Part shown: piece by piece, positions 1 to 64,000 of the stretch
Position numbering within the stretch: position 1 is the stretch's first letter
Layout: the number at the start of each line of letters is the position of its first letter
Source of the DNA: Henricia sp. BOLD:AAB3569
Taxonomy: Eukaryota > Echinodermata > Asteroidea > Spinulosida > Echinasteridae
Direction: 5' to 3'
Assembly (NCBI GenBank): GCA_037783545.1
Contig: JBBELK010000311.1
Coordinates: 496,001 to 560,000 of the forward strand
Length of the DNA: 64,000 nucleotides
The notes under the pieces: generated by a model
What the model was told of the DNA's origin: nothing
Database searches by the model: none
The model's input: the letters and a program-made list of their open reading frames with translations, nothing else
Translations under genes and position numbers: made by a program

Positions 1-474
1 TGAGTCCCCAGCTACTGTAGCTCTCAGATTGTTGTAAAACAAGCCAATGACACCGACAGTGAAAAATGTCAAGTTCTAAAACCAAGTGATATTTGAATGC
101 CAGGGTGACAGCACATCCTTTCTGTATTGTTTCAACAAAGCACACACTGAGTCATATCCTTCAGTCAACATCCAATCAGTGCATTATGAATACTACAAGT
201 GCCAACACATTCAACTTTACATGCTGTGGATGCACTTGACCCTTGGATGTGTTTTGTACAGTATTTTCCACCTGTCATGTTTAAGACATCCTAATGCATG
301 CAGTGTAATGTACTTACCGTACATGTACACTGTACATGAACACTGCACCTTGTTTTATACGCTTGTGGTGCACATGTACATGGTACAATGATACTGTACA
401 GTACAGACACAGTATCGGTACATGTACATATGTACCTCCATGCTTTCACCAACATTCAGTCACATACGGTAGTA
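1..474. other. Gene-free, palindrome-rich DNA
   Basis: I see no exon with good splice signals or protein similarity here. The stretch is rich in ACATGTAC-type palindromes, for example near 322-342 and 418-432. The small open frames look random in composition. Confidence 0.5.
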
Positions 475-477
475 GTC

Positions 478-712
478 TCAGATTTTCACGTTGACTACAT
501 GTACGTGGACTGCGACGTGATGACGTCAATGTCGAGGCTTTGCGCATGTGTCAAGTCGTCTCTATCGTTCACTGCCACAATCAAGAACGTGGCGTGGTTT
601 TGGCATTCTCGATTTTGGCAGTGGACGAGAGACGACCTGACACTTGCGCAAAACCTCAACACTGACGTCATCACGTCGTAGTCCACATGTAGTCGAAGTG
701 ACAATCTAAAAC
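478..712. repeat. Fold-back element with long inverted arms
   Basis: The two ends are near-perfect reverse complements. The left arm reads GACTACATGTACGTGGAC from 493 and includes TGACGTCA near 520. The right arm ends at 694 with CCACATGTAGTC and carries the matching TGACGTCA near 663. The similarity continues outward to about 478 and 712. The spacer holds no open frame of interest. It is a non-autonomous fold-back or MITE-type element. Confidence 0.8.
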
Positions 713-3153
713 TCCCTAATATTGTACACAGGATAATGTACGTGTGTACCCGGTATGCACACATGCCGGTACATACTACAAGACATGTGGTTTTGTGAGA
801 TCCAGGTGCGAAATTTAAAAAAGGCTGCGTGTTAAACACTGCAAGCAAAATTCATTTTCAGTTCAATTGCTCACGATTTTCAAATATCGAGCTTCATACC
901 CTAGCTCAATTGATAGGGCATCTGCATGTTGAGCGGATCCGCGGTTCGAATCCCGGTGGAGCCATATTTGCAAGTTGCTTTTCAATGCATTCAGATTTCC
1001 CAAAATCATGGACATTTGTCCACATCTATCAATTTTTCAAATATGACAATAATTCTTAATGAGACACCCTTTAACCGAGGGCTAAATACAGTAAATGTTA
1101 AGGTTCTGGACATCATCAGGAAAAGAAAAAGAAATAATTGTGTTTCCTCAATTAAATAATTTACATTATACAATGTATGTTGTGTTTCTATTGAACATCC
1201 AGGTTTACCCGAAGTTTCTATTGACATGATTGAATTGCTCAGATCCTGGAAAATAACCAAAGTTGCAGGCCTTCTACCTGTAACCTACATGTACATGTAC
1301 TGGTTCATGTATGTATCACACTTCTTGAACTTGCCGGATAAAGGTCATATATGCAGGGGTCATGCACAGGTTTTAAAGGAGCATGACCAAATCACATTTT
1401 TGACCCACCCAATTCTTCTGCCGTTTTAAAATAATGAAAACACTGCTCTCGTAATTACGGCTAGTCTTATTTCCTGAAAACCCTGTAAAGTTCTGGTTTA
1501 ATTGTACAAGTACAAACCTTTCTACAGTACATGTACACTGTACCGGTACATGTGTACCCCATAGACTCCACTTCTTGTAGGCCTGATATTTAGGACTAGT
1601 TGTAAATATTTACATACCGGTAGGGGAAAAAAATCCTTCCCGATATGGCCATGCACATACGTACACTGTGCCAAGGGCAAGTTTGTGTTTAATTCAGTAG
1701 TTAGTGTAACTACATATGTACCAGTACTGGGCAGGGCTCTCCAATGCTTTATCTGCCTGGATGCAAATGAACTTGAGAAAAATGTAAGCGCCCTTCCAAA
1801 AAACTTGACCGCCCTTTATACTTAAACAGTTTTATTTTCCCACTGCATGTACATGTACAGTATTATAATGTTTAACGCTGTAGTCGAGTCTACACTGGAT
1901 TTAGGTTCCCAAGAGTGTATTAAATCACCACTTGATCTAGTTTTGACAAATCACATTGATGTCAATGGCAAAGGTATTGTACACTACTTACCAAGTGCTA
2001 CACTGGAAATGGTAAGGGTGGATAATTGACCTGGCATTATTACACAGGAGTCAAAGGTCAGGTTATACGCTTTACCAGCTATTGCAACTACAAAATTCAA
2101 GTGACATTGTCGCGCGAAGTGAAATTGCCAAAAATACACTAAACAGATCATCTAAGGCACACGTAGACATCAAAGTCGTTCCGTGACAAAACCATCGGTC
2201 GCAATGTACCGGTATTTACTTTAAAAGAGCTTCATTGTAAGCCACAATTTCACTGTTTTTTCACAAAAAAAGGTAATAGTAGATTATTGTTATATTACAT
2301 CAAGTGTTTTTCACGTTTGTATTTGGAATTACAAGGACAAAACAGGCATGATGAACATTCACTCCGTGTATTTTCCATTCAACACTGCACAGGCCGTTTT
2401 GTGTTCTTCTCAGGATGACGTCAAAACCCTGTTAATCAACAAACCAAATGACCTCGAGCGTTTCAGAATTTCAGGTGAAGAGGGTCATAACTGCTTTGCA
2501 TTTTAAACAAAAGGCTGTCGATTTTTGGTGGGAAACAAGTTGTGATAGTGTTGTAGACACATACACCTCCATGATAAACAGGAAAACTTTTTAAATGTGG
2601 AAGGGGGGATACTACCGGTAGCTGTTTAAGATATGTTTCTTGTGAAAAGTTGAGGCATGCAGTAGGATTTTTAAACAAAATACACGCGTATCATATGTAG
2701 ACATGTACTGTATGCACATCATGACATGTACATTGTATGTTTTCTGTGCTGTTTTGAAATGCCTTGATTTTGATTCCCAAATTTACAGTCTGTACACATT
2801 TGTGCAGCAGTCGATCTGCACAGGCCCAATATAGTTTTGACCCATGCAATAAAAATTTAGCATGTGACTTGTGACTGGTTTTGTGCTGGAGGGTCACAAA
2901 TATTTTCAAGCTACCTTACATCATGTTGTACCAGTACATGTACCACTTGTCAGAGTGGAAAAACCACCTGTTCTGTATTAGACCTTGAACTTGTACTGCT
3001 GGATGTGCTTTTGTACATTTACTTACATACATGTAATGGACATACCGGTACTGGTACATGCAGCAATATTCTGTGGAGACTTGAGTTTCAACTTCTTGCA
3101 ATGACTGTCTGTCGTTTTTGTAATTTTTTTCCCCAAGAAACCTACATGTACAC
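713..3153. other. Non-coding DNA with scattered palindromes
   Basis: Apart from the tRNA-like piece at 890-963 I see no supported gene. Open frames are short and lack splice context. A short sequence at 2058-2090 (gttatacgctttaccagc) recurs at 34923-34940, so part of this stretch belongs to a dispersed repeat. Confidence 0.5.
890..963 (+). repeat. tRNA-like relic or SINE head
   Basis: An A-box-like run (tagctcaattgataggg) is followed by an anticodon-type stem TCTGC/GCGGA around a 7-base loop, then the B-box ggttcgaatccc, then an end TGGAGCC that partly pairs with GCTTCA at the start. The T-stem has two mismatches, so this is unlikely to be a working tRNA gene. A tRNA-derived pseudogene or SINE head fits better. 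Confidence 0.55.
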
Positions 3154-3589
3154 GGGTCTGTCCACAGTAATGGGGTACATTTGAAAAATAAGTCAATAAT
3201 TCCTTTCAGATGTCTTTAGTTTATCTCAGAATTAAAGAAATGTCCTTGTTTTGTTCTTGGGAGATAACTTTTGCCCAAAAAAGAAAAAAATTGCTGCCAC
3301 AACATACATTTTTGAAAAGCAAGTGCACAAATTTTCCTATTACGCATGTAACGTGGACAGACAATTTTGTGACATTTTTTTCCGTCTTTGTTACATGCGT
3401 AATACGAAAATTTGTGCACAAGGTTTTCACGAATGTATGTTGTAGGACTATTTTTCTTACTCCTTGGTGAAAAAGTTATTTCCTCAGTTTAGCTTGATAA
3501 TTTAAAGATAAAATTAAGACATTTGAAGTGAACTGGGACCTAAGATCTTGAATGTTACAGAAATGTACCCCATTACCGTGGACAGACCC
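3154..3589. repeat. 436-bp fold-back element
   Basis: The element begins GGGTCTGTCCACAGTAAT and ends with the reverse complement of nearly the same bases. A second, inner pair of inverted segments lies around 3326-3350 and 3390-3420 (acaaattttcctattacgca against tgcgtaatacgaaaatttgt). Short frames inside mirror each other on both strands and are not genes. Confidence 0.85.
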
Positions 3590-4888
3590 ACATTTATGTG
3601 CATGATCACCCAATGCAAAAGTACCATAGTACGTACATATGTACATGTCGCATGTAGAAATCTTGTTCGGGGCACATACATGTATAGTGATATCTGAGAT
3701 TTTTTTATCATTTCAGTTACATGTACAATGTCAAGACAAGATGAATGTACCGGTACAGTACTGTACATTTTTTTTGTAAGGGTACCGGTAGTCCTGTACA
3801 TTTGTAATTTTAAAACCGTCAGCCACTTGCGGAGTCACCATGTTTTTCGGGCACAGCGTCTCCGTTGTTTGAACACGAAGAACTTAGGAGTCAAAAACAT
3901 TGTTTGTGCTGGATATAAATGACCAATTTTATCAGGGTGCTTCCGATATTTTGGCGGGCGGTGGGTTTTTAAACGGGGCGAGGCATTTCAAAACCGGGCG
4001 CTGTGCATCTGAGGAAAATATAACGATAGCGCCCTACGATATCGGCCTGGCGAGAACACGTGGCGAACAATTACCAACCCTGTTCAAAACAGATGCTTGC
4101 CGCGACATGGTAGTGATTGGCCACGGATTAGGTCCGTGAACGATAATGAAGCCAGCAGTAAGCAAATCATGTTTTGCAACTTTACACCTAATTTTGGCAT
4201 GACTTGTGAAGTGTTTCTAGAGGTAAAAAATTGAATATTTTTGTCCGGGCGGCCGATTTATTTTTACAGCTAGAGGAGAACACTGCAAGGTACTTAATTG
4301 TTAAACCTTCTAATTTCACACAACGGTAAACTACAATGTACACGTACCAGAAGTTGCAGATTTTGTACAAAGAAAAAAAACCAGCTCGTCTGTTGAAAGC
4401 TGCCTTCCTGTTACAAATTGGGTGCGCAAAAATGAATATCAGGCTAATTAATCAAACAAAAGTAGCTAGACTTACCCAGCCAAAAGCAAAGCACCAACAA
4501 CCCAAACACTGCCATGACCAGATTATGTGATCTTCTTTGTGTTGTATTTCCCAGATGTTAATTACGGTAGCATTGTTAACACGCGCACATACACACACAC
4601 TGCTTCAGCACCCGAAGGAAAATAATGACTGCACAATTTCACGGTAGGCCAGATATAGCTTCGGAACACGAAATGTGTTTTGGTATTTCCAGAGGAGGAA
4701 GTAAAAAGTGGAGAAACTTCCAGTTCTCAGTCAGTGGTGACTTCCAGGTTGTTCATCTGATTGTTTCAGTATGCGCTGCTGATACGCCTGTTAAGGGATA
4801 TAAAAAGGAATTATATGAGGAAGTTGGAGTTCAATTACATTTGCAACTGGAAACTCAAGTTGCGAAATAGTAAAACTTTATTAGTACA
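3590..4888. other. Non-coding; one GC-richer patch
   Basis: The patch 3830-4140 is more CpG-rich than its surroundings and has an 79-codon open frame from 3900, but I recognise no domain and see no splice context. The rest is AT-rich with no supported gene. Confidence 0.4.
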
Positions 4889-5099
4889 CAGGGGCGGATC
4901 CAGGAATTTTTCCAGGAGGGGGTTTTGCCACCAGGGAGGGGTTTTGCCCATCATATTTTTTTGTCAGCTCGTTTCGGACAGGCGGACACGCAAAAAATGC
5001 ATTACATTATATGTTTGTGTCGGAGCAGGGGGGGGGGGGGGGGGGTGGGGGGGGGGGGGGGGTTTGACCCCCAAAACCCCCCCTCTGGATCCGCGCCTG
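4889..5099. repeat. MITE with CAGGGGCGGATCC ends and poly-G core
   Basis: The left end CAGGGGCGGATCCAGG is matched at the right by CTGGATCCGCGCCTG. GTACA flanks both ends (4884-4888 and 5100-5104), which looks like a 5-bp target duplication. The core contains long G runs near 5030-5062. A second left end of the same family is at about 41408. Confidence 0.75.
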
Positions 5100-5104
5100 G
5101 TACA

Positions 5105-8100
5105 TGCTACCGGTAGGTTAAAATGACTTTTTATGTTGACCTATGAACATGGGATAAGTCATTTTCAGAAACTAAATAAAAACAAAAAATCATCAAAATG
5201 GAGCCAAAATGCCCCAGTTGCTGGGTCTACCTAGTGGTATATCAGTGTGATTTAGCAATATGGTCCTGCAGCAACTTCAAAGGGACACGTTGCTTTGGAT
5301 TGAGCGCTTTTGGGCTACAAAAATGAAATGGACATGATTAGAAAGATTGTCAAAAAGTAGAATATAAAGATTCACATAAATACATTTGTATACCTTCGAA
5401 TAAATGTATGGTTTGTGTTTAATTTCGTGTCAAAAGAATTTCTGTCATTTTGTAGAACCAAATATTTCCAAACAGTCATATTTCCAGTCACATCTTGTTG
5501 AACTACATGTACGGCTGAGCCAATTGTCGGTCGCAAATCCTGGCAATTTCGTGACCCTGTGTCATATATGCCTTTGTATACGGGCATACCGGTACATGTA
5601 GCACCGTGACTGGAGTGAAAACAAATTCGTTCATGCTTGGATACGTGTACGTGTTGCGTAGACAATAGCTTTGTTACTTAGCTTGTCATCATGGTCAGAC
5701 CGTTGTTTTCACTGCAGCCTTACCGGAAGTGACGTTGCGGTGACCGGCAGAATATTATTATTATTAGGCCAAAAAAAAAAAGAACTACATGTACACGTGT
5801 TTAGTGTAAGTTACCGGTAAAGTCTTTTTTTTTTTTTTTTGGCGAGTGGTTTCCAAGCAATAAAGGCACTTTAAAAAAAATATATAGCTTTGACGCGCAG
5901 GGTTTAAAGTGCACGCGCGCGCTAACGCTAAACATAGTCTTTTTCTTTTTTTGGCCTTACGACAACCATCTGTTTGTAGCATTAAAAGATTTCCTACCGT
6001 AAATATAATACAAATAGATGTTGAATTTAATCTTTTATTATACCAAGAGGCAAAAAAAAAAACCCGAAAAACCGATCCAATCCCCCCCGACACCCTTTAC
6101 ACGGTCCATGCCGCTTTCTCTCACTTTTGGCAATCAGGCCATTTTACGTAATTGGGTCAAGGGGGCGAGTGGACTAGGGGGCGAGTAGACTAGGGGCGAG
6201 TCGGTCGGGGAAGAGTTGGAAAGAGACGAGTACACAAATGTACATGTACTGTAGGCAAGTGGTAAAATTTTCAAATGGCAAAATTGAAGGCATTGTGTAC
6301 ATTTAAGAGGCAGACATTAAAACATGGCTAGAGCATTACATGTACGGTAACTTGATGCCCAATTCCCACCAAACTTTACCAGATACCGGTTAGTTCTTGA
6401 GAACCGTACCTTGTGTGTTTAGGCAGAATTTGTTTATACAGACAATCGAAATATTAAAAGTCAATGCCGATAGTACCGGTATGCAAAAAAATGCATGTTG
6501 CAACCACTGTTGTTGACTTCTAAGATGGATTTACGATAAATGTGCATTGTGGTATGTGCATTTAATTAAGTACTGTTTATGCGAGTATTGTTTATGTCCT
6601 CTAATGTGGCGCGGCCCCTAACAATAGCAACATGGCGCATTTTACTGTCCGTTCTCTCTTGGCACAATAAACAATCTGATATGCACTTGGCATTAAAAGG
6701 AAATACCTTCATCAATTCCAAACCTAAAATACGGAGAAGAATCATTCATTAACGGGAAATTCACCAGAATCTGAAGGTACATGTAGCGCCATTCGCTTCA
6801 GGTTGACATGACGTCATACATGAGAGCCTGTAATAGACATTTCACGTGAATAAAATTGTGTCTATCAGCATTGTGTTCTGTAAGCACGGCGAGTGCATGC
6901 AAATGGTTGTCACAGGCCACCGTACCGGTAGCACGGATCTCAACATTTCAGCCAATCAGCGTCGACTGCACCACATTAGGACACTCGGACAATTTTCCTT
7001 GAGTAAACTTTTGCGGCATCGGTCGCAGTTTTTCCATTATTTGTATTATTTCAGTGTTCTCCACTGGTCCATATTTTGTCCGGGTGCGCTGATGTCGCTC
7101 GGCGGGTTGGCGGGGGTAGAGGTGGTGGATTTCCAATGGGCCACGCACGCACTCGCAACGATCCACTTGTACCTTGCTATGCCACTACGCTGAGCATGCA
7201 GCGCCCTTAAGAGATTAACACATTCACCACTTGAGGGCGCTGTTCAAAACAACTTCATGTAACATTATATCGACGCTGATGCGATAGATTTGCATGTTTA
7301 GTGATCGATAATACTATTACAAAATTGTTTCTAAAATAATCTGCAAGAAATCCGCTTCTCAAAACACTTTATTTCGTTTTCATTGACCCTAGTCTATTTC
7401 CCGGACCACAAGATTCCGACTCGTATTTAAATTAGTATCAGTATATAAATCGGTATATAATAAAGTCAGTGTGTGGAATATGGAGCGGGAACCAGTCTAC
7501 TTTAACCCTTCCTACCGTCCGATCCGCCGTACGATGCGACTGCGAGTTTGTACACAAAACAGTGAAACTTGGTTGAAATTCCCGCTGTAATTTCTCGGAA
7601 AGTAGGCATCGCACGATAGCCTATACCTAATGCGTATCTTTTTAGGGCGAAGTAAGGTAACTGGTAACAATACCCAATCCGCAATAGGGCGAGTTATGGC
7701 TTCTGAAACTGTGTAGTTTAAGTACACCTGTTGTCGGAGTTGTTTGCGAAAGGCCCATCGCGAGCTCTGTCAGTCTGTGGCCAATAAAGCCAGAATGCGC
7801 AGCGTATATATTGGTCACAGTACTGTATGAAAGTGTATGGCCTAGACTAATCCAACAAACGAAAACTGCTGTGTATCTTAGATGCGTGTACGTGACGTCA
7901 CAATAGACATACACCACAGTAACAATGGAATAACCACAAGAGGGCGGGCTCACTAAATGATATTTGGATCATTAGGCCAGGGGGCTTTTCCAAGTCTCGG
8001 CTTCGTCTCCGTCTCCATGTGGTTTACATGGAGACGGAGCATGAGCCTGAGCCCAAGTCGAGATTTGGAAAAAGGCATAGGTATGGCCTACATGTGCGAT

Positions 8101-9097
8101 CGAGTACGACTACGAGGAAAAATCTAAATGCCGAACTCGCTTATTTATTGAACAGAAAAAATTATAATCTAGGCCTAAGATTAAGAAGCCTAGTTAACAG
8201 ACTAAGACTTATCATGACATGAGGCCTAACCACGTACTTACTAACTTACTGGTAGTTGTTCCATCTTTACACTTGGGGGATCATGGAAATATGGGATAAA
8301 TTTTGAGAACCATGGATGGGGCTGAGCTGGCACAAGACACTCGCTTCCATTATTACTATACTGCACTGTACGCTTATTAATGGCCGGCGCGGCACGGGTC
8401 ATCACAAAATGTCAAAACTACATATATGCAGCGCACAAAATTGACGGCGTAAAATTAGGACGCCCCCATGTGACCAATTCAAATGCACTCATTTTATCAC
8501 ACACGTTTCGAAACGACCAGCCAATTTAATAACACATATGCTGCATGATTTGCAAACAGCCAAACTGCCCAGTTGCGAAACAATCGAACCTGCCATAAAA
8601 TTCGGCACCGGCAAGCTTGGTAATCGAGTGGTCAAGCCATGGGTCAAGTAGCCTTGTCCAAGTCTGTGGCGTGAGCTGGCAAAATGTAGCTAGCGGTGCC
8701 ATGCCTCTCGCGGTAAACTGTAGCTAGCTGCTGCAACGTGATCATAATAATACGCCAATTCCGGATCATGGGATAGACTCACCCTGTAGATTTGTCCCTA
8801 ATGACACAATCCGATCATGGAGCTATCCGATCTACCCTTGAAAGCTCTCATTATTATGAACATTTCTCACAAAGATATGTGCCTCACGTACTGTGGCTCG
8901 TCTTTTGTTACTTGTGTTGCAATCTTGATCGTCTCACCGTGTCAAGCTTCCGCTTGACAGCTCTCGTTTTTGTTTTCGTTCCGTTACTTCGCCTTTCCCT
9001 ATATTTATATTTTGCTACGATGCCCAAGGATTTAATATACCAGACCTCGTGTGCGTTCTGGCTTCAGCCTCCGCTACGGCGTATTGTTCTGTCTCAG
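5105..9097. other. Non-coding region, no supported gene
   Basis: The stretch holds poly-A/T runs, scattered TACCGGTA palindromes, CRE-like TGACGTCA near 7893 and a small fold-back at 7984-8076. I found no exon chain. The open frames near 6846-7193 and 7642-7953 have no recognisable domain. Confidence 0.45.
7984..8076. repeat. Short fold-back around GGAGACGGAG
   Basis: gcttttccaagtctcgg near 7984 pairs with cgagatttggaaaaagg near 8060, and tctccatg pairs with catggaga at the centre. The stem is imperfect. It carries no coding signal. Confidence 0.6.
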
Positions 9098-9190
9098 TTG
9101 AATACGATCCACTAGCTAGACCGCTCCGCTAGCTAGACCGATCCACTAGCTAGACCGCTCCGCGGTCTAGCTAGTGGATCGTATTCAAAA
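9098..9190. repeat. Hairpin of GATCCACTAGCTAGACCG repeats
   Basis: gaatacgatccactagctag at the left pairs with ctagctagtggatcgtattc at the right. The left side holds two direct copies of the CACTAGCTAGACCG motif. It is followed by a weak tRNA-like stretch with two gtgggttcga motifs (9205-9268). Confidence 0.7.
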
Positions 9191-9529
9191 CATGGGTTAG
9201 TTCCAAAGGTAGTGGGTTCGACTCCACTGAGTATAATAGTGGGTTCGAATTCCGATTCGGTCCATCCATGTACCTTTCAGCATTGCTTCTTTCCACTGAG
9301 GAGCAAAATGGGTAGGCCTACCTGAGAATTAAGTTGATGTTTGATGAGCCGTTGCGCGCCAAATATTCAGCTGGGGATATACTCCCCATGGCCGGAGCTG
9401 AGAAGGATTAAGGATGATTACTGAGTCCAATGACCAGGGGTAATAATGAAGAAAGCGCATTGAGAGATCCGTCTGATAAGAACTGGCTATTATTATTATT
9501 ACAAGATTTTGTTCGGGAGAAATTTCATC

Positions 9530-10265
9530 CATCTTAGAAATACATGAGATGCTGAAGAGGATCGAAGGAGATCGACCAAGAAACAATGAAAACGGTCTAG
9601 GACAGTGGATGAGGAGTACATGATGTACAACAGGAAAACAACTAAGCGGGAAAAGAAGACAGTGGCGGTGGCAAGAGCTGAGATAACGCTTGTATGTTGA
9701 TTTTGAAACATTGGAAGGGCAAAAGTTGTAATAAGAGTATTCAAGTACAGGAATATCGAATAAGGCCATGCACACAGGACATAATAGTCATATGAAGCAC
9801 GAAGTGGTGTGTTGAGCGATGAGGGAAAGTTTGGGAGAGATGGAAGGATTACCTGAACGGTTTGCTTAACGGAGACAAAATGCCCCCGACAAAATGCCCC
9901 AACAAAGGAGTAACCCCAACAAAGGAGTAACAAGAGGAATTGATTGAAAGGGCAAAAAACAGTAAGCATGCAGGCTTCAAGGAATTAACATGAAAAATCA
10001 CGGGATCAGATGAGATATCAGTGGAGGCATGGAAGGCGCCGGGGAAGGAGGGAGTGGTTTCGTGCATAAATAGACAATGATCGAGAGAGATGCATTGGAG
10101 GGACAGCCTGTTACATATTTTAAGACAAAAAAGAGATGCGCATACAGGAGTCTGAAAAGTACAGTGGATCAAATTATTAAAATAATGAAGATGGGAGGCT
10201 TCAGTGACAGTTTGGATTGATGCCTGGACGGGCAACGACAAATGCATGTTACTTCTGCACTTTAC
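9530..10265 (+). pseudogene. Decayed RTE-like LINE reverse transcriptase, N-part
   Basis: The plus strand keeps recognisable reverse transcriptase blocks in shifting frames: VWERWKDYLNGLLNG near 9830, a GSDEISVEAWKAPGKEGV-type block near 9998-10055, and GLMPGRATTNA near 10215. These match the order of motifs in RTE-type non-LTR retrotransposons. Frames are broken by stops and small indels, so no product is expected. The long minus-strand open frames here are shadows of this relic. A local direct repeat (caaaatgcccc, caaaggagtaac) lies at 9875-9932. Confidence 0.7.
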
Positions 10266-11639
10266 AGGTTGCAGGCCAGGTAGACTAGGCCCTTGTTATT
10301 GTTTTTGTTTTGAACGTACTGACTAGCTAGTCAAACCACGCAGCCTTCGGGTGACATCTACATCCTATGGTTTAGCCTATAACTATAGTCGCCTGCCAGA
10401 ACTTGCTCCTAGATGTTACCCGAACGCTGCGTGGCTTGACCATGGAAAAGTTGTTTCTTCCTCCATGGTTTGACTAGCTAGTCTGACTTGAGGAACCAAG
10501 CTCCGGTAGGTTAGTCCGTTTTAGTTAACTATATAATCGCCCGCCCGAACTTGCGGGTTTTCCCGGAAAAGTCTTTATCACAAGCCACTGAGATAAAAGA
10601 AAGTTCCGGGGAAACCCGGAACGATCAAAACCCGGAACGATCACATCCATATCCCTGAGGTTGGTGGCTGAAAATTGGGAGAGCAGTGGCAATGGAATCT
10701 ACATAGAGGCCTGTGTGGACAGGTTACCCAGTCAGACACGAAGGTGTTTGCGAGAGAGGATGCATGGTGATGGTAGGTGTAGGCCTATGTTTGCTTGACA
10801 CAGAGTGTCAGAAAGCATTCCTAATCAGGGGACTTAAATGGCGCCCTCTGTTGATTTATTTAGTGAAGCTAGTTAGGAAAGCAATCCAACCTTCTCATGA
10901 ATAGCGCCCTCAATAGTTGGTGTATCTAATCACCCAACCTCGTTCCCAGGGTGGTCGAGCATCATCGTTCCTAACTAACTACGCAGTAGCAGTAGACGCT
11001 TATCCCAGTAGACCATGGGGCCGAGGTCGCTAATCACCAGACAACCGTCATTCCCATGTCAATTTGTTCCGAATCATTTGCCATTTTCCAGCAGACTCCA
11101 TTTTTAAGCCTAAATTTCCACCAATTTCAGTAACCGGATGGGATAGACAACCAACCCATCTTAATCGCAATTTATCCATGATTATTCCTGTGCGTGAATC
11201 TTGAAAGTATAAGTGTGATTTTTGTGATAATTCTCGAAATTTTCTTAGGGCAGTTGATTGTCGTTATCGCCAAAGTTAAACATAGGCCTACATGTGATTG
11301 TCCTTTATATAGAGACTGTTTTGTGTATGTCCTTACCCAATTTGGTTATTCATTGATAAGACACTTGTTATAATTCCATGTATTTTATTCAAGCTTACCA
11401 CTGTTTACATGTAATTATAGGACCCTACACCCGTGTTTATTCGCCTTTTACAGTAGAGATTTATTTCTGTTCTTATTCCTTATAGAACCACATTTGGGAT
11501 AAACCACATCCATTGACCACACATTTGGATTAAACCCCACATCACACGCAATCAACCTAATCCAAGGGAATCCTGCAGATCCATAGTAAACCAATATAAT
11601 CCTAGCTGGTGGTGAGAGCCAAACACCTAATTCCTTGTC
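10266..11639. other. Non-coding DNA splitting the LINE relic
   Basis: The stretch separates two parts of the same decayed LINE. It contains a fold-back around 10330-10441 (caaaccacgcagccttcggg against cccgaacgctgcgtggcttg) and a smaller inverted pair near 10556-10625. I see no gene. Confidence 0.5.
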
Positions 11640-12170
11640 CGTTTTTTTCACAGAGGATGAGGCGGGGAGTAACATGGATCATGATGTATGATGTGGCACT
11701 GTGTGACGAGGCAAGAGCTGGAAACCAGTTAGAGAAGTGGAGAGCGGAGCTGGAAAGTAGATGATGAATGGGAGGAATGAGAATCAGCAGAGCAAAACCA
11801 GGAGCGACAGGAAGCATTTAGATTGAGAGGTGATACAGATGTGGTTTTATTATAGGGGTCGACGCTATCAGCGGACGGTGGAGAGAAACGAGAAACCGCC
11901 AGAAGAACCCAGGCGGGATGGAAGAACTGGAGGGATGTGTCAGGGGCTCATTTCACAAAAGTAGGACTTAGTGAAAAAGGTCTTAGCAATAGGAGTTGAC
12001 TGTGCTTAAGTACAATAGGACTTAAGAACCCCTAAGATGGATCTTAGGATGTTTGTGAAATGAACCCCAGGAGTGTAGCGTGAAGAGAGGATGCCAGTAA
12101 ACCTAAAAGGACAATTCTTAAAGACAGTTATGCGACCAGCGACTAAACAAACCATTGAAAGAAATCAACG
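11640..12170 (+). pseudogene. Decayed RTE-like LINE reverse transcriptase, C-part
   Basis: Fragments LCDEARAGNQLEKWRAELES near 11698-11757 and FLKTVMRPA near 12114-12140 match the palm and the post-palm MRPA block of RTE-type reverse transcriptases. The reading frame is broken many times. It is probably the continuation of the relic at 9530-10265. A short MITE (11943-12068) has inserted into it. Confidence 0.65.
11943..12068. repeat. 126-bp MITE inside the LINE relic
   Basis: Ends are GGGGCTCATTTCACAAAA and its reverse complement TTTGTGAAATGAACCCC. It interrupts the decayed reverse transcriptase, so it is younger than the LINE insertion. Confidence 0.8.
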
Positions 12171-12745
12171 CTTCCACTGCTAGGAGCGTGTCCAGATCAA
12201 ATGTTTGACCCTCCCATTTTTCCCATGGGTGTTGAGATTTCGATACCATATCAATTGTCATATTTTTCTTCTTAATCCGTATACTTTCAAATATATCGTT
12301 TAAAAACCATTGATGTTTTGTAAACTAATTTATCTTGTTCCATAAAGCAGTGCAGTAATTATACACCAACCTTTTAGCGTCACATCCAAATTGGACATTG
12401 CACATTTTCTGCTTTCTGCCAATGGATATATTTTGGGGAGGTGTTTTACATGATTATTTGATTAAAACGACATCCTTTTTTTTCTGAAAACCACGTTTAT
12501 TTTACCCAAATAGTATAAACTACCACTTGGGAATGTCCATCATACCAAAAAATGTGCCCAAGGTGGTCATCTTTCAAAAAAAGATGATGAGCCTTTGTCC
12601 CCCAAAATGGTACCAAGTGTCTTTAGACGTAAAAGTCTGATGCTTCTGCTATGTTTTAAATGTGAATACCTCAGCCAACAGTGTTTACGGGGTGGGATTA
12701 AATGATCCATCAGTTAATTTTTCCAAGTGTTGTTAAATTATTATT
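12171..12745. other. AT-rich non-coding stretch
   Basis: No gene, repeat end or regulatory site that I can support. Confidence 0.4.
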
Positions 12746-13108
12746 TCAGTGCTTTAATATGTTTCCTTTGTCAGTGGTATCATTTAGAAATTGGCGACGT
12801 AATTCAAGAGGCAGAGAGTCACCACATTCAATATGAAGTTTAAGGATAGTTCCAGTACAAATATTGAGGGCTTGGTACTGGATGCTATCAAGTTTTTGTT
12901 TCGTGGTATTAGATGCAGAGTTAAAAGCTTCACATCCGTACTCAATAGCTGGTCTGATTATGGCTGTGTAAATTTGAAACAAGGTCTTACAATCAGCCCC
13001 CCCCAAGAAGCACCAACTGATGCATCGAAGGGGGTTAAGTTTTCGCTTAAACTTTGTAACAATATTGTCGATGTGTTGTTTCCGCGTGAGCTTGTCGTCA
13101 AAGATCAC
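12746..13108 (-). pseudogene. LINE reverse transcriptase C-terminal fragment
   Basis: The 120-codon minus-strand frame contains KLTRKQHIDNI, CKTLFQIYTAIIRPAIEYG and LDSIQYQALNICTGTI. This is the typical order after the catalytic domain of jockey/I-type non-LTR retrotransposons. Upstream catalytic parts are missing, so it is a truncated copy. The neighbouring RTE relic lies on the other strand and is a separate insertion. Confidence 0.8.
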
Positions 13109-13126
13109 TCCCAGTGATTGGAGGAC

Positions 13127-13465
13127 CTGCAGCCGATTTCACGAAAAATTGCGTAGCTTTCGCAACTTTTGAAAATTAGCCTTTTAGAAGTATGGCGGAA
13201 CAAAAGGAGAGGGCGCAATTTCATTTGGGTATGAATTTTTTTATCAATTGTATTTCTTTCCAAAAACTTGATTTACATGTTGTAATTATAATACATACTG
13301 CAAAGTGCGCCCTCCTATTGTGTCCGCCATACTTCAAAAAGGCTAATGGCATAAGCCCCATAGGTTTGCGTGTAATGATCACAGGAATGTTGCGCAGCTT
13401 ACGCAATAAAAAGTTGCGCAAGCGGGCTTACGCAGTGCGTAAGGATTCGTGAAATCAGCTGCAGG
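13127..13465. repeat. Fold-back MITE interrupted by a nested element
   Basis: The outer ends read GCAGCCGATTTCACGAAA and TTCGTGAAATCAGCTGC. A close relative without the nested insert lies at 43484-43646. The nested element is 13177-13345. Confidence 0.85.
13177..13345. repeat. Nested fold-back element, TAGCC...GGCTA ends
   Basis: Ends are TAGCCTTTTAGAAGTATGGCGG and the reverse complement CCGCCATACTTCAAAAAGGCTA. AT flanks both sides (13175-13176 and 13346-13347), while the relative at 43484-43646 has a single AT at the same point. The 2-bp duplication is therefore seen directly. A second copy is at 59284-59489. Confidence 0.85.
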
Positions 13466-13951
13466 ACTAGGTTATTTTGGAGAAGAGAAATTTTGGTCTG
13501 CTTTTTGTTGAATTACATTTTCAATGAATGGGATATTTCTATTGCTTTTCTAGATTGCAATATCGTCGGCATGTTGCGATATGTGGACATTAGGCAGATA
13601 AGATGGCAAGAGAGATCATTGACGGCAATATTAAAGAGTATGGGGCTGATTACACTACCTTGGGAAAGTTGTCTTATTTGCATAAATTTCAAAATGTCAT
13701 TGATTTCTCACGTAAAAGATCATGTTACACATTAGTTATTTTTCACCTCACTTTAGTGATAGACGTTGCTGATGAGCGGGAATAGGGATGCAGCTGATTT
13801 ACTTGCGATATTACCGCAGATGCTGTTGGATCCTTTGTCCCAAGTGACAAGTGACCATGGTCAATGTAACCATATAGGAATCAGGTCGCCAGGGTCTACC
13901 TGCTTCTCGGGAAACATCATTTTGTAACAAAAGTAACATTTAAATGTGCTC

Positions 13952-14044
13952 ACACTATGAACAACTAACAATGGAAATTGGGCACAAACCATTGTTATTA
14001 ACAATGGTTTGTGCCCAATTTTCATTGCTAGTTGTTCATAGTGT
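13952..14044. repeat. Long near-perfect hairpin
   Basis: acactatgaacaactaacaa pairs with the mirror bases ending ttgttcatagtgt, with aattgggcacaaaccattgt and its complement inside. The arms are about 45 bases with few mismatches and almost no spacer. Confidence 0.85.
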
Positions 14045-15375
14045 CAGGCAGGTGGGAACTTGTCAAATTGACGAAACTCACGTGAGATCGCGTTTAACGG
14101 TTTTCTCCGAAAACTGGTAGTTTCCTTGAAGTTGTGGGAATCCGTTCATATCGAAACGATGGGTAATTTCTCAGAAAATGATGACATTGTTTCTTCCCAT
14201 GAACGCAGAATTATATGGCGAGAACAAGTGACATTTATTCAAATGAAAGTGATTGTTTTTAATTATTTCAAGATATCTTTAAAACGTTGTAACAACTGGA
14301 GAGGCTTTCAATTATAGAGATATCTTTAAATGTAATTTATAAATACCTTAGACAGTTTAGGCATCCCTATTGACTGAGAGCACGTCACGTGGCCAGTCTT
14401 AAACGGACGATAAAGACGCGCCCGCGCCCTATTCAGCGCTTATGAAACACGCACACGCACACAGAAACTGCACGCGCCCGAAGCAAAATGTGCACTACAA
14501 GTACCCGGTCATGTGCGTGCGCGTACAACACGCTTGCAATACGCGTAACGCGCGCACGAACGAACAGCAGTTTGAACGACCGCGCGTCATGAATGTAAAC
14601 AGTACAATGCGAAACATGGCAACACGAACAGAATGGGAATAAAACTTGGTTTGGCCAGTCTTAAACAATCGGTTTAAAACCGGCTAGGGTCCTGGACGCA
14701 GATAATGGCCCTTGTACGAATTTGCATGTGACATTGCCTTTAACCAGTGGAGATCATTTGCATACGAAGCGTACGACCGCAAAGAATTATGGGGCGATTA
14801 GTACACACTAGAAAGCATGTGCTCCATACAGCAGTCCGCGCGTCTGAAACCGTCTTTTACCTAACGACGAAGTTTACAGAATATTCTTATCACTGTCAGA
14901 TTTAACTGAAAGTTGTGTTAACTTGGAAGTCCAGAGTGTTCATTAAACAGATTTATCGTCTTGTATGAGACTTGTGAAACCGTGAATTTTGTGAAATTTG
15001 GACTCAGAAATTGGACCTAAAGAAAGTTGAGCGACTCGATCGTCGATTGACAACTACATGTGAGTGAATATTTCTCGGCTTTTCGTTTGAGTAAAGACTA
15101 AGAACACTGAAACTGTGATCGTAAATCGTGAACATTACAAAGTAAAAGACGCCAGACATCGATAGAAGTTATTGTGAAATTTTGTGACTGAAAACGAGAT
15201 AGGAGTATCGGGGAAGTTTGTCCGGATATTGGGCAAGTTGTAATTGTCGACAGTGCAGCAGTCGTTTGTCCGGATATTGGGCAAGAGTATTTTCGTGCAA
15301 CAGATAGAAGTACATGTACTTGCAAATAGTTTATGCAGAGTAAAAGTTGCATATTAATAGATAAACTTTTCGAAG
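14045..15375. other. CpG-rich stretch and possible retroelement leader
   Basis: 14400-14600 is rich in CpG and shares the motif acgcgtaacgcgcgc with 18460-18480. 15215-15290 has a direct duplication of tttgtccggatattgggcaa. The stretch may include the 5' leader of the gag relic that follows, but I could not define an LTR. Confidence 0.4.
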
Positions 15376-16746
15376 ATGGCTACTTCTGAAACCTTTCACA
15401 AAGATAATAAAGTTTCTCATGATGAAAGCCCTGTGAGTGCTCGTTCAGCCATGCCGATGCCAGAGCTGTCATTACATGCACACAGTGATACCGGGGCCGG
15501 AGTTGAGATTCAGCCACATGACAGTGTTTCTGTAGCCGGGCATTTGAACAGCAATGCCTCATGTGTATCTGCTAGAACCACGACTTCAGCACTTGCATTC
15601 AAAAACCGACAGCGTGAAGTTGAGTTGGCCGCAAAGTCAGCAGCAATTCAACACAGAAATAGATTGGAACAACGCAAACGCCTCCTTGAGAGAAAATTGC
15701 ATTTAGAAGAGGCAGAAGAAGAAATCCGCCGAGCACAAGAAAGGGTCATGATCCTAAGACGCCGGCAAGAAATAGAAGAAGAATTTAAGAGAATTTAGCA
15801 AGAACAAGAAGAAATAGAGATAAATGCAGAGCTCCATGCTGCCAGAGCAGTTTCCAAAATGTTGAAACAAGAAAATGTTGATGTATTGTCACAAACATCA
15901 GCAAAGCTTTGTGAAGAAGTAGTGAAAGGCATTTCACTTGACGTCGACCGGTCAGCAGACGTAATTATGAAAGGCATGCAAGAACCACAGAGCTCACTGA
16001 ATCCTATTGCAAGTCCTTTTCATATTGAGAAAAAAGAAGTGAATAATGCCATCTAGTCCACATGTGAACAAAGTTCTGCCTTGCCTCAGCCGACAATGGC
16101 ATCAATCCTTGACAAAATAGTTCAAAACCAAAAAGAATTTGCCCTCCCAAATGCAGAGTTAGACCCCTTTGATGGCACTAATGTACTGTCTTACCTCAGC
16201 TTCATAAAGAATTTCAAATACGTGGTTGAAGACAAAACAAAAGATGCAGCCAGAAGATTAGAGCTGCTGTTGAAATACACAAAAGGAGAGGCACATGAGC
16301 TGATTAAAGAGTGTCCTATGATAGAACCACCAGCTAAAGGATATGAGAGAGCGCAATGGCTGCTGAAAAGAGATTATGGGCAGCCACCCATTTTAGCAGC
16401 TGCGTACAAGACCAAGTCTGAAGAATGGCCAAAAATCCCACTTGGTGACAAAGTCGCACTCAGAAAGTTTGCCATCTTTTTGGTGAACTGTTGCAATGCG
16501 AAGTGTGGTAATTCAGAAATGAGCAGTATGGATGGATACGAATTTCTCAGAATTCTAGCTTCAAAATTAGCCACTGCGCTACAGCAACAGTGGATACGAC
16601 AAGTGGGAAAATACCGAGAAGAAAAGCTGCGCTCTCCAACACTTGAAGATTTTGAGCGGTTCGTGGGTCAACAGTCCCGCAATGAAAATGATCCAAGAAT
16701 TGCTGGATTGGGTTATCAGCAAAGAAGCAAAGAAAGCAAACTCTAG
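15376..16746 (+). pseudogene. BEL/Pao-like gag relic with two in-frame TAG codons
   Basis: One continuous frame starts with the ATG at 15376 and runs to a stop at 16744-16746, broken only by TAG at 15796-15798 and TAG at 16054-16056. The first part is a charged coiled coil (about residues 75-150). The last part (from about 16100) has LPNAELDPFDGTNVLSYLSF and LLLKYTKGEAHELIKECP, which fit the DUF1759 family found at the N-terminus of BEL/Pao retrotransposon gag. No protease, reverse transcriptase or integrase follows. It is most likely a truncated, inactive copy. A cellular DUF1759-like gene is possible but less likely, because neither splicing nor a continuing frame is seen. Confidence 0.7.
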
Positions 16747-17867
16747 GCTACTTCAAGGGTGAAGGGAATTTAATTGCCACTACGTACGCAAAAAAAACAA
16801 AAACCTAGGTGGTGTGCATAAACATATACGTGCAACAACAATTAATTACTTTTTTAACCATATTGGAAATATTTACATAATCCTTAATTTTTAGTACCAA
16901 ACTGCAATTTTATTTTCATTCCGAGTTTAAATCTCAAAATGTAGACCTTAAGCTTATATTTGACACCACATTGTGTTGGTGGCATGATTTAAACAATTTT
17001 AAATGTTCGTGCCCACTTTGTTTTTGCCCGTTATCGGAGGTCTTTTCCCGGCAGTGTAGCCCGGGAACTAGTCTATATACATGTAGATACGACGGTAACT
17101 TTGCTCACTTCGCGAAACATGCACACAGATTGTTTTCAATATTTAGCTCGGAGAATTAGGCCTATACCCCCTTTAGTAGGGAGAGCTTCAGCCCACTTTC
17201 CTATCATCTCAGACGCCGCTTATACCGGTTTCTATTTTGCATACTGCAACATATTATCGTATGTGCATGTACATACAGTACAGTATAAATCTTTTGAGAG
17301 GTTAATAAAAAATAAAAAAAGTGCCGGGCGAGTCCCGAAGGGCCCAAAGGTGGCCAAGAAAAGTGGTTGTAAATATTCTTAATAAATACATATCGTATAT
17401 ATACAGTACAGTATAAATACGTTCACCTTAAGAAGTGAAATTATTTTTTGTTGGAAATGACAAACGGAAGTTGTGCAATGTTATTTTTTTATTTAAAAAA
17501 AAAGAAAAAGTGCCCAAAGGTGGCCAAGAGAATACATGTACATGTTTTTAAAAAATAAATATAGGCCTATAAATATATATATTTTCAATGACAGCTGATA
17601 TCCGAAGAGCTTAAAGGAACTGGCTCCATGTAGAAATGGGAATGGATGCTTTTTCTCATTTAAGTTTTTAGTTAAACATATTACACATGTATGTTTTTGC
17701 CTTTTTGTTTTAATACCTACAGGTATCGCTATATTTCACTTTATAACACCTCGCCCACAGATTCTGTATCGTGGTTGGTCGAGAGCGTGTCACGTGACGT
17801 TGGCTATTTTTGCTATATTTGTACAAGTGCTCCAAAAAGACTATTGACCCCTTTCGAACACGTGCGA
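16747..17867. other. Non-coding, AT-rich
   Basis: No gene seen. The phrase gtgcc...caaaggtggccaagaaa appears twice (about 17322-17362 and 17510-17530), so part of this is a small repeat. Confidence 0.4.
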
Positions 17868-18075
17868 ATATGCCATTTTGGGAGTCAAATAATGCTGAGT
17901 CATTGTGAAAGCGATGTGCGTGCGCGTTGTGTGTCTCTCTGGTGGGCGCAACGCGGTTTAGTTCACCAATGGGAGCCTCAGCATAGCGCGTTACGCACGC
18001 TATGGACACACACAACGCGCACGCACATTGCATCCACAACGACGCGGCATTGTTTTACTCCCAAAATGACGTCAT
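17868..18075. repeat. Fold-back element, GCGC-rich arms
   Basis: Left bases attttgggagtcaaataatg pair with cattgttttactcccaaaat at the right, and gcgtgcgcgttgtgtgtc pairs with gacacacacaacgcgcacgc. The open frames on both strands are mirror images of this structure. Confidence 0.8.
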
Positions 18076-18156
18076 TGGCACCGTGACGAGCTCAATACCA
18101 TGCATTCCGAAAAGTACTATACACCAATCCGAGCTGCAAAGTCATGGTCCATGTAC

Positions 18157-18364
18157 GTCCGCCATAGCTGGGGGCCATCCAGTGCCATGAACTGTGGGTT
18201 TTGTGTTGATGATATGCTGTTACATTTTGTTGTCACTTCGAACAATTTTGCGCGTTTATTTGCTTGCGAAGCCTGTGTACGCGTACGCGTTGTGCGCTGT
18301 TCGATTTAACAACAAGACAAAGCGCCCAGTCCATGGCAGTGGATGGCCCCCAGCTATGGCGGAC
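18157..18364. repeat. Fold-back element with 33-bp inverted ends
   Basis: GTCCGCCATAGCTGGGGGCC at 18157 is repeated in reverse complement at 18345-18364. Across 33 bases I count one mismatch. The interior has no recognisable coding content. Confidence 0.85.
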
Positions 18365-18633
18365 TTGCAGGGAAGGAGTCCTTAGCAACCGGATTCGTGT
18401 ATACCCCTAGCAACTCCCGCGCGCGGATCCCGGTCGTGTGTGTGTGGGCGCAACACGCCTGCGTTACGCGTAACGCGCGCGATCGAACAAAAACAACTTC
18501 ACGCACAGCTAGCAGTTGTACGAACGCGGTGTTGACACTGTAGGAAAGTGAATGCAAACAAAAATTGATGAAACTGATTTCATTTATATTTAAGCTTAAA
18601 TTAAGCAGAATCTGTGGGAGAGGTGTTATAAAA

Positions 18634-18796
18634 CAAATATTGACTGCTTTATCTCGTGGTATAGTAAAACTAGCCTCCCTCGGTGACCCACAGAGCATTC
18701 TATTTTCCCTCGGCTTCGCCTCGGGAAAAGAGAATGCTCCGTGGGTCACCTCGGGAGGCTAGTTTTACTATACCACTCGAAGCAGTCAATATTTGT
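18634..18796. repeat. Long hairpin, arms about 70 bp
   Basis: Left atattgactgctttatctcg and right cgaagcagtcaatat are the outer parts. Inside, ggtatagtaaaactagcctc pairs with gaggctagttttactatacc, and gacccacagagcattct pairs with agaatgctccgtgggtc. The loop is cggcttcgcctcg. Confidence 0.85.
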
Positions 18797-21700
18797 ATAA
18801 TATTATACCAATACCCAAGTTGATACTGTACCTATAAGGTAACGTACAATTGTCAAACTTATACAGTTGAAACGTGCTCGGCAAAGGGTACCCGGCCCTC
18901 CCATATTGCAAATAAACCTCTGAATCGAATGTCTGCTGTTATTCGAGTCATTCTTTAGAGTCAAACTACTACTTTTTATGCGGATGAGCGAAGTAGCATA
19001 AAACTATTTGTAACAGTTTACCAATCATGTATACTATTTAAGTGACAAAAGGTGCCCCACGAAATGGCGACTATTCGATACGGTCTACAGCGAGGTCTTA
19101 CCAACGAATAAAACTAAATTTATCCACTAGCCGTGAGTGCTCTATGATATTTTAGTTGTGGTACACGTTGATTTTTAATTTAGCCTATAGATGTATAGTC
19201 TATGTGCGTATATTTTTAAATAATTAAATTTACACGGGTAGTATCAATTCAAATTCCATTTGTTTTATGACAATATGGCAATAACATTTTCTTATTTCAC
19301 TTGTCTATTGTTTCGTCGTGCATTTAGTGATTTTTAAAAATTGTGATGTGGTAATGAAAACCGCGCTCGTACCGACCGTTGGTTTGGGATGGGCTGAAGT
19401 GCTTCACAAAATTCTGTGAAGGAAATACGTCACGCAAAGGTCACAGCTATACGGACGCGCGGAGCACTGTGGGTTGCTTGCTGCCGACGAATAATGAATA
19501 AATTGTATGCGAATGCTTATATAACCAGTGCAAAAATCCAATTTACGAATGAAATGAGTGTACAAAAACTACTTTGCCTGCTGAAAATATTGTTATTACG
19601 TCCGTTAAAAAAAAAAAAAAACCCGACCTCGTGGTAACGTGTCGTATACAATTTGGCCAATGAGGCTCGCAAACAAAATAATTAGCCCATCCCCCAGCGC
19701 TCCTACAGGGCGCTGCTGCAGCCAGGGTACGGGCGAATTGAGAAACTGGCCACTATATCTCAAACTCATCGACGTTATGGATCTTTTTTTCAGCCTGCAC
19801 GCACACAAACGAATGTAGCCTGTATCTCATTTCGCGTTGCATGTTTGATTCTCTATATCTTTGGAGTGGAAGACTGTCTTATATCCATGTAGGTCTACAT
19901 CTTGACGATCTGTTATACCTACATGTAATAATCTGTCGAATATTGCTGGACCAGGATTGGCTGCAGTCGAGTTGTCCAGATATGGGTGATGTGAATGACC
20001 AAAAGTAAAACTTTTGCAAAGTCATGCAGTTTAACATTAAAATCCGTGCTGAAGATATGAAATCCTGATGTCATCCTGAAACCATCCAGAAACTTAAAAT
20101 CTGCAGGAACACCAGGTACAGCGGCCCTCTTCAGTTCCGGTGGCAAGAGGAGAACACTGCCAATTCAATTATCTTTTTGAACTGAAAGTTGGATTCATGG
20201 TTCGAATGTTCGAATGTTTCATTGCTTAAGAATGAGGACTTTGTCGTGGACGTGCGTCATTACAAAGTTGAGAATGTTTTTAAAGCGAATTGAAAATGTT
20301 CTCTTCAAACAAAAGAACATCAATTGTGTATAATCAAAACGAAAAACATAAATTACTTAGTAATTCTGGTCGTTGCAATGTGTTACGGCGCCATTGGTTT
20401 GTAAATACCGCAACGACTCGGCTAAGAGACGACTTTAACAGGACGGTAATGGCGGTAATGGCGGAATCTCGACGTCTGTCGTAGATGATAAAGTCCTTAA
20501 GAAAGTAAGAGAAGTGGCATACAGTGAAAACTGTGTCAGGTGAAATGTGCTACTAAAGTGCCAGGTGATTATGCTACAAATGTTTGCTGTAAAAATAAAA
20601 CTTTTCCGCCGTAGACCAGCTTCCGAAATCGAAACTCGAAGGACCACTGTCATGACTGTATGATGTATCGTTACTTTTAACCAACCAGATGACATGGGAT
20701 GGAGTTTGGGATATGTTTACGTGAAGCGCCCAGCTGCATAGTTGGTGCACAGCTATGCTAACACATGTAATGCTCGCGTCCGGAACCCGCTAAATGACTA
20801 TGCCCGGGGCATGGCAAAGACTATTGCCCGGTGGGCATATACGTGCCGGGTCTAGCCGATTCAATGCCCCCACTTTTAACCAATCAGATGACAGGAATCT
20901 ACGCATGAGGTATATAAAATATAATACATTGCCGTGGCGTTTTATCAGCGGTGTTATATTAGTTTCCTTAACTTTTTTATTTTTGCCGACGGTACCATGA
21001 TTTTGCCGACAAAATATGAAGTACAAATTCGTCCCAAAACCATTTCGCCCAAGTGCCATTTCGCCCCAAACCACTTCGCCCGAGTACCATTTCGCCCCAA
21101 ACACTACATCGCCCAAATGCCACTTCGCCCCAAAACCACTTTCTGCAAAGGGCGAAATGGTTCAGGGCGAAGTGGTTTTGAGGCGAAATGACTGCAAACC
21201 CTTTTTCGACTGTTTTCTCAAAAGTTAAACGAAGTACGGAGCTGGTTTTTGCTCAGGTTGGTTTTAATCATGTATATCTTCAATCACACAGGGGGATAAA
21301 ACTATTTGTAACAGTTTACCAATCATGTATACTATCTTTAACAATAGGAATAACAGCAATGTATACCTAAAGAATAATGTTAATAAACTACCTTGTAGAA
21401 ATTCCAGCGACATAGATACAGTAATACTTTAGAGAACCTTAACCCTATAGGCCTACTCCCTATATAAGGTGTATGCAAAATCATAGTGATTTTGAAGAAT
21501 TGAGGAGTGTTAGGGTTAATCATCCATGGTTTTTGTGTTGAATGAATGGTAATCAAAATCGTTTGAAAACGATTTTGTCTTTTAAAGCACCTTCCGTTGG
21601 CAATTTCTCCCACAAAGGTATAATTATCACGGGTGTTTGATACCATTGCTATATAGGTTACATCAACACTTTTAGTCGGATTTTTCTTGTCAACTCGTGA

Positions 21701-22335
21701 TAAAATATTGGGTGACTGCAAATAATAAACAGATCACAAAATAGCTCGCTGGCAAGGGTATCGGTATGCGAGTAGGTATTGACATAATACCAGTAAAACC
21801 AGCTAGACAGCTGGGAATACGACGTAAAAATGAGGCTCATCAGGATTTGAACCCGAATCAACGGCAGATGCTTTACCAGCGGAGCTGTAAGGCACGTGCA
21901 GGACCCGGCAGTAAACAGTGCACATTTAAAACGACGCAAACATAATACACGCAACAACAGGGCTTAATTGGGCTGCTATCTCCAGTAATCTAATTGTTTT
22001 CTACACAAAGTGATCTTTTCAATATAGGTCATAATTTAGTTGGACGACCCCTTTGTCAGATGATTCACGTTTACAAGGTCAAGTACCTGAGGGCGACGTT
22101 ATTCACTGAGTTTGTACTTTGTAATGTGTTACCCTGAAGAGTTTACAACTCTGATATATTACGTATTGTATTCAAATTTGGCCAATGGCCGGGGGCCAAT
22201 TTTATTGTATGGGATGTACGATTAGCGGGTATTCTGATACTCGGTGTTGCTACAAGAACACACGTCGTCATACAATTTTGGCTGCAGGCCTGGCCCATTT
22301 TTGCAAAGCAAATAAATTTCTGTGCTTAACAGTTC
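18797..22335. other. Intergenic DNA upstream of the main gene
   Basis: Contains the right end of a MITE family (19054-19092, agaccgtatcg-type end; see 61188-61333), a cgcccaagtgccatttcgcc low-complexity run (21040-21190) with its flank shared with 44395-44690 in inverted orientation, a minus-strand tRNA-like relic (21831-21895), and a 100-bp sequence at 22050-22150 repeated at 24012-24100. I find no exon chain here. Confidence 0.5.
21831..21895 (-). repeat. tRNA-like relic
   Basis: On the minus strand, cagctccgctggtaaagcat (A-box-like) is followed by gggttcaaatcctgatgagc (B-box and end). The two ends do not make a full acceptor stem. It is probably a tRNA-derived pseudogene. Confidence 0.5.
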
Positions 22336-22342
22336 TATAAAA
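22336..22342 (+). promoter_or_regulatory. TATA box of the main gene
   Basis: TATAAAA sits 122 bases before the start codon at 22458. Initiation about 30 bases downstream would give a 5' UTR of roughly 90 bases. An in-frame TGA at 22404 shows that the open frame does not extend further upstream. Confidence 0.6.
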
Positions 22343-22457
22343 TTGGCCCCAGCAAGTCCGGCGGAGATTTTTCTATGATTGACACAGAAAAAGTGCACAA
22401 TCCTGAGAACTTACAGACACTGTGCGTACCAGTGCGAATAAGCAAGACGCTGTCGTG

Positions 22458-22524
22458 ATGAAAGCCGCGGGGATTTGCCTTCTGATGTCGTGGGCCGTTT
22501 TGACTGCCGGGGAAATCTGCAAAC
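22458..22524 (+). CDS. Exon 1: start codon and signal peptide
   Basis: Reads [18 protein letters not shown] then EICK, a short positive start, hydrophobic core and small residues before a likely cleavage near AG/E. The donor is C|gtatgt (one base carried over). The ATG is chosen because TGA at 22404 closes the frame upstream and exon 2 joins in phase to give CCT (Pro). Confidence 0.75.
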
Positions 22525-25500
22525 GTATGTGTGTTTGTTTGTTTATCCATTTGAAGACCACGACCACTGCACTCGATATAAATAACGCGGTCTAGTTTTA
22601 AACAGTAGGCCCACAGAGAACAGTTCTAGTTGTTTAATACGTCACTTGCCCTGGTGATATGTGGTTTTAAACACTAAGCGTGCAAGATATGCAATTACTA
22701 CCAAATGCTTTTCCTGAAAAAGCACACACACAAACGGTCGAGCGACTTTTTAGAAGCAGTGCCGTGGCAACTGAAAAATGTCACGCGCCCGGTTCAGCTC
22801 TCTGTATATGGTGCCTGAAAATAATCACTGTGGAATCGAAGAGATTTTGGATAAAGTGATTTATAGCAGTCAGTGTTGGAGAAAACCGGAGCTCAAGTAA
22901 CGTAATGAGTAACAAATACATTCATGATAATTTTTTTGCGGCGGCGGAAACGAAAATTGCCCATGCAGATCACTGTAATCTTAGAATTTAGCGATAGATA
23001 AATGCGGACTGATGACCGGTGGGCCAAGTATACTGGTCATCAGCAACATCCATGCTCTTCGTTTATAAGAAATTTTTGAATCAATGGGATTTTAACCAAA
23101 GCATGAACGAGAACATAATACATACGAGGACATAATAAATATAATTTCGGACTTATAGGTATATCAATGCATGCGTTAACATTAATCAGGATTTGCGAAA
23201 ACCCGATTATCTATTTTGAGATCATTTGTGATTCAGTATGTTAACCCGTCGAATTTATTTCGATTGGGGAATAAAATCAATTAACGATTCTTTCAAAATT
23301 TGGTTTTGTCAGAAATGTGTTTAAATCCACCTGAAAATCTTGATGATCTCATAGATGTTCCTGTACTGAATAAAATTATCAGTATCAGACCACTTGTACA
23401 CTTGTTCAACCATTGCACTAATCGGTGAAGTCGTAAAAACGAAAAGGTGCACTGGTGACTTTCTGGTGATTTTGGTGAATGATTTAGTTAGGCCTACCAC
23501 ATTGCTTCCTGCATGCAGGGGATGAAAAGGCGGCTAATGCCGAATTGTCGATGGTGTCAAAATACTGCTGGTAAATATAAAAGATCCAACAAGACAACAT
23601 GAGTACGATAAAGAGCGGTGTTGATGTCATGATGAAGTCTAAAAAGAGCTCGTTTTGTTTTATGGATGACTTTATTGATGACTGCCTCGCCGCGGCCACC
23701 TGGTATCAATTGGGAGTCATGTTAAGCATTTTAAGTCGCCGGATTATACCTGGACACTCGTCAATGATTTGAGCGTTCTGCAGTAGTTCCATCCATGGGC
23801 TTAAGTTGCGGCATTTCTCAGCTCAGCAGGAAACGGCGACTCTTTTTTTGCAAAGGAAGAATTGACAATTAAGTTTGATGGTCGGGATGTGAGTAAAGAT
23901 ATATATTTCTTCAACAGGCTTGTTGAGATATAGAGAGCATGTCTTAGGCAAGTTCTTAAATTTGGACATAGCTTATCAAAATGGGTCGGTGGAAGCTCAA
24001 TAAAATGACTTTTACAAGGTCAAGTACCTGAGGGCGATTCACCGAGTTTATACTTTGTAATGGATTACCCTGAAGAGCTTATAGCTCCGATACATTACCA
24101 GGTAAACACAATTAAATGGTGAGCGCGTAGCGCGAAGCCCTAACGGCGTGGGGTCCGGGGCCCGAAAGGCTCTGGAAAATGTTGGATTTTATCTTGATGC
24201 TCTGTGGTGCGATATCAAACAGCTATAAGCCCTTTGGACCCAATCATGCAAAGCAAAACCAGAAAATTAGGTAAATGTACCTTTGCACTACATGTAATTA
24301 AACAAATCCACAAAATGACTTATTCATTTTTCAATTTGTCTAACAGCTGTTGAGAGGCTGCAGGCCGTGGAGCAGTCTTACAAGATCAAGGCAAACCATG
24401 CCATGTTTGGTTTGCTTGGAGCCTGTCCTCCAGTTGGAGAACAGTTAGACGAGCTGCTTGTATACCAAATCACCGATGACAACTTACCAGGGCTTCACTT
24501 GATGGACGAGAGGACAGGCGAATTTAGATTTGTGTAAGATTCACAGAGTGTTTCCTTGCAGTAGCTACATGTATATTTTCAATCCTGTACACAATTTGGG
24601 GGCATGGTGTCGGATCTAGTGTAGAACCAGTAACTGATGTGACAACACACTTTGGTAGAGAGTTATGCAGTCAAATCAGACAGTAAAATAAAGTGATAAG
24701 CCATACAGGTTACATTCATTCAAAAGACAGACAGATCAAAAACCTGACGCAATGTACACATTGTGCCAAGAGCTTTTGGGAACAATACAGGAACATCTTG
24801 GCCACTTTTCATTTCCACAACTTGAGATTTAAATTAAGACACAATTTGCATTAATCAAATTGTCCATGTCAGGTTAGGAAATAGCCCCTATGATTTTTCA
24901 GCCACTGGCATATTTGAGACATAAAAACTTGTCTCGAGAGCAAGTACGCGCGTACATGTACATGATATGTGACTCCCTTTATACGTGCCACTATATATAT
25001 CTTAATTTTTTTTTCCATTTTAACAAAACCTGATTCCTTAAAAATTAAAAATAATTCCATTAAAATTCCCTGGATGTGTGAGACACAATGGGGGAACGAT
25101 GGAAAGAGGATACCCTCTGTCACATGTTGTTGCTCGAGTCACAAGTCAAGTCAAACTGTCTTCGAGTCCCAAGTCAAGTCAAGTCAAATGGCCTCCGAGT
25201 CCCAAGGCAAGTCAAGTCAAGTCGAGTATAGTATTTGTTGAAGCTAATTTCAGAATGAGTCTAAACCCTGAATCTTGCATTCATGTTGGGTATTTTTGTT
25301 GTTCTGGCCAACAATGTCCCATGTTAAAAGAAAGCGTTAGTTCTGAAAAACAATTTGGTGTGCAAAATGACAAAATAAATGCATAAAAGCTCAATTTTAT
25401 TGTTGGTAGACCCAAGTCAAAAATGTACATGTTCGAGGATTTTAGCTAGGTGGTAGGCTTATTTGTGTTTGTTGAACACATCATGTGGCTTTACATTCTA

Positions 25501-28500
25501 CTATTTAGCACAACTGGAGGCTTGTGTTCCATTAATAAAATATGGTTGATGGTTTATTAGCTTCAAACTTGGTAGTCTTTGTGAAAGACGGTCTAACGTT
25601 GCTTGGTTCGTGTGGACAGGGAACTAGTTTATGGGTGCTGGTTTAGTACCCTGTCCACACGGTGCAATGTCGACCGCGCAGTACACAAACCAAGCAACGT
25701 AAGACAGTCTTTCACAAAGACTACAAACTTGGCAGCCCTGAGCTCCAAGGCTGAATTGCGTTTGAATTAAGTACATAATTCACATACATGTACCAATTTA
25801 CAGGCAGGAATAAGCAACAAGTTACAAACAACAATACTATTAAAAAGTACAATATTGAATTTATGTCCTCATTTCTCTTTTTTGCCTATTATTAGGCCTC
25901 TTCATAATTTTGTAGGCGTTGTAAACTTCACCTACACAGTCACAGACAGCAATGGCAGAATCAGCCAGCCCACTCGAGTCACCATCTGCATCCGTAGTGA
26001 TCCCAATGTGCCCCAGCTGAACGTCCATGATGTAACATCTATTGAGGGAAGCTATGTACCCTTGGGCATAGAGGTCTCCATAGCCGAGGGTCATGTTGAT
26101 GGAAGCAGTGAGCGGTTGACAGTAGCGTTGTGCAATTGCAATGAGGCGTTCACATGCGAGAGGGACACAGGTTCGGAACCTGGCAGGTTTTAGTTTATCC
26201 CCTTCAGTAACAAGAATTTGGACAAAAAAAAGAAGTTCCTTTCAATAAATGTACACGTGATCGAAAGGATATACTTTTAAAGTTTATATTATCTTTCCAT
26301 GAATTGGATAAAGAGGTTGACTTTGATGCTGAAATAAATTTCTCAAGACTGCAATTGCATGAATTGGAAAGAACGGAAAGGTTGTTGAGACGGGTTTCAA
26401 AAATTCGACGATCCATTTTACCAGGGTCTACGGAATGCGAATTGACACCTTAGTTTGGGTACAAGAAGAGAAAAAGTCAAGACGACAATATTGTGGAAGA
26501 TCGTGTTCAAATGGTTAAAGCTGGCAGAAATCCTGGGGGTTGCTGTACAATGGGCCTAATAAGTTAATATTTATGGTGCTATTAAAATAAGATACCATAA
26601 AATAAGACAATTCTTATAACCACAGGTCGCTGCAACTGCATACTGACACCACCAGATGGTTGGGAATTTGCTGATGGATTGCATCGTCGTCTGTTGACCG
26701 ATGAGTTAACCAATCTTCCTACAACTGGACTACAAAACCTGACACTGAAGTAGGTCCAACTTGAGGCCAAATTTGTCAGGCAGTAATTTGTGAAAATTAA
26801 TAGAACCAATGTATATACTTAACGACACATGTTGGAATCGGGTAGCGGTATATTTCAAGTAAATATTCATCCATGCCATGGCTGCATCATAAATACGTGT
26901 ACACCATCAAGTCTAGTACATATAGGGTTAATTTTGCCCTACCCAACGTAACTTGATTAGCACTGCATGTGCTTCCCCAAAACACCATTAGAAAAACTTC
27001 ATAGCATGCTCGGTTGGGACTCGAATTAACGACCTCCTGCATACTAGGCAGACGTATTAACCACTCGACCACAGAGCTGGCTGGTGTTAATCATCCGGTT
27101 CAAATCAATTAGCAGCGGGTACTGCGACTAATGAGAGAATACGATTTGGTCTGCAGGATTGTTGAATTGGAATTCTGTCTTTCAACATAATTGGGTGAAC
27201 TGAGCTATACATAATTCCAGAAATAAATTGTGAAAGTACTAGAGATGTCCCAGCCCCCCCCCCCCAAAAGACCAGTGGTGTAAGGTCTTGTGATTTTGAG
27301 GGGGCCATTTCCAAGTCTATTTCACAAAATTACCAGACCTAGCATCACTAGACTTTTTATGGGGACATCTAAAGTCCAAGTTTTTGTTACTGCTCATGGA
27401 ACTGGATGACCTGAAGAGACGAATAAGAAGAATCAATGTCGCCCTTCTCAGGCAGAACAGAGCAGTGATCAGGCGTGCCTTATTTGGTGTTATGCTGAGC
27501 GTGCAAATCTGTGTACAGAACAAGATGGTCACGTGGAGGACTAAAAAGCTAGCTAAACTTTCCAAAAAGCTGATAGCAAAGAAAAGACATGTCAAATTTA
27601 CCTCTCATCATGCTCCTTGATCCTGTTTTGCATCTTCCATTTTTCCTCGCAAGTTAAATTTAGCTTTGTTTACAAAACTAACCAATGCTCAGTCAGGCGT
27701 AACATTCCCAAGATGATGACGACGTTAATGGGTAGGCCCTACCTAATTTGTTAATGTGAATCAATCATTTTTAGTTGCTTTGTCAGTTTTTTCCCACTGT
27801 TTCCCCCTTTTTCTTTTTTAACATATATTTTTGCCTGTAGTTTTAATGTAATAATGTACTGGCAATTCTGCTTATGGCAGCTAGTAGTACGTGAAATAAA
27901 CCATTAATAATAATTAATGAAAATATTTTTTAAAAACCTATGTCTACCGATATGTGTGAGCCAATTTTCTAAATGTAATACAATTTCCATTTTATCTACA
28001 ATTTTATGAGTGTGTACTTTTTTTCTGATACACCCTGTATAGGACTCAGCTATATTCTGCTGCTCAGCTGTGCCTGGATGTCCATGCAGTGAATTGGGAG
28101 ACAGCTACCAGTGTTCCTCTTACCACCACAAGCAAACTCCTTATCACCATTACACCTTCCCCGTCCCTGTCCCGTCCGGTCGTCCCCGACCGCGGGACAG
28201 CCAACACTACCCACAATGCCTTGCAGCTGGAAACATCCGAGGGACGGGTCATCCGTTTTGGCGGTCTGCGAGTGCGGGACAGTGATGACATGAAGGGAAT
28301 GTATCGGGTGCGGGTCTCTTTGGACAAAGGAGGCAGGCTGTGGGTTAAACAGGATGACAGCTCAGATGTTATATTTTTTCCAAAGGTAATAAGTTTCCCT
28401 GTTGTTGTGCATGCATTTGCACAAATGTTAATGTTTTGTATGCATTTATGATTTGTACCGATATTGGTAGGGGTGGGGGATCCGGAAGGGCTACACACGC

Positions 28501-31500
28501 CCCCTCATCCTATTTGCAGTGGTCCTGTTTGCAGTGCACAGCTGATTTTGGTTGTCTGAAAAGTGTAGTATGATAAAATATTAACTAGTCTGCTCTCAGT
28601 GGTACCACCATATTCTGTAAAATAAGGAACTATATATAGGCATACTGGAGTGGAATTTAACAAGCAGAAGCTATTCGCTTAGTATTTTAAATGAAATGTA
28701 GTGGTAACCTCCTGCGATGATATGGTGTGAGGTGAGGTCCAGTCACAAAATTAATTGGGACGGCTTGTGTTAATTTCACCACAATAAAGGAATCATTTTA
28801 TTTCCTCACTGACCCAGTAAATCAATCACAGGAATCAACAATGAATTACTCCTTATGACGATTGTAATTATTTGTAATTTATTATCACAATCAGATCAAA
28901 TCCCCCTAAATCCCAAACAGTAAAACACAAGGTCAGCAAATGCAATGCAAGAAACACATGTATTTTTATATCCACGATGCACAACGCGCATTCAGTGCGT
29001 GCGTGTCAGGCCTGCAAAGTACACGGGCAGAAGTCAACAATTTCCCCACGACAGTTGCTATGAACGTGCATGACAACGGCATGAGCGCGAAAGTTTCAGC
29101 GACAAAACGGCCCAACAAACTTACCCTTAGGTGCGCGAAATGTCAAAATTACACTCAGCACATGTTCTGTAGTTGTTCCGTCCCAAGTTATAAAGATGAA
29201 CCATGGTTATAAGCCTGGCAAATAATGCAAAATAAAGGGGACAACTTCTTCTCTTGCTGCAGAGGTTCACTCAAACAGTCGGAGAAAACGGGAAAAGGAT
29301 CCCGCGCTGTCATGTCATGTCGGCCGACTGGCTTGTCGGCCGACAAAATTGGCGTGATCGGTCTGTGTAAACACTTCATTTTGGCAGATCGACCGACAAA
29401 ACCAGGGGCCGATCAGTCTGACATGTCAGACTCCAGCCGGCCGATAAAATCGGTGTCGGGCTGTGTAAACAGCAAATCAAGCTGTGTAACCACGGCTTAA
29501 ATGTGATACCGATTACGTCAGCCGATAAACTTACGCAAAGCACGTGTAAATCACAATTTAAACTTGGCTGCTTTCGAGCGCTCGTCCCTGGTGCTCCCAG
29601 GTGGTGGAAACGTTACGTCACACACATGCTTACACACGCTTTCGGGCGAGCACCATGGAGCACCATGGAGCACCTGGTGCCGCGCTCGAAAGCAGCCCTA
29701 GTCATGTTGCCCAATAATTACGGCGCTCTGTGAGTGCCATCGTACTTGTACAGTATACCGAGATAATTTATCTTGCCAAGTTGACTTACGTCGACTTGGC
29801 GAGATAATTTATGTCGCAAAGTCAACCTCCTGAATTCAATAATTACCGTACGTCGACTTGGTAGAATAATTTGTTGCCAACACGAATTGACTTACATACT
29901 TATTTTACCAAGTCGGTCGACTTAGTAGATTTGGAAAGGCGACTTGGCAACCAAAATATCTCGCCAATAAATCGACTTCAGTCAACGATATTGATTTCGG
30001 GAAGTCAACTTGGCAATAATATCTCGCCAAGTCGACTTATTCCACGTTATAAGTCAACTCGTTCTTGGTATTTAAACAAGTGGGGTGGCCCTCACAGAGC
30101 GCCGTATGTAGGCACATGGGCGACAATCGGGCAGTGTAAACACTGCATGTTTTTCTCGAAATCGGCAAACAAATTCGGCCGACCAAATAAAACGGCCGAC
30201 TTAAACAAAAAATCGGTCTGTGTAAACACGGAATGAATCACTGCGCTTGTTCTCCCAAACAATCGTGGACGTTTTAGGGAGGTCTAAAGCAAGCCTCCCA
30301 CTGTGCGATTTTTGCCACGAATTTCCTACGAATTGGTACGATTATCGGAGACTGCCTATAGACTCTACACACAATCGTGCCCAATCGTACCCAATCGTAG
30401 GAAATTCGTGACAAAAATCGCACAGTGGGAGGCCCGCTTAAAGCGGGCCTCCCACTTTAACAAAGAGAACAATATCGTCCGCGATTGGCAAGCGAACGTC
30501 CGCGATTCGCTCCTGTACAAAACCAACGAGAGTAGGGAAAAATAGACTATGTCCAAACAAAAGAGGAACAAAGGGACGTCCGCGATTGTCAGTGAGTTCA
30601 CACCTGTGTGCACTGCGCGACGGGATTTAAATGTTTTGCTGAACTGCGTTATAAAACAATGTACGCCACACGCACTATTTCCACTGCGGACGGAAGGATC
30701 TGACCTTATAATAATAATAATAATAAGACATTTATATAGCGCCATACGTAAAAATTAACCTCTGGGCGCTTAACATCAAAACATCGTGTACATCATATAT
30801 AATAACAATTAATTTATGTAAAAAAGTCTAAAAAATATATATTAAATGTAAAAAATACAATAAAATAAAATACCATATAATACTCGTATATAGCAAATAG
30901 ATGATGTATAGCACATTATTCTACGCCTTAGTTGAAAAATATTTCTTAAAAAGATGTGTTTTCAGGGACGTCTTGAACTTTGCAACAGTATTTGAGCTGC
31001 GTATGTCTTGTGGAAGTCTGTTCCACATATGAGGGGCAATGACAGAGAATGCCCGACCGCCATAAGAAGATGCCCGTGGTTGAGGAGAGATGTGTTGTAG
31101 GAGATTCTGAGATGAAGAGCGAAGGCGTCGAACAGGAGAGTAAGGTGTAATCAAGTCTTGTATATATATTGGAGCCAAACCATGGATAGCTTTATATGTT
31201 ACAAGAAGTGTTTTATACTCTATTCTTTGAGACACGGGCAGCCAGTGCAGCTCCCGTAGAATCGGTGTGATGCTCTCATGACGTTTACTCAGACATACAA
31301 GTCTTGCCGCAGCATTTTGAAGACGTTGCAGTTTATTAATGTCACAGTCAGGAAGACCGACGAGCAAACTATTGGTGCCATCGATCCGAGAGGAAATAAA
31401 GGCATGCACAAGCTTTTCCGTAGATTGCTTGTCTAGATAAGATCGTATTTTCCCAATCTTGGAAAGGCAAGCCCATCCAGCCCGGCAGATGTTACTAATG

Positions 31501-34500
31501 TGAGTTCTCATTTGAAGTGTGCTGTCAAAAACGACACCCAAGTTACGCACCTCATTGCTGGGATGGATCAGTGAATCCCCGATTTTGAGAGGAGGGAGTT
31601 GGTTGCGGGCAACAAAGCGAGAAGAAAAATGAATTATTTCCGTCTTCTCATCATTAAACTGAAGCTTATTGATGGTGGACCAGGCTTTAATGTCGTTGAT
31701 GCATCTTTCCAGGCGAGATGTTGCAAGAGAGTGATTAGATGGCTTGAACAGTAGGTAGATTTGGGTGTCATCGGCATACATAACATGTTCAATGCCATGC
31801 TGAAGAATGACATCACTTAATGGAGCTACGTAAAGGGTGAAAAGTAGTGGTCCACAAACAGATCCTTGTGGTACACCCCAAGGTAATCCATGGCACTGTC
31901 TAGCATGACCTTTTTGCATATATTAAGCCGTGTTTACACAGACCGATCTTTTTTAAGTCGGCCGTTTTATTTGGTCGGCCGAATTTGTTTGCCGATTTCG
32001 AGAAAAACATGCAGTGTTTACACTGCCCGATTATCGCCCATGTGCCTACATACGGCGCTCTGTGAGGGCCACCCAACTTGTTTAGATACCGAGACGACTT
32101 ATATAAATTTAAACGTGGAATAAGTCGACTTGACGAGATATTATTGCCAAGTTGACTTCCCGAAATCAATAATAGTCGTTGACTGAAATTTATAAGTCGA
32201 TTTTACTGGCGAGATATTTTGGTTGCCAAGTCGCCTTTCCAAATCTACTAAGTCGACTTGGTAAGATAAGTATGTAAGTCAATTTGTGTTGGCAATAAAT
32301 TATTCTACCAAGTCGACGTAATTATTGAATTCAGGAGGTTGACTTTGAGACATAAATTATCTTGCCAAGTCGACGTAAGTCAACTTGGCAAGATAAATTA
32401 TCGATGGCAAGATAAAGTACGATGGCACTCACAGAGCGCCGTAATTATCGGGCAACTCGACTAGGTTAAATTGTCATTTGCACGTGCTTTGCGTAAGTTT
32501 ATCGGCTGACGTAATCGGTATCACACTTTTGCCGTGGTTATACAGCTCGATTTGCTGTTTACACAGCCCGACACCGATTTTATCGGCCGGCTGGAGTCTG
32601 ACATGTCAGACTCTGATCAGCCCCTGGTTTTGTCGGTCGATCTGCCAAAATGAAGTGTTTACACAAACCGATCACGCCAATTTTGTCGGCCGACAAGCCA
32701 GTCGGCCGACAAAATCGGTCTGTGTAACCACGGCTTAAATAATATTGTTGTTAAAGGGACAGGGCCATCGTTACAGAAACAACACAAAGATTATGCTTGA
32801 GCTCAGAAAGATGATCTTCAATGTATGCAAAGTGATGTATATATACCGAATCTTCGTAATAACTTATTGCACCTTCTTAGTGCAATTGTAAAAAAATATA
32901 TTTTGTGTAAAACAGGTATTTACTTTTTAAAAGTTATGTTTCCTGATCAGCATTTATAAATGTTTGGTTTTTACCTTCTGATCAATAGGAGTTGGACAGT
33001 CCAGAATGGGAAGCTTCGACCGATGACAAAATATACCGTAAAGTTTATCGCTTTGGAAACTTCTACAAAACCAGCAAAATGCATGACATGGAATCAACAA
33101 ATAATGGAAAGAAGCGTTTTTCATTTATTGGTGAGTTCTCTTTAGATGTCGGCGACATATTGACTCGTAGTAGTACTGACAAATTAGGATTAATGGAGAT
33201 TAATTCCAATCCCAATAGGCAAAAGTCAAGCCTCATTATAATAAGACGTTTTAAAGACTAATTCCTTGTTAGGAACCCTGTATTATCAGAAACAATGAAG
33301 AACAAAGGATTATCAGACCTATTTTTTTTTCTTGTTACAAGCTGAGTTTTGGTCATGTAAAACCAGTTGTTCTACCAAATTTCAGACTCCGGAAGCTGCA
33401 GATATAATATGGGTGTGGATTTTTTTCATTCCATAGTAAAGGGGGCATTTTGGCAACACAGACCATATTTTTGAGGAAATACCTTTGTCTGGTCTCAAAA
33501 TAAAAGAAATAAGTTTCAGTTGTTCTGAAGAGATAACTTAATTAGGCCCAAAAAAGGTTACAATTAGTGTGACAACATGCCTTTCTAAAAACCCTGTGTA
33601 CAAATTTCCAATACGCTCGTAACCAGGACGGACACTTTCATTTTATGCTGTCCCGGTTACGAGCGTATATTGGAAATTTTTACACAGGGTTTTTAGAAAG
33701 GCATGTTGTCACACTATTTGTAACCCTTTTTGGGCCTAAGATATCTCTTCAGAACCACTTCAACTTATTTCTTTTATTTTGAGACCAGACAAAGGTATTT
33801 TCTGGAAAATATATCTATATATATCTGATTTATTTTATATTGCGTTAAAAATGCAAAGAAAAGTTGGAAAATTGATGTCTGCTGAGATTGCTGTATGCCC
33901 TGATTATATATGCATATACATGTATGCACGTGGTGGAACGGGAAGAGGAATCCCCAAGTCAGCCCTACGATTATACACCTGTCAAATCTGAAGACCATGC
34001 TGTTTGCCAGAGCAACCTTTTTTTGGGACAGACGAAACTAACATGGACATGCTATGTAAATGTTTTACTTCAAGACATAATCTTACTTTCACAGGTTCTC
34101 TGGACGGTATTAATCGTGTTTTGAGCAGCATGGTGTACGTACCGTGGTGTCCACACTGGCCCACACCACCAAACTGGAATCTCCCTGAATCCTCTTGGAT
34201 GGACCCATCCAATGGCGATCGTCTCATGAGCACGGATCCCATGAAGCCAGTCATCTGGCCCCAGTGGTAATGCAGCACTTGCTTTGTCAAAGAATGGAAA
34301 TTTAGAGCAACGATCACAGATATCTGTGATGGTCTATTCAGGTTTCGTGACAAGCATTTGTTTTAAACTCTATATGCACTAGTGGTGGTCCCCATCTGAA
34401 ACAACTGTTTGTATCAAAATCTTTAACTTTAGTCAATGGCAGTCATTGCTCATAAAGTTACGATTGTGTGTCGTATATCTTAAAAACCACTGCGCACAGG

Positions 34501-37500
34501 CCTGTTTGGGTGAGGTTGGTGGTATGAGAAAGGGGACGTGGGGAGAGGTGCAGGGGATCACTATCAGCCACTCCACCAAAAGTAGGCTCTTGCGTTAAAA
34601 AATGAAAATGGAGCTAATGACTAAAATCAGATTCACAATCAGCTACACAAAACTACAAGCATTGTGTCAATCCGTCAAAAATTGACTAAGTTATGACTAT
34701 TTCCGTGATAACAAAGAGCAAAATTTTTTAAGAAGCGCTTTACAGAAAAATGGCGTAGAAGGTTGTACTTCTGTAAAGGTACACACCTGCCTACTGTTTA
34801 CATGATTTAGTGATGTAAGAGCATTGACAATACTTTTTTGATGGTCGTTTTGAAAAAAGATAATCAAAATATCCCGTAATTTACTAAAGATGTGCAAAAT
34901 TAACAAAAACGGTCAAAAGACGGGTTATACGCTTTACCAGCCGTTGCAACTGCGCGCGAGCCTCACGACTTTGTCACAGACGATTCGCTCTTCTCCTGCT
35001 CAGGATATCTCAAATTTTCTGCTCTCGATTTCACTGGACAGCCCGGACGATCGAATAGGAATTTCCGTTTTCTTTTGAGGAGTTGGCATCATGTTTGTTT
35101 CTTCACGAACGTACACGAAGCAACACACCCGGTCGTGTGTTCACCCAGGCTATTTGCCGTGCTGCACGGGGGAAAATATCATACACTCCACGGTAGCCTG
35201 CCGTAGCACGCGCTCGCTCCCGTTTTCCGGACTCTCGAAACAAACAGTTATGTTCGAATTGTCAATTACTTATAAATATTGGGGGAAAATCAGAGTTGAA
35301 TTTGGTGCAGTTGTGCAGTAACAAACTTTTATACGGCTGGAAATACAACTAACTCACAAGACCACGTGACTTTTCGGAACCAGAATTTTGTTCCGAAAAG
35401 TCACGTGACCTTGAATTTTTCAAAAGTGCTCAAAAACGGCCAAATTTGACGGCGTCTTTTCAGGATATATCTGATTTACTCTCGAAAGCGCTTCAGAATA
35501 ATGTATGGGTCTATTTCGAGCCCAAAATAGCCCAACAAAGAAGGGTGTGTTCCTTTGGCATAAAGTCCTTAGCAACCATGCAAATTCTGACTACAAAAGC
35601 CCTATATACCTATAGGGAAACATGTGTGGGTGGTGTTTCAGCAAGAATGAACAAGAATAGCAGTCCTCAATTTCGGACGCAATGCCTTTTTAATCCTCTT
35701 CGCACGGCCTAACTTCCCCCCCCCCCCTCCCCCTGAAAAATATTTGCTCCAGAACAGTTTGTGAAATGCCAGAATTTGGTTATTTCACATGTTTTAGCAT
35801 TTAAAATGCTGTTTTCTGGTAGTATTTTTTCACTTAAACTTTTTTAGGTGATAGATGGATACTTAATAGGTGGTCTCCTGCAGAAATCCTGGTATCGAAA
35901 AAAAATGCCCTACTTGACATACATGCATAAATTAGCCATTATCTCAGTTCTGGCCTGTGTGACAAGCGCCTACTTTTCCGGGCGTAGCCTGAATTTAGTG
36001 TTATTGTAACCATATCTGGCAATGGTGCTGTCAGATAAAATACCTCTAATCGTGAACTAACCTTTTCAAGCTTGGGAGCTCACATAGTGGCCTTCAATTT
36101 TGCAAGGTACAAAGCTGTGCTGATGTGCGGTAACAGCTAGTGTGACACAATTACGTGTACTTTCTTTGATAACAAGTATAATTTCTCATGCAGGTATCCT
36201 CGTTTCTGGTACCCCTTCCCACGTAAAAACTGGAGCTGGTGGCCCCGTGTGTTGCCCCCTTGGTGGCTGAATCGGACATGCTCAGACTGGACAAGTCGTG
36301 TCCATGTGTATGTGCATGAAGTCACGTCTGAGACATGTGACAGGGAAAAAGAGAGGGATGTGATAAACTGGTATGCTAATATTCATGTGAGGGCACGCGG
36401 AACTGAACCAAAGAGCCTCATTGCTGAGTAAGTTGGGTTTATAAATCATATGATAATTCTTCAGATCTGTAATATTTACTATTACTTTATTAACTTTTTC
36501 TTGTGTGCCACCAGTCTGCCCGACCTGGTTCCTCCTATCAGAGTGACAGTGTTTGAGCGTGAGACCAAGCTTTCTGCTTGTTTTCATCCATGCACTCCAG
36601 CTTTGCCAAGATGTAGAACTAAGAGTCATTTTAACAGTTTTTTCCCACGTACTGCATCTCTTTGGAACTCCTTGCCTGGTGCATGTTGCCCTCCATCCTA
36701 CAATCTTGATTGTTTCAAGAGGAATATCGATATCTACCTGTTCTTGAGTTATTTTAATCTTTTTCATCTTTTGTAGCCCCTTACCCAAAGTGGCTTTAGC
36801 CTTGTTTGGGGCGAACTGAAATGAACAAATATTAAAAATGTTTAAACCAACATGTGTCTGAATATTATGTGGCTGCATCTTGAAATTACAAACGCCTTAT
36901 TTAGTGACATGCTCCAGTTAGAAGACTTGCTCGTTTTCCATATACTTGTGTGCAATTTTAATAAGACCAGTTACATTACATGCATACTTAACCACTCGAA
37001 GCCAGCTGATGGTTATAACCGTGGTGCAGCCTTGCATTTGAAACTCCATGAATCAAGGAATTATGAGGGAAAATAAGAAATCAATAATATAAAACCAAAA
37101 CAACACACCGAGCATAGACATTTTTAACAGTTTGTTAATTTTGGTTGGGGAATCTTAGTTTGATTCGTACGTGCACTGTCATACCCAATGTAGAACCAAA
37201 TCTGACATTTTCCTGTTGGAATTTATATAAAACGTACATATGCAAGCACCTAAATTCGCGCGCACGTAATTTCGCGCGCTGCTGCTTTCCTCGGCGTATC
37301 TTCTCAACAAAATCACGCACCGACGTCAAATTTTTCTTGAAAGTTGTTTGTCACATCATCTTTCAATTTGCATTCAAATGAGAAAAATTAAGGGTTTCTC
37401 AGTAAGTAATTTAATAACTGTTAATTCAGGGTACAAATTTCTACCTTATAGACTAGGTACAAAATACTACAATCAAAATGGTTCTGAGAAATCTTTAAAA

Positions 37501-40500
37501 TTCACGAAAACGTTTACCACCGATCGTCTGCTCAGTCTCCAGGCACTAAAAAACAATATTGATTAGGTTTTACTTTCCAAAAGAGGGCGCTTTGAAAGGT
37601 ACGGGGCTTAAGGAAAGACATGTGTCTTATAGCTTTTCAATTCGAAATTATACTGCTTAAGAAATTTGAGTCAATCATAATAATTTACTTATAATTTACA
37701 ATTTCGTGTTTTTTTCTCATTCCACAAGGGAGACAGACCGAGAGAATAAAAATAATAAAACATGATAAAAAAAACCCCCCAAAAAAAGGCTTCACATTAA
37801 AATGAAATCAACGGCAATATAGTCCATTAGTCAACTTCACTGCTGGTTTTGGTAATAGATGTCCCAGAAAAAGCATGCAGTTTATATGACTTAATCATCT
37901 CCAAAATTCCAATAATCTTTCAATTATGTCCTTAAGTAATGTACTGGATCATAGTTATTAGAAAGCACTTCTTCTAGAAGCATAATTTTCAGATACTGGG
38001 CACAACGGAGACACCGTAGTGTGACATGTGACTAGGGAGCGAATTAACGTCACGTAACTTTGGCAAGTCTACTTTTGCATGTGTTTGCAAAAACAAAGCT
38101 GGCGTCGTACGGCGACGTTGCTCTTTCTTGAAATTTTACTCCCAGGTAGGGTTGGACATAAGGAATCTGACAAAGGAGCCAAAATGTTCTTTTTGGTTGC
38201 TTTATTGTGATCAAAACAGTGACAAGGCTTATGTGCGCGAAATATGGTAACCCGAGGATACACCTGTTAAATATTTTGTTCCATTCTGTTGAGTACATTA
38301 TATAAAAAGTATATAAAGGGCAGTTTTAGAATGGTCTCTTTAATACTGGCATACCTTTTCCTCCTTTAAATTCCCTTTGGGGTTTTCATTTTTTTTAAAC
38401 CCTAAAACTATTTTGTGTGCTTTTATAAAAACATTAAAGGGACAGTGTCGTCAGCTTCACCGCGTTTTGAAATTCGGACCGAATTTGAGCCTTAGCGCAT
38501 GCGCACTGCGACTTTGCTTGCGTATTAAACTTTACCCCAGTGTACGACTGTTGGGCTTATACGGACTCTATGAAAACCTGTTGTGCGTGCAAATGTTGCG
38601 CTGCTGATTATGACACGTGAGACTAGAACACGTCTATGTGGGCGGTGCGGATTATTTATTTCCGGATATATGCCAGACTAGACGCGCGCGCGCTCGTTAC
38701 ACATTGACAAAAGCTCTGCATACATATGTTTGTGTACTGTGCATGTAGCTTTTCACTACTGTACTATAATAGTACATGTAAAAAAAGTGTGTACACTGAT
38801 TAGATATATTTTTTTCAAGCAAAAATGGTCGTTAGAATTTATTGTCTAATAGGCATGCTTTTTATATCAACGTTTGGGGAATTTTATCAACTTTGTGAAT
38901 CACGTCACCCCAAGGTTGCTAAACTTTTCCGTTTTGACGTTGTGGTAAAAAATACCTGGACAAACTAGTGCTTTGTGAAATCGAATGAATGGGGCACTTA
39001 GTGCGACTGTGGTTTTTTAAAACCGAAATGGTATGATGGCAGCCAAAATCGTATTTGATGTGTATTGACTGGTATTCAGAATACCAGTCAATACACACCA
39101 AACACGATTTTGGCTGACAACTCATTTTTGCAAAATAAGGCAAACAAATTATGTGCTAACCAAATATTTGTGCTATAAAACAGCGCCATGAAATTGGGCC
39201 ATGAGCACGTGGGTAGTCGCCATATGTAAACAAACTTGAGACATTGAGATATTTGCGTGATGCTGCTTTCAAGTCATGTCCAAGGAACCATCCCACCCCT
39301 TCACCAAAATAATCACGACAAAATGAAATGAAAGCGAAGAAGAAACAGATTTGCATTGAGTAGTTTGTGGATTGTGTTATGCAAAGCCGTTATAAATTAT
39401 GGGCCAACCAGGACCCTGCCGTCACACTGGAAAATCGTGGTTCATGTCGCTTTCTGTGACCATTTTATGTGATATTTTAATCGATACTGATTTCGAAAAA
39501 AAAATATTCACAATGTTTTACGCCTACATAGTACAAAAAGTCATGTACACGTCCGTACGTACGTATATGTACGTCTAGTCTACGTACATGAACATATTCC
39601 TGCAGGCCTAGCCTGCCAGACAAGAGGCGCGCGCGCGCGCGGTGTTCATGACTTGTGCGGTCGGCCAGGTCAAAAGTTCATCAGTTGCTGCTAAAAATAG
39701 GAATGGAGAATTGAGAATCAGCAAGAGGGCTCACTTCAAAAACTTCATCCTTGTACTGACGACACTGTCCCTAATGTACCAAAAGTCTGATATCTTCATT
39801 ATGTGCATACAGCAACCTGTTCAATTACTTCCCTGAGACTTCCCGCTCCTTCCTCTTGAGGAATTTATACATCCGTTCCAAGGAGGCACAATTCAATCTG
39901 AGATTCACGCTGGGAGTACTGGAGAATCAGGTGATATACTGGATCTAAATCTAATAAACGAGCAAAATTTTAACAGTAACCAAATAAACGTTCTTCTCTA
40001 CTCATGTTCAATGTATGTATAAGATCTTTGCCTAATTGAATGAGATCTTTCGATTTCCTTCTGTGCTGAACACAAAAGTTCTAGAATGAAGCGAATTAAA
40101 CCAGAGAATTTCCATTTCAATAAAAAAGGCAGAATGCAATGTACAAATTCTGCATGCCAATATTTGTGTGCAGACACAGAAAGCAGCATGATCAGGGTTC
40201 TTTCTGTAAGGGGAGAGTGGGGGTGGGGGCGGAGTTAGCGTCGCTGCTTGACCTGAATTGGGTCTTTCCACAGTAAAGGGGGCATTTTGGTAACACAGAC
40301 CATATTTTCGAGGAAATACCTTTGTCTGGTCTCAAAATAAAACAAATAAGTTTAAGTTGTTCTGAAGAGATAACTTAGGCCCCAAAAAAAGGTTACAAAT
40401 AGTGTGACAACATGCCTTTCTAAAAACCCTGTGTACAAATTTCCAATGTACGCTCGTAACCGGGACGGACACTTGTGTTACATTTTAGCCGTCCCGGTTA

Positions 40501-43500
40501 ATTGGAAATTACAGGGTTTTTAGAAAGGCATGTTGTCACACTATTTGTAACCCTTTTTGGGCCTAAGTTATCACTTCAGAACAACTGAAACGTATTTCTT
40601 TTATTTTGAGACCAGACAAAGGTATTTCTGGAAAATATGGTCTGTGTTGCAAAAATGCCCCCTAATAGCGTGGAAAGACTTAATTACATGTATTTTTCGC
40701 TAAGTGACCTAAAGTACATTTGTTGGTATATGCGTCTTAAATTACAATTTTTTTGTATTAAACAAACTGACTTACATGTATCGTGGAGACATTTGAAGTT
40801 GCAATTTTTTTTAATTAACAGCTTGCGCGAATTGAGAACACGGATACAAACGAGCCTGGCTTTACATGCGGCAGTGTACCAGAATGCAATGAACAACTAC
40901 AGAAGATTAGAGTTCACCTCCTCGGAGACACACAGGATGTCTGTAAAATAACAATTGAGGTGAGAATTTACATTTATGCATATTTTGTTCTCAGGTAATT
41001 TTGTTAATACTTGCCATGCGTAGTTTTTTCACTGAGAATTTTGTTTTGTTTTTGCTAATGAAGCTAGCATGCAAAATATTTTCAAATATACCCCATAGTC
41101 ATTATGACTAGAGACTCATTACACTTTCATGCAAATGCCAGTACAGTAAACTCTCGTTATAACACCCCCTGATATAAATTAGCTCTCCTCCTTATAAAGC
41201 TCCTTTTTCTAAGTCCCAGCCATTATTCCCTGCATTGAGTATGCACTGGTTATAGTGCTCTCTGGATATAAAGCTCATATTATTTCGGTTCCTTGTGTGA
41301 TTTTTCCGCGATAGTGTGAACGCCCCTTTAGGAAGAATGGGCCAAGATTTTTTTTATTCTACTGTAGAAATCCTGATTTAGCTAAATACATTTACAACAC
41401 AATGCAGGGGCGGATCCAGGATTTTGAAAAGGGGGTGCGTGAAATTGTTAAGCATGAAATGCTGATGACAATGAAATAGCGAGCGCATAGCGCGAAGCCC
41501 TAACGGCTTCTAGATGGATTCTAGATGCTCTGTGGTGCGATCTGGGGCAATATTTAACCACTTTAAGCAGGAAAAGTGTGCACAGAAAGTGGATATTTTT
41601 TTTTTTTTTTGAAAAGGGGATGGGGGAGGGGGGGGTGGGGGGGGGGGGGGGGGGGGGTGTGGGGTGTGGGGGGGGGGGGAATCTAGCTGATAATTGCACA
41701 GAAAATAAGCCAGGAAAATGAAGAGAGAAAAAAGAAGTGAAATGCCCATCTTACATATCTTGTGAAATTCTGATGACCACACAGATACGCATGTATAAGG
41801 ATGATTCGACGAGGCTGTCCGACTACATGATGGTATGGGCTTACAAGGCAACACCTGAATGCACCGTTTTCATGCATCGCGACTCAGAGGCGGCTATCGT
41901 ATCATCAAACGAACATATCACAATGCGGCAGGGAGAAACTGAACCACTTGGCCTGCGCTATTCATCCTCTATACAAGATCAAACTGGTAATTAAGAATCA
42001 AATAAATAAGTTTCAGCAAAGTCTAATTTCTAATTTACCAAAAAGTAAGGCTGAAGGCCACTCATCCTAAAGATTAGTGACCTTTGTACATTCCACCATC
42101 CATGCTGGTCCCAAGGTACCAAATACTGGCTTTTCGTAATGTCACAGTCAGAACAATAGCAGCATAAAAATGGAACAATGTCATTAAAGTGATACTAAGG
42201 CCATTTTTTTATTCATTGGATTGCAGGTTTTTTTGGGCACCCGAGTCGAGTATACATAGCGAAAAAAACACAAGCAAGAGGGCACACTTTGCTTTAGCCT
42301 ATATGCGAAAAAACAAGCCCAACTTGTTCTTTGAATGAACATGGCGTTCGTAAAGTTCGCACCGCAGGTCCGGTGATGAGCCGGCACAAGTTTGGTGCAG
42401 GTCCGGCGCAGGGCTGATGCAGGGCTGGGCGAGGGTCGGCAATGAGCCGGCACAAGTCTGGGCGATGAGCTAGTACAAGTCCGGGCTCATGGTCAGTGCA
42501 GGGCTCTGGGCTGGCACAGGTTACGGCGCAAATCCGGCACAGGTTACGGCGCAGAGCCGGCACAGGGGCGACACATGTATGGTGCAAGGCCGGCACAGGG
42601 CCGGCGAAGGGTTGGCACAGGTACGGCGCAGGGCCGGCACAGGTACGGCGCGGGGCCGGCGCAGGTACGGTGCGGGGCCGGCGCGGGGCCGGCGCGGGGC
42701 CGGCGCAGGTACGGCGCAGGCACGGCACAAGTACGGTGCAGGGACGGCGCATGGCCAGCACAGGTACGGTGCAGGGCCGGCACGAGCATGGTGCAAGACC
42801 GGATCAGGGCCGGCGCAGGGCCGGCGCAGGTACGGCGCAGTACCGGCACAGGTACGGTGAGGGCAGACATGCAATTGTGCCATTACAAAACAGAGGAAAA
42901 TGCAAAAACGAAATTTAATTTTAAATGGGACAAACGAGGAAAAAACGAAGAAGAAGAAATCAGCTGATCAGCTGAAAAGTTGCATGCCTGTCACGTGTAG
43001 ACCGGTGTAGGGCCGGCACAGGTACGGTGTAGGGCCGGCGCAGGTACGGCACAGGCACGGCTCAGGGCCGGTACAGGTACGGCGTAGGGAAGGTGTAGGG
43101 CCGGTGCAGGCGGCGCAGGGCTGGCGCAGGGCTGGCGCAGGGCTGGCGCAGATACGGTGCCCGGCCGGCACAGGGCTCTGGGATGGCACAAGGCCGGCAC
43201 AGGTACGGTGCAGGTACGGCACAGGCACGGCGCAGGGCCGGTACAGGTACGGCGTAGGGAAGGTGTAGGGCAGGTGTAGGGCAGGTGCAGGGCAGGTGCA
43301 GGGCAGGCATAGAGCTGGCGCAGGGCAGGCATAGGGCCGGCGCAGGTACAGTGTAGGGACGGCACAGGTATGACATTGGGCCTGCACAGGTATAATAAAG
43401 GTACAGTGTATAGTGCAGGTGCAGCATGGAGATGGCACAGGTACGGTGCAGGGCCGGGACAGGTACGGCGCAGGGCTGGCACAGCAGCCGATTTTATGAA

Positions 43501-46500
43501 GAGGTGCGTAGCTTGCGCAAATTTTGAAAATGGCATAGGCCCCATAGCTTGCGTGTAATTATCATATAAATGTTTTGCAACTTACGCAATAAAAGAATGC
43601 GCAAGTGGGCCTACACAGTGCATAAGGTTTCGTGAAATCGGCTGCAGGTCTAGAATCTGGCACGTGTTTTTTGTGCTGGACAAGTTTCCAGATCAAAAGT
43701 AAAAAGTATAATAGGAACTCATCTTGCTTTCTTTTTAGGTATTCTTCACACGGTTATCTATGCTGAACACGGCATGGTAACGGTCACAGCTCGTGATGGA
43801 CTACGAGTGTACATGGATCACATGGGGCAGCACGAGCGCATACCAACCTATCTGTGTATATCTGGACCTACTGATATGGTGATTGAAGCACTTGGCAGTG
43901 CTAAATTTACGCCACTGAAAAACTTCAAAGGTCGGACGACAGTGAAGGTGGATTACACTGTGCCATTTACAGCTCTCAAGGAAACCTTTGGAATAGGTAA
44001 TTTTTATGAAGACACACCCTTAAAGATTATTTTCCCCTTAATTTCATCCAAAAGACAAAACAAAAGAAAATCTACTTAAGTTTCATTGCGAATGTGTTCC
44101 ACTCTCAGGTTTCAACCAGTCAAAATACAGGAGCTGTCTCTTGTACAAGAGCTACGTCTCTTGTACATCAAGCATTATATGAATAATGCTTGATTCGCCT
44201 TCCAGCTAGCTCTGTGACCCTGGTTCAAATCCTGTCTATGTCAGTATGTGGGTTGGGTTTCAGTCCGTACTTGATTCCGTGGGTTCCCCTGTACATTTGC
44301 ATAGACATTTTCTACCCACCTGTAAAACTGGACATTTCTAAGGAATCCTTGGTTTCAGTATAGAAATAATTCCTTAGTTCACACACATACATGGAAAACC
44401 ATTAAAGATAGTATACATGATTGGTAAACTGTTACAAATAGTTTTATCCTGTGTGATTGAAGATATGCATGATTAAAACCAACCTGAGCAAAAACCAGCT
44501 CCGTACTGGCAGTAAAAAAAAAGGGTTTGCAGACATTTCGCCCCTGAACCACAGTCTGTGCACGAAGTGGTTTTGGGGCGAAGTGGCATTTGGGCAAGGT
44601 AGTGTTTGGACGAAGTGATTTGGGGCAAAATGGCACTTAGGCGAAGTGGTTAGGGGGAAAATGGCACTTGGGCGAAATGGTTTTGGGGAGAATTGAATTT
44701 ACGTCTCGCGAGACGAAAAATAATTGTTTTGCTCATTTCTCAAAAACTATAGCACTTCTGCCGTCATCATGTTTATATAGTGTAAGTTATGTGTAAATAT
44801 GTAAACATTTCTGATTCTTCGAGATACCAATCACGTATATTACCTTTAAGCAGAGAGCGTGGTATTAAAATAGAAGAATTCAGGAATGTGTGTGTTTTGA
44901 AAATGTTTTAGTTGAACCTTTGACGAATCATGATACAAAATTGATACAATATCCATATTTAATTATCACTTTGAATGATGTATGCTTTTTAAATTCACAC
45001 ACACAGATGAAAAGCCGTCAATGAAAAGAGTGTTAGTCAACATTGAGGTCATGCCTGGAGATCGGCCATACTTACCACTCATTCAGGCACCTTCTGAAGT
45101 CTGCATCTCAGAGATGGACCTGTTGCCGCTAGATATGATACGAGTTCAGGGGAGATTCCAACAAGATGAGAGGGTGACTCTATCTCTGCTGGTTGGCCAC
45201 GGACACCTAGTGGTGGAGCAGTCAAGGATAAATGAGATATGTGAGTATTATAGGTAAAATTTAGTTATATTTTCTGTGGTTCTCAGCAAATTAATTATTT
45301 TTTCTCCAAACGAATTTTTAAAGCATTAACATTATTTTAACGAAAAATCATCATACTTTGTATTTTAGACATAGTCAACCCTGTGAAATGCCGTTTTTAT
45401 ACGGCACTTTTTGCGCCTTGCCGCTAGTTGAAATATTGGCAGACCATAAATATTTCGTAATATTGACAGTACCTGTTCGATAACTAAACATTGGTCAATT
45501 TTTTTCGTTGATGTCTCATTTGAAAGTGAATAATTTGTATGCTTCTAGAAAAATATAAATAAAAAAAATAAACTTTTTCTACCATCTGTGTGACAGTCAT
45601 GTGATACTCGGAAATTAAAGCATGCATGCAGTACCATGGCCAAGCGGTCTATTGAGCCAAAATTATGCAAGTCGTGGGTTCGAATCTACAGGCCTGCTTG
45701 AGCCTTTCGGCAAGGCACTTTGCCATAGATTGCCTCTCTCCACCCAGTAGCAAATGGCACCCGTGTGATGAAGTGTTTGATTAGCTCATTGATGCCTATA
45801 ACAGGCTGTCAGGGCTGTAGGCTATTTGTAACCGAGTCGGTGTACAATAAAATTTCAGGACAACAGAGGGCATTCAAACCAACAGGTATACATTTGATTT
45901 ATTTAAAAGATTTACATTGGCACTTCAAGCTTAACTTTATTATCAAATTGTTTAGCTCAATGTGCTCAGACAGGTACTTTCACAAATGCAGAAAGTTAAA
46001 AAGTATTGTAAAACGGCACTATCAAACGATACCGTAGCTTATAAGTGTTAAATGACAGTCAACTAGCAGAAACTTGGTAGCACTACGGCTCGAGCACAGC
46101 CCGAAAGGCAGTGTCACGGGCAGTCAGGACAGAAAGAACTCACTAAACCAGCAAGTAGCACTCCCTTATATCTGGTGTACAGTCATGGTGGATAATAAAT
46201 AACAAAACATATTGTATCAGGAGGACATACCAAAAATACAAAAGCATTCCACAAGATGGTCACCACCCTCCAGCAATCAGGGTAGTGGCATAATAACATT
46301 GAATGATCGGTATGTGCATTTTTAAAAGATAAAACATAATGGCTACACTGGGGCTGAACTGTGACCGACCATGCATGAATGTAGGTCCGGTCACACTCAC
46401 CCCCTAGAAAAAAAGAAATAAACAATTGCATTCATTATACATGTTGCACTAGCTCAACATTTTATACATGCATGTTTATCAATATAGTAGACTAACCAGC

Positions 46501-49500
46501 ATTTACACCGGAAAAAGAGTTTACCTCATTATAATCCAGTACACGGCGAGACTAACTGCAGATATGGAATTAATTGGAAAATATTAATGCATTTACAAAT
46601 AATGTTATGTTATCTGGATAGGCTTTGGAGATATCGGGTGGATATAAGGTCAAGAGGAAAACATACCAAAACGTCCACCTCCAGGATGTCCCTGGAGAAA
46701 ACGAGATTATCTTAAAATGGACAGGTACAAAATAATACCTCTTAATTCGGCCTATGTGTCACCACAACTCCAAATTTCCTACAAATCTGGCTACATATCG
46801 TATTTAAAAAATAATATTCTCATGCAGTCCAAATTCGGACCACGAAAAGGAATAAATTTACCGAATCTTGTAATTCACAGGAACATACGGCTGCAAATAC
46901 AATTGCATTTAAAAAGATATTCCAAATGGGATCATTTGACCCCTAATTACCAATGTTAAATACTCGATCTGGGCTTGCTAATTCCCAAATGATACGAGTA
47001 AGAGACAAGGATCATCAAGATAATAAAATTACCACATCTATAGTTTTAACCAATACCAGGCATTAATAAAAGCCCATGGTCTAAAATTGTAAGAAAACAT
47101 TTGACAAAATTGGATACAACCAAGAGAAAATTGACAATTGTATAATTACCAAAATTTGTGAACTGCATTGTTCTAAAATCGTATCCAAACATTTGTCTTT
47201 TTTTAAAAATAGGTCCGTCTCATTGACACAATCTGTATAATTATAAAACACCAAGATCAGTTTACTTTAAATAAACTACGCACCATGAATGCACACCAGA
47301 ACAGGAGTCCTTAAATACCCTTCCAGTCCATGTACTTCGAGCACGCCAGAGCCGCAGTCAACAGCCAAAATCTGCAATAACGAAAACAATTCTTAATGGT
47401 AAAAATTGTCACATTAAACATATTACAGTAAACTTGGACAATTTACAAAACAGACATTTAACTCCGTCATATAAAGCACGTAATGGACGTTAATTGTACC
47501 AACATTAAATATTCAAAGGAGATATTTGATAAAAATATTAAGGTAAATTTGTTGACGAGTTCCCCTGTCCTGACCAAGAAAATTCAAACCACCGCATTTA
47601 TCTGATTATGTATGCCGTAGTGCTGCTAAGTTCTACTGCACAGCTGCAATGCCCCGCGGGTTGTACCAACTTCTCAGTCCGTCATCCATCCTGGCCAGGA
47701 AAAGTGCAAGCTTCATTGGACACAGCTCCTCGGAACTTGGTAGCAGCACTACAACGATGACCTCGTAACAATATGACTGTCTTTTAACAACTTTATTCTA
47801 TATATTTACTTTTTTTTTTTAAAGGATGCGATTATTTTATCAATATATAAACCAAATGTATTTTTGAACACCCACCCTGCCGACTACGCCAATTGTAACC
47901 GAGTCGGTGTACAATAAAAATTCAGGACAACAGCAGGCATTTAAACCAACAGGTATACATTTGATTTATTTAATAAATGTATTTACATTGACACTTCAAG
48001 CTTAATTTCATTATCATTTTGTTTAGCTCAATGTGCTCAGGCAGGTACTTTCACAAATGCAGAAAGTTAAAAAGGATTGTAAAACGGCACTATCAAACGA
48101 TAGCTTATAAGTGTTAAATGACAGTCAACTAGCAGAAACTTGGCAGCACTACGGCTCGAGCACAGCCCGATAGGCAGTGTCACGGGCAGTCAGGACAGAG
48201 AGAACTCGCTAGACCAGCAAGTAGCACTCCCTTATATCTGGTGTACAGTCATGGTGGATAATAAATAACAAAACATATTGTATCAGGAGGACATACCAAA
48301 AATACAAAAGCATTCCACAAGATGGTCACCACCCTCCAGCAATCAGGGTAGTGGCATAATAACATTGAATGATCGGTATGTGCATTTTTAAAAGATAAAA
48401 CATAATGGCTACACTGGGGCTGAACTGTGACCGACCATGCATGAATGTAGGTCCGGTCACATATTCATTAAGGAAATGAGACGGTTCAATTAAGGAATGT
48501 TATTAAGAGCCATTATGACCAGTAATCGAGATAGTAATGTAGTAATCGAGATAGTAATAGTAGTGCATGGATACATGCGCTTGTTCTCCCAAACAATCGT
48601 GGACGTTTTAGGGAGGTCTAACAAAAAGAACAATATCGTCCGCGAAAAATAGACTATGTCCAAACAAAAGAGGAACAAAGGGACATCCGCGATTGTCAGT
48701 GAGTTCACACCTGGGTGAGTGCGTGTTCATTTCTGATTTCTCAATTTTACTGCACAGATGGATGTCCAGAGCAAATAGCACAGTACCAGGAGACCTCGTG
48801 CAGAGAGGAATGCAGCTTCCACTCTGCATGCCCGGGGCATCAGCTTTGCTGTCAACAAGGCTGCAGCAGAGTTTGCTCTGAACCACAGCAAAGTAAAGTT
48901 TAAAACTAATTCCATTAAAAATCTGCTGTGAACAGCAACATGAAAATGGTTGTAGTGAATGGGGAGGAGAACAGGGTAGGATTTTATCCAGGGAGAACAC
49001 CATACTGGCCCAAAGGGGGTGGGGAAGTCTTATCTAGGGGTTTGAACAAACCCTTCTCCTACCAAGTCTTGAGGCCAATGTCAGCTCATTGTTTTGCTGT
49101 GTACTTCATGATGTAATTGCTTTTTTCAATGATATCCTAGCTTTGATTTGTCGTCATGTTATTGGCTCACCCTAATTAAAGAACCCTCTGTCGGACCAAC
49201 CAGCCTACGAGCCTGCTGTACCTGCATGAAGGCTTGGGTGATTCCACACTGGAATAAAGTAGAATAGATTCCACTTTGAGAATCGGAATTGCGATTCTAG
49301 ATTTTTGAGGAACCGATGATTCCCTTTCATCTGTAGATTCGATTCTTAATGATAGCTTGCGCCAATTGCCAAATTCAGAAATTATACCTAGCAATTAAGA
49401 TGCCGAAACACTTGCCCCTGTTGCAAGAGTATTCAGCTTCGATAATTTCCACTTTAGGAGCTTACGTGTGGCACAGGCTAGCGTCATTTTATGGTGTTTA

Positions 49501-52500
49501 GAGCCGTTCGGTGCCAATCATTTAGTCGTTGTCTGCTCAATATGTACACAGACTTTTTTTGAACGCGCTAAATGTAGTTAAAAAGTGGAATCAATTCCGA
49601 TTGGAATCGCAATTTATTTTGGAATTGGAGTTGACTCTGAAAATGGTGGAGTCGCCTGTATGTACATGTAACACCCAAACTGATTTCATTGATACATGTA
49701 TTGTGAAAGGAGTAGGATGCCATTTTCAACAAAGGTCCAACATAGATATTTTTGCAAAACACACTCCCATGAGGCATACAAAAGTAGGCTATGCTTTGTA
49801 TAGCACAATTTCTTGTGATATGTAGATTTGTAGAAGTTTAATACAGCATTTGTATTACTGCCATCAGTTGCAACTGTCCAGTCACATAACCCTCATCAAG
49901 TCAGCATCCATGGCAGGATAAGCACCATCAATATGGTACTGGAAGCTGAGAACATATGGTACCTGTCCGAACCTTGCCGGACAGACGAGGCAGAGGAGAG
50001 TGTGACAGAAAGGGTGATAGGGACCAATATCAGACTTGAGGTGAGACTTGCACGGGAAATGATATGAACGCAACATCTGGTATGGTGCCTAATCACCATT
50101 GAAATGAAACAACCAAACTTGGGATATGAGAAAATTTTAAGGGCCTTATCGGGATTCGAACCTAAGACCTCTGACTCACTGCATGGGCAAAGTAAATGCA
50201 TGCCATGCCGTGGAAACCAGCGCGAAGTGCGAGATGGTTTGCTTTTGTCAGTCGCGGTTGGAAAATAATCATCCTACGAAAACTATGTTACATAAGAAGG
50301 ATTTCTGGGTGTTGATATGGACCAGAGAATCTCTCAGATTTTCGCGTCTTTGCAGCGATAAAGAAATAATATCCGAAGAAAAACGGCACTATATTAAAGA
50401 AACCAACTAGTTGCATTCAAGTTGCTTCCTCAACTTAGCGCAGTGGGGAGGATAGGTGTGACGAGTCAGGGAAAACAAGGAAACAAGGTCAAACACGTGT
50501 CGACCCATTGGATGCCATCTTTATTTACTAACATATGATACATAATACAGCGCCAAACAGACGGTAAAGCGCATAGCCCAACATTTGGCCTCTTTTGTTA
50601 ATTTTAAACATTTTCAGTTAATTACGTGACATTTTGATGATTTTTGTTCACAATGACCATCGCAAAATTATTGTCAATGATGCTATATATCGCTACATTA
50701 TGTAAACAGTAAGCTGGTGTGTTCCTCTAAAATAGAAAAGCCGTTTCCTAAGCCACACAAGACTTTGTAGCTTTTAGTTTTACTTCTCTTAAAGAAACAG
50801 CAGCAAAACGGGACCTCCCAGTAAAGTGCGATTCTCAAATTATTTGAAACCCCAGAACCTCGACCGCACCCCCAGCTTCTCCCATAAAGAACGTACAATT
50901 TAGTTTGTGTACACAACCTATAATAGTCTGACAATATTTTATATTTTTGACAATGCCATTAGGTCATTCCGACACGTAATCCTGAAGGTGACTCTGCATA
51001 TCGTAGTATGCTTGTCAAAATCAAATGCACTCATCCAGTTGTCCAGCCAATCCAAGGTAAATTGCTTCACTAAGCTGAATTATTCAATCAATTACATATC
51101 TTGTTTGTTTCTCACTAGTTCAGGTGCGCAGGATTGCAGGTTACTTGGGGTCAGTACTTGCCGAGTTCCACTTGGACAAGTTTGATAAAAGGCTGTCCAT
51201 GACCCCGTTCTCACTAGAGAAATCGCTTCATTTGACGATGACTCAACGATGATTCGACGAAGAGTTTTCCTGATGTGAATTAACACACGCCTCTTTATTC
51301 AACGATGATTAGAATTGCTTCATTCGATGAAGCAAATAGCTTCATTCGATGAAGAAATCACTTCTGTCATTCGATGAAGCAAATTTGTAATGAGAACGCT
51401 CCCTTCGTTCGACGAAGCAATTTGGCAGGCCTAGTTGCACAAGCAAGTGTTGTTTTTGACGCACCACTGAAAAACCACACAGCGCGTCTAGACACGTGAC
51501 GCGCAAGTGTACGACGTCCCAGAGCTTCATTCGATCTTCGTTAGCGGTCGCTTATGTGTACGGTACCGCTCTTCATACGATCTTCGTTCGATCTTCGCTA
51601 AGTGATATGTGAACACAAGCTTTATTAACTAAAGATGATTAAATAATCTTCAATGCGATTTCTCTAGTGAGAACGGGGTTTTGATGTGTAGTCTCCAAAA
51701 AAAAAAAAATTGCTATTTTCTTAAAATATAAATTCTTGATCGGAACAGAGGTTTGTTGAATACAGTGAACTTGTGGATATCAAGGCACTGATTGATCAAT
51801 AACTTTCGAATCGTTCCGCTACAGTAATTTCGTCCAGCAATATGACATTTTCTGTTTCTGTGAGAATCCTGTAGTTATTAAGGGCTCCCAGGAAATTCAT
51901 TTTGTTGGGTTTTCAACCCGTTTTAAACTTGTGTGGGATGAGTTAACCTCCAGAGCTATGCGTCTCCTAAACACCCCTGCAAGTGGAAGATCGAGCTCAG
52001 GAATGCACTTAGAACAGAGTGATGCACCCTGCCTCATTGGGCTACGCAATGTGATGCAGATCTTCTCACAGGTAACCTCTGAATTATATAACTGACTTTC
52101 GTACGTTCTTTCACTGTAAATTCAATGATAGAAGAACAGCAGGACTGGTCCTCTTGGTCCACCTGGTCTGCATGGAATGAGTGCCAGCTTGAAGGAGGGG
52201 CGTGTAAACAAGAAATGCAGACAAGACAAAGGCAACTTGGCAGGCAGCGGATGGTTCAGGAGAGACCGTGTAGCTGTGGTAAGCAAGTCGGGCATTAGCA
52301 CGCAGAAGGGAGAAATGACGACCCGACAATTGTGATCAATGCATGTTTTCAAGGTTATTTTTTTACAAGCGATCCTGTTTTTCTGTGGTATTATTGGAAC
52401 TCAGACACCAAGGATTCCTCATCAAAAGCACCAATGGCACTGTAACTCAAAGCCTGAAGACATTTGTGAAAGAGATTTAGATGATTAATAAATGCTCAGT

Positions 52501-55500
52501 TTTAGAGATGGGAAAAAAATCCTTCCACACATGTACAGGGGAAACCCACCAAATAATTTGTTTCTCCATCATCAATTTTTGGCTCTGAATTCACCAACAG
52601 ATGGACAGCAGGACTTGTCAAATGGTGGCGAGAACTGGGCCTCATGGTCTGCTTGGTCTGCATGGAATGATTGCCAGCTTGATAATGAAGGAGGGGTGTG
52701 TGGACAGGGAATGCAGACAAGACAACGGCAACTTGGCATGCAGCAGATAAATCACGAGAGACCGTGCATGATTTGTGGTAAGCGAGTTGGTTACTGAGTA
52801 GATGGAAAAGACTGAGTGGAGTAAAAAGCTTCCAAAAATTAAAAACCATGGAATATACTTATACCATTAGGAATCAAAGTTACAAACTATACTTTTGCAA
52901 ATTTTTACTTAATTCTTTGTATACCTGTTAATGCATGGTGGGATTGTGAGGGATGTATCGGACATTATCGAACAGTGTGTTCAAAAATGACTATGTATTT
53001 GGTGGAAAGCTTGGTGTAATTACGTCACCTAGTAACCGTGGTAGTAAAACATGGCTGACAGTTTGGAATCGCGACGTGAGTACGAAGAAAAACACAGATT
53101 TATGACACAAAACACGGCGGAATAGGGCTGTAAATACAATTTGCTTAATCAATAGATGTCTGTGGGCATTGACAAAGTTTATTGCGGCACTTTAGGGCAA
53201 CTATTTTTGCATGCATGGCGCCGGCTTTATTTTGTATCCTGAGTCAAACGATAACAGTGTTTGTAAAGCACCACCTGGCAACAACCTTTGACCTGTGTTC
53301 CCAGAATTCAAAGTGAAACCCTGTGTCGTTCGTTTTGCACACCCTGTTACACGGTGTAAGCGTCTCGAACGCCCCTACTGTGTACGCGTAGGTACCGCTC
53401 TTCATACGATCTTCGTTAAAGTGATATGTGAAAGCACGCTTCATTAACTAACGATGATTAACTAATCTTCGTCGAACGAAGCGATTTCTCTAGTAAGAAC
53501 AGGGTCTTCGATGTGTAAAGTCTCCAAATTTGCTATTTTCTTAAAATATCAATTCCTGTTTGGAACAGAGGTTTATACAGTGAACTTGTTGATATCAATT
53601 TAGGCAATGATTGATCAATAACTTTCGAATTGTTCCGCTACAGTAATTTCGTCCAGCACTGAAATGTGACATTTTCTGTTTCTGTGAGAATCCTGTAGTT
53701 ATTATTATTAAGGGATCCCAGAAAATTCATTTTGTTGGGTTTTCAACCCGTTTTAAACTTGTGTGGGATGAGTTGACCTCTAGAGCTATGCGTCTCCCAA
53801 ACACCCCTGAAAGTGGAAGATCGAGCTCAGGAATGCACTTAAAACAGGGGGATGCACCCTGCCTCATTGGGCTACGCAATGTGATGCAGATCTTCTCACA
53901 GATAATTACCTCTGAATTATATAACTGACTTTCGTACGTTCTTTCACTGTAAATTCAATGATAGAAGAACAGCAGGACTGGTCTGCCTGGTCCTCTTGGT
54001 CTGCATGGAATGATTGCCAGCTTGAAGGAGGGGCGTGTAAACAAGAAATGCAGACAAGACAAAGGCAACTCGGCAGGCAGCGGATGATTCAGGAGAGACC
54101 GTGTAGCTGTGGTAAGCAAGTCGGGCATTAGCACGCAGAAGGGAGAAATCGACCCAACAATAATTGTGATTAATGCATGTATTCAAGTTTTTTTTTGTTT
54201 ACAAGCGATCCTGTTTTTCTGTGGTATTATTGGAACTCAGACACCAAGGATTCCTCATTAAAAGCACCAATGGCACTGTAACTCATTTGTAAGACATTTG
54301 TGAAAGAGATCTAGATGATTAATAAATGCTCAGTTTTAGAGATGGGAAAAAAATCCTTACACACATGTACAGGGGAAAGCCACCAAATAATTTGTTTCTC
54401 CAAGATCATCAATTTTTGGCTCTGAATTCACCAACAGATGGACAGCAGGACTTGTCAAATGGTGGGGAGAACTTGGCCTCATGGTCTGCTTGGTCTGCAT
54501 GGAATGATTGCCAGCTTGAAGGAGGGGTGTGTGGACAGGGAATGCAGACAAGACAACGGCAACTTGGCATGCAGCAGATAAATCAGGAGAGACCGTGCAT
54601 GATTTGTGGTAAGCGAGTTGGTTATTGAGTAGATGGAAAAGACTCATCAGTGGAGTAAAACGCTTCCAAAAATTAAAAACCATGGAATATACTTATACCA
54701 TTAGGAATCAAAGTTACAAACTATACTTTTGCAAATTTTTACTTGTTTTCTTTGTATACCTGTTAATGCATGGTGGCATTGTGAGGGATGTATCGGACAT
54801 TATCGAACAGTGTGTTAAAAAATGACTATGTATTTGGTGGAAAGCTTGGTGTAATTACGTCACCTAGTAACCGTGGTAGTAAAACATGGCTGACAGTTTG
54901 GAATCGCGACGCGAGTACGAAGAAAAACACAGATTTAATTATGACACAAAACACGGGGGAATAGGGCTGTAAATACATTTTGCTTAATCATTATAGATGT
55001 CTGTGGGCATTGACAAAGTTTATTGCGGCACTTTAGGGCAACTATTTTTGCGTGGCGCCGGCTTTATTTTTCATCGCGAGTCAAACGATAACGGTGTTTA
55101 TAAAGCACCACCCGGCAACAACCTTTGATCTGTGTTCCAATAATTCAAAGTGAAACCATGTGTCGTTCGTTTTGCATCTTCTGCAGGCTTCCCCCGGTGT
55201 AAACACCCCGTTACACGGTGTAAGCGTCTCGAACGCCCCTACTGTGTACGCGTAGGTACCGCTCTTCATACGATCTTCGTTAAGTGATATGTGAACGCAC
55301 GCTTCATTAACTAACGATGATTAACTAATCTTCGTCGAACGAAGCGATTTCTCTAGTGAGAACGGGGTCTTTGATGTGTAGTCTCCAAATTTGCTATTTT
55401 CTTAAAATATCAATTCCTGTTCGGAACAGAGGTTTGTTAAATACAGTGAACTTGTGGATATCAATTTAGGCACTGATTGATCAATAACCTTTGAATTGTT

Positions 55501-58494
55501 CCGCTACAGTAATTTCGTCCAGCAATGAAATGTGACATTTTCTGTTTCTGTGAGAATCCTGTAGTTATTAAGGGCTCCCAGAAAATTCATTTTGTTGGGT
55601 TTTCAACCCGTTTTAAACTTGTGTGGGATGAGTTGACCTCTAGAGCTATGCGTCTCCTAAACACCCCTGCAAGTGGAAGATCGAGCTCAGGAATGCACTT
55701 AAAACAGAGGGATGCACCCTGCCTCATTGGGCTACGCAATGTGATGCAGATCTTCTCACAGGTAACCTCTCAATTATATAACTGACTTTCGTACGTTCTT
55801 TCACTGTAAATTCAATGATAGAAGAACAGCAGGACTGGTCCTCTTGGTCCACCTGGTCTGCATGGAATGAGTGCCAGCTTGAAGGAGGGGCGTGTAAACA
55901 AGAAATGCAGACAAGACAAAGGCAACTTGGCAGGCAGCGGATGATTCAGGAGACACCGTGTAGCTGTGGTAAGCAAGTCGGGCATTAGCACGCAGAAGGG
56001 AGAAATCGACCCAACAATTGTGATTAATGCATGTATTCAAGGTTTTTTTATACAAGCGATCCTGTTTTTCTGTGGTATTATTGGAACTCGGACACCAAGG
56101 ATTCCTCATCAAAAGCACCAATGGCACTGTAACTCATTTGTAAGACATTTATGAAAGAGATCTAGTGCTCAGTTTTAGAGATGGGAGGAAAATCCTTACA
56201 CACATGTACAGGGGAACCCACCAAATAATTTGTTTCTCCATCATCAATTTTTGGCTCTGAATTCACCAACAGATGGACAGCAGGACTTGTCAAATGGTGG
56301 CGAGAACTGGGCCTCATGGTCTGCTTGGTCTGCATGGAATGATTGCCAGCTTGATAATGAAGGAGGGGTGTGTGGACAGGGAATGCAGACAAGACAACGG
56401 CAACTTGGCATGCAGCAGATAAATCATGAGAGACCGTGCATGATTTGTGGTAAGCGAGTTGGTTATTGAGTAGATGGAAAAGACTCAGTGGAGTAAAAAG
56501 CTTCCAAAAATTAAAAACCATGGAATATACTTATACCATTAAGAATCAAAGTTACAAACTATACGTTTGCATACTTGTTTTCTTCATATACCTGTTAATG
56601 CATGGTGGCATTGTGAGGGATGTATCGGACATTATCGAACAGTATGTTCAAAAATGACTATGTGTTTGGTACGTACTACAAAATTGGAAAATAAAATTTA
56701 TAAAATTAATAAAATACTTTCAGACTTGCACTTACCAGAGCATTTTGCAAGAATGCCGTCAGATGCCAATTGACAATGGTATAAGGCTTAAGGTGGGAAT
56801 AATATGAGCGATAATTGGTTTGCAGCGCAAGAAGCACATTACAGTGCATATAATTCTTTCTGACGTCTCAGTGCAGATTTCGTGAAATATAAACTGCAGT
56901 AATTATACTGCTGTACTGTTTTGAGCACTCGGGATGATCAAGCAAGTGCTGCCTTATGGTGGATGTGCATTCAGACTACGTGGCCATTTTGCAAGCATGT
57001 GAAGGCAGTTTGTGGGAAGCACATTGCTATGGATGATGGATGGAACATACATGCAGTCGGACAACTGCTGACATGTACGACCTATACATGTACGACTGAT
57101 ACAAAGTCCCGGCCATTATTCTCTGCATTGTGTATGCACATATGGTTATAGCGCTCTCTCGATATAAAGCTCAAGTTATTTCGGTCCCTTGAAGAGCGCT
57201 ATAATGAGAGTTTACTGTAGTACTAAGCTTCACAGATAACATTGCTAAGTTGCGTGGTATGTAGTTCGTCTTTACGGACAGCCTGAAATAATTACACTTG
57301 GCTCGACGGTGTATAGTAGGCACGCGTTACCGCTTTCTGCACTTTTTGTTCGCAAGTTTGCAATACCTTTCCTCTCAAAGGCAGTTGCAGATACAGGGGA
57401 TTTTTTTCGGTCCGTGGGGTCGCGGTTCATAGAGATGTGTGTGCGAATGTAGGGTATATGTGGGGTACCGTGGCCGAGTGGTTAGGGCCATTGACTCGCA
57501 ATCATGGGCAGATGGGTGAAAACTTGGGGTTGCGGGTTCGAATCCGGCTGCGGTACCTGTGCCCTTGGGCAAGGCACTCAACCACACTTGCTCCATCCTT
57601 CGGAAGGGATGTAAAGCCGTTGGTCCAGTGTGTTCGATAATGGTAACGCACTCTAAAGATCCCAGAGCATTCTTTCGTGAAGAGCAAGGGGATTCCCCGG
57701 TGTCTCTGGCCATTTCTAATTCTAATTCTTCATGGGTTTCCTCACGCTTACGAGTGACAGTGCAATGAGCACTATTGAGGAATCCTTGGTATGAATACCA
57801 GAAAGAAATAATAATAATAATAATATATAGCCGTTTTTGCATGGAATTAATTTGAATTTTTATCCAGCTTAAAGGAAGAGCTGCTGCCAGTACATTGATC
57901 AAGCTGATTTTGTACGGCCTATACACATCCCATCACCTGTCAACATAGGTTTGCAGTGTGGAATTGATAGGCAATTCCTCAACCAGAATGTCAAGGAACA
58001 TTGCGCCAGATATTCCACTATGAGTGAACTTTAGCACTTATTGGTCTGCATCAAGAAGCATGTTACAGTGCATGCCCTCAGCATTTTTAACATGTGATAT
58101 CCGCCTTTAGCCTCACACCACTGTCAATTTTTGTTCAAGACTTAAGCCGGGGTCACACGAATTACGACATCTCAATTTATCCCTAATTACGAAACTTTAC
58201 TCGTGTGACCCGGGCCCTTATTTTGTCTCACCTCAACAAAAACTTCCAGGATGTAAACCCACTGAGGAGACTATTGTTGATCCAAGTCCCGACATGACTG
58301 GCTGTACATCGGACGCCGCCGTTAAGCGCTGTCCTGCGGGATGTGAAGTCGACAGTCACCACCAGGAGATGCGGTCCTTTACCTGCGTCAGCCCTGGTGA
58401 TGTAGCCAAGGGTGGAGATGGCATGGTCCAACGAACAAAAAGTACTGAGGTGCATGGCAGCTGCATCTGTAGTAGTTGCCTCACATTCGGGTAA
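22458..58494 (+). CDS. Secreted chimeric cadherin-like/WAP/TSP1 protein (23 exons)
   Basis: This is a predicted secreted matrix or cell-surface protein of 1338 residues. I do not recognise a named orthologue. Order: signal peptide (1-about 18); cadherin-like/Tandem-95-type beta-sandwich modules (about 40-800) with blocks such as [20 protein letters not shown] and [19 protein letters not shown]; a W/P-rich insertion (about 392-470); a WAP domain with eight cysteines (802-846); the rest of the interrupted sandwich (847-935); six TSP1-like repeats (936-1257); and an eight-cysteine C-terminus (1258-1338). Each junction has AG/GT borders and matching phase, and the exon sum divides by three. The evidence for adhesion or matrix binding is domain-level inference. 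Exon 9 is uncertain because a LINE tail follows it. The protein is also close to full length without it, but the frame needs a phase-1/0 bridge there. Confidence 0.75.
22525..24346. other. Intron 1
   Basis: Non-coding. 24012-24100 repeats 22050-22150 (ttacaaggtcaagtacctga...). 24118-24200 carries gcgcgtagcgcgaagcccta, which recurs near 41483-41505. Confidence 0.6.
24347..24533 (+). CDS. Exon 2: start of cadherin-like module
   Basis: Acceptor tttgtctaacag, donor GT|gtaaga. Encodes [20 protein letters not shown] and then [20 protein letters not shown], the usual final strands of a Tandem-95/cadherin-like repeat. Phase 1 in, phase 2 out. Confidence 0.75.
24534..25895. other. Intron 2
   Basis: Non-coding. 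Contains a CAAGT-rich simple repeat (25138-25226) and a fold-back element (25572-25724). Confidence 0.6.
25572..25724. repeat. Fold-back element, GTAGTCTTTGTGAAAGAC ends
   Basis: GTAGTCTTTGTGAAAGAC at the left is matched by GTCTTTCACAAAGACTAC at the right. acgttgcttggtt and aaccaagcaacgt pair further in, as do gtggacaggg and ccctgtccac. Confidence 0.85.
25896..26170 (+). CDS. Exon 3: cadherin-like module core
   Basis: Acceptor cctattattag, donor ACAG|gttcgg. Joins exon 2 to read [20 protein letters not shown], a near-textbook Tandem-95 strand pair ending in TDSNG, then opens the next module ([20 protein letters not shown]) and a CNC/CERDTG cysteine cluster. The alternative acceptor at 25916 is out of phase with exon 2. 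Confidence 0.8.
26210..26565 (+). pseudogene. Intronic coding-like frame with one stop
   Basis: Within intron 3 one frame stays open for about 115 codons, apart from TAG at 26450-26452. It contains [20 protein letters not shown] and [20 protein letters not shown], which has a helical, coiled-coil-like look. It has no start codon and no acceptor in phase with the gene. I do not recognise the family. It may be a fragment of a mobile element or a captured gene. Confidence 0.35.
26626..26749 (+). CDS. Exon 4: linker in the cadherin-like region
   Basis: Acceptor ataaccacag, donor AA|gtaggt. Encodes [20 protein letters not shown] and [14 protein letters not shown]. Phase 1 in, phase 2 out, matching exons 3 and 5. 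Confidence 0.75.
26750..28042. other. Intron 4
   Basis: Contains a minus-strand tRNA-like relic (27004-27085) and a basic 78-codon frame (27384-27617) with no recognisable domain. Otherwise non-coding. Confidence 0.55.
27004..27085 (-). repeat. tRNA-like relic
   Basis: On the minus strand, tgtggtcgagtggttaa (A-box) is followed by ttcgagtcccaaccgagc (B-box). The size suits a tRNA with a longer variable arm, but acceptor pairing is poor. Confidence 0.5.
28043..28385 (+). CDS. Exon 5: beta-sandwich module, first half
   Basis: Acceptor ccctgtatag, donor AAG|gtaata. Begins [20 protein letters not shown] and ends in [19 protein letters not shown], the V-V-hydrophobic-x-G-x-L pattern of bacterial-type cadherin/Ig-like adhesin repeats. 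It is the largest exon. Phase 2 in, phase 0 out. Confidence 0.8.
29320..30236 (+). mobile_element. TTAA-type element, left copy
   Basis: Nearly the reverse complement of 31923-32738. Shared landmarks: tcggccgactggcttgtcgg, ctgacatgtcagactc, cacgtgctttgcgtaa-type bases and gggcagtgtaaacactgcat. The motif cggtctgtgtaaacac recurs at both ends. No open frame suggests a transposase, so it is non-autonomous. Confidence 0.75.
30288..30460. repeat. 173-bp fold-back MITE with TAA target duplication
   Basis: Ends carry GCCTCCCACTGTGCGATTTT in inverted orientation. The related sequence at 48573-48720 lacks this insert and has a single TAA where this copy has TAA on both sides. A 3-bp TAA duplication fits PIF/Harbinger-type elements. 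Confidence 0.75.
30700..31922 (-). mobile_element. 5'-truncated LINE, reverse transcriptase palm and C-terminus
   Basis: The 332-codon minus-strand frame (30921-31919) has [13 protein letters not shown], the catalytic YADD box in [23 protein letters not shown] and [14 protein letters not shown] followed by [11 protein letters not shown]. This is the CR1/L2-like order. The 3' end is followed by an ATT microsatellite and ggcgctatataaatgtctta-type bases. Fingers and endonuclease are absent, and the 5' break sits at the end of the right TTAA-type element. Confidence 0.85.
31923..32738 (-). mobile_element. TTAA-type element, right copy (intact ends)
   Basis: Begins TTAAGCCGTGTTTACACAGA and ends TCTGTGTAACCACGGCTTAA, giving clear terminal inverted repeats with TTAA at each tip. 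It is inverted relative to 29320-30236. It contains many gactTggcaagataa-like short repeats. No transposase frame is present. Confidence 0.8.
32989..33130 (+). CDS. Exon 6: beta-sandwich loop
   Basis: Acceptor ctgatcaatag, donor ATTG|gtgagt. Encodes [20 protein letters not shown] and ends KKRFSFIG, whose last G continues into exon 7. Phase 0 in, phase 1 out. Confidence 0.8.
33131..34094. other. Intron 6
   Basis: Holds a fold-back element (33440-33810). An open frame near 33930-34010 ([19 protein letters not shown]) has no acceptor in phase and I leave it out. Confidence 0.55.
33440..33810. repeat. Fold-back element, AGGGGGCATTTTGG family, copy 1
   Basis: Arms pair over most of the length: tctggtctcaaaataaaaga with its complement near 33771-33790, and aacatgcctttctaaaaacc with its complement near 33685-33705. 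A second copy is at 40277-40663. The outermost right end is missing here. Confidence 0.85.
34095..34266 (+). CDS. Exon 7: adhesin-type strand and start of W-rich insert
   Basis: Acceptor tactttcacag, donor TG|gtaatg. The junction with exon 6 reads [20 protein letters not shown], matching the G-x-L-x-x-IN-x-x-L-x-x-x-x-Y-x-P signature of bacterial-type cadherin-like repeats. It then enters a tryptophan/proline-rich stretch. Phase 1 in, phase 2 out. Confidence 0.85.
34267..36193. other. Intron 7
   Basis: Mostly featureless. Contains a hairpin (35362-35409, cacgtgacttttcggaac with its complement), a poly-C run (35717-35733) and a short copy of the repeat also seen at 2058-2090. Confidence 0.55.
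35362..35409. repeat. Perfect 18-bp-arm hairpin
   Basis: cacgtgacttttcggaac and gttccgaaaagtcacgtg flank a short AT-rich loop. It carries the E-box CACGTG at both ends. Confidence 0.7.
36194..36427 (+). CDS. Exon 8: W/P-rich insert and next strands
   Basis: Acceptor tttctcatgcag, donor GA|gtaagt. Starts [20 protein letters not shown], then [10 protein letters not shown], then returns to strand-like [13 protein letters not shown] and [16 protein letters not shown] is a possible N-glycosylation site. Phase 2 in, phase 2 out. Confidence 0.85.
36515..36542 (+). CDS. Exon 9 (tentative microexon)
   Basis: Acceptor tgtgccaccag, donor AGA|gtgaca. Encodes [10 protein letters not shown] across the junction. 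Exon 8 ends in phase 2 and exon 10 starts in phase 0, so at least one bridging exon is required, and this one fits. A longer reading (VTVFERETK) continues in frame into a LINE tail from about 36590. The donor at 36558 (C|gtgaga) is stronger but out of phase. Confidence 0.4.
36590..36835 (+). mobile_element. LINE 3' tail fragment
   Basis: Encodes [20 protein letters not shown] and [12 protein letters not shown], the usual end of non-LTR reverse transcriptase proteins, then a stop and a tail with gaacaaatattaaaaatg. It lies directly after the exon 9 sequence and in the same frame. Confidence 0.8.
36836..40821. other. Intron 9
   Basis: Contains a diverged relative of the fold-back at 59270-59717 (right end 39179-39201, core hairpin about 39045-39105), CpG-rich patches at 37255-37280 and 38690-38700, a GCGCGC run near 39630 and the fold-back at 40277-40663. 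No additional exon fits phase 1/0 convincingly. Confidence 0.5.
40277..40663. repeat. Fold-back element, AGGGGGCATTTTGG family, copy 2
   Basis: Both ends are present: AGGGGGCATTTTGGTAACAC and GTGTTGCAAAAATGCCCCCT. It is closely similar to 33440-33810. It ends about 160 bases before exon 10. Confidence 0.9.
40822..40959 (+). CDS. Exon 10: cysteine-bearing strand pair
   Basis: Acceptor tttaattaacag, donor GAG|gtgaga. Encodes [20 protein letters not shown], then [20 protein letters not shown]. Exactly 46 codons, phase 0 to 0. The other frames either hit stops or break the joins. Confidence 0.75.
40960..41784. other. Intron 10
   Basis: Contains pieces of a MITE with gtaaactctcgttataac near 41145 (relative at 57105-57215), a second CAGGGGCGGATCC end near 41408 and very long G runs at 41617-41680. 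Confidence 0.55.
41785..41986 (+). CDS. Exon 11: module opening
   Basis: Acceptor gaccacacag, donor ACTG|gtaatt. Encodes [20 protein letters not shown] and [20 protein letters not shown]. Phase 0 in, phase 1 out. Confidence 0.8.
42367..42866. repeat. GC-rich minisatellite, block 1
   Basis: Imperfect tandem units built from ggtacggcgcagggccggca and shorter variants. All frames are open over long spans, giving artificial Pro/Ala/Arg/Cys-rich frames on both strands. Confidence 0.9.
42998..43483. repeat. GC-rich minisatellite, block 2
   Basis: The same unit family as block 1, separated from it by 131 bases of unrelated, partly A-rich sequence. The array ends directly at the MITE at 43484. Confidence 0.9.
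43484..43646. repeat. Fold-back MITE, uninterrupted relative of 13127-13465
   Basis: Begins GCAGCCGATTTTATGAA and ends TTCGTGAAATCGGCTGC. At the position where the 13-kb copy has a nested insert this copy reads gaaaatggcata without interruption. Confidence 0.85.
43739..43996 (+). CDS. Exon 12: second adhesin-type module
   Basis: Acceptor ctttctttttag, donor ATAG|gtaatt. Encodes [40 protein letters not shown] and [11 protein letters not shown], the same strand order as exons 5-8. Phase 1 to 1. Confidence 0.85.
43997..45006. other. Intron 12
   Basis: Contains a tRNA-like/SINE-like stretch (44195-44330, gctagctctgtgaccctggttcaaatcc) and, at 44395-44690, an inverted copy of the sequence at 21040-21350. 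Confidence 0.55.
45007..45240 (+). CDS. Exon 13: end of module two, start of module three
   Basis: Acceptor attcacacacacag, donor ATAT|gtgagt. Encodes [20 protein letters not shown], then [20 protein letters not shown] and [20 protein letters not shown]. It stops in the middle of a sandwich fold, immediately before the WAP exon. Phase 1 to 1. Confidence 0.85.
45631..45800 (+). repeat. tRNA-derived SINE fragment
   Basis: gtaccatggccaagcggtct and gtgggttcgaatctacaggc resemble the A and B boxes of a class II tRNA, and ggcaaggcactttgcc follows. It is a relative of 57464-57830. Confidence 0.65.
45827..46395 (-). repeat. LTR (3' LTR on the minus strand)
   Basis: On the plus strand it reads TGTAACCGAGTCGGTGTACA to GGTCCGGTCACA. 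It is a close match to 47894-48461, with differences such as a few-base change near 45905-45915. Confidence 0.85.
46396..46405 (-). other. Polypurine tract
   Basis: The minus strand reads AGGGGGTGAG immediately before the TGTGACC start of the 3' LTR. Confidence 0.6.
47876..47891 (-). other. Primer binding site, tRNA-Ser
   Basis: The minus strand reads TGGCGTAGTCGGCAGG two bases after the 5' LTR. This is the complement of the CCTGCCGACTACG-CCA end known for animal serine tRNAs (recalled, not searched). Confidence 0.7.
47894..48461 (-). repeat. LTR (5' LTR on the minus strand)
   Basis: Starts TGTAACCGAGTCGGTGTACA and ends GGTCCGGTCACA on the plus strand, paired with 45827-46395. Confidence 0.85.
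48573..48720. repeat. Repeat related to 30241-30610, lacking its MITE
   Basis: Shares gcgcttgttctcccaaacaa, gactatgtccaaacaaaaga and gattgtcagtgagttcacac with the 30-kb copy. It lacks the fold-back and a second internal segment. Confidence 0.75.
48758..48892 (+). CDS. Exon 14: WAP four-disulfide domain
   Basis: Acceptor ttttactgcacag, donor CAAA|gtaaag. Encodes [20 protein letters not shown] and then [16 protein letters not shown]. Eight cysteines fall in WAP order (C...C...C...C...CC...C...C). Symmetrical phase 1 to 1, so it can be skipped or gained without shifting the frame. Confidence 0.85.
48893..49867. other. Intron 14
   Basis: Non-coding. Some inverted similarity (gaatcggaattgcgattcta near 49281 and ccgattggaatcgcaatt near 49597) suggests a decayed fold-back. 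Confidence 0.5.
49868..50040 (+). CDS. Exon 15: rest of the interrupted sandwich
   Basis: Acceptor ttactgccatcag, donor GAG|gtgaga. Encodes [20 protein letters not shown] and IWYLSEPC, the same G-x-I-x-x-IN-x-x-L-x-x-x-x-x-Y pattern as exon 7. Phase 1 in, phase 0 out. Confidence 0.85.
50041..50962. other. Intron 15
   Basis: Contains a minus-strand tRNA-like relic (50143-50200, ggttcgaatcccgataagg on that strand). Otherwise nothing I can name. Confidence 0.5.
50963..51056 (+). CDS. Exon 16: last sandwich strand
   Basis: Acceptor caatgccattag, donor CAAG|gtaaat. Encodes [20 protein letters not shown] and [11 protein letters not shown]. Phase 0 in, phase 1 out, leading straight into the TSP1 exons. 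Confidence 0.8.
51203..51678. repeat. MITE with perfect 24-bp ends
   Basis: CCCCGTTCTCACTAGAGAAA at the left (24 bases, to 51226) is mirrored exactly at 51655-51678. The interior repeats ttcattcgatgaagc in both directions. Its right end is also the left boundary of the triplicated TSP1 unit. Confidence 0.9.
52132..52278 (+). CDS. Exon 17: TSP1-like repeat A1
   Basis: Encodes [35 protein letters not shown] and ends CSCG. It has the W-x-x-W-x-x-W core and the R-x-R stretch of thrombospondin type-1 repeats, but only four cysteines. Acceptor caatgatag, donor TGTG|gtaagc, phase 1 to 1. Confidence 0.85.
52601..52777 (+). CDS. Exon 18: TSP1-like repeat B1
   Basis: Encodes [38 protein letters not shown] and CMICG. 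177 bases, phase 1 to 1. Acceptor ttcaccaacag, donor TGTG|gtaagc. Confidence 0.85.
52778..53964. other. Intron 18, repeat-unit spacer
   Basis: Carries ATGGCTGACAGTTTGGAATC followed by a gtgagt donor at about 53051-53080, the MITE right end and the orphan frame of copy 2. None is in phase with the gene. Confidence 0.6.
53965..54111 (+). CDS. Exon 19: TSP1-like repeat A2
   Basis: Nearly identical to exon 17 but with [13 protein letters not shown] in the tryptophan block. 147 bases, phase 1 to 1. Confidence 0.85.
54438..54608 (+). CDS. Exon 20: TSP1-like repeat B2
   Basis: 171 bases. It lacks the two codons (DN) found in exons 18 and 22 and has Leu for the first Trp ([12 protein letters not shown]). 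Phase 1 to 1. Confidence 0.85.
54609..55821. other. Intron 20, repeat-unit spacer
   Basis: The counterpart of intron 18. The ATGGCTGACAG segment (about 54884) has lost its GT donor (gcgagt). The orphan frame of copy 3 is at 55525-55785. Confidence 0.6.
55822..55968 (+). CDS. Exon 21: TSP1-like repeat A3
   Basis: Same as exon 17 apart from a few substitutions (for example QETPC in place of QERPC). 147 bases, phase 1 to 1. Confidence 0.85.
56273..56449 (+). CDS. Exon 22: TSP1-like repeat B3
   Basis: Essentially the same protein as exon 18. 177 bases, phase 1 to 1. The last G joins exon 23 to read MICGCKPTEE. Confidence 0.85.
56450..58249. other. Intron 22
   Basis: Contains a partial MITE (57105-57220, agcgctataatgagagttta) and a tRNA-derived SINE (57464-57830). 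Confidence 0.6.
57464..57830 (+). repeat. tRNA-derived SINE
   Basis: The head 57464-57557 folds like a class II tRNA: GGTACCG pairs with CGGTACC, the A-box reads tggccgagtggttaggg and the B-box gggttcgaatccggc. A tRNA-unrelated body follows (cttgggcaaggcactcaacc) and an AAT-rich tail ends near 57826. It has no pol III terminator directly after the head, so it is a SINE and not a free tRNA gene. Confidence 0.8.
58250..58494 (+). CDS. Exon 23: cysteine-rich C-terminus and stop
   Basis: Acceptor acaaaaacttccag. Encodes [47 protein letters not shown] and [13 protein letters not shown], then TAA. Spacing of GC, C-x-x-GC and C-x-C-x-x-C suggests a CTCK-like cystine knot, but this is tentative. The stop overlaps a possible donor (GG|gtaaaa). 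Splicing to 58592 would end the protein as QQEY. An ATTAAA at 58552 may serve as poly(A) signal. Confidence 0.7.
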
Positions 58495-59269
58495 AAAGAC
58501 ACATCGTAAAAATGATGAGTTAATGAGAATGGAAGATAATGCTCAAGGTTGATTAAAGTACAATCATGAAATTGAAATGTCATTGTATTGCAGACAGCAA
58601 GAATATTAACTTGTTTGATAGTGTTAGAAGGGAGAACATGAAATTCAAAATTATATTTTGGCTGAATCGTGGATATGATTCAAGTCAAAAACATGTTTAA
58701 GGGATAGAAAATGATCACAACGAGAGGAAAAATATGTTTCTACTTGTAATGATCTGACTGGTCACATGTGTTTACATGCTGCTGCTAAATAATATTTGTA
58801 AAATTTGAACTTTTAAATATACATGGCACATAACACTAAAAAGGTTATGCTGTTACAACAAATTTTAATATTACTGATTTACACAGGATAAAACATAGAA
58901 AAATTGCATTCAGTTTCAGAGATTAAATTTAAGAAATCGGGATTTAATAGGAAAATATATGAAATATCAAGAATTATATAACGCCCAAGTACATGTAGAT
59001 CCCTGTCATTTGATTGGATAGTAGGTCACATGGCATTAAATAATTTAACCATATAATGCTACGTCACGTCACCAACCGTACATTTTTGTTCCATACGATT
59101 TTTTCCATTGCACAGCGCGCGCACTGCATGCATTTTTACTGCAAGCGCGTGTTCGTGTACGCGCGTGACATTGCACGACGCTGAAGCAGACGAGTTGGAT
59201 TTGGTCATTGTGATGCGAGAGATGCCAGGGACTGGGGTCCAAGTACTTGTTCATATTCTCAGGCTGTCA

Positions 59270-59717
59270 GGGGCCAATTTCATTAGCCTTTTTGAAGTAT
59301 GGCGGACACACTTTGCAGTGGGTATAAAATCGACTAAAATGCAAAATAACTCGGTTTTACACTTATTAATTTTATTGATAATTCTGTCTATTAATCAAGT
59401 TTTTGGAAAGAAATACAATTGATAAAAAAATTAATACCCAAATGAAATTGCGCCCTCTCCTTTTGTTCCGCCATACTTCTAAAAGGCTAATGGCGTTGCT
59501 TAGCACAAAAATTTGCTTAGCACAGGATTGATTTGCTTTATAAAATGGATTACAGGCCAAAATTATACACCAACTTGTGTTCTTCGAAAGAGTAGGAGAA
59601 TACCTTTCAAAACACATCACTTACAATTTTGGCTGGCAATCCATTTTTGCAAAATAAAGCAAACAAATCCTGTGCTAAGCAAATTTTTGTGCTAAGCAAC
59701 GCCATGAAATTGGCCCC
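59270..59717. repeat. Fold-back element with an insert in its left arm
   Basis: Right arm ends GCAACGCCATGAAATTGGCCCC. The left arm reads GGGGCCAATTTCAT, is broken by the insert 59284-59489, and resumes ATGGCGTTGCTTAGC. A diverged relative lies in intron 9. Confidence 0.85.
59284..59489. repeat. Fold-back element, TAGCC...GGCTA ends, copy 2
   Basis: Begins TAGCCTTTTTGAAGTATGGC and ends GCCATACTTCTAAAAGGCTA, with AT on each side. Same family as 13177-13345. Confidence 0.85.
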
Positions 59718-59776
59718 AGGTCAGATGTTCTCCAATCAAGTAACAGTGATCTATTTAAGCGTTATATAAAACAAAT

Positions 59777-59929
59777 AATGAATGTTTTTCATTCGTTCAA
59801 GGGAACAAATATTTTCATTCGTCGAAATATGAAATTATTCCATTCAACTCGGCTCCGCCTCGTTGAATGGAACATTCCATCTTTCACCTCATGAAAATAT
59901 TCGTACCATTGAACTCATAAACATTCATT
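59777..59929. repeat. Fold-back element
   Basis: aatgaatgtttttcattcgt pairs imperfectly with the bases ending aaacattcatt, and caactcggctccgcctcgttg forms the centre. Confidence 0.7.
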
Positions 59930-61187
59930 TGTATACGGTTACATGTATATCAGTATTATATACTCACATTAAATTTACTTGACAATTAATACATTTACAA
60001 AAATACTTTAAAAAGGTTACTTTTTGAAATTATTGGTCATAATTAACGGAAATAAAGGTAGTGCAGACATAATCTGAAGCCTGATTGCTAGTACTTAATG
60101 TTTAGTATTAAGAGAAATTCAAAATTTGTCTTTGATCCATGTATATTAATTGTGCAAACAAATCAAGAAAATATTGAATAGACCTGAAACATAATGATGC
60201 CACGGTGTGTTTGCATGCATGCTTTCCTTTAAATTGTTTCTCCACTTTCTTGAATGTATCATGCAGTTTCAAAACGTTCCAGCTTTCAAAGTTGACATCG
60301 ATTTAAAGAAAAAAAACTTGTTTTAACATGTTTATTTCAACATGTAATTTCGGATTGTCCAGCTTTAAAAATTCATAGAGTAATGTGGCGAGGTATTCCA
60401 GGTACCGCACAGACTTTCGCGCCATTTACTATGTACCAGCTTGCACCACCTGGAAATGGCCCGATAGTCTGGTGCTTGACTCACTCGTACGCCATAGCAC
60501 GAGGGCGGGACTCATGCAAATATATCACGCAACTTTATTATCACGTCTATTAATTCATTTTATGTGGCGTCATTATGTTTCAAATCTATTGAGAGTGGCC
60601 TCGCCCAATCATATGCTTTAATAGATTTTACTTATTAAGTATAATACATTAAAAATCTTGGCAATTATGCATAGTCACAAAAGAGTTGTTCTTACAGGAA
60701 AATAGTTGCTATAAATTCGTAAAGTACTGAAAATTTCATGCTACAAAAATCCCAAATTTTTACAAATACAAAAATCAGATTGCAAAGTTGGTCGGTGGAA
60801 AGTATTTTCTGCACAATATAACTGACAATTTCATAATAGTCACAAGTTTAAGATTTTAGAAAAATAAGATAAGTAAAATGCTCACAAAATATAGAAAGCA
60901 AAAGTGAAGATTACCATAATCAACATTAAACATCAAATCTCTACACTACTTAATAAAAGCATGCACGCCTTGTGTTTAATTGGCACTAGGCTAGCTAAAA
61001 GCCGATTCTAAACATTCTTAACAAAAAGACAATAAGTTTTCACAACAAAACCTTAGAACAAGTGTTTAACAGTACAATGGTGAAACAGTTCGGAATGTAA
61101 GTATGTCTTGGCTAAAAAAAGCTGATTGAATGACACCATTCCAATTCAAACAGGGCCACAGTAAACAATGCCATTTCTAGAGCACTA

Positions 61188-61333
61188 TAGACCGTATCGA
61201 ATAACTGCCATCTTGTGGGGCACCTTTTGTTTCTCAAACTGTTAAACAATGTAAGCACAATATGTGCAACCATGCATGTCTTCAAGGGACAAAGAAACTG
61301 TCCCACAATGTGGCGGCTAATCAATACGGTCTA
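61188..61333. repeat. MITE, TAGACCGTATCGAAT ends
   Basis: Begins TAGACCGTATCGAATAACTG and ends ATTAGCC-like cggctaatcaatacggtcta. Relatives are at 62392-62527 and, as a right end only, 19054-19092. Confidence 0.8.
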
Positions 61334-62391
61334 TGGCTACATGCTTAGATTTTCAATTAAATATCAAATCCAAAAAAATATGCCTGACTAACTTCAATAG
61401 TTGGCAGTGATCTTCTGCAGTCAAAGAAAAAATGTTTTGAACGCCACATGCAATGTGTTGAAGCAAAATATCAATTTGAACATCAAATTCGTAGATCTAT
61501 ACAATTTATATGTCTGCCATCTTGGTATGGTAGGCGCAGTGGCGCACCCAGGTGGGATTTAGAACACTGCATACTCAGTGTCGGTATGCTGGTATGGCAC
61601 GTACCTGTGTGTATGTATTATGCTGCCGAACCCATCTCAGACAAAAACACATTTTAATAGTGTGTAAAAAACTCATAAAAATGTGTTAATTGGTGTACAT
61701 AATTTATACATGTACATTACAGAAATTGACCATTGCATCAGTAGTACATGTACAGATCAATAGACAGATTAATACAGTATCATCATTTTGGTTGATACAA
61801 TGTTATTATAATCGAGTGTAAGAAAATTATTGGCCAATGTTAACATTTTGTCAACTTTAACAAGTTGTGCGTAGTGAACGTTATTTAAACCCTCATACCA
61901 TTTCCTATTTTCCCCTTGCTATAACAAATCATACTGATAAACATACATGTAGCTAAATCTACGTCCCAAATTTTTTTTTTTTAAATATTATTTCTGGCAA
62001 GAGAAAGCTAAATGATGACATGTATTTTTTAAAGCTTTTTCGGACGGCCTTTCAAATCTACAAATCTGTTTCACGGGAAGGTGTGCATCGCTACAAGCAA
62101 ACGTGTAGCACAAGCAAATTATTATTTCGCTTAATTTGGAGGTGCGCAAATGCACTAATTATAATTACGAGGATCAGAAGACAAAGGTGGCTATGGCATG
62201 ATAAAGGTCTAAAAATTCAGATGGAGATTAATTTCTGAGTTAATAAATTCAACGTTTGGATTTTAGTACAAGTCGCTTTCTTTTTAACCTTTGAGAAAAA
62301 TGTTTTCTTTTAAGGCAGTAAGTGTGGGCATTGGCCAGTATGTGTGCAAAAACGTTGCGTCATAATTATAACACCTCACAAAGGTTCTTTG

Positions 62392-62527
62392 TAGACCGTA
62401 TCGAATAGCTGCCATCTTGTAGAGCGGTTTCTTTGTTCCGTGAGGACATGCATGTTTGCACATTTTGTGCTTACATTGTTGACCAATTTAAATCGACAAA
62501 AAGGTGGCAGCTATTTGATACGGTTTA
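62392..62527. repeat. MITE, TAGACCGTATCGAAT family
   Basis: Begins tagaccgtatcgaatagctg and ends cagctatttgatacggttta. The interior (catgcatgtttgcacatttt) resembles the 61-kb copy in inverted order. Confidence 0.75.
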
Positions 62528-62711
62528 TTGCATTTGGAAGAAAATTTACAATAATAAACCATGAAACTGAAAGACATTCTTCAGAACATGCTATATCACT
62601 TATTGCACCAGAGGCCTCCAACCTCCTCTTCTGCGCCATGAGCATCTTTTTTGATGGATACCGGCGCATTATAAATTTTCATTATTATTATTATTATTCA
62701 ATGCAGTTAAG

Positions 62712-62852
62712 TTAAAGGCACAGACTCGTCAGCAATGCGCGCGCACCAAATTCATGCCGTGAAATAGGCAGCTCCATAGCAAAGGCATGGAGCTGCGTAT
62801 TTCGTGGCACGAATTTGACACACGCGCATTGCTGACGAGCCCGTGTCTTTAA
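62712..62852. repeat. Fold-back element with TTAA ends
   Basis: ttaaaggcacagactcgtca at the left is mirrored by tgacgagcccgtgtctttaa at the right, with gcaatgcgcg/cgcgcattgc and agctccat/atggagct inside. Confidence 0.85.
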
Positions 62853-64000
62853 TGATGAAACCATGAATTTGCAATGTCCTGTCGTCAAATTCATTTGCCT
62901 GAACAGGACAAGGTATATGTAGGAAAAGTTAGAGAATGAGTGGGTGAGGTGTTCTAACCTATTTGTAGTCAACTGTTTAGAAAGAATCAAGTATTTGACC
63001 ACTGATTCAGACCTTGTACAAACATGAGACTGGCTGAACATTTTCCAGGTGTTTACTGATGAGAAATCTTCAATGTTTTCCACTTCGCATTAGGTTCTTT
63101 TTCCACGAAATTTGAATTTACTGATGCCTAAAGTCATTAAGCCTAACAATTAATCCTCCACAATCAATGCGATTTTACATACATGTACGTACATTGAACA
63201 CCCTATTTATAACGGTAAACTTTTCAATTACTAGTTTCAATGACCAGTGAAGATCACTCCATGCATCGTTATTACTATAGCTTTTGGTGAACCATTGCTT
63301 AAATGCTAAGAAATAAAAATACTAAACATATCTTTCAATAAAACTGACAGATTCTTTTGTCAAATATATTACGACTGTGTATACAAACATGCGAACAGCA
63401 AATACTCATTTTTATGTTCCAAGTGAACACGTCAGCGAGATTACAATAACATTTTTACTCTGTCCAGCGTGAGTATATCTTGGCTTCTAAAATAGCAATT
63501 GCTGCATTTATATTTATATATTAAACATATGCTAAAATCTAAGTAAAAATTAGTAAAAATCTCAGTATGAAATGAGCACCAGACAAAATATAAACGGGAA
63601 AACTGCGTATCATAAAAAACCTTTTAAATCTTTATACTATACTATACATGTGGGAAGTTTGTCTTGCCTGGCATAAATTCACCGACAGACCAGAGAACAA
63701 TTTCCTTTGCAGTTACTACGTTGGCCTCCTCAATTTAACCGCTAAAAGCCTCAACTGGTTGACCTTCTTGAAGCAAATTTGGAATTGTTACATCTAGGAT
63801 TTCTCTTTAGGCAGTTAGGTTGCATTCTTAGAAGCCTAACGTGTTTTCAATTCCCTCCAGCTCTGAGGCCAGATTGTCCCTCTCGCATACTTCATCGTCC
63901 TCAATTGCACTCATCAGCTGACAAAGATAAACCACAATAATTATTCCAGGGTTGTAAGTCTCCCTATGCTCGAGTCCCAAGTCAAGCCAAAAACAGGTGT

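Follow-up and report, generated by a model that had tools for sequence, protein, structure and literature searches.

A candidate gene at positions 22458-58494 of the window (the whole stretch of 64,000 nucleotides that we analyzed) appears to encode one secreted matrix or mucosal protein, built by exon shuffling. We put the probability of this reading, which is drawn from the sequence, at roughly 55%. A single animal gene would encode a modular protein of about 1,200 residues that is secreted and rich in disulfides. It would carry a leader that exports it from the cell, as judged from the leader itself, followed by an N-terminal stalk. The stalk would open with a bacterial-type sandwich domain (D1) and include a related domain (D4); D2, D3, and D5 look sandwich-like by eye. 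A WAP domain, on an exon of its own with phase 1-1, would lie between the two D5 exons. Six TSP1-like repeats, formed by triplication of a two-exon unit, and a cysteine-rich end would complete the protein. The domain families are known, and their combination looks unusual: we found no paper describing it in open-access text.

A candidate gene of 22 exons

We listed the stop-free frames, scored splice sites and codons, and then curated the exon chain by hand. The curated model has 22 exons and 1,237 amino acids, and runs from an ATG at 22458 to a stop codon at 58492-58494 (Table 1). An earlier note on this DNA had given the same start and end, and the model keeps them. It also keeps the signal peptide proposed there, as an ATG at 22458 with an 18-residue leader that was judged by hydrophobicity only. 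The note had counted 23 exons; we find 22, one of them a placeholder (29100-29130) and two of them weak (39861-39930 and 50963-51056). As the note had said, the phases are consistent: they agree along the entire chain. (Some splice sites were partly picked for phase, so this agreement is no independent proof.) A TATA-like sequence, TATAAAAT, is found near 22336, upstream of the start codon, and ATTAAA is found at 58552, shortly past the stop codon. Judged by eye, no open reading frame of at least 90 amino acids in the two 10-kb flanks extends the gene.

Table 1. Exons of the curated model and the triplicated segment, with the evidence for each.
Feature	Position	Strand	Evidence
Exon 1: start codon and hydrophobic leader, end phase 1	22458..22524	+	hydrophobicity; codon score 0.228, not significant
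Exon 2: D1 first half (Cadherin_5 / Big_9)	24347..24533	+	model, Pfam, NCBIfam, codon score
Exon 3: D1 second half and D2 start	25896..26170	+	model, Pfam, bacterial matches, codon score
Exon 4: D2 middle	26626..26749	+	codon score 0.060; without family match
Exon 5: D2 end and D3 start	28043..28385	+	model, codon score; without family match
X2, placeholder exon, phase 0 to phase 1 bridge	29100..29130	+	codon score 0.568 (chance level)
D3-by-eye exon, with the 16-residue block quoted in the earlier note	34095..34266	+	model, codon score; without family match
X3, weak exon	39861..39930	+	good splice sites; weak codon signal, 0.142
Exon, phase 0-0	40822..40959	+	model, codon score; without family match
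Exon leading into D4	41785..41986	+	model, codon score; without family match
D4 core exon (weak Cadherin_5)	43739..43996	+	Pfam, bacterial profile; codon score 0.137
Exon: D4 end and D5 first half (D5 by eye)	45007..45240	+	model, codon score
WAP exon, phase 1-1, between both D5 exons	48758..48892	+	Pfam, cysteine count, codon score
Exon: D5 second half (by eye)	49868..50040	+	model, codon score
Weak linking exon, D5 to TSP1-like array	50963..51056	+	model; codon score 0.155
Tandem triplication of two-exon unit, six TSP1-like exons	51578..56670	+	copies 91.6-92.9% identical
TSP1-like repeat 1a, phase 1-1	52132..52278	+	model, Pfam, copy comparison, codon score
TSP1-like repeat 1b, phase 1-1	52601..52777	+	model, Pfam, copy comparison, codon score
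TSP1-like repeat 2a, phase 1-1	53965..54111	+	model, Pfam, copy comparison
TSP1-like repeat 2b, phase 1-1	54438..54608	+	model, Pfam, copy comparison
TSP1-like repeat 3a, phase 1-1	55822..55968	+	model, Pfam, copy comparison
TSP1-like repeat 3b, phase 1-1	56273..56449	+	model, Pfam, copy comparison
Last exon: cysteine-rich end and stop codon	58250..58494	+	model, cysteine count, codon score

Overall, the gene looks real. We scored codons by a leave-one-out procedure, using the first 60 codons of longer exons and a background of 600 open segments. (The background excludes the exons, the TSP1-like array, and a minisatellite.) Scores were made for 18 exons, with copy 1 of the TSP1-like array representing all three copies, and 12 of the 18 score within the top 3% of that background. 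Outside the top 3% are the leader exon, the D2 exon (exon 4), the D4 core exon, X3, the linking exon at 50963-51056, and X2. The flanking phases (0 and 1) require some exon within 28386-34094; several candidates fit, and X2 is a placeholder. Because of this, and because X3 and 50963-51056 are weak, continuity at those three joins is a candidate only.

Several other exon choices were rejected. Automatic Viterbi gene chains had 57 or 109 exons and read much transposon and minisatellite sequence; hand curation was used instead. We dropped 35464-35544, which has a poor codon score (-0.5) and lies near a repeat (34777-34938, found again at 50563-50726), and 31067-31139, which is antisense to a LINE frame. 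We also rejected extending the D3 exon back into HNLTFTG, since these letters lie in the pyrimidine tract of the intron before a strong acceptor (9.6). (HNLTFTG does suit the domain pattern expected of D3.)

We consider it slightly better than an even bet that 22458-58494 is one continuous gene. A somewhat unlikely alternative is that the model merges two genes: a sandwich gene that extends from 22458 to about 50040, and a TSP1-like gene that starts before 52132 and ends at 58494. The sole bridge between these parts is the exon at 50963-51056, with its weak codon score (0.155) and a poor acceptor (1.9), and the first TSP1-like exon likewise has a poor acceptor (-0.3). Furthermore, a hydrophobic stretch follows 3 of the 44 ATGs in 50041-52131 (at 50200, 50653, and 51554). 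The ATG at 50653, between D5 and the TSP1-like array, begins a leader-like frame with a stop after 19 residues. The TSP1-like part may therefore have its own start, and the frame is a possible alternative first exon. Against a merger of two genes, the bridge exon fits exactly between phase 0 and phase 1 and has a strong donor (8.1), and none of the leader-like ATGs was shown to splice into the array.

Judged by its content, the window is animal DNA: it contains WAP and TSP1-like exons, a LINE-like reverse transcriptase frame, and many repeats, and the introns are long. The reverse transcriptase frame (30921-31922 on the minus strand; 333 amino acids; RVT_1, 54 bits) lies inside a large intron of the gene. 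Inverted copies that are 89.5-95.2% identical (29318-30231 and 31928-32711) flank the LINE frame, as if a single composite insertion had filled the intron. The intron before the WAP exon has a 0.57-kb direct repeat (45826-46395 and 47893-48461; 95.6% identical). A GC-rich minisatellite at 42446-43484, with units of 11 to 51 bases, has long open frames in several frames, which mislead codon scoring. Another repeat (33426-33812 and 40263-40663; 87-89%) occurs in both orientations at the second place and is possibly a foldback element. On the plus strand, 27300-27617 looks by eye like a decayed transposase tail (with no Pfam match), and frames at 15361-16743 resemble the gag-like part of a retrotransposon, which we take to be of the BEL/Pao type. 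(The frame at 16057-16743 reaches 21 bits for DUF1759, below the cut-off of 25.4.) Scans of the window with Rfam, at gathering thresholds, and for tRNAs found nothing.

Domains of the predicted protein

We then compared the model to Pfam (cut-offs in bits: Cadherin_5, 26.5; Big_9, 23.6; WAP, 20.8; TSP1_spondin, 41; TSP_1, 21.6). Cadherin_5, Big_9, WAP, and TSP1_spondin all pass. This agrees with the multi-family secreted protein proposed in the earlier note, with secretion predicted from the leader.

D1 is a solid sandwich domain. Cadherin_5 scores 34.2 bits for the whole model and 29.9 bits for D1 alone, and Big_9 scores 28.5 and 27.5 bits. Both alignments span the junction of exons 2 and 3. 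Without splicing, a piece of the exon 3 frame gives 15.4 bits for Cadherin_5 and 16.7 bits for Big_9, and the exon 2 frame has no match. The rise in the Cadherin_5 score from 15.4 to 29.9 bits when exons 2 and 3 are joined indicates that at least that splice is right. The signature of D1 runs from an FRFVP strand to a 10-residue block. When the five domains were scored separately with tandem-95 from NCBIfam, D1 had 33.7 bits and D4 had 11.9 bits; the whole-protein cut-off of 90 is not reached. The best PDB sequence match for D1-D3 is an RTX protein (36gk; E = 0.013), and it lies over D1.

For D4, the evidence is supportive. On its own it has a sub-threshold score of 13.7 bits for Cadherin_5 in Pfam. 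We also used a bacterial profile that was grown from bacterial loci with D1 as the seed. D4 scores 16.9 bits with this profile (best single stretch, 12.9), as compared to 5.7 bits for the best of 105 decoys. (D1 scores 35.4 bits, which is biased because D1 seeded the profile.) D2 and D3 score 0.1 and -0.8 bits, and D5 has no reported score. When we compared the domains to each other, the D1-D4 score was reached by 2 of 300 shuffles. The D1-D2 score was reached by 0 of 300 shuffles and is out of register, so it was not counted. For the other eight pairs, the score was reached by at least 30 of 300 shuffles, with no signal for D4-D5, D3-D4, or D3-D5.

D2, D3, and D5 have no Pfam family match and no support from the bacterial profile, and their sandwich-like appearance is by eye. 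The exons at 40822-40959 and 41785-41986 also have no Pfam family. Some matches to D2/D3 were read as chance: ubiquitin-conjugating enzymes (E = 0.03) and alphavirus nsP1 (E = 0.1) in PDB, and NADH dehydrogenase in NCBIfam (E = 0.004). Neither classical cadherin nor Cadherin_3 was listed for the whole model at E ≤ 10, in a search whose filters remove most matches with E above roughly 0.1.

The earlier note had described cadherin-like sandwiches of bacterial style. This stands for D1, which passes for both families, and is supported for D4, which beats all 105 decoys; for D2, D3, and D5 it has no statistical support. The bacterial flavor is borne out in the N-terminal sandwich, with a 25-residue passage in exons 2-3. 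It is not borne out in the 16-residue block that the note had quoted as bacterial-type, which matches no family in Pfam. (That block presumably resembles the signature of bacterial adhesin repeats.)

The WAP domain claimed earlier is above the Pfam cut-off both as a piece of the exon's frame (33.3 bits) and in the model (25.7 bits), and it has eight cysteines. D5 is without statistical support, so a WAP domain nested in a sandwich is hypothetical. In an unlikely alternative, the ordinary protein skips the WAP exon, which would be a cassette or stray exon, and no WAP domain is nested in a sandwich. Because the exon is symmetric (phase 1-1), skipping it would leave the frame intact. Also, an 81-base stretch (30537-30617 and 48644-48723, 95% identical) ends 34 bases upstream of the exon. 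But the WAP exon has unremarkable splice sites (4.9 and 3.5) and a good codon score (0.008), and it agrees with the exons on either side in strand and phase.

For the TSP1-like array, TSP1_spondin scores 64.6 bits for the whole model, over six stretches, and the six TSP1-like repeats that the earlier note had counted are found on six exons. TSP_1 just misses its cut-off, with 20.7 bits for the whole model, and repeats 1a and 1b, taken singly, are below the TSP1 cut-off. The best PDB match for repeats 1a and 1b together is an F-spondin repeat (1vex; E = 0.006). Canonical TSP1 repeats have six conserved cysteines. Each of the six repeats has four cysteines, so they fall outside this six-cysteine definition.

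The copies of the two-exon unit align at 92.9% identity over 1,443 columns and at 91.6% identity over 3,347 columns. Between copies 1 and 2, there are differences at 88 of 1,477 non-coding positions, 8 of 147 positions in exon a, and 3 of 171 positions in exon b; the two also differ in length by 6 bases, with the frame kept. In comparisons with copy 3, the differences are 2/147 and 8/147 for exon a and 1/177 and 3/171 for exon b. (The non-coding counts for copy 3, 280/1,435 and 264/1,474, are inflated because the copy was cut beyond the end of the repeat.) Pairs of exon a with exon b have dN of 0.13-0.15 and dS of 0.27-0.33, a contrast that amounts to mild constraint, over few sites. Two amino-acid changes separate repeat 1a from repeat 3a, without any silent change. 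The WAP exon, the six TSP1-like exons, and the entry to the last exon are all in phase 1, and exon shuffling would be expected to give symmetric 1-1 phases like those of the WAP and TSP1-like exons.

Of the 80 amino acids in the last exon, 8 are cysteines, in agreement with the cysteine-rich end described earlier. The CTCK family suggested for it was not found: the exon has no match to any Pfam family at E ≤ 10, nor any PDB sequence match.

Copy number, function, and bacterial likeness

We compared the first 883 residues to the organism's own genome (740.7 Mb). There were 22 matches at E ≤ 0.1, and 20 of these are the window's own exons, which lend no support to the model. The other two are weak matches to the WAP region (E = 0.04 and 0.06), on C428 and C922. 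A caveat is that the search scored only 25 candidates and may have missed distant relatives. For TSP_1, the genome gave 113 exon matches, with 150 scored out of 218 candidates, and none of the TSP_1 matches listed is on C311, the contig whose positions 496001-560000 make up the window.

Based on the families, the stalk would provide spacing and binding, the TSP1-like array could grip matrix or cell-surface glycans, and the WAP domain could inhibit proteases or act on microbes. The cysteine-rich end may join chains. That the protein functions in a secreted matrix, in mucus, or in a coat is our tentative suggestion, with a little less than even odds. Should a transcript bear out this model, an animal matrix protein would be making use of a kind of domain that is known mainly in bacterial adhesins. 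The gene would also be a clear case of exon shuffling, with symmetric 1-1 WAP and TSP1-like exons and a recently triplicated array, and one shuffled exon was possibly inserted inside another domain.

Among 118 bacterial pattern matches, 16 loci align to D1 and the start of D2, with 30-62% identity over 25-108 residues. (The E-values in this comparison are relative to the candidates only.) Similarly, 18 plasmid records match D1-D3 at E ≤ 1; two of them reach 1e-3, and the best is 8e-5. Some of the matching plasmid records are annotated as tandem-95 or VCBS proteins. There was no match to D4-D5 among the plasmid records.

D1 best fits bacterial families and matches these bacterial loci and plasmid records, yet it is very improbable that the N-terminal domain was recently acquired from bacteria or that the locus is bacterial contamination: an intron splits D1, which is in frame with the WAP and TSP1-like exons; the locus lies within a 784-kb contig of the 740.7 Mb genome (2,104 contigs); and the bacterial and plasmid matches are distant, with no plasmid match for D4-D5. 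In particular, the splitting of D1 by an intron and the modest extent and identity of the bacterial matches disfavor a recent transfer.

Returning to the reading of a single shuffled animal gene, we can sketch a more detailed history, which we regard as speculative and rather improbable as a whole. An adhesin sandwich of bacterial type might have reached the animal lineage through ancient transfer, or been inherited from an early shared stock, and been split by introns. A symmetric WAP exon might then have been placed in an intron within one sandwich, so that the WAP domain hangs from a loop, and a recently triplicated TSP1-like array fused on. The result would be a single-copy extracellular protein with an architecture that we know from nowhere else.

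Comparison with known systems

The closest systems for D1 are bacterial. An excerpt of PMC11573180 names Big_9 and Cadherin_5 among the domains found in huge extracellular proteins, to which Planctomycetota contribute the most. Both families are also in a table excerpted from PMC8877628, which studies Ig-like-fold proteins together with fibrillar adhesins of Vibrio. D1 resembles the Cadherin_5, Big_9, and tandem-95 repeats of bacterial adhesins in that it is above both Pfam cut-offs. Unlike in those adhesins, it is part of an animal gene that is split by introns, and its neighbors include WAP and TSP1-like domains. Also, instead of a tandem array of good matches, there is one solid and one supported domain.

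Among animals, FRAS1/FREM and CSPG4 are large matrix proteins with bacterial-like cadherin-type (CSPG) repeats. The candidate protein differs from these CSPG-repeat proteins in that Cadherin_3 is not listed among the matches for the whole model.

Like the WAP four-disulfide-core proteins, the candidate protein has one WAP domain above the cut-off with eight cysteines, but here this domain sits inside a far larger protein. Similarly, its TSP1-like repeats are of the F-spondin type in that TSP1_spondin is the best family, 1vex is the best PDB match, and each repeat has one 1-1 exon. They differ from F-spondin in having four cysteines per repeat, with TSP_1 just under its cut-off, and in that no other spondin family is listed for the whole model.
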